Assembly: GCA_023512255.1 (NCBI GenBank)
Contig: JAILZY010000032.1
Coordinates: 1-34,185 of the forward strand
From: a bacterium
GTDB lineage: Bacteria; SZUA-182; DTGQ01
Direction of reading: 5' to 3'
Length of the DNA stretch: 34,185 nucleotides
A model generated the notes under the pieces. It had not been told where the DNA came from, did not search any database, and saw only the letters and a list, made by a program, of their open reading frames with translations. The position numbers were made by a program, and so were the translations under genes. Shown one piece after another: positions 1 to 34,185 of this stretch (the first letter of the stretch is position 1; every line of letters begins with the position of its first letter).

Positions 1-2
1 AT

Positions 3-31
3 GTTAACTCACACATTTTGTGAAAGTTAAC
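3..31. other. Stem-loop / inverted repeat at left edge
   Basis: GTTAACT (3-9) pairs with AGTTAAC (25-31), and CAC (12-14) pairs with GTG (20-22), separated by two mismatched pairs, with an ATTTT loop. No T-run follows, so it is not an obvious intrinsic terminator. It could be an operator or the end of an upstream transcription unit outside the window. Positions 32-135 and 254-359 show no gene that I can support. Confidence 0.4.
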
Positions 32-135
32 TGATTGATTTTAAAATGCAATCAAGCATTCGCTCTGGCATAAGGATAAGGTGAGAGCAGCTTTAAGGGT
101 TTTACTAGTTTTACCTTTATTGCCATATTGTTAGT

Positions 136-246
136 GGTTATTTCACTAAATGCATAACACAAGTGCGCAGCGGATCAATTACCCAATCAATTGTAGGTGC
201 GGACATTGTGCTGCCGCAGCTTGCGCATTTTGTTAGCGAAAGGACC
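136..246. repeat. MITE-like repeat family 1, copy A
   Basis: This 111-bp element begins GGTTATTTCACTAA and ends TTAGCGAAAGGACC, whose reverse complement matches the left end at 11 of 14 positions. It is flanked by TGTTAGT (129-135) and AGTTAGT (247-253), a 6/7 match that reads as a target-site duplication. The interior shares blocks with copies at 3953-4064 and 32280-32380: GCAGCGGATCAATTAC, a CAATTGTAGG-like block before GCGG, and TTGCGCA..TTTGTTAG. There is no coding capacity, so it would be non-autonomous. It fills most of the leader of the FN3/Ig gene and could carry regulatory signals. Confidence 0.75.
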
Positions 247-359
247 AGTTAGTTATTGTCATACATATTTGTCAGGTTAAGGGATGAGAAAGAAAAAGGG
301 TTTAATTGGAAGATAAGCCTTCTCTTAATGAAGAGGGGGATTTGAGCAGGTGGATAGGT

Positions 360-3300
360 ATGAGTAGGAAGCTTCTGGTGGCTATTATTGGTATAGTGGT
401 TGTGGTGAGTGGGATAGTATGCTCAGGGCAAGGAATTGGGCAAGCCGGGATTTTTGTTGATTATCAAAAGAGCGGCGTGCAGCTTTCCTGGACCGCCCCT
501 AGTCAGCGAATCAGTGGGGAGAGACTCCTGTCTTCAGAGATTGCGGGCTATAATATCTTTCGAAGTTTGATTGGTGAAGATAATTATCAGAAAATAAATG
601 ACCATCTGATTAAGGACACTCATTACTTCGACCAGAGGATCGAGTGGGGGAAGTGCTATTCTTACACTTTGACTACAGTTGATTATCAAGGGCTTGAGGG
701 GCCTCGATCCCCGATTGTTCAGGCGATTGCGCCCCTTGCTCCTCCATCCAGGTTTGAGGCCTTCGGGGAGAAGAGGAGCGTCAGATTGAGCTGGGATAAA
801 GGTAATAATCCGAGCGTGCGGGGCTATAACATCTACCGCTCGGAGGTATCAGGTCGCGACTATCACCTGATCGCTTCGGTGCTTGATACAGACCATGAAT
901 ACCTAGATCGAGAGGTTGTGGTTGGGAAAAATTATTATTACCTAATCAGGACAGTGGACATTTTCTGGCAGGAAAGTGGGTCATCGCCGGAAGTCGCGGC
1001 TACGCCATTGATTATCAGCCAGCAGGAGCTATCTGCTCTTGAGAAGATCAGCGGTTTGCGAGCTACCATTGATAAGAGCGCAGGCGCTTTGGCCGTTGTT
1101 CTCCAGTGGGAGCCGCTCGCCTTAGAGAATCTGGCTGGCTATAATATCTATCGCCGCCTGCCAAAGGAGATTTCCGCTGCTGGTGAAAAGGAGTTGTCCG
1201 CATATCAGCGGCTCAATGAAGGGCCTGTTCAGAAGACAAGTTTTCGTGATCAAGGGGTTAGAGAGCAGCAAACCTACTTCTATCTTATTGCTGCTGTGGA
1301 CAAAGATGGCCATGAGGCTCGCTTCCCTAGGGAAATTTCGATAACTGTGGCTGATCTTTATATCAATTCTCTGACTGATGACTCCTTAGGGCGGCCATTG
1401 AAAGGGGGAGAATTGCTGACCATCACTATGACCGCAACAGCAGGCAAGCAGGCTACGGCTACCCTTGAAGGAGTGGCTCAGGAGATACCGCTTAAGGAGA
1501 CCGATCAGGAAGGGGTTTACTATGGCCAGTACCGGATAGCGGAAGATATAAGTCGGTCAAATATCGCCTTGATCGGCACCCTACAGGATGAGCAGGGGAA
1601 GAAAATCCATTATGTTTCAGATCGCCCGATCACGATTGATAATCTTGCGCCCCGAGGCATCAGCAGGGCATCGGTAGAGCTGGTCAATGAGGCAGCTCGC
1701 CTGAGCTGGGAGCTTGCGGCTGAGGGAAATGATGATCTTGCCGGGGTGAGGATTTTTCGCTCTCTGGCTAAGGATGGCCAAAGAGGTGGTAACTGCTCAG
1801 CTACAGGACCTAAGGAGTTGATCAGCCAAGATCTTTCCCCTACTATTTGCTCATTTTATGATCGCACGGTTCGTCCCCAGCAAGGGTATTATTACTTTTT
1901 GGTGGCCTACGATCGGGCTGGGAATGAGGCTTGGTTGAAAGATTGTCTGTTTGTGGTTACTCCGATAGATTCTAATCCTCCGAAGATTCAATCGGTTGAG
2001 GAACTAAGCTCACCTGGCACCAAGCGGCTTGGAGATCTCATTCGGATTCAGATGCTTGGCGAGCCTGGCGCGCAGGGGAGATTTTCAATCGGCCACAGAA
2101 TTCAGCAGCCGTTTCAGGAAGTGAGGCCGGGAAAATACCTTGGAGAATACAAGGTTCAGCCGGGGGATGATCTAGAAAATGAGCCGGTGGTGGCAGAGCT
2201 GGTCGATGAGTCGAATAACCGCTCTGTCCTGACCACAGAGGTTAGAATCTCTATTGACACTAGCGCTGAGGCAAGCAGGCCGCCGCAGATTAAGGCTGTT
2301 GAGCACAATGCCTTTCAGGTGGCAGGTCTTGATCCCTTGGTAGCCGGAGATACCTTGCGGATTTCAGCTCAAGGTGATCCGGGTTGTGCGGCCTATGCGG
2401 ATATAGGGGCCTTGGTTATTCAATCAGGGCAGGAGGCAGGGGTTGAATTGAGCTGGGATGGGGAAGAAAAGGTTTTGTTTGGACGTACAGGCAGTGCTCT
2501 TTCTTCGTACCGGATTTATTCTCAGCCCGATGTTTCTCCCATGTTAGTCTTTTTGCCCGGTGAGGCTTTGCCGCCAGCCCGGCGGCTAGTGAAAGAGCTT
2601 CCGGCTGGAGCTACCTCCTTTAGGCTTTCTGATTATCAAGGAGGGTATTTGTCTGTAGTCGCCAGGAAAAGTGGCGGAGATGAATACACTATTCTTACGC
2701 CAAGGCTGAACATCCCCTTGACTGAGATCAGGCCTGGTTTTTATGAGGGTACCTACAGGGTCCAGCAAGGAGACCGTATTCGGCAGGGGAAAGTGATTGC
2801 CTATCTGGTTAGTCGGCAGGGTGAGCGGTCAGCTCCTTTTGAGGCGAGCGGTCTGGTTACGATTGATACATCTGTAGCCATAGCTGTAGTGCCTAAGGAG
2901 AAATGTCTTAAGGCTGATGGGAAAGCCAGGACCGAGGTTAGGATTGAGCTCAGCAATGCCAGACAGATCGGTCTTGCTGACCGTGAAATCGCCGTAGAGC
3001 TGTTTACTACTGATGAATATACAGGCATTGCTGGAGTTGGCCGGTTTGATGAAAACAAATATGGGTATGTGGATAATTTTTATCAACTGGTTACTGATTT
3101 TGGAGGCAAGGTCGATATTCCCTATGTTTCAGGGCTGGCAGCCAAAACGGTGATCATTCGAGCCAGGGATGTGAAAACCGGCTGTGTTGGGGTTGGCTAT
3201 ATCACCTCCTATATCGAAGGGTTGATCAATATTCACCTGATTGATCCGCCTGCCCGTGAGCGCCTGAGAGGGCTTCAGGCTGAGCCGACCCTTGTGGTCT

Positions 3301-3905
3301 GGGCTGATCAGGAGTGGCTGACAGCAGATGGTGGGCATAGCCGAACAATGATTCATGCTAAAGCCCTTGACAGAGAGGGGAAGCCTTTGGAAGGGCACCG
3401 GATGAGCTTTTCTATTACCTCAGGCGAGGGTCGAATTGAGGAGATACAGCCTATTACTAGCCGCTCAGGGGAGGCTCAGGCGCGATATATTGCCGGCCGG
3501 CATATCGGTACAGTGGAAATTACGGTGGTTGATACGGCCGCCGGATTGAGCCGAAAGGTTTATATTGTGCTAAGAAGCGATGCTCCGGCCAAAATGGTGA
3601 TTGAGGCTGCTCCTCAGTCGATTTGGGCTGACGGAGCAAGCAGTTGTGATCTGACCATTCGGGTTGGAGATATGAATGATAACCCCAGCCGGGGGATCCC
3701 ATTGGAAGTTGAAATTATCCAGGGTGAGGGCAAATTAATTATCTTGGATAAGGAACTAGTTACTGATTTTCATGGAGAGTGCCGGCTGAAATATTTGGCT
3801 GGGACCAAGCCTGAGACAGTAACTATTCGAGCTAGGGCGAGATCAACCGTTCCTGATTCGTCAATGTTAGAGAAGGTTCGGGTTGCTGAAAAGGGTATGT
3901 ATTAA
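360..3905 (+). CDS. Large secreted protein with fibronectin type III and invasin-like Ig domains
   Basis: The protein is 1181 aa from ATG 360, which follows an AGCAGGTGG-like ribosome site. An in-frame TTG at 306 would add 18 polar residues ahead of the signal peptide and is less likely. The N-terminus has a basic start and a hydrophobic stretch (LLVAIIGIVVVVSGIV), typical of Sec export. Counting from ATG 360, FN3-like modules lie near residues 32-125, 126-217, 228-330 and 430-535, each with the LSW..(G)YNIYRS..YYYLI pattern. Three beta-rich segments follow with the recurring turn RPGxYxGxYxVQxGD. The last 320 residues hold three invasin/intimin-type (Big_1-like) modules with a K/L-ADG core and ending TV.I.A. 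No enzyme motif is visible. A role in surface display, adhesion or scaffolding next to the beta-barrel gene is inference. Confidence 0.75.
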   Translation: MSRKLLVAIIGIVVVVSGIVCSGQGIGQAGIFVDYQKSGVQLSWTAPSQRISGERLLSSEIAGYNIFRSLIGEDNYQKINDHLIKDTHYFDQRIEWGKCYSYTLTTVDYQGLEGPRSPIVQAIAPLAPPSRFEAFGEKRSVRLSWDKGNNPSVRGYNIYRSEVSGRDYHLIASVLDTDHEYLDREVVVGKNYYYLIRTVDIFWQESGSSPEVAATPLIISQQELSALEKISGLRATIDKSAGALAVVLQWEPLALENLAGYNIYRRLPKEISAAGEKELSAYQRLNEGPVQKTSFRDQGVREQQTYFYLIAAVDKDGHEARFPREISITVADLYINSLTDDSLGRPLKGGELLTITMTATAGKQATATLEGVAQEIPLKETDQEGVYYGQYRIAEDISRSNIALIGTLQDEQGKKIHYVSDRPITIDNLAPRGISRASVELVNEAARLSWELAAEGNDDLAGVRIFRSLAKDGQRGGNCSATGPKELISQDLSPTICSFYDRTVRPQQGYYYFLVAYDRAGNEAWLKDCLFVVTPIDSNPPKIQSVEELSSPGTKRLGDLIRIQMLGEPGAQGRFSIGHRIQQPFQEVRPGKYLGEYKVQPGDDLENEPVVAELVDESNNRSVLTTEVRISIDTSAEASRPPQIKAVEHNAFQVAGLDPLVAGDTLRISAQGDPGCAAYADIGALVIQSGQEAGVELSWDGEEKVLFGRTGSALSSYRIYSQPDVSPMLVFLPGEALPPARRLVKELPAGATSFRLSDYQGGYLSVVARKSGGDEYTILTPRLNIPLTEIRPGFYEGTYRVQQGDRIRQGKVIAYLVSRQGERSAPFEASGLVTIDTSVAIAVVPKEKCLKADGKARTEVRIELSNARQIGLADREIAVELFTTDEYTGIAGVGRFDENKYGYVDNFYQLVTDFGGKVDIPYVSGLAAKTVIIRARDVKTGCVGVGYITSYIEGLINIHLIDPPARERLRGLQAEPTLVVWADQEWLTADGGHSRTMIHAKALDREGKPLEGHRMSFSITSGEGRIEEIQPITSRSGEAQARYIAGRHIGTVEITVVDTAAGLSRKVYIVLRSDAPAKMVIEAAPQSIWADGASSCDLTIRVGDMNDNPSRGIPLEVEIIQGEGKLIILDKELVTDFHGECRLKYLAGTKPETVTIRARARSTVPDSSMLEKVRVAEKGMY

Positions 3906-3952
3906 CCACCAGCCGCAATTGTAAATACTCATATTTTCCCTGGAGATTAACT

Positions 3953-4064
3953 GGTCTTTTTGCTAAGTGCGTAACACAAGTGGGCAGCGGATCAATTACG
4001 CTAAGCAATTGTAGGGGCGGCCTTTAGGTCTTTCCAAATTGCGCACTTTGTTAGCGAGAGAACC
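3953..4064. repeat. MITE-like repeat family 1, copy B
   Basis: This 112-bp element has ends GGTCTTTTTGCTAA and TTAGCGAGAGAACC (10/14 complementary). It is flanked on both sides by an identical ATTAACT heptamer (3946-3952 and 4065-4071), which is the clearest target-site duplication of the three copies. It occupies the gap between the FN3/Ig gene and the beta-barrel gene. Its right half contributes in-frame codons ahead of the likely start of the barrel gene. Confidence 0.8.
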
Positions 4065-4110
4065 ATTAACTATTTATTTAGGAAGGGATTATTGTTCATT
4101 GGGGAGATGT

Positions 4111-5760
4111 GTGACTGAGAGAAGCCAGGTTTTGCTCGTAGTTTTCATCGCTCTTGCCCTTGCTTTCGCCAGACCAGGGTATAGCCAGCAGATCAGGTTG
4201 GGCGTAGATTATCTTTACGAAAAACGGCAGGAGCCAGATAATAAGAATGAAAATAATTTTATTCAGACCTATGACCTTATTCTGGAAAAGACCCTCCGTC
4301 CGCTTTACGATTTGAGGTTCAAATTTCAGTTTCGATCCGAGCAGGGAGATGAGAGGCGGGATCGGTTGCAGAATTTGCCATCGCTTTCCCTGAATCTAGG
4401 AAATGAGGTTGTGAGGCTGAATTCAGGGTTCAGCAAGGATAGTATCCGCGAGCAGGATATGGATTATGATTTAACCAGGGGGCACTCAACCTTTATGTGG
4501 AGTCCTTTTCGTTTGCCAAGGTTTACCGTTCAATACCGGAGTGAGAAAAGAGACATGGGTGAAGAAGAAGGTAGCGGAAAGGAAAAAGGAGTGCTGGTCA
4601 GAGAGGATTATGATCTAGCAGTAGGAATCTTTACCCTAAGCCACAGCTATGCTGTGGAGAAAGAGAGGGTTCGGGATGAGGATCCCCTAGATAGTCGAAA
4701 CAGTGCGCTGGCCGAAGAGGAGGAGTATCATAATTATGATCTCTATAATCGCGGTCAGATAAATTATCAATTTTCTGCTCTGGACTCACGGCTTTATTTA
4801 AATTCCAGCTATGAGTTATCACATCATGATAAAAGGGATGAGGAGGCCAAAAACAGCTATCGACTGCTTGAGCAGAAAGCAAATTTCCGCTTCTCTGGCC
4901 TGCCAAGTCACACTACGGCTGTGCACTATAACCTGGTCTTAGGAGAGGCCCAGAAATGGTCAGAGGATGATCGGCAAAGGAGCGTGGGGAATAATATTAG
5001 GACCGAGATACTTCCCCTGAGGCATCTTAAGACTATTCTGGAGGCAAGTCACGATAATCAGTGGGAAACAAAAGATGATGAGCGACACAGCGTGTTAACC
5101 TATGGTCTGCGACTTGAGCCGCAGATTCCAGGTTTGCTGCTTGATCCGAATATCCCCATGCCGCCGCTTAAAACCTCACTTTTGTTAAGTAGTTCCTTGA
5201 GCAAGAATAATGGACAGCCTGAGTATCGGACTAACTCGGCCTTGTTGAAAGGCTCGACGGAAATTTATCCCGGCGTCGAGGTTCGGACCGATTTTGAGTT
5301 GATCAATACCAAAGATTATCAGGATCGGGACAAGAAATGGGAGGAGGAGATTAAAATTGACACTAGTTTCGCCCTGAGAGATGATCTTAAGTATTATCTT
5401 CGGGATGAAAACCGGTGGACGCAGTTTGATCAGGGTGGGGGAGTCTCATCAGTGAACACCTTCGAGGGAGAGCTTTGGCATATGATTACCTACCGGCCGG
5501 CAGACCAGTTGTTTTTAACCCTGGATAACAAGATTGAGTATGGGGATATTAAGAATAAATATTATAATTACCGGATCGGTTGGGTTCCGGTACCGAAATT
5601 ACGGATCGAGGCTCGCTATCAGACTGCCGAGGAAACAAAAGATAAGTATTTTTCGAGTGAGTTGAATATTAATATGACCAGGACCTTAAAGTTAAGAATA
5701 AAATATACCTATCCATCAGACGATCAGGTGATCTCTTTCAGATTCACCCTGAAAACTTAA
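4111..5760 (+). CDS. Predicted outer-membrane beta-barrel protein
   Basis: The protein is 549 aa from GTG 4111, preceded by GGGGAG at 4101-4106. An upstream in-frame TTG at 4039 lies inside a repeat element and would precede the signal peptide, so I reject it. The N-terminus (VLLVVFIALALAFARPGYSQQ) is a clear signal peptide with a likely cleavage after YSQ. The mature part alternates short amphipathic strands with charged, Asp/Glu/Arg/Lys-rich turns. It ends in an alternating aromatic strand (VISFRFTLK), like the C-terminal beta-signal recognised by BamA. There are no CXXCH motifs. The family is not recognised. Proximity to multihaem cytochromes suggests the barrel of a porin-cytochrome conduit, analogous to MtrB/PioB-type barrels, but no homology is visible, so that role is inference. 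Confidence 0.7.
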   Translation: MTERSQVLLVVFIALALAFARPGYSQQIRLGVDYLYEKRQEPDNKNENNFIQTYDLILEKTLRPLYDLRFKFQFRSEQGDERRDRLQNLPSLSLNLGNEVVRLNSGFSKDSIREQDMDYDLTRGHSTFMWSPFRLPRFTVQYRSEKRDMGEEEGSGKEKGVLVREDYDLAVGIFTLSHSYAVEKERVRDEDPLDSRNSALAEEEEYHNYDLYNRGQINYQFSALDSRLYLNSSYELSHHDKRDEEAKNSYRLLEQKANFRFSGLPSHTTAVHYNLVLGEAQKWSEDDRQRSVGNNIRTEILPLRHLKTILEASHDNQWETKDDERHSVLTYGLRLEPQIPGLLLDPNIPMPPLKTSLLLSSSLSKNNGQPEYRTNSALLKGSTEIYPGVEVRTDFELINTKDYQDRDKKWEEEIKIDTSFALRDDLKYYLRDENRWTQFDQGGGVSSVNTFEGELWHMITYRPADQLFLTLDNKIEYGDIKNKYYNYRIGWVPVPKLRIEARYQTAEETKDKYFSSELNINMTRTLKLRIKYTYPSDDQVISFRFTLKT

Positions 5761-5781
5761 ATTTTAAGGAGGGCATAGCCA

Positions 5782-6375
5782 GTGTCTGTGAGAAATGTGT
5801 TGACCAGCGGCTCTATGGCCGTCATTATCATGAGCATTGTTCTTTGTATTGCTGGATGCGGTGGGGTCAAACCCAAGGTTTACGTGAATCCGAACACGAA
5901 TTTTGGCTTTATCAAGCGAGTTGCCGTGCTTCCTTTCGAGAATCTTACCTCCGACCGCTTTGCTGACAAAAAGGTGCGGGATGTATTCGTTACCTCACTT
6001 TTGTCTACTAAAGTGATCGATGTGCCGGAGCTTGGGGAGGTTTTAAAGGCTTTGGAATCTCAGGGAATTACTACCCCGGAGGCGATAACTGGGGAAGTAG
6101 CCAAGTCCCTAGGGCAGATTTTGGGTGTTCAGGGTCTGGTGCTAGGGACAGTTGAGGAGTATGCGGTTAATCGGACTATGGCTGGATCAGTGCCTGAGAT
6201 TGCGGTCAGTCTGCGAATGATTGATGCCAAGACAGGAAATATTATCTGGTCAGTCAGCCATACAGAAAAAGGAGGCCGCATCTTGCCGACCGTATTTGGC
6301 ATCGGCGAGGATACGCTCAGTGAGGTAACTGTTAAGGCTGCCAAAAGAATTGTGGACACTCTGGTTTACGAATGA
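5782..6375 (+). CDS. CsgG/LpoB-like periplasmic lipoprotein (1 of 3)
   Basis: The protein is 197 aa from GTG 5782, with a strong AAGGAGGG ribosome site 8 nt upstream. It has a signal peptide ending in lipobox IAGC, so it is a predicted lipoprotein. The conserved core is RVAVLPFENLTSD followed by ALESQGITTPE, GVQGLVLGTVEEY and SLRMIDAKTGNIIWS. This is the pattern of the CsgG/LpoB/GNA1162-type alpha-beta fold, in which small lipoproteins assemble into or attach to envelope machines. The gene sits 21 nt after the beta-barrel gene and overlaps the next gene by 4 nt, so co-translation is likely. The specific function is unknown; outer-membrane assembly or secretion with the barrel is inference. 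Confidence 0.75.
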   Translation: MSVRNVLTSGSMAVIIMSIVLCIAGCGGVKPKVYVNPNTNFGFIKRVAVLPFENLTSDRFADKKVRDVFVTSLLSTKVIDVPELGEVLKALESQGITTPEAITGEVAKSLGQILGVQGLVLGTVEEYAVNRTMAGSVPEIAVSLRMIDAKTGNIIWSVSHTEKGGRILPTVFGIGEDTLSEVTVKAAKRIVDTLVYE

Positions 6376-6971
6376 CTGGAAATCAGCTTATGAGCACCTA
6401 CCAAAAGCTTTATCTTGGGGTCATCCTGCTGCTGCTTATCTTGGGAATTCCCCTTGGGAAGGGAGGCTATTGTTTTGCGGCTGGAGCTGACCCCAAGGCC
6501 AAGGTTTTAACCAGACTGGCCATTCTGCCTTTTGAGAACTTAAGCGGCCAGTTTGGGGCTAGCGAAGCGGTTATGGCTGGCCTGGTGAGCGCTCTGCAAA
6601 AAGAGTTTTCCCTCATTTCTGCCGAAGAGGTAGAGAAAACCCTGGTCGAATTGAAGGTCAGGCATACGGGATTTCTTACTAGCGGACAGATTATTGATCT
6701 TGGTCAGCGGCTTAAGGTTGAAGTTGTGCTGATGGGAATAGTTGATACCTATCGGCAGGTGCCTGCTCCCGAGGTGTCGTTTTTTTGCGCTTTAGCCTCA
6801 ACCAAGGAGAGTGCGCCCATTCTATGGTCAAACTATTTTTGTGCGGCCGGACAGGAGCAGCTCTATCTGCTGCAAAGAAACCGAGATATCAAATGGTCAT
6901 CATTAATCCACCGTGTGGCCGAAGATTTTGTCCGTTCTTTACCGAAAAATAGAGAAAGAGAAAAAGATTGA
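6372..6971 (+). CDS. CsgG/LpoB-like exported protein (2 of 3)
   Basis: The protein is 199 aa and starts at an ATG inside an ATGA overlap with the preceding gene's stop. Its N-terminal hydrophobic stretch (LYLGVILLLLILGIPLG) looks like a signal peptide or anchor. The cleavage region contains YCFAAG but no good lipobox. The core LAILPFENLSGQFGA and the later VEVVLMGIVDTY match the same positions of its neighbours, so it is a diverged paralogue. The usual motif of the last strand (D.xTGxxxWS) is degraded to ESAPILWSNYF. This suggests it has a different role, or partner, from the other two copies. Confidence 0.7.
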   Translation: MTGNQLMSTYQKLYLGVILLLLILGIPLGKGGYCFAAGADPKAKVLTRLAILPFENLSGQFGASEAVMAGLVSALQKEFSLISAEEVEKTLVELKVRHTGFLTSGQIIDLGQRLKVEVVLMGIVDTYRQVPAPEVSFFCALASTKESAPILWSNYFCAAGQEQLYLLQRNRDIKWSSLIHRVAEDFVRSLPKNREREKD

Positions 6972-7612
6972 ATCGGTCAATAATATCGAGAGCAAGAAAA
7001 TTAATAGCCAAAGAGAGCTTGGTCTACGCCACGCTGCCGGCTTGGACTATTATTATTATTGTTGTGGCTATGGGCGCCGTGGCTGGCTGTGGTGTCCCGC
7101 GGCCGAGAGAGCAGACGGCAGTGGCTGTGCACAGAGATAGGCTGCGGCAGATCAAGCGGATCGTTGTCTTGCCATTTTATAATTTGAGCGAGCGGATTGA
7201 TGCCGAGATTATAGTAGGCAATATCTTGATCAGTGAGCTTTCGCGGTCTGGGAGATTTTCCCCAGTCAAGTACGGGGATGTGCAGGAATTTTTGCGGCAG
7301 CAAAAGATTCAATCTACCGAAACGGCTACCACAGAGCTACTGAAAGCTCTGCGAGATCGCTTTTCGGCACAGGCCGTTATGCTGGGGACGATCATTACCT
7401 ATAGGGAATGGAGCCCTGAGCGGGGCGATAAGCAGCCTGCTATGGTGGAGATCTCGGCTAGGCTTTTGGATTGTGAAACCGGACAGACTCTCTGGTTTGC
7501 CCGCCAAAAGAGAGATGGGCAGAGGGAGAAGATACTTTTTGATTTTGGCGAGAGCAGGTTCTGTTCTCAGCTTGTGCAGAAGGTGGTGAGGGAATTTGTA
7601 GACAGCCTCTGA
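6968..7612 (+). CDS. CsgG/LpoB-like periplasmic lipoprotein (3 of 3)
   Basis: The protein is 214 aa from a TTG at 6968 that overlaps the previous stop by 4 nt, after a purine-rich tract. The signal segment (IIIIVVAMGAVAGC) ends in lipobox VAGC. The core RIVVLPFYNLSERI, AQAVMLGTIITY and ISARLLDCETGQTLWFA is the same arrangement as in the two preceding genes, with the DxxTGxxxW strand retained. The three adjacent paralogues most likely arose by tandem duplication and then diverged, as identity outside the core is low. The start is less certain than for the first copy because no ATG lies nearby in frame. Confidence 0.7.
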   Translation: MNRSIISRARKLIAKESLVYATLPAWTIIIIVVAMGAVAGCGVPRPREQTAVAVHRDRLRQIKRIVVLPFYNLSERIDAEIIVGNILISELSRSGRFSPVKYGDVQEFLRQQKIQSTETATTELLKALRDRFSAQAVMLGTIITYREWSPERGDKQPAMVEISARLLDCETGQTLWFARQKRDGQREKILFDFGESRFCSQLVQKVVREFVDSL

Positions 7613-7732
7613 TGAGAGGCTAAAGAGCTTTAATCTTGAATAAGGAAGCGCGAAGGCTCTTTGAGCGATATTCTTGGCGTGGTGGCAGGTTTTGGGATAA
7701 CAACGATGAGGTGGGGAGCTCAGGTGGTTATC

Positions 7733-8572
7733 ATGCCAAATTACTTCAAAAGGCTAACAGTATCCATTTTGGTCATGTCGGGAGCCTGCTGTGCGGCTAT
7801 TGGCTTCATCAGGCTCACCCGGGTTCTTAGCGCTTCTGCCGAGGCTACCTCTTCAGAAAGCGAGTGTGTATCATGCCATGAAAAGGTGTTTGATCATCTG
7901 CCATCTGAGAGTGTGCATAGGCCCTTTGAGGAGAAAAAGTGCTTTCACTGTCACCAGTTTCAGTTTCCTTCGCGGACAGAACACTCTTTCACCTTCCCGC
8001 AGCTTGCTTTTGATCATACCTTCTCTTTTCGTCTGAAGGGGATGGGAAATCCATCGCTGGTGTCAGCGATCTACTCTTTTTCTCCCAAGGAGATTGACAT
8101 CAATGGCGCGGCTGTGAATTTTCCTGGCACAGAAGATTTTCCCCTCATTGAGATTATCAGGGATGTTCATCGGCCTGAGGTCCTTTCGCTCAGGTGGAGG
8201 ACGAGCGAGCCTAAGCGGTGTATGGTGGAGTGGGGGGAGCAGCCTAGTTTTGGGCAGTCAGGGGCGATGGATCAGGTTCAATCGGCTCACGCTGAAAGAT
8301 TACCCCTTGGGGTAGAGATTGGCATTAATGCCTGCTATCAGTGTCATCCGAAAAGTAAGCTTGGGGTATCTCATCCGGTCAATGTTTTGCCTTCTCAGAA
8401 GATCAAGGAAAAGATGAAAATGGCCGGGTTGCCAACTGGAAAAGGTGGGCTGCTGCTGTGTGTTACCTGCCACATTCCCCATGCCAGCAGCCAAAGCTTT
8501 CTTGGCCGCAGGGCGGTTAGTGAGGAATTGTGCGTGGCCTGCCATTCGAAGGAAATTTATAATCCGCAGTGA
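7733..8572 (+). CDS. Five-haem c-type cytochrome with paired CXXCH motifs
   Basis: The protein is 279 aa from ATG 7733. In-frame starts at 7706 (ATG) and 7661 (TTG) are possible, but the signal segment (LTVSILVMSGACCAAIGFI) fits the shortest form best. There are five CXXCH sites: CVSCH, CFHCH, CYQCH, CVTCH and CVACH. The last two are separated by the HxPHAS spacing of the doubled-CXXCH family. Between sites 2 and 3 lies about 110 residues without haem sites, including LSLRWRTSEPKRCMVEWG, which resembles a fibronectin-like or receptor-type strand pattern. The gene begins about 120 nt after the lipoprotein trio and is the first cytochrome gene of the region. It is predicted to be periplasmic or outer-membrane-associated. 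Confidence 0.8.
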   Translation: MPNYFKRLTVSILVMSGACCAAIGFIRLTRVLSASAEATSSESECVSCHEKVFDHLPSESVHRPFEEKKCFHCHQFQFPSRTEHSFTFPQLAFDHTFSFRLKGMGNPSLVSAIYSFSPKEIDINGAAVNFPGTEDFPLIEIIRDVHRPEVLSLRWRTSEPKRCMVEWGEQPSFGQSGAMDQVQSAHAERLPLGVEIGINACYQCHPKSKLGVSHPVNVLPSQKIKEKMKMAGLPTGKGGLLLCVTCHIPHASSQSFLGRRAVSEELCVACHSKEIYNPQ

Positions 8573-8615
8573 GAAAAAAGCCAGACCATCTCAATCCAAG
8601 AGATAGGAGAGCGAA

Positions 8616-9188
8616 ATGGAGCATATCCAACAAAAGAGAAAATGGCTTAATCCCGGAATAAAAAGGCAGATGCAGCGGTGGATTTTAAGCCGGATTTTGC
8701 TCATTGTGGTTATCTCCTCCCTGATCAGCGGCCTTATTTTTTACGGCTACAGCAGTCGGACAATCGATTCAACCTACAAGCAGTTTCATATTCAATTGCA
8801 TAATATGCGGCAGGTCTTGCTCCCCTGGACCCTGCTGGCTCTTGGTCTTGGTGGGTTAGCCGCTTTTATGGCGGCACTATTTTATCCTCAAAAGATAGCC
8901 GGCCCTATCTATCGGCTAGAGCAGAGAATACGAAATATCGCTCTTGGGGATCTGAGAGAGGAGATTCGGCTGCGAGCAAACGATGAGCTGCAGGATTTGG
9001 CCAGAGAGATCAATCAGATGGGGGAAAGATTGCGGGAGCGGCTGCTTGAGGCCAAAGAGGTGTCCTTGCGGCTTGATAGTCTGATTCGGGAAGAGCTTGC
9101 TGGCTGCTGTTCGTCAGATGATGTGGTCAGCAGGCTACAGCATGAGAGCAGCAAGCTGAGAAAACTCTTCGATGATTTTACTCTATAG
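8616..9188 (+). CDS. Membrane protein with HAMP domain and no output domain
   Basis: The protein is 190 aa from ATG 8616, with AGGAGA about 6 nt upstream. Two transmembrane helices (residues about 25-46 and 68-90) bracket only about 20 periplasmic residues. They are followed by a HAMP linker at about 92-145 (PIYRLEQRIRNIALGDL...DELQDLAREINQMGERL), in which the P, the first-helix glutamate pattern and DEL are recognisable. The tail is a coiled coil ending at residue 190. No methyl-accepting, kinase or cyclase domain follows. The sensory loop is too small to be a classical ligand domain. A stand-alone HAMP protein may pass a membrane signal to a partner; the partner is unknown. Confidence 0.75.
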   Translation: MEHIQQKRKWLNPGIKRQMQRWILSRILLIVVISSLISGLIFYGYSSRTIDSTYKQFHIQLHNMRQVLLPWTLLALGLGGLAAFMAALFYPQKIAGPIYRLEQRIRNIALGDLREEIRLRANDELQDLAREINQMGERLRERLLEAKEVSLRLDSLIREELAGCCSSDDVVSRLQHESSKLRKLFDDFTL

Positions 9189-10647
9189 GCTGTTAGGTTG
9201 TATGATCCCTTCCTCACCGATCCCTTCTTCCTCAGGAGGCTGCTGGTTTAAGCCCTTTCTGGTGGCGATTGCTTCCCTTTTTTTTCTCGCGACAAGTAGC
9301 TGTATACTCTCTCGACAACCGAAAAGTAAAATCGTTGCCCGGATAAATGATTCTCTCATCACCACTGATGATCTGATCGAGGAGCTTCAGCGATTTCACC
9401 TTGATAAGATGCGGCCTGGGCAGGAGAGTCTGGCCGCGGCCGCAAGGCTAGATCTTCGCTCTTTTGTCGATGAATTGATCGACCGCAAGCTCTTTATTCA
9501 AGAGGCGCGGCGGATGGGGCTTGATCGGGACAGGGGCTTTTTGGCCGCCTTGGCTGATGAGCAGGAGCGCATCTGCCTTGAATTGCTCAGGCAGGATAAG
9601 ATAGTAAAGCCTTCCAGCTCGCTGAGTCAGCAAGATGTAGATAATTACTTTCGGGCGGCTGGTCATTCGCCTCGCCGCCTCTCAGACCTGAGTCGGGCTG
9701 AGCTCCAGAAGGTAAGGAGGAAGAAGGAAGAAGAGCTTAGCCGAGCCTATATTCAGGAGCTTAAGAAGCGGGCGAAAATTGAGATTTTCACCTCTAGGAT
9801 AGCTGATCTGATGAGTCTGAAAGATAGTAACTTGCCAGTTGCCCGGGTCAATGGAGAGGATATCCTAGGCAGAGAGCTTTTTGCAGAGATTGGCTCAGGG
9901 GCAGGGGAAGCAGCAGCGGCTGGCCGGGGGGGAGAGAAGGCACAAGATCTTGCGGCCTTGCAGGTTGAGCAGGGTCTTTGTCGCCTGATCGAGCACGGGC
10001 TGCTTCGCCAGGAGGCTTATCAGCTTGGATATGCGGACAGGAAAGAGGTTAAAAAGCATATGCAGCGCTATGAGGAAGATATTCTCTTTAGCCGGTTTTA
10101 TCAAAAGCTGATCACTCCGAAGGTGCAGGTTAAAAGTGAAGAGATAGAGCGCTACTTTCGGGAAAACGCTTCTTCCCTCAGGACCAAGCTTATGGTCTGT
10201 CTCGATGAAATCACAACCTTAGACCCTAATTCAGCCTGGGAAATTTATCGAGAGCTTCGCCAGGGAGCAGACTTCGGCTTTTTGGCCAGCCAGCAGGAGG
10301 CAAAGCTTCTTGCCTTGGCTGCTCAGGCTGGTGGTGAGGCGGGCAGAAGCTGTGGAGAAAGGTGGATAGCGGTTCAAGATATACAACCTGAACTGCAATC
10401 CCTGATCTTGGACCTAAAAGAGGGTGAGATAAGCGCTCCGGTGCGATTGGGCGATCGGTATTTTATTTTTAGAGTAAGAGAAAAGAGGGGGGGAGAGCAG
10501 ATTCCCCTAGAGCAAGTAAGATCACAGATCGAGCAGAAGATAGCCGCGACCTATGCCCGTTTGGTGGCTAAAGAGCTGGCTCGGCGTCTTCGGGCAGTGT
10601 CAAAGGTGGCCGTTGATGAGCGCAGCCTCAAGCAGTTGACCTTCTGA
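9172..10647 (+). CDS. Exported PpiC/SurA-type peptidyl-prolyl isomerase (parvulin)
   Basis: The protein is 491 aa from ATG 9172, overlapping the previous gene by 17 nt. ATG 9202 is an alternative that keeps the same signal peptide. The signal ends LATSSC, a plausible lipobox. Residues about 53-130 (VARINDSLITTDDLIEEL..., FVDELIDRKLFIQEARRMG) are the helical SurA_N-type chaperone segment. A second similar segment follows (ARVNGEDILGRELF). Residues about 320-460 form a rotamase-like domain (VKSEEIERYF, LREGADF-like, GE.SAPVRLGDRYFIFRVREKR). It would fold or escort envelope proteins. The operon position suggests clients among the barrel or the cytochromes, which is inference. Confidence 0.8.
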   Translation: MILLYRLLGCMIPSSPIPSSSGGCWFKPFLVAIASLFFLATSSCILSRQPKSKIVARINDSLITTDDLIEELQRFHLDKMRPGQESLAAAARLDLRSFVDELIDRKLFIQEARRMGLDRDRGFLAALADEQERICLELLRQDKIVKPSSSLSQQDVDNYFRAAGHSPRRLSDLSRAELQKVRRKKEEELSRAYIQELKKRAKIEIFTSRIADLMSLKDSNLPVARVNGEDILGRELFAEIGSGAGEAAAAGRGGEKAQDLAALQVEQGLCRLIEHGLLRQEAYQLGYADRKEVKKHMQRYEEDILFSRFYQKLITPKVQVKSEEIERYFRENASSLRTKLMVCLDEITTLDPNSAWEIYRELRQGADFGFLASQQEAKLLALAAQAGGEAGRSCGERWIAVQDIQPELQSLILDLKEGEISAPVRLGDRYFIFRVREKRGGEQIPLEQVRSQIEQKIAATYARLVAKELARRLRAVSKVAVDERSLKQLTF

Positions 10648-10873
10648 AAAGAGTTCCCCTCTTGTTGAATATCTTTCACCTCCATGAATCTTTGACTTGA
10701 ATCTTTGAAGGGTTAGGCCAATAAAAGCAGACTTTAGTGTAAATATAAATAATGAAAATAAGTTAAAAAAATTAAGATTCAAACTAATCAATTTTTATTG
10801 GAAATAAAAACTATAAATAACAATAAGTTATAAAAATAATTTCCGATTAAGTCTAGTGTAAAAGTAAAGTGTT
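10648..10873 (+). promoter_or_regulatory. AT-rich leader with a direct repeat upstream of the 26-haem cytochrome gene
   Basis: The stretch 10730-10873 is strikingly AT-rich compared with the flanking genes. It contains an imperfect direct repeat, TATAAATAATGAAAATAAG (from 10744) and TATAAATAACAATAAG (from 10812). There are also two TAGTGTAAA occurrences (about 10735 and 10854). No coding potential is visible. It separates the barrel/lipoprotein block from the cytochrome block, so it probably holds the promoter and regulator sites. I could not identify a convincing -35/-10 pair. Confidence 0.45.
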
Positions 10874-12967
10874 ATGACAGGAAGTTACTATCTCAGGAAA
10901 AGAGCAATATATCTAGCCGGCATTTTGATGCTTTTTCTCTGTAGTTTTCTATTTTCCTCTTGTCTCAAGCCGCCTTGGAAGCAGAGCCGATTTAGTGGAA
11001 GCCGCTGTAGCCAATGCCACAAGTCAAAGCTTCAAAGCTATCTGCAGAAGGCCTCGGTTCACAAGCCGGTCAGGGACAGGGATTGTCATCTGTGCCATGA
11101 GCCTCACGGGTATATTGGGGCTCTGCTGGTGCGGGATGATGGTGGGGCAGGGCTTTGTTATCGCTGCCATCCGAAAATAGCGGCTCAAACCTCGCCGCAG
11201 CAGGGCTTTGTCCATCAGGCCATCCAGCGGGGGGGAAAATGCACCGCCTGCCATGATCCCCATGCTTCGCAAGGATCTCGGCTGCTGAAACAAGAGGGGC
11301 AAAAGCTGTGTTTTTCGTGCCATGACCAGGCGCTCATCAGCCAGCCGAATCAGCATAAGGCATTAGAAAAAGGCTGTCTGGTGTGTCATCCGCCTCATGC
11401 AGCTGCCATTGGCCAGCAGGCGGCAGGGCTTTTGACCGCCAGCAGGGAGCAGGAGCTTTGCTTGCGGTGCCATTCACTTGGTAAGGAGAAGCTGGCCGCT
11501 GCCCATCAGGGATATCAGATGATTGATCAGCGCTGCTCGGCCTGCCACAATCCGCACTCTTCCAGTCAGCGGTTTCTTCTTCGCCGCACTGTGCACAAGC
11601 CGCTTCAGGATCAGGGATGTTTGGCCTGTCATCTTCCTGCTGATTCGAAGGAGCCATTTAGGGTTAAGAAAAAAGAGCGAATTGATGAATTGTGTTATCA
11701 ATGCCACCGCCGCGAACAATATAATAAATATATCAAAAGAAGCGCCCAAGCCTCTCCTCAGCCTCATCAGCCGATGCGGGAGGGTAGATGTCTTATCTGC
11801 CACACCCCCCATGCCTCAGACCGCAACGGGCTTTTGCTCGCCCAGCAAGCGGCAGTGGGCTGCTATCCCTGTCATCAGCGGATTCTGGAGGAGGCATCTC
11901 AGGATGCTGCTCACAGTCCCTTGAAGAAGGGCGAGTGCACTGTCTGCCATGATCCCCATAGTGGGGAGCTGATCCCATCTCAAGGGGAATGGTCTAAAGG
12001 GGGAGGTGGGCAGCAGGCAGCAGCAGGGCTTTGCTTTAAATGCCATGAGAAGGAAAAGAGTATGGCCAAGCAGCCAGCTACTCACGCCCCGGCCCGAAGG
12101 GGAGAGTGTCTCGCCTGTCATGTCGCTCACCTTAGCCAATCTTCAGATCTACTTAGGGAGCCGATGCCGCGGCTTTGCTACCGGTGTCATCAGGATGCGG
12201 AAAAAACATTCACCAAAGTGCACGTTCACACTCCGGTGAGAGATGGCAGGTGCCTGGGCTGTCATGAGGCCCATGCTGGAAAGCATGAGCATCTTCTGCT
12301 TTTTCCTCAGCAGGAGCTTTGCTGGAGCTGTCATCTTTCTCTACGCCACCAGCTTCAGGGTGCTTCGGCCTTGCATGCTCCACTCAAGGCTGGGGAGTGC
12401 AGGCAATGCCATGCGCCCCATGCCAGTGATTATAATAACTTGCTCTCAGGCGATGATGGCCGAATATGTCTTACCGAGCGCTGCCACCAGCCGCTGGCCA
12501 AGGCCCTTGAGGCTGAGCAGCATCAAGCTGCATCATCGGTGCATGGGCCGTTCAAAGAGCTCCAATGCCTCAGGTGCCACAGCCCTCATGGGAGTGGGAT
12601 TTCGCATCAGTTACTGAGCCAGGCTAAAACGCTCTGCTTATCCTGCCACCAGGAGCATGAGAAGAAGCTGAAATTAGACACTGCTCATCCTCCAGACCGC
12701 AAGGGAGAGTGCCTCACCTGCCATCTCGGCCATCGCTCCCCTTATCCGGCTTTGCTGGCCAAGGGGGTAGACTCAGTCTGCCTTGAATGCCACCAGCAGA
12801 CTGAGCAATCATTTCGGGTTGCTCATGGTGGCCTTGAAACTCAAAAGGGAGGCTGCCTAACCTGCCATGATCCTCATTCATCGCAGGGGAAGGGATTATT
12901 TCGGAAAGTGATTCATGAACCCTTTAAAACCAAAAAGTGCCATGTTTGTCATCAATCTGCTAAATAA
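10874..12967 (+). CDS. 26-haem c-type cytochrome lipoprotein
   Basis: The protein is 697 aa from ATG 10874, with signal segment YLAGILMLFLCSFLFSSC ending in lipobox FSSC. I count 26 haem-attachment motifs: 25 CXXCH plus one CX4CH (CLTERCH, about residue 537). They alternate in about thirteen pairs. A 'CxxCHxPHAS' motif with a conserved downstream Pro-His is followed about 30 residues later by 'LCxxCH', and each pair is preceded by a VH/AH.P...GEC segment. This is the doubled-CXXCH (paired_CXXCH) architecture of multihaem electron-transfer proteins. Lipidation would tether it to the inner or outer leaflet of an envelope membrane. It starts the second cytochrome block. Its end overlaps the next gene by 53 nt in another frame. 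Confidence 0.9.
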   Translation: MTGSYYLRKRAIYLAGILMLFLCSFLFSSCLKPPWKQSRFSGSRCSQCHKSKLQSYLQKASVHKPVRDRDCHLCHEPHGYIGALLVRDDGGAGLCYRCHPKIAAQTSPQQGFVHQAIQRGGKCTACHDPHASQGSRLLKQEGQKLCFSCHDQALISQPNQHKALEKGCLVCHPPHAAAIGQQAAGLLTASREQELCLRCHSLGKEKLAAAHQGYQMIDQRCSACHNPHSSSQRFLLRRTVHKPLQDQGCLACHLPADSKEPFRVKKKERIDELCYQCHRREQYNKYIKRSAQASPQPHQPMREGRCLICHTPHASDRNGLLLAQQAAVGCYPCHQRILEEASQDAAHSPLKKGECTVCHDPHSGELIPSQGEWSKGGGGQQAAAGLCFKCHEKEKSMAKQPATHAPARRGECLACHVAHLSQSSDLLREPMPRLCYRCHQDAEKTFTKVHVHTPVRDGRCLGCHEAHAGKHEHLLLFPQQELCWSCHLSLRHQLQGASALHAPLKAGECRQCHAPHASDYNNLLSGDDGRICLTERCHQPLAKALEAEQHQAASSVHGPFKELQCLRCHSPHGSGISHQLLSQAKTLCLSCHQEHEKKLKLDTAHPPDRKGECLTCHLGHRSPYPALLAKGVDSVCLECHQQTEQSFRVAHGGLETQKGGCLTCHDPHSSQGKGLFRKVIHEPFKTKKCHVCHQSAK

Positions 12968-14258
12968 AAAGATCCGCAAAAAGATCCGCCACCTGGTGCT
13001 GATTAGCTTACTGGCCGCTTTCCCCTCTGCATGGGCAATAGCTGCATGGGCAATAGCCGGTGAGCCTGCCTGCTTTCAGTGTCATAAGGATTTGGAAAAA
13101 AAGTGCTTATCAGGCATAGTGCATCAGGCGATCTGGCAGGATCATTGTGCAGGCTGCCACAATCCGCACACGGCCAGCTTTGATCATTTATTGGTCAGAC
13201 AGGGCGCATCGCTCTGCTATCAGTGTCATAAGGAGAAAGAAGAAAAGTGGCAGAGGCTGAAGATGCACTCACCGATTCAGCAGCAGCAGGGATGCCTTGG
13301 CTGTCATGAGCCCCATGTGTCTTCCTACCATTTCCAGGTGAAGGCGAATGAGCAGGCTTTGTGTTTTAAGTGTCATAAGGCTGAAGACTTTCAGAAAAAA
13401 TATGTGCATAAGCCGGCTCAGGAGGGAAAGTGTCAAAGATGCCATGATCCTCATGCCTCAAGAGAGGATTTTTTGCTGATCGCCCCGGCGAGGCAACTTT
13501 GCCTATCCTGTCATGGGCAGAAGAATCTAGCCGGAGTTCACTGGGGGGTTGAGGTTCGGGGCTGTGACTGCACTCTCTGCCACAGCCCACATGCTTCTGG
13601 CAGCCGGGGGCTGGTGTATGATTTTAGCCACAAGCCTTATCAGGAGCGAAATTGTCATAAATGCCACGGCGATGATCGACAAAAGCAAAGAACCCTAGTT
13701 GCTCAAGGTGCAAATCTATGCTATACTTGCCACCACCAGGAGCAGGAGAAATTCCACGAGGGGCAGGATAATTCCCACGAGGGGCAGGATAATTTCCAGG
13801 GGAAATCACGAAAGAAAAGCCACATGCCAAGCGGTAGCCGAGAGTGCTTGTGGTGTCATAATCCTCATGCCTCCAAGCGGAAAGGTCTGACTCGAAGAGA
13901 GATTAAAATTCTCTGCCTGAGCTGTCATTCTAAGATGGCAGCTCGGCTGAAAAGCGATACTCCGGCGGGGGGCAGGCATCCTGAGGTGATTAAGGGAAAC
14001 TGTACCAGTTGCCATGATCCTCATTCCTCTTTATGGCCAGAATTCTTGAAAGCAGATGCTATCATACTATGTACGAGCTGTCACATCAAGCAAAAGAAGG
14101 CTACCCATCCAGTAGGAGAAAAAGCTATTGACCCCAGAGACCGCAAGACTCAAATCAAGTGTATCACTTGCCATGATCCGATGGGGACAAAATTTAGATA
14201 TTCTCTTCGGCTTGATGGTTCACGGGCACTGTGTGAGCAATGTCACCAGAAATATTAA
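12915..14258 (+). CDS. 16-haem c-type cytochrome
   Basis: The protein is 447 aa from ATG 12915, which lies 53 nt inside the preceding gene. ATG 12942 is an alternative start, and neither has a strong ribosome site. A hydrophobic export segment (LVLISLLAAFPSAWAIA) precedes 16 CXXCH motifs in the same 'CxxCHxPHAS ... LCxxCH' pairing as the neighbouring 26-haem protein. The two are clearly paralogous but differ in length. Three in-frame tandem microduplications occur: KKIR twice, AWAIA twice and HEGQDN twice. The last lies in a hydrophilic linker between haems 10 and 11. There is no lipobox, so it is probably a soluble periplasmic or secreted electron carrier. Confidence 0.85.
   Translation: MNPLKPKSAMFVINLLNKKIRKKIRHLVLISLLAAFPSAWAIAAWAIAGEPACFQCHKDLEKKCLSGIVHQAIWQDHCAGCHNPHTASFDHLLVRQGASLCYQCHKEKEEKWQRLKMHSPIQQQQGCLGCHEPHVSSYHFQVKANEQALCFKCHKAEDFQKKYVHKPAQEGKCQRCHDPHASREDFLLIAPARQLCLSCHGQKNLAGVHWGVEVRGCDCTLCHSPHASGSRGLVYDFSHKPYQERNCHKCHGDDRQKQRTLVAQGANLCYTCHHQEQEKFHEGQDNSHEGQDNFQGKSRKKSHMPSGSRECLWCHNPHASKRKGLTRREIKILCLSCHSKMAARLKSDTPAGGRHPEVIKGNCTSCHDPHSSLWPEFLKADAIILCTSCHIKQKKATHPVGEKAIDPRDRKTQIKCITCHDPMGTKFRYSLRLDGSRALCEQCHQKY
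12966..12989. repeat. 12-bp tandem duplication
   Basis: AAAAAGATCCGC occurs twice in a row (12966-12977 and 12978-12989), encoding KKIR-KKIR-type residues just before the export signal of the 16-haem cytochrome. Confidence 0.8.
13029..13058. repeat. 15-bp tandem duplication
   Basis: GCATGGGCAATAGCT is followed directly by GCATGGGCAATAGCC (14/15 identical). It duplicates AWAIA at the signal-peptide cleavage region of the 16-haem cytochrome. Confidence 0.85.
13752..13793. repeat. 21-bp tandem duplication
   Basis: Two adjacent 21-bp units (13752-13772 and 13773-13793) differ at one base. They encode a repeated HEGQDN linker in the 16-haem cytochrome and keep the reading frame. Confidence 0.85.
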
Positions 14259-15868
14259 ACCAGGTCAAGAAGAATAGATTGACTTTGGAAGGAACCCTTT
14301 TGAAAAAGGGTTCCTTCCAAGCCATCCTCCTAAAACTTTTAATTGTTATTAAAAAAGTTTTAGGAAAGAGGGTTAGCTTAGGTCTGCTGCTGATGATTTT
14401 CATCTCAGGCTGTTTCGCCTGGCCGCGAGAGTCGACAAAAGATCAGCGGCTCTCGGATGGCACCTTGCGTCTTTTTTTGCAGTTTTCCTGCCCAGGCCGA
14501 GAGGAGATTTCCTTTACGGTGTCGCAGATTCAAGCTCATAGGGCTGATGGTGAGGTAATTTTTCGGACAGTTGATCAGGTTTTGCAGGCAGGAGGTGAGC
14601 CGCGGCAGGTGATTATCACGGTCAATCTACCGACCGGAGCCTATCAGAAGATTGGCTTATCATTCGCCGGGGCCAAGGTTCAGCAGCCTGCTGCAGGAGT
14701 GATTCCCCTTGAGACTCCCCAAGAGCCCACTTTTTTGGATTTGGATATTCCGCTGCTGATCAGCCCCCGGAAAGTTATCAGTGCGCATCTTAACCTTGAG
14801 GTTCGCTCTCAAAGCATGGACAAGGATGAGGCTAAAGGCAGGGAAAGGGTTCTTTTTTCTTCCCGGCTGAGCCAGGGGAAGCGGTCGACAGCTTTGAAAT
14901 CCCTGATGTTGTATGTTACTAATATGGCGGATAATACCGTATCAGTGCTTGATCGGGTGAACAATTCCCTGGTTTCTGTGATTCAGGTGGGAAAGGAGCC
15001 GCAAGGGATTGTGGTCAATGAGCAGGGCACTTACGCCTATGTGGCCAATGCCGGCTCCAACACGGTTTCGATCATTGATACCTTGACTGGGGAGGTGGAT
15101 GAGACCGTAGATCTGCCTCTAGGGATCTATCCTTCGGGCATAACCATCACCTCGGATGGGAAGTATGTCTTGGTGGCCAATCGAGACAGTGATAATGTAA
15201 CTGTGATCGATACCGACTTAAAAAGATCGATTTACACCTTCAGGGTTGGCCACAAGCCGATCGACCTTCGGGTCAGTCCAGCCACAGGGCGGTGGCTATA
15301 TGTTACCAACCAGGGCTCCCGTGATCTTTACATTGTCAGTCTTGAAAGCCGCAAGTTAGTAGACAGGGTCCCCTTGCAGGCGGAAAGCTCAGGTATAGCG
15401 GCTATGGCGGTCAATTTTGCTCAGGATCGGCTTTTCATTGCCGATCCTAGTTCTTCGGCTATACTGGTGCTTGATATTGATCTTGAAAAATTGCATAGGC
15501 AGGAGCAGTCGCCCCAGGATCATTTCTCACCAGGTCATTCGGTGATTAAATCCTCCCTGCTTCAGGGAGAGTATGGTCCGGTCAGGATCGTTTTGGATGA
15601 GGATCGCGGCCGGCTCTATGCGGCTAACCAGAAAGATAATTCGGTCAGCAGCTTTCCTATCGCTTTGACTTCAATGAACATTCAGGAAAGCCGCTATCAG
15701 GTGGGCCAAAAGCCGATAGGTTTGGCTCTTGACAAGGCGCGAAATTACCTTTATGTTGTTAATAGTGCTGATGACAGCCTGTCGATCATTGACCTTCGTC
15801 AGGAGCGGGTCGTTGAATCGATCCGAGTTGGCCGCAAGCCGTTTGGCATTGATTTAATTCAAAAGTAA
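14240..15868 (+). CDS. YVTN-family beta-propeller lipoprotein with repeat-derived N-terminus
   Basis: The protein is 542 aa from ATG 14240, overlapping the 16-haem gene by 19 nt. In-frame TTG codons at 14279, 14285 and 14300 are alternative starts. Every candidate start has the family-2 repeat (14286-14366) encoding about 27 residues before the hydrophobic segment LGLLLMIFISGC, which ends in lipobox ISGC. Residues about 70-200 form a beta-rich domain of unknown type. From about residue 225, YVTN repeats follow (LYVTNMADNTVSVLD, AYVANAGSNTVSIID, VLVANRDSDNVTVID, LYVVNSADDSLSIID), each with a VG..P.GI linker, giving a 6-7-bladed propeller. It is probably a surface or periplasmic partner of the adjacent cytochromes; its ligand is unknown. 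Confidence 0.8.
   Translation: MSPEILNQVKKNRLTLEGTLLKKGSFQAILLKLLIVIKKVLGKRVSLGLLLMIFISGCFAWPRESTKDQRLSDGTLRLFLQFSCPGREEISFTVSQIQAHRADGEVIFRTVDQVLQAGGEPRQVIITVNLPTGAYQKIGLSFAGAKVQQPAAGVIPLETPQEPTFLDLDIPLLISPRKVISAHLNLEVRSQSMDKDEAKGRERVLFSSRLSQGKRSTALKSLMLYVTNMADNTVSVLDRVNNSLVSVIQVGKEPQGIVVNEQGTYAYVANAGSNTVSIIDTLTGEVDETVDLPLGIYPSGITITSDGKYVLVANRDSDNVTVIDTDLKRSIYTFRVGHKPIDLRVSPATGRWLYVTNQGSRDLYIVSLESRKLVDRVPLQAESSGIAAMAVNFAQDRLFIADPSSSAILVLDIDLEKLHRQEQSPQDHFSPGHSVIKSSLLQGEYGPVRIVLDEDRGRLYAANQKDNSVSSFPIALTSMNIQESRYQVGQKPIGLALDKARNYLYVVNSADDSLSIIDLRQERVVESIRVGRKPFGIDLIQK
14286..14366. repeat. Double-hairpin repeat family 2, copy 1
   Basis: It consists of a first inverted repeat, GGAAGGAACCC / GGGTTCCTTCC around a short A/T loop, and a second, CCTAAAAC(T)TTTAAT / ATTAAAAAAGTTTTAGG. 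The two are joined by a GCCATCCT linker. The reverse complement is almost identical to 26406-26490. Here it lies inside the 5' part of an open reading frame rather than between genes. The first hairpin is strong enough to affect translation or attenuate transcription of the propeller gene. Confidence 0.8.
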
Positions 15869-15986
15869 GCGCTTGGCCAGGGTTGGAAGTTTAGGGATGG
15901 AATCAACAAGCCAGGGGGCAGGGGCAGAGATGAAAATTGCAGCTAGGGAGAAAAAAAGCCAATAAGAAGAGGACAGGAGATAGAGG

Positions 15987-16907
15987 GTGATTTATAAGAA
16001 GGGAAAGATGCGCCTTCAGAAGGCCGCAGCGGCTGGATTGGTAGTAATGGTAGTGCTGTTTGGTTTTGCCTGGCAAGCCAGAGAGGCTCTTTCCGCTGCT
16101 GATAAGGGTAGGGATAAAAATCCGCATCAGGATGAGATTCAATCCTTTCAGGAAAGATGCCGAGTGTGCCACTCTTCTGATCCCCTGGAGCTTAATCGGC
16201 AGGTTTTTGAGACGATTCGTTTTGAGCGGTGTCGAGATCAATGTCTCGCCTGCCATAGGGTTCCACAAAGCTGTCTGCTGGTATCCACAGAAAAAGCGAC
16301 TAAGATTCTCAAATCTCAGCTTCAGTACCTGGGGCTTCCCCTGGTCTCAGGTTCTATCCATTGCGGAAGTTGTCACTTTTTCCATGACCAGGGGAAGGAG
16401 GCCAAGGGCAATCATAAGCTCAATAGCCTCTATCCTAACTTTTGGTACCGCATTCAGCAGATTGAGCCGCATCGGGCCAATGTTTTTTGTCAACTCTGCC
16501 ATGAGGGTGAACCGCAAGCTTCAACTCCTGATCGTAAGGCTGATTTAAAGATTAAATTTAAAGGAGATCGGGTAGCGGTCTGCATCCAGTGTCATGATGG
16601 GAAAAAGGCCCGCTCTGACAACCATCCGGTCAGAGTTTCCCCCACCAAGGAAAAAGGGGTCAAGGTCCCCGAGGAGACCTTTCCTCTAACTGACGGGAAG
16701 GTTACCTGTCTTACCTGTCATCTGATGCCCTGCCAGGGGGGAAAAATTGAGCAGAATCTTTTGCGGGGCGGCCCGTATGAAAAGAGGGTCGATGTTTGTC
16801 TTTCCTGTCATATGAAGGAGCGCTATCAGGCGGTAAATCCTCATATTCAGGTTGATGAGCAAGGTAAGATAATGAAAAATAAATGCTTATATTGTCACAT
16901 CATTTAG
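15987..16907 (+). CDS. Eight-haem c-type cytochrome
   Basis: The protein is 306 aa from GTG 15987; ATG 16008, seven codons in and behind AGAAGGGA, is equally plausible. A signal peptide (LVVMVVLFGFAWQAREALSA) is followed by eight CXXCH sites: CRVCH, CLACH, CGSCH, CQLCH, CIQCH, CLTCH, CLSCH and CLYCH. The C-terminal four-haem part contains DNHPV, LPLTDGK-like, MPCQGG and LRGGPY..R.DVCLSCH. It is closely matched by the N-terminal half of the next gene, so the two share a module by duplication. The gene ends 18 nt before that neighbour. The 118 nt upstream hold no gene. It is a predicted periplasmic electron carrier. Confidence 0.85.
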   Translation: MIYKKGKMRLQKAAAAGLVVMVVLFGFAWQAREALSAADKGRDKNPHQDEIQSFQERCRVCHSSDPLELNRQVFETIRFERCRDQCLACHRVPQSCLLVSTEKATKILKSQLQYLGLPLVSGSIHCGSCHFFHDQGKEAKGNHKLNSLYPNFWYRIQQIEPHRANVFCQLCHEGEPQASTPDRKADLKIKFKGDRVAVCIQCHDGKKARSDNHPVRVSPTKEKGVKVPEETFPLTDGKVTCLTCHLMPCQGGKIEQNLLRGGPYEKRVDVCLSCHMKERYQAVNPHIQVDEQGKIMKNKCLYCHII

Positions 16908-16925
16908 CTTGAAGGTAGGTAGCCG

Positions 16926-18368
16926 ATGGCTCGATTCTGGTGCTGGCTATGGATTGCGGTTTTGATTTGGGGATGGACAGCAGGGGTATATTCTGCTCAG
17001 GCCGAATCACTCCCCTCATCTGAGGTCGGATCCTCGCAGGCGGTATCTTCATCGGCCGCGGCCGATGAGTGGCAGCGGCTGACAACTATTGACGGGAAGA
17101 TCATCAATCCTCATAAATCTCCTAAATCTTGTTTGGTATGTCATGAGAGAGAGCCTCGGGCAGGAGACAAGGAACTCTATTTGAGGTTTGGAGGAAATTC
17201 TGTTCAACTTTGCAAGGGCTGTCATGATAACAAGCGGGTTAAGGGGGACAATCACCCGGTAGGAATTATTCCATCTAAGGAGCGGGGGGTAAGGGTGCCG
17301 GCGATCTTTCCTCTGGCTGGGGGAAAGCTCTCCTGCACTACCTGTCATCAGATGCCCTGCCAGGGGAAAACTGCCAATTTATTCTTTCTCCGTGGTGGGC
17401 CATATCAGAGGCGGATTGATACCTGCTTGAGCTGTCATTTAAGAGAAAAGTATGAAAAGGTCAATCCACATGATCAGCTAACCGATACTGGTGAAATTCG
17501 TGAGGATCGGTGCCTGTTTTGCCATGAGATTAACAAGGAGAACGCTACTGGCCTAGCCTTCAAATTTAAGGCTCCATTAAAGTTCTACTGCCTTGGCTGT
17601 CATCCGATCAGCGTTGAAAAACATCCCTTCGGAGCACACCACACTGGCCGGCAGCTTCATACTATCTGGGAAGGCTTGAGTGACTCTGAGCGGGTCAGGC
17701 TCTCGCAGCAGGAGCGGTTCAAGATGTTTCCGATCAGTATCGGCGGGAAAATCATGTGCACCACCTGCCACAATCCCCATGATGTCCGCAAGGGGCCGAA
17801 GCTTCGCATTAATGAGGTCAATAAGAGTTGCCGGCAATGCCACTACAAAAAGTATGGCCAGATAGCTCAGACAGAGGCCTCTTTGGCTAACCAGTGGAGC
17901 TTGAATAAGAAGGATGCACTTTCTCCTCCCCAGGAGATTCCCTCTGAGAGCGATCTTGATCCGGCTAAGGAGGACAAGGTAGCCTTTGGCTATCGGGCTT
18001 CGCTAAGTTTTTATTGCGTCGGCTGTCATGCCAATAAAGAGACGAATCATCCCTATGGAATTGCCCACAGTGGAAAATTCATTAAGCGGTTTTGGGAAGC
18101 TAAATTCGATCAGAAGGGGAAATCTCTTGCTCCGGCCAGATCAGGCGGCAGCCTTGAGGAGAGCGATAGTTTGGATATTCAGATTTTCCCCTTGACCTTG
18201 AGCGGGCAAATCGGCTGCTTCACCTGTCACGATCCTCATAACGGAGCAAAGGGGCCGAAATTGCGGGTTGAGTCCAAAGAGAAACTGTGCACCCTCTGCC
18301 ACCCCAATCGGGCTGGAGTAATTGAAAAATACCTAAAAGATAATCAGGGGAAGCAGAAGCAAAAGTAG
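16926..18368 (+). CDS. Eleven-haem c-type cytochrome
   Basis: The protein is 480 aa from ATG 16926, with signal peptide FWCWLWIAVLIWGWTAG ending near YSAQA. There are eleven CXXCH motifs. Residues about 65-190 repeat the C-terminal tetrahaem module of the preceding cytochrome (GDNHPVGI, FPLAGGKLSCTTCHQMPCQG, LRGGPY.RRIDTCLSCH). Two further units follow, each running 'FYCxGCHxxxxxHPxGxxHSG/TG ... FP...GxxxCxTCHxPHx..KGPKLR ... LCxxCH'. These carry extra histidines that may be distal ligands. Low-haem linkers between them are Ser/Glu-rich. It is the last gene of the second block; 258 nt without a gene follow. Confidence 0.85.
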   Translation: MARFWCWLWIAVLIWGWTAGVYSAQAESLPSSEVGSSQAVSSSAAADEWQRLTTIDGKIINPHKSPKSCLVCHEREPRAGDKELYLRFGGNSVQLCKGCHDNKRVKGDNHPVGIIPSKERGVRVPAIFPLAGGKLSCTTCHQMPCQGKTANLFFLRGGPYQRRIDTCLSCHLREKYEKVNPHDQLTDTGEIREDRCLFCHEINKENATGLAFKFKAPLKFYCLGCHPISVEKHPFGAHHTGRQLHTIWEGLSDSERVRLSQQERFKMFPISIGGKIMCTTCHNPHDVRKGPKLRINEVNKSCRQCHYKKYGQIAQTEASLANQWSLNKKDALSPPQEIPSESDLDPAKEDKVAFGYRASLSFYCVGCHANKETNHPYGIAHSGKFIKRFWEAKFDQKGKSLAPARSGGSLEESDSLDIQIFPLTLSGQIGCFTCHDPHNGAKGPKLRVESKEKLCTLCHPNRAGVIEKYLKDNQGKQKQK

Positions 18369-18479
18369 GGTAAAGGCGAGGCAAAAGCCGAAAAAGAGTC
18401 AGTGGCGGAGAAGTCGTTGCTTGGGTTGAGTGTAAGTAGCCGATTAGTTATATTTTTTTATTTGCCTTTTCCTAGAGAG

Positions 18480-18498
18480 TATGTTATTAAATAACATA
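18480..18498. promoter_or_regulatory. Perfect 9-bp palindrome upstream of bc-type module (candidate operator)
   Basis: TATGTTATT-A-AATAACATA is a perfect inverted repeat with a one-base centre. The half-site TATGTTATT recurs at 18579-18587, 40 nt before the ATG of the eight-haem membrane cytochrome. The arrangement fits a dimeric regulator site, but no known consensus (FNR, Fur, ArcA) matches clearly. The rest of 18369-18626 holds no supportable gene. Confidence 0.4.
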
Positions 18499-18626
18499 AA
18501 TACCCCCGGCTTACAGAATATTATACCATATCTGCGGACAAGAAATTCGTGTAAGTTCAAACATAGTGTCGCCTTTTTATGTTATTTTAAATCCATAACT
18601 CATCAAAACAATAGGAGTCCGTCCCC

Positions 18627-19781
18627 ATGGCAGATAAAAGAGTTCCTGAAGCCGTTTTTCTGCTTGTAATCCTCTATTTCGTAATCTTTGTTTGCCTTAC
18701 CTGGAGCCCCAGATCTGCACGGGCAGCAGATCAGGAAAACTGCATGTTGTGTCATCGCTACTCCGGCCTTGGATGTTTTGACAAGGAAACGGGAGCCAAA
18801 AGAATATTCTACGTAAGTGAAGGGCTCTACCGCAATAGTGTTCATAACAATGTCTTGTGCAGTCACTGCCACACGGATGTTACCGAGGTTCCTCATAAGC
18901 CAGCCAAAAAAGTAAACTGTGCTACTCAGTGTCATGTAAAGGATCCTTCCACGAATAAAGATTTTTCCCACAAAATCGTTGTTGATGAGTTTAAAAAGAG
19001 TGTTCATGGCAAGTCCCCGCTGTTTACCTTTGAAGAGGGTCAGCCGCGGTGTAAGTATTGCCATACTAATCCCCTCTATTCTCCTCTAAGGGGCATTCTG
19101 GCTCAAAAGCCGGGCTGTGAATCAGAGGCCCTGGCTAGATGTGTGGCCTGCCATGAAAAGAGCCCCTGGGCCAGCAGATTCTTAAAGCATTTTGTTTCCA
19201 GGACCGCACCGCGCTGGAATAAGAAACAGATTGTCGATCTTTGCAACAATTGTCATGCAGATAAAAAGCTGATGCAGAACTTTGGGCTTGAAAGCACAGA
19301 GAATTTCAAGCAGACCTTCCACTGGCGTAATGTGAAATATGAGGCTGAAAACGGCGCTGACTGCCTCAGTTGTCATGGTCCGCGGAAGTTAGGTTTCTCC
19401 GCCCATACGATCTTGCCTGTGGATGATCCGACCTCGCCACTCTATGCAGAAAATCGTGTCAAAACCTGCGGGCAGTCAGGATGCCATCAGGGAGCTACTA
19501 AGCTTTTTGCCTCTGGTGCAGTTCATGGCACTGGGGTAAAGGCAGCCCTGCTGGAGAAAAAATTGCGGGCTGAGGGAGAGGAAATCTCGCCAGAGGAAAA
19601 GAAAAAGCTGCGGACTGAAATTGATGATGCTGGTATGACCAAGCTACAGCAAACTATTATCTGGGGAATCAAGACCTTTTATAAGGTGATGATCGTTTTG
19701 GTTGGAGGATTTATGTTCATCCACCAGCTTCTTGATTTGAGAATAACCTTGAAAGAGAGAAGAGAAGGGAGGCATCATTAA
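18627..19781 (+). CDS. Membrane-anchored eight-haem cytochrome c with non-canonical motifs
   Basis: The protein is 384 aa from ATG 18627, with ATAGGAG upstream. A signal segment is followed by six CXXCH sites at residues 39, 78, 142, 172, 206 and 246. One CX3CH (CATQCH, about 98) and one CX4CH (CGQSGCH, about 281) bring the candidate haem total to eight. A helical charged region precedes a C-terminal transmembrane helix at about 345-368 (FYKVMIVLVGGFMFIHQLL), so the haem domain faces the periplasm. The gene is 2 nt from the following b-type cytochrome gene. Together they look like a quinol-oxidising or quinone-reducing bc-type complex similar in plan to Cbc-type complexes of Geobacter; the exact family is not certain. 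Confidence 0.85.
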   Translation: MADKRVPEAVFLLVILYFVIFVCLTWSPRSARAADQENCMLCHRYSGLGCFDKETGAKRIFYVSEGLYRNSVHNNVLCSHCHTDVTEVPHKPAKKVNCATQCHVKDPSTNKDFSHKIVVDEFKKSVHGKSPLFTFEEGQPRCKYCHTNPLYSPLRGILAQKPGCESEALARCVACHEKSPWASRFLKHFVSRTAPRWNKKQIVDLCNNCHADKKLMQNFGLESTENFKQTFHWRNVKYEAENGADCLSCHGPRKLGFSAHTILPVDDPTSPLYAENRVKTCGQSGCHQGATKLFASGAVHGTGVKAALLEKKLRAEGEEISPEEKKKLRTEIDDAGMTKLQQTIIWGIKTFYKVMIVLVGGFMFIHQLLDLRITLKERREGRHH

Positions 19782-19783
19782 TC

Positions 19784-20578
19784 ATGGCCAAGAAATGGGG
19801 AAGAAGAGCTGAGGATCAGGAATGGTTTCCACGCCTGTCACGGGTGGAAGTATGGCAGCATAATATTGTTTGGATATGTTTTGTTTTGCTGGTGGCCACG
19901 GGAATGATGTCCTTGATACCGACCGATTGGGTAACGGCTTTGTTTGGTAACTACACCGCGCAGGTATATTATTATCGCCGAGTGGCTCATCTGATTTTGG
20001 CCGCTATTTTGATTGCTGGCTCGATCTGGCATCTTGCTTACGGCATATTTACTAAGCCCGGCAGACAAATGCTGATTGACATGATTCCAACTCTTAATGA
20101 TGCCGTCCAGATGAAGCAGAACATTCTCTACATGCTCGGCATGTCAGACTCCAAGCCTAAATTCGATCGGTTTGATTATCGGGAAAAGATGGAGTATATC
20201 TTTGGGCTAATTGGTACTACGGTTATCTGTGTAACCGGGGTAGTAATGACCTTTGCCCCGTTTTTTCCCAGATTCATGGTTGAGGTTTGTGGTACGATTC
20301 ACCTGTGTGAGGCTACGCTGGCCAGTATCACTATTTCAATCTGGCACTTTTACGGCGTACACTGGAAACCTGGTAAATTCCCGCAAGATACCTCATGGAT
20401 TGACGGGTTGGTAAGCATGGAACATCTAAAACATGAGCATCCTCTCCAATGGGAGCGAGTGATGAAGGAAAGACAAATGGCCAAACAAGGAGTCAAGGAT
20501 GCCTCCTCAGTAGCTACCTCATGGGGCGGGCAGCATGATCACCATAATAACACCACGCTGGAAGCGGGGGAGGAATAA
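19784..20578 (+). CDS. Cytochrome b561/FdnI-like di-haem membrane subunit
   Basis: The protein is 264 aa from ATG 19784, with AAGGGAGG upstream. Four transmembrane helices lie at about 27-46, 67-90, 137-160 and 172-192. Candidate b-haem ligands are H26 (WQHN), H69 (RRVAHL), H83 (IWHLAYG), H173 (TIHL), H188 (IWHFYG) and H193 (GVHW). The pattern resembles the gamma subunits of formate dehydrogenase and related cytochrome b/b6-type quinol-reactive proteins. A cytoplasmic tail (residues 200-264) is His-rich and charged. It would exchange electrons with menaquinone and pass them to the cytochromes encoded on either side, which are 2-3 nt away. Confidence 0.85.
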   Translation: MAKKWGRRAEDQEWFPRLSRVEVWQHNIVWICFVLLVATGMMSLIPTDWVTALFGNYTAQVYYYRRVAHLILAAILIAGSIWHLAYGIFTKPGRQMLIDMIPTLNDAVQMKQNILYMLGMSDSKPKFDRFDYREKMEYIFGLIGTTVICVTGVVMTFAPFFPRFMVEVCGTIHLCEATLASITISIWHFYGVHWKPGKFPQDTSWIDGLVSMEHLKHEHPLQWERVMKERQMAKQGVKDASSVATSWGGQHDHHNNTTLEAGEE

Positions 20579-20581
20579 GCA

Positions 20582-21559
20582 ATGTTGAAAGGTCGAGGGA
20601 ATCTAGCTAAGGCAATCAGTGGTACATCAGCAGTGCTTTTAGTGATAGCCCTGCTTATGATGATCAAAGCATTCTTTTTTCCTAAAAAAGGGGTTCACTA
20701 TGGTCCACCAGTGGTTGAGTTTGAAAAGATAAAATCCCCAACTGCCCCGAAGGTGGAAACTGCCGAGATAAAGCTTGCCAATAAGGATGTATTTGCCAAG
20801 ATCTTGAAAACCAAAACCTACTCTCAAATGGAGCACTTCCATAATATTGACAACACCTTGGATATCAAAAAGAGGGTCCCGACTCTTTGCCTGATCTGCC
20901 ACGGTAATTATCCCCACAGCAAGAACAAGGAAGTGCGGGCGCTGTATAATATGCATACCTATTTCTGTGCCTGTGAAACCTGTCATCTGCGGGCTCCAAA
21001 CCTGACCTTTGTCTGGTTCGACAACTATACTGGCGAGGAGATTCCGGAGATCAAGGAGCGGGTTCCTGATGGAGTCTATGCCGGAAACTATGGAGCCAAA
21101 ATTGTCCCCTGTGTGTTGGATAAGATCGGGAAACATCAAAGACTTGATCAGCCGATTTCAGAGGAATATGCAAAAGAGTATTTAAAACTCTGGGCTCAGT
21201 ACACCTACGATCAGCAGTCGCAGGCCAAGGCTGAAGCCCACAAGGGTCTGGCTCAGGAGCCTGTTACTTGCACCGAATGTCATCGCCGGAGGAATCCTTA
21301 CTTAGACTTTAAGGCCTTGGGGTATCCTCAGCATCTGTGCGATGAGTTCACCGGAACTGAGGTGGCTGGTATGGTCGCCAAATATAAGTCCTTGAAGCTG
21401 CCTACTATGTTTAGACCGGAAAATATTATCGAGGGAAAAGAGAATCTGAAAGATGGCAAGATTATCCTCCCAGCGGTGGAGCAAGGGGAGACAATTCTGG
21501 ATGAGAGCGGGGCTGGTAGTCCTGCAAGTGATGCCAATGGTCAACGCGGTGTAAATTAA
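20582..21559 (+). CDS. Tri-haem membrane-anchored cytochrome c subunit
   Basis: The protein is 325 aa from ATG 20582, with GGGGGAGG upstream. An N-terminal anchor helix at about 15-33 (SAVLLVIALLMMIKAFFF) is followed by a periplasmic domain. This has CLICH (103-107), CETCH (131-135, preceded by CAC) and CTECH (230-234), and several lone histidines (H84, H86, H112, H125, H184). The last 60 residues are low-complexity and acidic. Genes are packed 3 nt from the b-type subunit and overlap the following NHL gene by 1 nt, so it is likely a subunit of the same complex. It does not match NapC/NrfH in length or spacing. Confidence 0.8.
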   Translation: MLKGRGNLAKAISGTSAVLLVIALLMMIKAFFFPKKGVHYGPPVVEFEKIKSPTAPKVETAEIKLANKDVFAKILKTKTYSQMEHFHNIDNTLDIKKRVPTLCLICHGNYPHSKNKEVRALYNMHTYFCACETCHLRAPNLTFVWFDNYTGEEIPEIKERVPDGVYAGNYGAKIVPCVLDKIGKHQRLDQPISEEYAKEYLKLWAQYTYDQQSQAKAEAHKGLAQEPVTCTECHRRRNPYLDFKALGYPQHLCDEFTGTEVAGMVAKYKSLKLPTMFRPENIIEGKENLKDGKIILPAVEQGETILDESGAGSPASDANGQRGVN

Positions 21560-22626
21560 TGAGTGCTGGGCTAGGGAAGAGAATGATTGAGCGCTGGGGG
21601 GAAGCGGGCAGAAGCAGGGTGGCAGTGGCGGCGATAAGGATGGGGCGAGCAGCATCGGCAAGCGGTAGGAAATCGCTCTGGTTGCTGCTTTGTCTAGCTG
21701 CTGTGATTTTTTTCCTCTTGCCTTCGGGATGGGGCAGCAGGCTAGCCTGCGCTATTGAGATTATCGAGGCTAAGCACCTATTTGATATTCAAAAAAATGC
21801 GGTTTCTCCCCCGCTTGATCAGCCTAGCGCTGTAGCTGTTGATCCGCAAAACAGAATCTGGGTCTTGGACGGAGTCAATGGCCGGCTGGTAGGGTTTTCA
21901 TACCAGGGTAAGTACCTGACTCAGTTCGGCCGGAAGGGAAGCGGCCCGGGGGAATTCAAATCCCCACTTGGAATGATGATCGACTCAGAAGGCCGCATCT
22001 ACGTGGCAGATTCCAAGAATCATCGCCTTCAGGTATTTGACGCCGAAGGCGCCCCTCTCTCTCAGGTCTATATCTCTCCTGACAAGTATGGATCATTGGC
22101 CGATCCTACAGATATTGCCTTAGATGAGGGCAGAAGGCAGTTTGTGGTAGTCGATAATGACAATCACCGGCTCTTGATCTATAGCCAGAAGTTTGAACTG
22201 ATGAAAGAGCTCGGCGGGGTTGGCTACGAGAGTGGGAAATTTCGCTATCCATACGCTCTGTGTCTGGATAAGTCAGGAAATATCTATGTTACCGATGTGA
22301 TCAATACCAGGGTAGAGGTGCTTTCTCCTAAGGGAGACTACATTCGCAGTATCGGCGAGTGGGGGATTGAAAAAGGGCAGTTTTTCCGGCCTCAATCTAT
22401 CTGCATGGATGGTAAGGGAAGGGTTTTTGTTGGTGAAAATTACGTCAAGATCGGCTTGATTCAGGTTTTCGACCAGCAGGGCAATTTCCTTGGCGTGATC
22501 GGTGATCCCTCGAAGAAGGAAATTCGGTTTCAGGTACCAGCAGATATCTTTGTTGATCAGCAGAACCGATTGTATGTCGTTCAGATGTATACCAGTACAA
22601 TTAGTGTGTATTCACTTAATCAATAA
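21559..22626 (+). CDS. NHL-repeat beta-propeller protein
   Basis: The protein is 355 aa from ATG 21559, which shares one base with the upstream TAA. A hydrophobic stretch at about 39-58 (SLWLLLCLAAVIFFLLPSGW) is a signal or anchor behind a basic N-terminus. NHL-type blades follow: QPSAVAVDPQNRIWVLD, SPLGMMIDSEGRIYVADSKNHRLQVF, YPYALCLDKSGNIYVTDVINTRVEV and RPQSICMDGKGRVFVGE. That makes a six-bladed propeller of typical length for this fold. No catalytic residue pattern is visible. Operon position between a cytochrome and a 28-haem protein suggests a scaffold or docking role in the electron-transfer complex, by inference. Confidence 0.8.
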   Translation: MSAGLGKRMIERWGEAGRSRVAVAAIRMGRAASASGRKSLWLLLCLAAVIFFLLPSGWGSRLACAIEIIEAKHLFDIQKNAVSPPLDQPSAVAVDPQNRIWVLDGVNGRLVGFSYQGKYLTQFGRKGSGPGEFKSPLGMMIDSEGRIYVADSKNHRLQVFDAEGAPLSQVYISPDKYGSLADPTDIALDEGRRQFVVVDNDNHRLLIYSQKFELMKELGGVGYESGKFRYPYALCLDKSGNIYVTDVINTRVEVLSPKGDYIRSIGEWGIEKGQFFRPQSICMDGKGRVFVGENYVKIGLIQVFDQQGNFLGVIGDPSKKEIRFQVPADIFVDQQNRLYVVQMYTSTISVYSLNQ

Positions 22627-22647
22627 GTTAAGAGAGAAATTCGGCTC

Positions 22648-25600
22648 ATGTTCCGCTTCTTTTATAGGCAAGGCAGGTGGGTGTCTGTGAAGAGTGATAT
22701 TCCCAAAGGGCTGCCCTCTTCCTCCCTTTATTGGCTAGTGGCCAATGTCATCTGTTTTTTCCTCCTTCAACTCGGCTTTCACCCTTTGGCCTTTGGGCAG
22801 ATGGTTCCAAATTCTGCCAAGGAGTGCGCTATCTGTCACTTTCGGTGGATGGATCAGTTTTATTATGAAGGTCGGGGCACAGATCTTGTCGAGTATCAAA
22901 AGGAGCGTGATGCGGCTGATGAGATGATGTGCTATAGCTGCCACAACGGCATCCTGGTTGACTCGCGTGAGCGGTTTTGGGCAAAACGCGGCCATCGGGT
23001 AAATATGGTGCCTTCGGACAAGGTTCGCATTCCTCCTGAGATGCCTCTTGATGAGAAAAAGCAGGTCGTCTGCGGCACCTGTCATACTGCTCATGGGGTA
23101 GCGGATGAGCTGCGCTATCAGCAGACCATTTACCTTCGGTTTCCAAACCGCAATTCAGAGATTTGCATCAAGTGTCATGTCGATAAAGTCGGCGGGCCGC
23201 GTGAGGGGAATCATCCGATTGGGGTTAATTCACTGCCGATTCCAGCCAGGATTTTGGATAATTATGGCCGCTCAGGGGTAAAAAAGGATGCGGTAATCTG
23301 CGAAACCTGCCATACGGTGCATGGGACTACGGATAAAAATCTGCTAGTCATTCCCACCAAAGTGGATAATGAATATAATGCTCTCCTGTGCGAATCCTGC
23401 CATACTGCTAATCCGAGCATGAAAGGCAAAGGGTTAGGCCTTGGTTCTCACCCGGTTGATATTGTTCCGAAACTCAACATGCCTAAAAAATGGGCTGGAG
23501 GATCGGCTTTGATCACCGGAGCCCAAAATCAGATTATCTGCTTAAGTTGTCACTGTCCGCATAAGGCCCAAAAAGAGACCTCGATTCTAGCCAGTGGAGC
23601 CAAATCGCCGATCTGCATCGAATGCCACCGTCAGGAGAGCCTGGTGGCCAAGACCGAGCATGACCTTTCTTTATCTGCACCGGCTGAGCTTAGCCCTACA
23701 AGTAAAGTAGGCTCACAGACAGGAATCTGCGGTGCTTGTCATTGGCCTCATAATGCGCAAAGTTATCGGCTTTGGTCAAGGCCGTTATCTGGCCTCAAGG
23801 GTGATGTAGGCTCAAAGATGTGCGCAAGTTGCCATAATGAAAAATCTTGTGGTCAAAAGAAGCTGGTTGGAACCTTCAGTCATCCGGTCAACCGCGACCT
23901 GTCAAAGCTTAAGGTTAAGAAGGTTGATTTTCCAACCTACGATGAGCAAGGTAAGCCCTTATCTGAAGGAGAGGCCGGGGGGAGAATCATGTGTGCCACC
24001 TGCCATAATCCCCACCAGTGGGACCCTGCTAGGAAAGAGTGCGGCCCGGGAGAGATGGTTGAGGGAGGACAGAAGGATAGCTTTTTGCGGATGGCTAATA
24101 ATGAGCATTCTCACCTTTGCCTAGCCTGCCACCAGAGCCAAAAATCGGTGATTGATACCGAGCATGACCTCCGCTTAACGGCCAAAGAAGAGCCAAATTG
24201 GCTGGGGCAAAAATGCACCGAATCTGGGCCGTGCAGTGCCTGCCACATCGTGCATAATGCGCAAGGTGATAAGCTTTGGGCTAGGCTGCTGCCCAAGGCT
24301 GAAGATCCAATATCTGGATATTGCCAAAGTTGCCATCGGCAGAATTCTTGTGCTGAGAAAAAACTGGTTGGCACCTACACGCATCCAGTTGGAGTTGATA
24401 TCAAATTGGCTGATGATAAAACTAGCCTCCCTCTCTTTGATAAGGCGGGCAGGGTATCGGCTCAAGGCAGATCGGTTACCTGCTCTACCTGCCACAATGT
24501 TCATCAGTGGAGGCCGGATCAAACCGACCGAGGACCGGGCAAAAACCTTGAGGGAGATGGAAGGGATAGCTTTCTTCGGATAGCGAATGACACCGAATCT
24601 ACGCTATGTTTGGACTGCCATAAGAAACAGCAGTATGTGGCCAAGACCGATCATGATCTTAGGTTTATGGCCCCAAAAGAGAAGAATTATCTCGGTGATC
24701 CGCCTCGAAAATCTGGCCTGTGCGGTGCCTGCCACTTAGCCCACAACGGAGCGTCAATCCTGATGTTTGCCAAGATGCCTAATGCTGAGGCAGATGTAGC
24801 TAACCAATTGTGCCTGAGTTGCCATAAGGAAAAGGGTTGTGCGGAGAAAAAGCTGGTCGGCGCTTATAGTCATCCTATGGATAAGGGAATTCAGGCGGCT
24901 GATGGAAAGACGCAGCTTCCCCTGTACGCACCTGACGGCAGCAAACAGCCGAGCGGAAAGGTTGCCTGCGCATCCTGCCACAGCGCTCATCAGTGGGCGC
25001 CCTCAGAGTTAGCTTGCGGAAGTGGAGAAAATAGAGAAGGGACAGCTAAGGACAGCTTCCTTCGGCTGCCAATGCTGCCTGAGCCTGCGCTGTGTGAGGA
25101 TTGCCACCAAAGAGAATGCTTGGTCGCCAACACCGATCATGATCTTCGGCTTCTGGCCGAGGGGGAGCGGAATATCCAGAATCAGACAGTCGGAGACTCT
25201 GGCATCTGCTCTGCCTGTCATCTGGTCCATAATGCGCCATCGAACAATCTGTGGGCCAGGGAGCTTCCAGTGATAGCAGCAGGCAGCAGTCTGATCGGTC
25301 AGGAATGTGCAAGCTGCCACAGCCGAGGCAAGGTGGGTGATAAGAAAATAATTGCGGATTTTTCTCATCCGGTCGATATCCGTCCTATGGACAAGGGAAT
25401 AACCACCAATCTTCCTCTATATACCATGAGTGGTGAGATTGAACAATCTGGAGGAGGCTTTTTAACCTGCACAACCTGCCATGATCCCCACCTGTGGACA
25501 CCTGCCCAACATCCTGCGGCGGCGGCAGAGCAGCCGAGAGAGTCTTCGGCCAAAGCCGCCTCTAGCAAAGGAAAATCTTCTGGCAAGGCCAAGGCAGCCG

Positions 25601-26337
25601 CCTTGCTGAAGAATCAGGAAGGTGATATCCACAGCAGTTTTCTTAGGCTGGATGAGAGGCCGACAGAGAATATGTGCACCGATTGCCATAAGGATCAACG
25701 CTATGTCTGCAAGAGTGAACATGACTTGAGCCTTCTGTCTCCTCAGGAGACTAATGTCCAGGGCCATACCGTGGCCCAATCAGGGGTCTGCTCGGCCTGC
25801 CATCTGGTTCATAACAGTCCGATTAAAACCTTGCTCTGGGCAAGGAGGCTGCCGCCTGAGAATGACTTTATGCTGGCTACCTGTTTGTCTTGTCATGAAA
25901 AGGGAAAGTGTGCCGGAGAGAAAGCCGTTTTTGTTGGTCTGCATCCTAGCTCTTTTGTCTATACGGGGAAAATAACTCAATTTCGCCGGATGGGAGATGC
26001 GGATTATAAGACCTATTTTCCCCTGTACGATAAGCAGGGCAGAAAGTCTCCCGTAGGGTTTGTAACCTGCCCTACCTGCCACAGCGCTCATCAGTGGGAT
26101 CCTGACTCCAAAGAATACCCAAGCTTGGGGAAAAATATCGAAGGCGATCCCCGAAATAGCTTTCTCCGAAACAGCGGGGCTGATTTTTCCATCTGCCTAG
26201 ATTGCCATGGGTTTGAGGCCATGCTAAAGTATAAGAATTACCATGTTTCTTCAGAGTGGCATCAAAAATACTGGCGACCTGGGCAGGATGTAAAACCGAC
26301 TGGGGTCAATATCACCGAGAAAAAACCAGTGCCGTAA
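22648..26337 (+). CDS. 28-haem c-type cytochrome built from tetrahaem repeats
   Basis: The protein is 1229 aa from ATG 22648; in-frame GTG codons at 22681 and 22687 are alternatives ahead of the same signal segment (WLVANVICFFLLQLGFHPLAFG). There are 28 CXXCH motifs. The first eight lie in an N-terminal part (residues 60-327). From about residue 360 the protein repeats a unit of about 162-168 residues five times, starting near 360, 528, 690, 852 and 1047. Each unit has GxCxACHxxHN, LCxSCH, KKLVGxYSHPV, LPLYD..G, TCxTCHxxHQW, DSFLR, LCLDCH and T/SEHDLRL. The SHPV and EHDL histidines are conserved and are candidate axial ligands. Repeat 4 has a 33-residue Ala/Ser/Lys-rich insert near 953-985. 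It is likely a periplasmic wire. Confidence 0.9.
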   Translation: MFRFFYRQGRWVSVKSDIPKGLPSSSLYWLVANVICFFLLQLGFHPLAFGQMVPNSAKECAICHFRWMDQFYYEGRGTDLVEYQKERDAADEMMCYSCHNGILVDSRERFWAKRGHRVNMVPSDKVRIPPEMPLDEKKQVVCGTCHTAHGVADELRYQQTIYLRFPNRNSEICIKCHVDKVGGPREGNHPIGVNSLPIPARILDNYGRSGVKKDAVICETCHTVHGTTDKNLLVIPTKVDNEYNALLCESCHTANPSMKGKGLGLGSHPVDIVPKLNMPKKWAGGSALITGAQNQIICLSCHCPHKAQKETSILASGAKSPICIECHRQESLVAKTEHDLSLSAPAELSPTSKVGSQTGICGACHWPHNAQSYRLWSRPLSGLKGDVGSKMCASCHNEKSCGQKKLVGTFSHPVNRDLSKLKVKKVDFPTYDEQGKPLSEGEAGGRIMCATCHNPHQWDPARKECGPGEMVEGGQKDSFLRMANNEHSHLCLACHQSQKSVIDTEHDLRLTAKEEPNWLGQKCTESGPCSACHIVHNAQGDKLWARLLPKAEDPISGYCQSCHRQNSCAEKKLVGTYTHPVGVDIKLADDKTSLPLFDKAGRVSAQGRSVTCSTCHNVHQWRPDQTDRGPGKNLEGDGRDSFLRIANDTESTLCLDCHKKQQYVAKTDHDLRFMAPKEKNYLGDPPRKSGLCGACHLAHNGASILMFAKMPNAEADVANQLCLSCHKEKGCAEKKLVGAYSHPMDKGIQAADGKTQLPLYAPDGSKQPSGKVACASCHSAHQWAPSELACGSGENREGTAKDSFLRLPMLPEPALCEDCHQRECLVANTDHDLRLLAEGERNIQNQTVGDSGICSACHLVHNAPSNNLWARELPVIAAGSSLIGQECASCHSRGKVGDKKIIADFSHPVDIRPMDKGITTNLPLYTMSGEIEQSGGGFLTCTTCHDPHLWTPAQHPAAAAEQPRESSAKAASSKGKSSGKAKAAALLKNQEGDIHSSFLRLDERPTENMCTDCHKDQRYVCKSEHDLSLLSPQETNVQGHTVAQSGVCSACHLVHNSPIKTLLWARRLPPENDFMLATCLSCHEKGKCAGEKAVFVGLHPSSFVYTGKITQFRRMGDADYKTYFPLYDKQGRKSPVGFVTCPTCHSAHQWDPDSKEYPSLGKNIEGDPRNSFLRNSGADFSICLDCHGFEAMLKYKNYHVSSEWHQKYWRPGQDVKPTGVNITEKKPVP

Positions 26338-26339
26338 GG

Positions 26340-26398
26340 TAAGGGGAAAACCCTTTTGATAAGGGGAAAACCCTTTTGAAAAAGGGTTTTCCCCTTTA
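26340..26398. terminator. Hairpin cluster at convergent gene ends
   Basis: AAGGGGAAAACCCTTTTGA occurs twice in direct order from about 26340. It is followed by the inverted AAAAGGGTTTTCCCCTT, so either copy can pair with it. It lies directly after the stop of the 28-haem gene, between convergent operons, where a bidirectional terminator is expected. It forms the left part of a 155-nt repeat block. Confidence 0.6.
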
Positions 26399-26405
26399 AC
26401 CCCTT

Positions 26406-26490
26406 TTCCTAAAACTTTAATAGCTATGTTATTAAAGTTTTAGGAGGATGGTTTGGAAGGAACCCTTATTGAATAAGGGTTCCTTCCAAG
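26406..26490. repeat. Double-hairpin repeat family 2, copy 2
   Basis: It is the reverse complement of the 14286-14366 element with few differences. The hairpin CCTAAAACTTTAAT / ATTAAAGTTTTAGG is followed by AGGATGG and a second hairpin, GGAAGGAACCC / GGGTTCCTTCC. It ends four bases before the cbiP stop on the opposite strand and may also serve as its terminator. Confidence 0.8.
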
Positions 26491-26493
26491 ATA

Positions 26494-28017
26494 TTATCTC
26501 CTGGTCCACTTTTTCATGATTTGGATGATCCGGTCTATATTGATCGAGTGTGAGATGTGGGCGGCCAGAAGATCATACTGTCTTTCCTTTTCTTCCCAAA
26601 AATTCCCCCTCCCTGCCGAAGGCTCAAAAGGTATGTTTTTTGTGGCCGCGATCTGGCCAAGTAGGCATCTTCGGAATCCTTGGGCATCAAAAAGACCATG
26701 GACATAGGTTCCTATAACTTTGCCCTGCTCGCTCAGCGCGCCATCAAAGCGGCAGTGGCCGCTCTTGTCGTCGATAGTTAAAAATGGCCGCACCTGGCCA
26801 AGGGGCCGGCTTTCTCCCATATGGATTTCATAACCCAAAACCCTCTGGCCAAAGAGAAGGTCTCGCCCTTCAATCCGACGTACGGTTTTTAGGGGTTGAA
26901 TTTCAGTTTTGACTGCAAGCATACCAAGCCCCTCGATCTGCCGAAGCTTCCCTTCCTGGCCACTTGGGTCTGCAATTTCCCTTCCCAAGATCTGAAACCC
27001 CCCGCACAAGCCGATGATCCATTTGTTGTTAGCTTTGGCGAATTGCTCGATTTTCTCCGCCCAGCCAGATTCTTTCAGCCAGAGCAGGTCATGCAGGCTG
27101 TTTTTGCTTCCTGGGAGAATCAAAAGATCGTAGGCCGCAAGATCAGTCGGCACATGCAGCCAGTTAAGAACAACCTCTGGCTCTTGCTCTAAGGCATCAA
27201 GGTCAGTAAAGTTAGAGAGGTGAGGCAGCCGAATGGCGGCAATATTGATCTTGTGCTCATCGAGTGGTCGTATATTGGCTCTGGCTTCAAGGGATAGGCT
27301 ATCTTCTTTTTCCACACAAAGCCCTGACAGATAGGGAACTAGCCCTAAAACTGGCTTTCCGGCTCTTTGCTCTATATAGGTGATCCCATCCCTGAAAAGC
27401 TCAGGATCACCACGAAACTTATTGATAATAATCCCCTGAATTAGCTCTCTTTCCTTGGCCGAGATAACCTCAAGAGAGCCGATGATTTGAGCAAAGACTC
27501 CTCCCCGATCAATATCGGCAATCAGGATGACTGGAGAATCGGTAGCCAGAGCCAGATCGAAATTCACCAGGTCATGGGCTCTCAGGTTGATCTCGCAGCA
27601 TGAGCCAGCCCCCTCAATAACAATGATTTCGTATTCTTTGGCCAGTTGATGGTAGCTCTCCATGACCAGATTTTTTACCGTAGGTTTAAAGGCATAGTAT
27701 TCTTTGGCGGTCATATTGCCGTAGACCTTGCCCTGGAGGATGACCTGTGAGCCGATCTGGCCAGTTGGCTTGAGGAGCACTGGGTTCATATGGACAGAAG
27801 GAGCAACTCCGGCAGCCTCGGCTTGAGCAGCCTGTGCCCGGCCAATCTCTCCCCCTTCAAGGGTAACATAAGAATTGTTAGACATATTCTGGGCTTTAAA
27901 AGGCACTACCCGATAGCCCATATTTTTAAATATTCGGCATAGGGCAGTAGCTATGATACTTTTGCCGACATCGGATCCAGTGCCAAGGAGCATGATCTTT
28001 AATGGCTTTTCCCGCAT
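26494..28017 (-). CDS. cbiP: Cobyric acid synthase (adenosylcobyrinate a,c-diamide amidotransferase)
   Basis: The protein is 507 aa from ATG 28017, a normal CbiP/CobQ length. An open frame extends upstream over cbiA, but its first 67 residues are not CbiP-like. The N-terminal dethiobiotin-synthetase-like domain has GTGSDVGKS and the family's FKAQNMSNNSYVT and EIGRAQAAQAEAAG. The C-terminal class I glutamine amidotransferase domain has IIGLCGGFQILG with the catalytic Cys and GTYVHGLFD with the His. It amidates peripheral carboxylates b, d, e and g of the corrin ring using glutamine and ATP. It starts 10 nt after cbiA, so it is in the same operon. GGGAGAGG lies about 14 nt upstream. Confidence 0.93.
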   Translation of the reverse strand: MREKPLKIMLLGTGSDVGKSIIATALCRIFKNMGYRVVPFKAQNMSNNSYVTLEGGEIGRAQAAQAEAAGVAPSVHMNPVLLKPTGQIGSQVILQGKVYGNMTAKEYYAFKPTVKNLVMESYHQLAKEYEIIVIEGAGSCCEINLRAHDLVNFDLALATDSPVILIADIDRGGVFAQIIGSLEVISAKERELIQGIIINKFRGDPELFRDGITYIEQRAGKPVLGLVPYLSGLCVEKEDSLSLEARANIRPLDEHKINIAAIRLPHLSNFTDLDALEQEPEVVLNWLHVPTDLAAYDLLILPGSKNSLHDLLWLKESGWAEKIEQFAKANNKWIIGLCGGFQILGREIADPSGQEGKLRQIEGLGMLAVKTEIQPLKTVRRIEGRDLLFGQRVLGYEIHMGESRPLGQVRPFLTIDDKSGHCRFDGALSEQGKVIGTYVHGLFDAQGFRRCLLGQIAATKNIPFEPSAGRGNFWEEKERQYDLLAAHISHSINIDRIIQIMKKWTRR

Positions 28018-28027
28018 GGTGATATGA

Positions 28028-29506
28028 TTATCCTCTCCCTTGCAAAAAGTAGAAAATGCTCTCAGGATGAGAGCCGAAATGAAGGTGTGGATAGCCAGCC
28101 AGACAATTTTTGTATCGAAACCCTTCTGCTTTTTTCTCCTGACCGCTTGGAGCAAGGGCTTCATAAGCCCGCGGTATGCTTTTGGGCATTTCGTCCATAG
28201 TCGAGTAGTGAAATTCATGGCCTCGAAGCTCTAGGCTGCCTGAAGGGCCAAGTGGACAATCTTCAAGGAGGCGAATTTTTCGATAGCCAAGGTGAAGTCT
28301 TTTTTCCATCCGAGCCAAAGTGGGAAAGATGCCTACTAGGGGAAAAAACTCTTGGGTAAAGGTTTTAATACCCTTGGTAAGATAGACAAACCCGCCGCAC
28401 TCGGCCAGAACCTGTCCTCCCTGCTCGATGAAATCTCGAATTGAGTTGAGCATACTGAGGTTTTGGGAAAGCTGAGGTCCGTAGAGCTCAGGATATCCTC
28501 CGCCAAGATAGAGGGCTTGGCAGGAGGCGGGAATTGCTTTATCTCGCAAGGGGCTAAAGAAGAGCAATTGTGCTCCAGCGGCCTTGAGGAGATCGAAATT
28601 GTCCTGATAATAGAAGCAAAAAGCCTCGTCTTTGGCTATGCCTATGGTTTTTATGGTTTTGATGAGCGGCTCCGGAGAGGATAAAGAGTAGGGGGAAGAT
28701 TCCTCAGCAGCCTTTTGAATCATGCTGGCAGGTGGGGCTATTCTCTTTATTTCTCCGGCTATTTCTCCGGCGCTCTGAGCAATGGCTAAGAGCCGCTCGA
28801 TATTTACTTTTTCTTCGAGCAAGGCAGAAAGTCTACTTAAAAAGCTGTCCGAAAGAGGGCTTTCCTCGCAAGTAACCAGCCCAAGATGTCTCTCAGGAAT
28901 AGTCAGCGACTCATCGCGGGGAAGATACCCTAGCACTTCAGTTTGACACAAGCTCTCGATAGCTTCTTTCAAACAGTCAAAGTGTCTTGGCCCAGCCACC
29001 TGATTCAGGATCAGACCCGCGAGGGGAAGCTGAGGGTCAAAGCGTTCATACCCTTGAATCAGAGCAGCCGCGCTGCGGGCCAGGCCGCGGCAGTTAACGA
29101 TCAGAATCAGTGGGCAGGCGAGCCATTTGGCTATCTGGGCTGAGCTTCCATCCTCGCTCAGGCTACCAAGCCCGTCAAATAAACCCATGACCCCTTCGAT
29201 CAAGGCCAGGTCTACTCCTTGGGCGTGCTGAATAAAGGTTTTGAGATTATATTCCCTTGAGAGCATCCAGCCATCGAGATTTCGCGACGGCAGGCCACTG
29301 ATTCGGCTGTGGTGGCCAGGATCGATAAAGTCAGGGCCAACCTTAAAAGATGACACGGAAAGCCCCTGCTTTTTAAAAAGGTGTAGAAGACCAAGGGTTA
29401 GGGTAGTCTTACCTGAGCCACTTTGGGCTCCAGCCACCATGAGGCGAGGGATTTTTATCCTGCCGGAGGGATATCCTTCTCTGGTCACTTCACATCCTCT
29501 AGTCAC
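28028..29506 (-). CDS. cbiA: Cobyrinate a,c-diamide synthase
   Basis: The protein is 492 aa from GTG 29506; a second in-frame GTG at 29488 is also possible. The N-terminal ATPase domain has GAQSGSGKTT and FKVGPDFIDPGHH, followed by EGVMGLFDG. The C-terminal GATase domain has ALYLGGGYPELY, the nucleophile in LAECGGFVYL and the closing HFGSHPE. It amidates the a and c acetate side chains of the macrocycle. The start region is a short imperfect tandem repeat of GAAGTGAC-like units, which makes the exact start uncertain. It sits 16 nt downstream of the cbiH frame and 10 nt before cbiP. Confidence 0.93.
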   Translation of the reverse strand: MTRGCEVTREGYPSGRIKIPRLMVAGAQSGSGKTTLTLGLLHLFKKQGLSVSSFKVGPDFIDPGHHSRISGLPSRNLDGWMLSREYNLKTFIQHAQGVDLALIEGVMGLFDGLGSLSEDGSSAQIAKWLACPLILIVNCRGLARSAAALIQGYERFDPQLPLAGLILNQVAGPRHFDCLKEAIESLCQTEVLGYLPRDESLTIPERHLGLVTCEESPLSDSFLSRLSALLEEKVNIERLLAIAQSAGEIAGEIKRIAPPASMIQKAAEESSPYSLSSPEPLIKTIKTIGIAKDEAFCFYYQDNFDLLKAAGAQLLFFSPLRDKAIPASCQALYLGGGYPELYGPQLSQNLSMLNSIRDFIEQGGQVLAECGGFVYLTKGIKTFTQEFFPLVGIFPTLARMEKRLHLGYRKIRLLEDCPLGPSGSLELRGHEFHYSTMDEMPKSIPRAYEALAPSGQEKKAEGFRYKNCLAGYPHLHFGSHPESIFYFLQGRG

Positions 29507-29522
29507 TTCATACCCTTCTCTT

Positions 29523-30389
29523 TTATTTCGTATCTTTTATCTCGGTATCTTTTATCTCGTATCCCCTGGGAGTGATCATATGTCCCCTGATGATCCTGGT
29601 TTTTGAATTGCCGATGATTATCAGAGAGAGCATGCTGATTTCATGCTGGGTAAACTCATCTAAGGTAGTGATGATTTTTCTCTCCTCATCCCGCAGGGCA
29701 TTATGGACTATTCCTACCGGAGTTTTAGGGGGCTGAAATTGCAGAAAGATGGCCTGAGCTTCCAAGATTTGTCCGGTGCGGTGTTTACTTTTGGGATTGT
29801 ATAGGGCAGTAACAAAATCGGCATAGGCCGCAGCCTCAAGGCGCTTTTTGATTACTGGCCAAGGGATAAGGAGATCGCTGAGGCTGATGATGGCTAGATC
29901 ATTCATCAGCGGCGCTCCCAGTACTGAGGCCGCGGCGCTGATGGCTGAGAGGCCGGGCACGATCTCAACTTCGATCTCATCATCCTCGTCTGGTCCTTTT
30001 GGCTGGCTAAGTAAAAGCTCTAGGGCCGGGCCAGCCAGGCCATAAATCCCGCAGTCCCCGCCGCAGACTAAAGCTACCCTCATCCCCTGCCTGGCTAAAG
30101 CGATTGCCTGCTGGCATCGATCCAGCTCTTTTCGCATCCCCGAGGCCAGCACTTTCCTCCCTGGCCAAAAATCTTTGATCAGGGCAAGATAGCGCTCATA
30201 GCCGACAATCACCTCAGACTCTTCCAGCACCTGAAGTGCCCGCAGGGTAAAGTGCTCTCGTCTTCCCGGCCCAAGGCCGATGATGGCTAATCTTCCGGTT
30301 TTTTTCTGGCCAGGGCTAAAGCTACATTGCCCCGTTTGGTTTTTGGGATCACAAGGTTTTGCTCGCCAGACAGAAGCATAGCTGCACAT
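29523..30389 (-). CDS. cbiH: Precorrin-3B C17-methyltransferase, start codon unclear
   Basis: The frame gives 288 aa from ATG 30389, the only standard start available. That start lies 103 nt inside cbiG, and its first 30 residues (MCSYASVWRAKPCDPK...) look like out-of-frame cbiG sequence. The real domain begins at residue 31 with TGRLAIIGLGPG. Family motifs follow: CGGDCGIYG, VEIVPGLSAISAAAS, TALYNPKSKHR and IIIGNSKT. The enzyme is SAM-dependent, methylating C17 with ring contraction in corrin synthesis. No ATG, GTG or TTG occurs in this frame between 30389 and the domain start. Expression may therefore rely on a -1 frameshift from cbiG at 30299-30305, giving a CbiG-CbiH fusion. Confidence 0.88.
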   Translation of the reverse strand: MCSYASVWRAKPCDPKNQTGQCSFSPGQKKTGRLAIIGLGPGRREHFTLRALQVLEESEVIVGYERYLALIKDFWPGRKVLASGMRKELDRCQQAIALARQGMRVALVCGGDCGIYGLAGPALELLLSQPKGPDEDDEIEVEIVPGLSAISAAASVLGAPLMNDLAIISLSDLLIPWPVIKKRLEAAAYADFVTALYNPKSKHRTGQILEAQAIFLQFQPPKTPVGIVHNALRDEERKIITTLDEFTQHEISMLSLIIIGNSKTRIIRGHMITPRGYEIKDTEIKDTK

Positions 30390-31366
30390 TCTGAAACTCC
30401 TTTTACTCCAAGGATATTTTTTACATACTCTGATGGTGGGCTAGGGGGATCGAGACGATTTAACTCTTCTTGGTTGAAGAAGCTGATTTTAAGTCCAAGC
30501 CTTCGGGCAAAGGCTAATAAGCCTGGCTCATCAGCCTTGCGGTCAATTGTGCCCACTTCGGCCAAAGAGAGGATCGAATAGCCATGTTCTGCCAGGATGT
30601 CCCTGACCTGGCTGTGGATCTCCTCCTTTGAGGTTCCCCGGTTGCAGCCAAGGCCAAGGAAGAGGGTCGGTGGCCGAAGGAGCAAGAGATGTTGAGCTGG
30701 CCAGCGGGGAAAATCCGTACGGTCAGAGATAATGATGAGAAAATCTCCAGCCAGAGGCCCCCGACCATCCCAGGCGATCACCCCCTCTGGGAGCCTGGTG
30801 AGGTATTTTTGGTATTCGCTCCAGCAAAAAATGGGAATCTCCCTTACCAGCGCAGCATTAAAGGCTTTCACTTTAGAAACATTTTCCAGGCAGAGCCCCT
30901 GCTTTCTGGCCCAGACCTCGATAGCTGTTTTGCCACTGATATCGGTAGCGGTGGTGATCACTGGCTGGGCTTTGATTTTGCGGGCAATGTCTCGGGCAAG
31001 CTCATGGGCCCCTCCCCAATGCCCGCCGAGTAGACTTATGGCCCAGCGCCCCTTCTCATCCACTACCACTACGGCCGGATCGTGCCATTTGTCGGTCAGA
31101 TGCGGGGCAATAGTTCTGACCGCAATAGCGGTGGCCATGATAAAAACGTGTGAGCGAAAGAGGTGAAAATTTCTGGCTAAAAGCTTGCTGAGCCCTTCGG
31201 CGGGAAAGGAGCTAATCGGCAAGCTGCCGCCCTCCTGGTGGCAGTCAGCGGCAATTTTTTCATGGAGAAAAACCTCAGCCTGTGGGAAGGCTTCGGCCAG
31301 GCGCAGGGCTAGTTTCCCGCCTGTTGGCGTTAGGGCATAGAGGGCCAGATCTTTTTTCTCTTCCAT
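30287..31366 (-). CDS. cbiG: Cobalt-precorrin-5A hydrolase
   Basis: The protein is 359 aa from ATG 31366, 4 nt after the cbiF stop; upstream ATGs at 31390 and 31402 would overlap cbiF. The N-terminal part has HVFIMATAIAVRTIAPHL, DPAVVVVDEKG and LLGGHWGGAHELA. The C-terminal CbiG_C domain has LFLGLGCNRGTS and the late GVKGVSECAAMLLSG. The enzyme opens the delta-lactone of cobalt-precorrin-5A and releases acetaldehyde in the oxygen-independent route. Its last codons, AGA AAA AAA CCG GAA GAT TAG, place a run of seven A in the slippery frame. This would continue into the CbiH domain after a -1 slip. Confidence 0.92.
   Translation of the reverse strand: MEEKKDLALYALTPTGGKLALRLAEAFPQAEVFLHEKIAADCHQEGGSLPISSFPAEGLSKLLARNFHLFRSHVFIMATAIAVRTIAPHLTDKWHDPAVVVVDEKGRWAISLLGGHWGGAHELARDIARKIKAQPVITTATDISGKTAIEVWARKQGLCLENVSKVKAFNAALVREIPIFCWSEYQKYLTRLPEGVIAWDGRGPLAGDFLIIISDRTDFPRWPAQHLLLLRPPTLFLGLGCNRGTSKEEIHSQVRDILAEHGYSILSLAEVGTIDRKADEPGLLAFARRLGLKISFFNQEELNRLDPPSPPSEYVKNILGVKGVSECAAMLLSGEQNLVIPKTKRGNVALALARKKPED
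30299..30305 (-). other. A7 heptamer in slippery register (candidate -1 frameshift site)
   Basis: On the minus strand the end of cbiG reads AGA AAA AAA CCG. The A_AAA_AAA heptamer is therefore in the X_XXY_YYZ register used for -1 ribosomal slippage. After a slip the next codon is ACC, the first codon of the CbiH domain (TGRLAII...). A GC hairpin CGGCC-TTG-GGCCG (30267-30279) lies 19 nt downstream, farther than in classical sites. Confidence 0.5.
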
Positions 31367-31370
31367 TGTT

Positions 31371-32165
31371 TTATTTCTTTCTATACTCATGGCTGAACTC
31401 AAGGTTATAGAGCCTGGAGGGAGTAATCGCCCCTGCCGGGTTGTCTGATCCTTGGCTGTCTGAAGCCCTCAACACCTCACCTACTAGAATCAAGGCCGTA
31501 CTTTTAATACCAGCCGCCTGGACAAGATCAGCGATATTCTCCAGTCTGCCGCGTACAATCTTCTCATCAGGAAGCGTGGCTTTTTGGACCACGACGGCTG
31601 GTGTCTCCTTGCGGTATCCTCCAGCCAAAAGCTCAGAGACAACTTCCCGAATAGCTGAAACACTCAAAAAAATAGCCATCGTTGCTCCAGCTTTGGCCAG
31701 ATTCGGCAGGGATTCTGAATCCGGCACCCTCGTCCGTCCTGCCCGGCGGGTCAGAATGAGGGTTTGGGATACCTCGGGTAGGGTCAGCTCCTGGCCTAAG
31801 GCCGCAGCAGAGCCAAAAACCGAGCTCACTCCTGGCACAATCTCAAAAGGGATGCCGGCTTTGACTAACGGAGCTATCTGCTCCTGAATGGCTCCATATA
31901 TTGATGGATCCCCTGACTGTAGCCTGGCTACTGTCTTTCCCCCTTGAGCAGCCGCAATGAGCAGGCCAACAATTTCATCAAGGGTCATAGAGGCGCTGTT
32001 GTGTATTTCAGCCTCCTTGCGGGCAAAGGCAAGGAGAGCCGGATTGACTAAAGAGCCGGCATAGACCACAAGGTCTGCTTCAGATAAGAGGCGCTTTCCC
32101 TTGACAGTAATAAGCTCAGGATCTCCGGGACCTGCACCGATAAAGTAAACCTTTCCCTTTGTCAT
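31371..32165 (-). CDS. cbiF: Precorrin-4 / cobalt-precorrin-4 C11-methyltransferase
   Basis: The protein is 264 aa from ATG 32165. It opens with GKVYFIGAGPGDPELIT, the SAM-binding loop of the tetrapyrrole methylase fold. RLQSGDPSIYGA, FEIVPGVSSVFG and LTRRAGRTRVPDSE follow, and the last is typical of CobM/CbiF. Length is normal for the family. It methylates C11 of the ring. The stop lies 4 nt before the preferred cbiG start. Upstream, a 255-nt gap with a repeat element separates it from cobO. Confidence 0.93.
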   Translation of the reverse strand: MTKGKVYFIGAGPGDPELITVKGKRLLSEADLVVYAGSLVNPALLAFARKEAEIHNSASMTLDEIVGLLIAAAQGGKTVARLQSGDPSIYGAIQEQIAPLVKAGIPFEIVPGVSSVFGSAAALGQELTLPEVSQTLILTRRAGRTRVPDSESLPNLAKAGATMAIFLSVSAIREVVSELLAGGYRKETPAVVVQKATLPDEKIVRGRLENIADLVQAAGIKSTALILVGEVLRASDSQGSDNPAGAITPSRLYNLEFSHEYRKK

Positions 32166-32279
32166 ATGCTTTATCTATATATCCTCCCTTTTTGCATTTC
32201 CCGTCATTTTTTGCATTTTCCGTCATTCCTGTCAAGGCTCAGAATTCGCAAAAACTTTTGATATTCCTGGATACTAAGC

Positions 32280-32380
32280 GGTTTCCTCGCCAAGGGCGAG
32301 AGCAGATCCAATTACCCGATCAATCGCAGGGGCGGTCCCCTGTGGTCGCCAAAATTGCGTGCTTTGTTAGTGAACAGACC
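32280..32380. repeat. MITE-like repeat family 1, copy C
   Basis: This is a 101-bp diverged copy between cbiF and cobO. The ends are GGTTTCCTCGCCAA and TTAGTGAACAGACC (9/14 complementary). Flanks are ACTAAGC (32273-32279) and ATTAAGC (32381-32387), a 6/7 match. The core is readable as AGCAGATCCAATTAC, then a CAATCGCAGGGGCGG block, then TTGCGTGCTTTGTTAG. A GGCG..CGCC hairpin occupies its centre. The insertion separates the cobalamin genes into two transcript segments. The rest of 32166-32420 shows only a short imperfect TTTTGCATTTTCCGTCATT-type tandem repeat near 32190-32230. Confidence 0.7.
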
Positions 32381-32420
32381 ATTAAGCTATTAATAATAAT
32401 TACTTACTCAGTAATTAATC

Positions 32421-32987
32421 TCAGTAATCGATTCCTTTTTGCGGCTCTATGCCTTGTCTTAGAGAATGTTTTATCTCCCTCATTTCAGTAACGATGTGCG
32501 CCCGCTCGATCACCTTGGGGTGGGCATCGCGGCCGGTGAGAACAAGGTGAAGCTGTGGGGGCTTTTGGTCGATCAGCTCAAGCAACTGGTCAAGCTCGAC
32601 TAGGTTCAATCTGACTGCATTGTGGATTTCATCAAGCACCATAAGGTGAAAGGCATTTGAAGCCATTTTCTCAAAGGCTAATCTCATAGCTTCCTGAGCC
32701 TTAGCTCTATGCTCCTTGGCAGAAGTGGGATTCCCTCTTAAACCACAGTATCCTTGGCCAGTAAAATAGGCCTCTGCCTCAGGGGTTAGCCTCTTTAGGC
32801 CATCCATCTCGCCCGCATACAGGGAGCCTTTGATGAAGTGAATCAGGCATACCTTGAGACCATGCCCAACCGTGCGCAGAGCCATCCCCAGGGCCGACGT
32901 GGTTTTGCCCTTCCCGTTGCCGGTAAGAACAATGACCAGACCGACTTTTTCTTTTGGCTCAAGAAGCCGAGGTCGAGTTTCACTCAT
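32421..32987 (-). CDS. cobO: Cob(I)alamin / corrinoid adenosyltransferase (CobO/BtuR type)
   Basis: The protein is 188 aa from ATG 32987, the usual length for the family. The P-loop TGNGKGKTT is at residues 22-30. HFIKG, MVLDEIHNAV and LVLTGRDAHP are characteristic of the CobA/BtuR/CobO group. It transfers the 5'-deoxyadenosyl group from ATP to the corrinoid cobalt. In this pathway adenosylation precedes the CbiP amidations, so the two genes act in sequence. It lies between cbiL and the repeat element. Confidence 0.92.
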   Translation of the reverse strand: MSETRPRLLEPKEKVGLVIVLTGNGKGKTTSALGMALRTVGHGLKVCLIHFIKGSLYAGEMDGLKRLTPEAEAYFTGQGYCGLRGNPTSAKEHRAKAQEAMRLAFEKMASNAFHLMVLDEIHNAVRLNLVELDQLLELIDQKPPQLHLVLTGRDAHPKVIERAHIVTEMREIKHSLRQGIEPQKGIDY

Positions 32988-33079
32988 CCGATTATCTCCT
33001 TATATCCAATATCTAACCATTTAATCCGATGATCTAAGTTAATCCTCTTAATCCAATACATTCCCCTCATTTTCCTGCT

Positions 33080-33790
33080 TCATTTTTTCACCATCAGGAT
33101 CGACATATAGTCTACCTTACTTCCTACCAGAGTAGAAAGATCATGGATAATTCGCTCACCTTCAAGGCCAATCCTTTGACAGAGGATGGCTTTATCGAGA
33201 AGGTTCATCCTCTTGAGGAGCTCATACACCTGGTCAAAAACCTGGCTTACCTTCAGCAAGACCACAGTATCAAAATCCTCCAGGTTTTTTTGCAGTCGCT
33301 CCTGGTCAAAAGGAGCAGGCAGGATGGCCAGCCGCTCCCTTCCCTTGCCTAGAGGGAGGGAGGCTGTGGCTGCCGAGGCACTGACCGAGGAGATTCCAGG
33401 TATAAATTCCACCTTAAGGTGCCGATACCCTTCCCGCATAACCTCAAATAGATAGATAAAGGTAGAGTACAAGACTACATCACCGAGGGTAATAAAGGCG
33501 ACATCCTTTCCCTGCTCAAGATGAGCAGCAATTTTTCGGCTTGCCTCCTCCCAGGCTATTTTGAGCACGGTAGGCTCAGCAGCGCTCATAGGAAAGAGAA
33601 GCTCGATTTTTTCTTTCCCGACAAGGCTTGTGATCCTCTCTAATATGGAGAGAGCTACACTTTCATCCCCTTGTCTTGAGATCGGATAGGCAATCACCTG
33701 GGTCTGCTGGAGAATCCGAAGCCCTTTTAGCGTAATAAGCTCAGGGTCTCCCGGGCCAAGACCTATCCCGTAGAGTGTTCCGTAAGGCAT
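33080..33790 (-). CDS. cbiL: Precorrin-2 / cobalt-precorrin-2 C20-methyltransferase
   Basis: The protein is 236 aa from ATG 33790, with AGGAG about 10 nt upstream. The N-terminus GTLYGIGLGPGDPELITLKG is the SAM-binding loop, followed by FITLGDVVLYSTF, VEFIPGISSVSASAA and the C-terminal MSILMVKK. Length is normal. It methylates C20 of precorrin-2 or its cobalt form, the first dedicated corrin step. It is the first gene of the minus-strand cluster, 92 nt before cobO. No cobalamin riboswitch box could be recognised in the roughly 180 nt upstream. Confidence 0.9.
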   Translation of the reverse strand: MPYGTLYGIGLGPGDPELITLKGLRILQQTQVIAYPISRQGDESVALSILERITSLVGKEKIELLFPMSAAEPTVLKIAWEEASRKIAAHLEQGKDVAFITLGDVVLYSTFIYLFEVMREGYRHLKVEFIPGISSVSASAATASLPLGKGRERLAILPAPFDQERLQKNLEDFDTVVLLKVSQVFDQVYELLKRMNLLDKAILCQRIGLEGERIIHDLSTLVGSKVDYMSILMVKK

Positions 33791-33815
33791 TTTTATTTTT
33801 CTCCTGCTTAACTTT

Positions 33816-33839
33816 CATTGAATCCTGCATTGAATCCTG
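33816..33839. repeat. 12-bp tandem repeat in the cbiL leader
   Basis: CATTGAATCCTG occurs twice in a row (33816-33827, 33828-33839), 26 nt upstream of the cbiL start. It may be a regulator site or simple slippage. The remainder of 33840-33900 is A/T-rich with two TAATAAATTTA copies. Confidence 0.6.
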
Positions 33840-33970
33840 CTTGCTTCTTAATAAATTTAGATAGATTTAATAAATTTAACCTGAGTTCGACATAAGCAAG
33901 TCCCCCCGATTGTGGTAGAATTAATTGCCTCAAATTGCCTCAACCAAAACCACTCAGGGGGAGTAAAGCT

Positions 33971-34129
33971 ATGGTAGCAGAAATTTTCTATGATGTTGAT
34001 AATTTTTGTAAAGAATTTGAAAGCCGGTGGACACAAAGATTGCTCACTCTTCCCAAACCTAGTAAGTTTAACAGGTTTATAGAGCTATCACAAGGGGTTA
34101 TAGTTCCCTTCAGATGTTCCCCATGTTGA
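33971..34129 (+). pseudogene. Remnant of IS982-like transposase, internally deleted
   Basis: The frame gives 52 aa from ATG 33971, with AGGGGGAG 8 nt upstream. MVAEIFYDVDNFCKEFE resembles the start of IS982-family transposases. The later FNRFIELSQGVIVPF resembles the conserved SYNRFVEL...PL block that normally lies several tens of residues further on. The segment between is missing, and the frame ends soon after, so this is a deletion derivative. The possible inverted-repeat end is ACCTGAGTTCGACATAAG near 33880. The family call rests on memory of motifs, not on a search. The last 56 nt of the window hold nothing recognisable. Confidence 0.5.
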
Positions 34130-34185
34130 AAAAATAATGTTGAAAATATAAAGGGGAGGAGAGAAAATAAAGAGAGAAGAAAGTT

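Follow-up and report, generated by a model that had tools for sequence, protein, structure and literature searches.

An Oet-type 26-haem/16-haem cassette linked to a conserved inner-membrane multihaem module in an uncultured anaerobic bacterium

Outer-membrane conduits of the Oet type are known from Seep-SRB, Ca. Desulfofervidus and Desulfuromonadales. Skennerton 2017 (PMC5539420) gives as cluster core a propeller, a 26-haem protein, a 16-haem protein and a peptidyl-prolyl isomerase (PPIase); Murali 2023 (PMC10553843) names the conduit OetABI and describes OmcS-like neighbours. GSU2495 is a 26-haem protein from G. sulfurreducens (PMC12977616). At the inner membrane, Geobacter CbcL and CbcBA combine multihaem cytochrome c with di-haem cytochrome b as quinol:cytochrome c oxidoreductases, both parts being fused in CbcL. 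A role in Fe(III) reduction is assumed for a Deferribacter cluster of 28- and 10-haem cytochromes with a cytochrome b561 (PMC6896113, PMC13186404); CbcL, ImcH and CymA are absent from D. autotrophicus, an Fe(III) reducer with a 28- and 10-haem cluster (PMC6896113). Here we describe a locus that links an outer half of known type to an inner half that is widespread and, as far as we found, apparently undescribed as a unit.

Gene content of the island

The DNA analysed (the window, 34,185 bases) is one whole contig (G000:C10) of a 3.83-Mb genome, 96.6% complete, from an uncultured anaerobic bacterium whose nearest named relatives are MAGs. A direct count yielded a total of 105 haem-attachment motifs in eight genes (102 CXXCH, one CX3CH and two CX4CH), distributed as 5, 26, 16, 8, 11, 8, 3 and 28 over g6, g9, g10, g12, g13, g14, g16 and g18; an earlier sequence-only reading had arrived at the same number for each gene. 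Shuffled proteins contained a mean of 0.00-0.36 CXXCH each, a summed chance expectation of less than one in total, and all frames of the minus strand of the haem-gene region contained zero motifs. The irregular sites lie in g9 (25 CXXCH, one CX4CH) and g14 (six CXXCH, one CX3CH, one CX4CH). All 26 sites of g9 align in a relative, in which the counterpart of CX4CH is an ordinary CXXCH, and the cysteines of CX3CH and CX4CH in g14 are invariant in 53 homologues; this conservation supports the irregular sites.

The genes fall into two modules. Module B covers 4039-15868 plus the 11-haem gene g13 (members g2, g3-g5, g6, g7, g8, g9, g10, g11 and g13), and module A covers 18627-26337 (g14, g15, g16, g17 and g18). 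G001, G002 and G004 in the following list are relatives of the window genome.

g1, 306..3905, + strand: large secreted protein (Pfam: fibronectin-III, Big_1, invasin-D3); same-position orthologue in G001
g2, 4039..5760, + strand: predicted outer-membrane beta-barrel in an OetI-like position; adjoins g3-g5 in G001 and G002 too
g3, 5782..6375, + strand: CsgG/LpoB/GNA1162-like lipoprotein (Pfam); family also beside PPIase-26-haem-16-haem cassettes in other lineages
g4, 6372..6971, + strand: divergent CsgG/LpoB-like secreted protein; G001 orthologue also matches g5 (blastp); no match in Pfam
g5, 6968..7612, + strand: CsgG/LpoB/GNA1162-like lipoprotein (Pfam; lipobox VAGC)
g6, 7661..8572, + strand: 5-haem cytochrome c (5 CXXCH; Paired_CXXCH); 5 motifs also in G001, G002 and G004
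g7, 8616..9188, + strand: membrane protein with HAMP domain (Pfam)
g8, 9172..10647, + strand: PPIC/SurA-type PPIase (Rotamase_2, SurA_N; lipobox TSSC), conserved before the 26-haem gene
g9, 10874..12967, + strand: 26-haem lipoprotein cytochrome c in the OetB position (26 motifs; lipobox FSSC); full-length 26-haem relatives
g10, 12915..14258, + strand: 16-haem periplasmic cytochrome c in the OetA position (16 motifs; relatives; no lipobox)
g11, 14240..15868, + strand: YVTN beta-propeller lipoprotein (TIGR02276; lipobox ISGC)
g12, 15987..16907, + strand: 8-haem cytochrome c (8 motifs); by identity pattern follows module A in descent
g13, 16926..18368, + strand: 11-haem cytochrome c (11 motifs), paralogue of g12; by identity follows module B
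g14, 18627..19781, + strand: octahaem cytochrome c (8 motifs; 53 homologues) with C-terminal membrane helix (322-381 in the model)
g15, 19784..20578, + strand: di-haem cytochrome b of FdnI/HydC type (PF01292)
g16, 20582..21559, + strand: membrane-anchored trihaem cytochrome c (3 motifs, all invariant in 20 homologues)
g17, 21559..22626, + strand: six-bladed NHL beta-propeller (PF01436, PF17170)
g18, 22648..26337, + strand: 28-haem secreted cytochrome c (28 motifs, all aligned in 7 class members)

The b-type cytochrome, two propellers, foldase and CsgG-like lipoproteins named in the sequence-only reading were all recovered as Pfam or NCBIfam matches (PF01292, YVTN, NHL, PPIC-type and CsgG/LpoB-like). 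The upstream barrel that it proposed, g2, is supported by conserved position, strand pattern and a profile match (hhalign probability 92.7% to the presumed barrels of other 26-haem cassettes; that profile was built without the 625-aa protein of L160, which proved to be a TPR protein), but has no match in Pfam; its AF2 model, made from three sequences, displays long antiparallel strands at low confidence (pLDDT 38) and is usable for the strand pattern only. Barrel and CsgG/LpoB-like lipoproteins belong to module B. The haem ORFs themselves span 7661-26337. Of the extent first given for the island, 7733-26337, the end is retained; the start was merely the first ATG within the TTG-started ORF at 7661, and the true island is larger, beginning at 306 or 4039. 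The protein encoded by g1 is likely a surface adhesion or scaffold protein. Orthologues of g13 have 14 motifs, and the window copy lacks about 92 residues that carry three N-terminal haem motifs.

In the sister species G001, g1 is directly preceded by genes encoding an NHL protein, an OmcS-like 5-haem protein, another NHL protein and a 27-haem giant of 2,561 residues (L181 10703-18388), the last ending 53 bases before g1. The counterparts in the window genome are located on contig C121 (L121 4057-10856), which breaks inside the giant gene; this second contig probably belongs to the island upstream of the window. The giant 27-haem protein exceeds 2,200 residues and has internal repeats, and the 5-haem protein matches OmcS (E=6.7e-07). 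Several OmcS-like genes lie between B and A in G004 (one at E=9.5e-10), and others beyond module B in G002. Positions 1-305 of the window are non-coding, and the end of the 27-haem gene, which lies there in G001, is absent, possibly due to assembly trouble at the contig end.

In module A, a g15 profile aligned along its entire length with FdnI of E. coli (1KQF chain C, E=2.2e-21). His26, His69, His173 and His188 of g15 are invariant in 32 homologues and, by analogy, would bind two haems b beside a menaquinone site. The AlphaFold model of g14 (pLDDT 76, fair) gave no match to the PDB by Foldseek at E<=0.001. The g18 protein has a hydrophobic N-terminus without lipobox and repeat units of about 160 residues, each with four haems at spacings of 52-57, 42, 38 and 30 residues; compared with the PDB, only a weak match to NrfB was obtained. 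Among g18 homologues 18, 20, 24, 28 and 38 motifs were seen, some of the lower counts at contig ends. OmcV was considered as a counterpart of the 38-haem form and dropped, as PMC6148476 uses that name for the 12-haem ExtG.

The genome is cytochrome-rich in general, since a genome-wide nucleotide search for the haem motif gave 554 matches vs 63 for the reversed control. A second cytochrome cluster (L120, G000:C120:5000-24999) encodes 27-, 22- and 10-haem proteins beside another PPIase, and in a third (L122, G000:C88) NHL proteins are paired with proteins of 14 and 15 haems. Downstream of the island, positions 26494-33790 of the window hold, by inspection, a series of genes for cobalamin biosynthesis on the minus strand (CobQ-like, cobyrinate diamide synthase-like, several precorrin methyltransferases and cobalamin adenosyltransferase-like).

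Comparison with described systems

By gene content and order, module B is the published Oet-type outer-membrane conduit, OetA, OetB and OetI having been compared by description. PPIase, 26-haem lipoprotein, 16-haem protein, propeller and a presumed barrel are shared within the cassette, and OmcS-like genes occur nearby in relatives of the window genome. The 26-haem and 16-haem genes are adjacent, PPIase and beta-propeller are encoded in the same operon, and the outer g9 carries a lipobox, the periplasmic g10 none. The gene mix had been read as matching nothing known, which does not hold: its four-gene core is that of Skennerton 2017 and of OetABI in Murali 2023. What differs here is the 5-haem gene, the two or three CsgG/LpoB-like lipoproteins, the neighbouring module A and a host without a dsrA match. 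The propeller next to the cassette is of YVTN type here vs six-bladed in the Oet paper; the NHL protein g17 is of the six-bladed type. CsgG/LpoB-like lipoproteins are frequent with 26-haem/16-haem cassettes and go unmentioned in the available parts of the Oet literature. The exact full gene order was found in no paper, but a Deltaproteobacteria MAG (L088) has a nearly identical one.

The cluster was correctly held to be neither Mtr, OmcB nor Pio. It shares with MtrCAB/PioAB a decahaem-wire-like sequence in its 26-haem and 16-haem proteins: g9 and, by profile, g10 match PDB 6R2Q chain A, a decahaem chain that we take to be the MtrA wire of MtrCAB. The wires here, however, have 26 and 16 haems. 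No OmcA/MtrC-family protein was found (TIGR03507, best 32.5 bits vs a cut-off of 209), and the score with which the 26-haem g9 passes TIGR03508, the decahaem DmsE/MtrA type (220.5 vs 192.2 bits), comes from seven repeated stretches alone. The Uet complex of Tenderiales/Gallionella likewise has PPIase and NHL proteins but differs in its haem numbers (11/4/3). PCC3 also has multihaem proteins of very large size together with a barrel and a protein of the inner membrane, and differs in haem numbers (21-27 plus 10-35). The PCC3 inner-membrane protein has five helices and two HX13H motifs (PMC5566968); no protein of this type was found here, g15 having the FdnI pattern of the four histidines given above.

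Module A resembles the Cbc complexes in architecture, but its octahaem, b and trihaem subunits are separate proteins, and after them come the NHL protein and an 18-38-haem protein; in some homologues (L034, G059) the c and b parts are fused as in CbcL. The nearest described cluster is the 19-gene cluster DEFDS_0741-60 of Deferribacter, likened by description and not by sequence, for which no Oet cassette is described. Our search, which covered open-licence papers and may miss an existing name, found no paper naming module A as a unit.

Proposed route of electrons

We regard the island as a two-module trans-envelope system that exports electrons from menaquinol to an outside acceptor, with a probability of about 0.68. 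The g15 protein, together with the membrane-anchored g14 and g16, would oxidise menaquinol at the inner membrane. As a long periplasmic wire, g18 would take electrons from g15/g14/g16, and the NHL propeller g17 may help to assemble or dock it. The g10 protein would sit in the barrel g2 and hand electrons to g9 outside, giving a path from menaquinol through g15/g14/g16, g18, g10 in g2 and g9 to the exterior. Folding, anchoring or placing of the conduit would fall to g8, g11 and the CsgG/LpoB-like lipoproteins, while a mineral or another cell may be reached through the OmcS-like cytochrome and the giant 27-haem protein. The contacts between the proteins, their localisation, the outward direction and the final acceptor are set out here as we infer them. 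Physical contact between the 26-haem and 16-haem proteins is suggested by the distant genomes of L167, L168 and L170, in which a single 42-haem protein replaces the pair.

A conduit from menaquinol to the cell exterior had already been proposed, and remains the best reading in view of the quinone-reactive type of g15, the Oet core and the missing oxidase and dsrA matches. Searches of the 96.6% complete genome gave no match over cut-off to a haem-copper oxidase, a bd oxidase or dsrA, and outward flow to an external acceptor is therefore most likely; the same result is compatible with other soluble acceptors. In partners of methanotrophic archaea, a conduit of this type is believed to work inward. 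Electrons from an archaeal partner, Fe(II) or a cathode could enter through B and reduce menaquinone through A, in line with the several carriers of module A named as sulfur oxidisers (Sulfurimicrobium, Sedimenticola, Thiodiazotropha). However, the searches for dsrA and the two oxidases left no obvious electron sink, and we consider inward flow unlikely.

Distribution and descent of the two modules

By protein search, g14 was found in the seven closest relatives (G001-G007) and not in G008. The genes after g14 keep their order in these relatives; in G005 no ORF for g15 was recovered. Among named genomes, a scan detected module A also in Gammaproteobacteria, Nitrospirota-labelled, Deferribacterota, Desulfurobacteriaceae, Deltaproteobacteria-labelled and Sumerlaeota MAGs. 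Where at least 9 kb of downstream sequence is available (32 copies), g14 homologues are followed by the b subunit in 31, the trihaem protein in 30, an NHL protein in 24 and a protein of at least 18 haems in 25; the Deferribacterota loci have the order 8-haem, b, 3-haem, NHL, 28-haem. A 26-haem profile matched in 27 of 386 genomes, some matches being partial; the cassettes reached in this way share the core, and most of them contain CsgG/LpoB-like lipoproteins (L157-L170). The 26-haem/16-haem cassette of G318 adjoins a clear OmcS homologue (E=3.5e-44). In G001 (L019 9069-12306), three genes absent from that place in the window separate the PPIase and 26-haem genes; the one that was compared with Pfam has no match.

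Both modules are found on one contig in G000, G001, G002, G004 and the distant L088/G179, with L088 having nearly the same B-then-A order as the window. The linkage assumed in the sequence-only reading is thus maintained in relatives, and an assembly artefact was rejected on this ground. That reading had missed, however, that the island comprises two modules of separate descent. In module A, identity between the window and G002, of the same family, is higher (69-76%) than between G002 and G004, of another family (49-57%); in module B this is reversed (26-54% vs 47-65%). Trees of concatenated genes agree with the identity pattern, with 100/100 support on the conflicting branches, and single-gene trees of A and B also conflict, the 26-haem tree being flagged for long branches. 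Because the gene trees disagree, the island appears to have been combined from, or to have later exchanged, independent parts with different histories; ancient paralogues with differential loss are a possible alternative. Outer cytochromes evolve faster than others, but mere fast evolution of module B fails to explain why G002 groups with G004 and not with its own family.

The two modules might then be neighbours and not partners, A feeding a periplasmic acceptor or another conduit and B being served by other inner-membrane enzymes. This would fit the different trees, the opposite orientation of A and B in G002, their distance of about 20 kb in G004, the presence of A in G005-G007, where the 26-haem profile matched nothing at the threshold used, and the many lineages with module A but without module B nearby. 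Such repeated sharing of a contig is unlikely for unrelated genes, though, and we hold this explanation to be distinctly improbable; it is from the neighbourhood only, with the trees differing, that we infer the joint function of A and B. That the haem mass is mainly an electron store (capacitor), as its very high haem numbers and the storage suggested for large cytochromes (PMC10734462) would allow, is very improbable, as storage needs no quinone-reactive-type b subunit, barrel or outer lipoprotein cytochrome and the gene order is conserved over large distances.

In other lineages module A is found beside different outer sets. In Gammaproteobacteria (L061, L067) it adjoins propellers that are lipoproteins, a protein of 670-680 residues with Phe as its last residue and a 12-13-haem protein, and in Desulfurobacteriaceae (L082) a 421-residue protein and a 7-haem lipoprotein. 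Outer-membrane barrels end in Phe; neither the 670-680-residue nor the 421-residue proteins match Pfam, and that they are barrels is a guess. Based on these different neighbours we suggest, tentatively and at somewhat less than even odds, that module A is a transferable, general menaquinol-to-wire unit in which tandem four-haem repeats set the length of the wire, and which is plugged into unrelated outer conduits. If so, its own periplasm-spanning wire would replace small periplasmic carriers, and its outer partners would be Oet here and other presumed barrels in Gammaproteobacteria and Desulfurobacteriaceae.

That a lineage without dsrA has a conduit of Oet type implies that this conduit is no mark of sulfate-reducing syntrophy. 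In extracellular respiration electrons must cross the periplasm from the quinol oxidase to the outer-membrane conduit. Module A represents a conserved and genetically linked candidate for the whole inner half of such a route, and it occurs in lineages with cultured members, Deferribacterota and Desulfurobacteriaceae.
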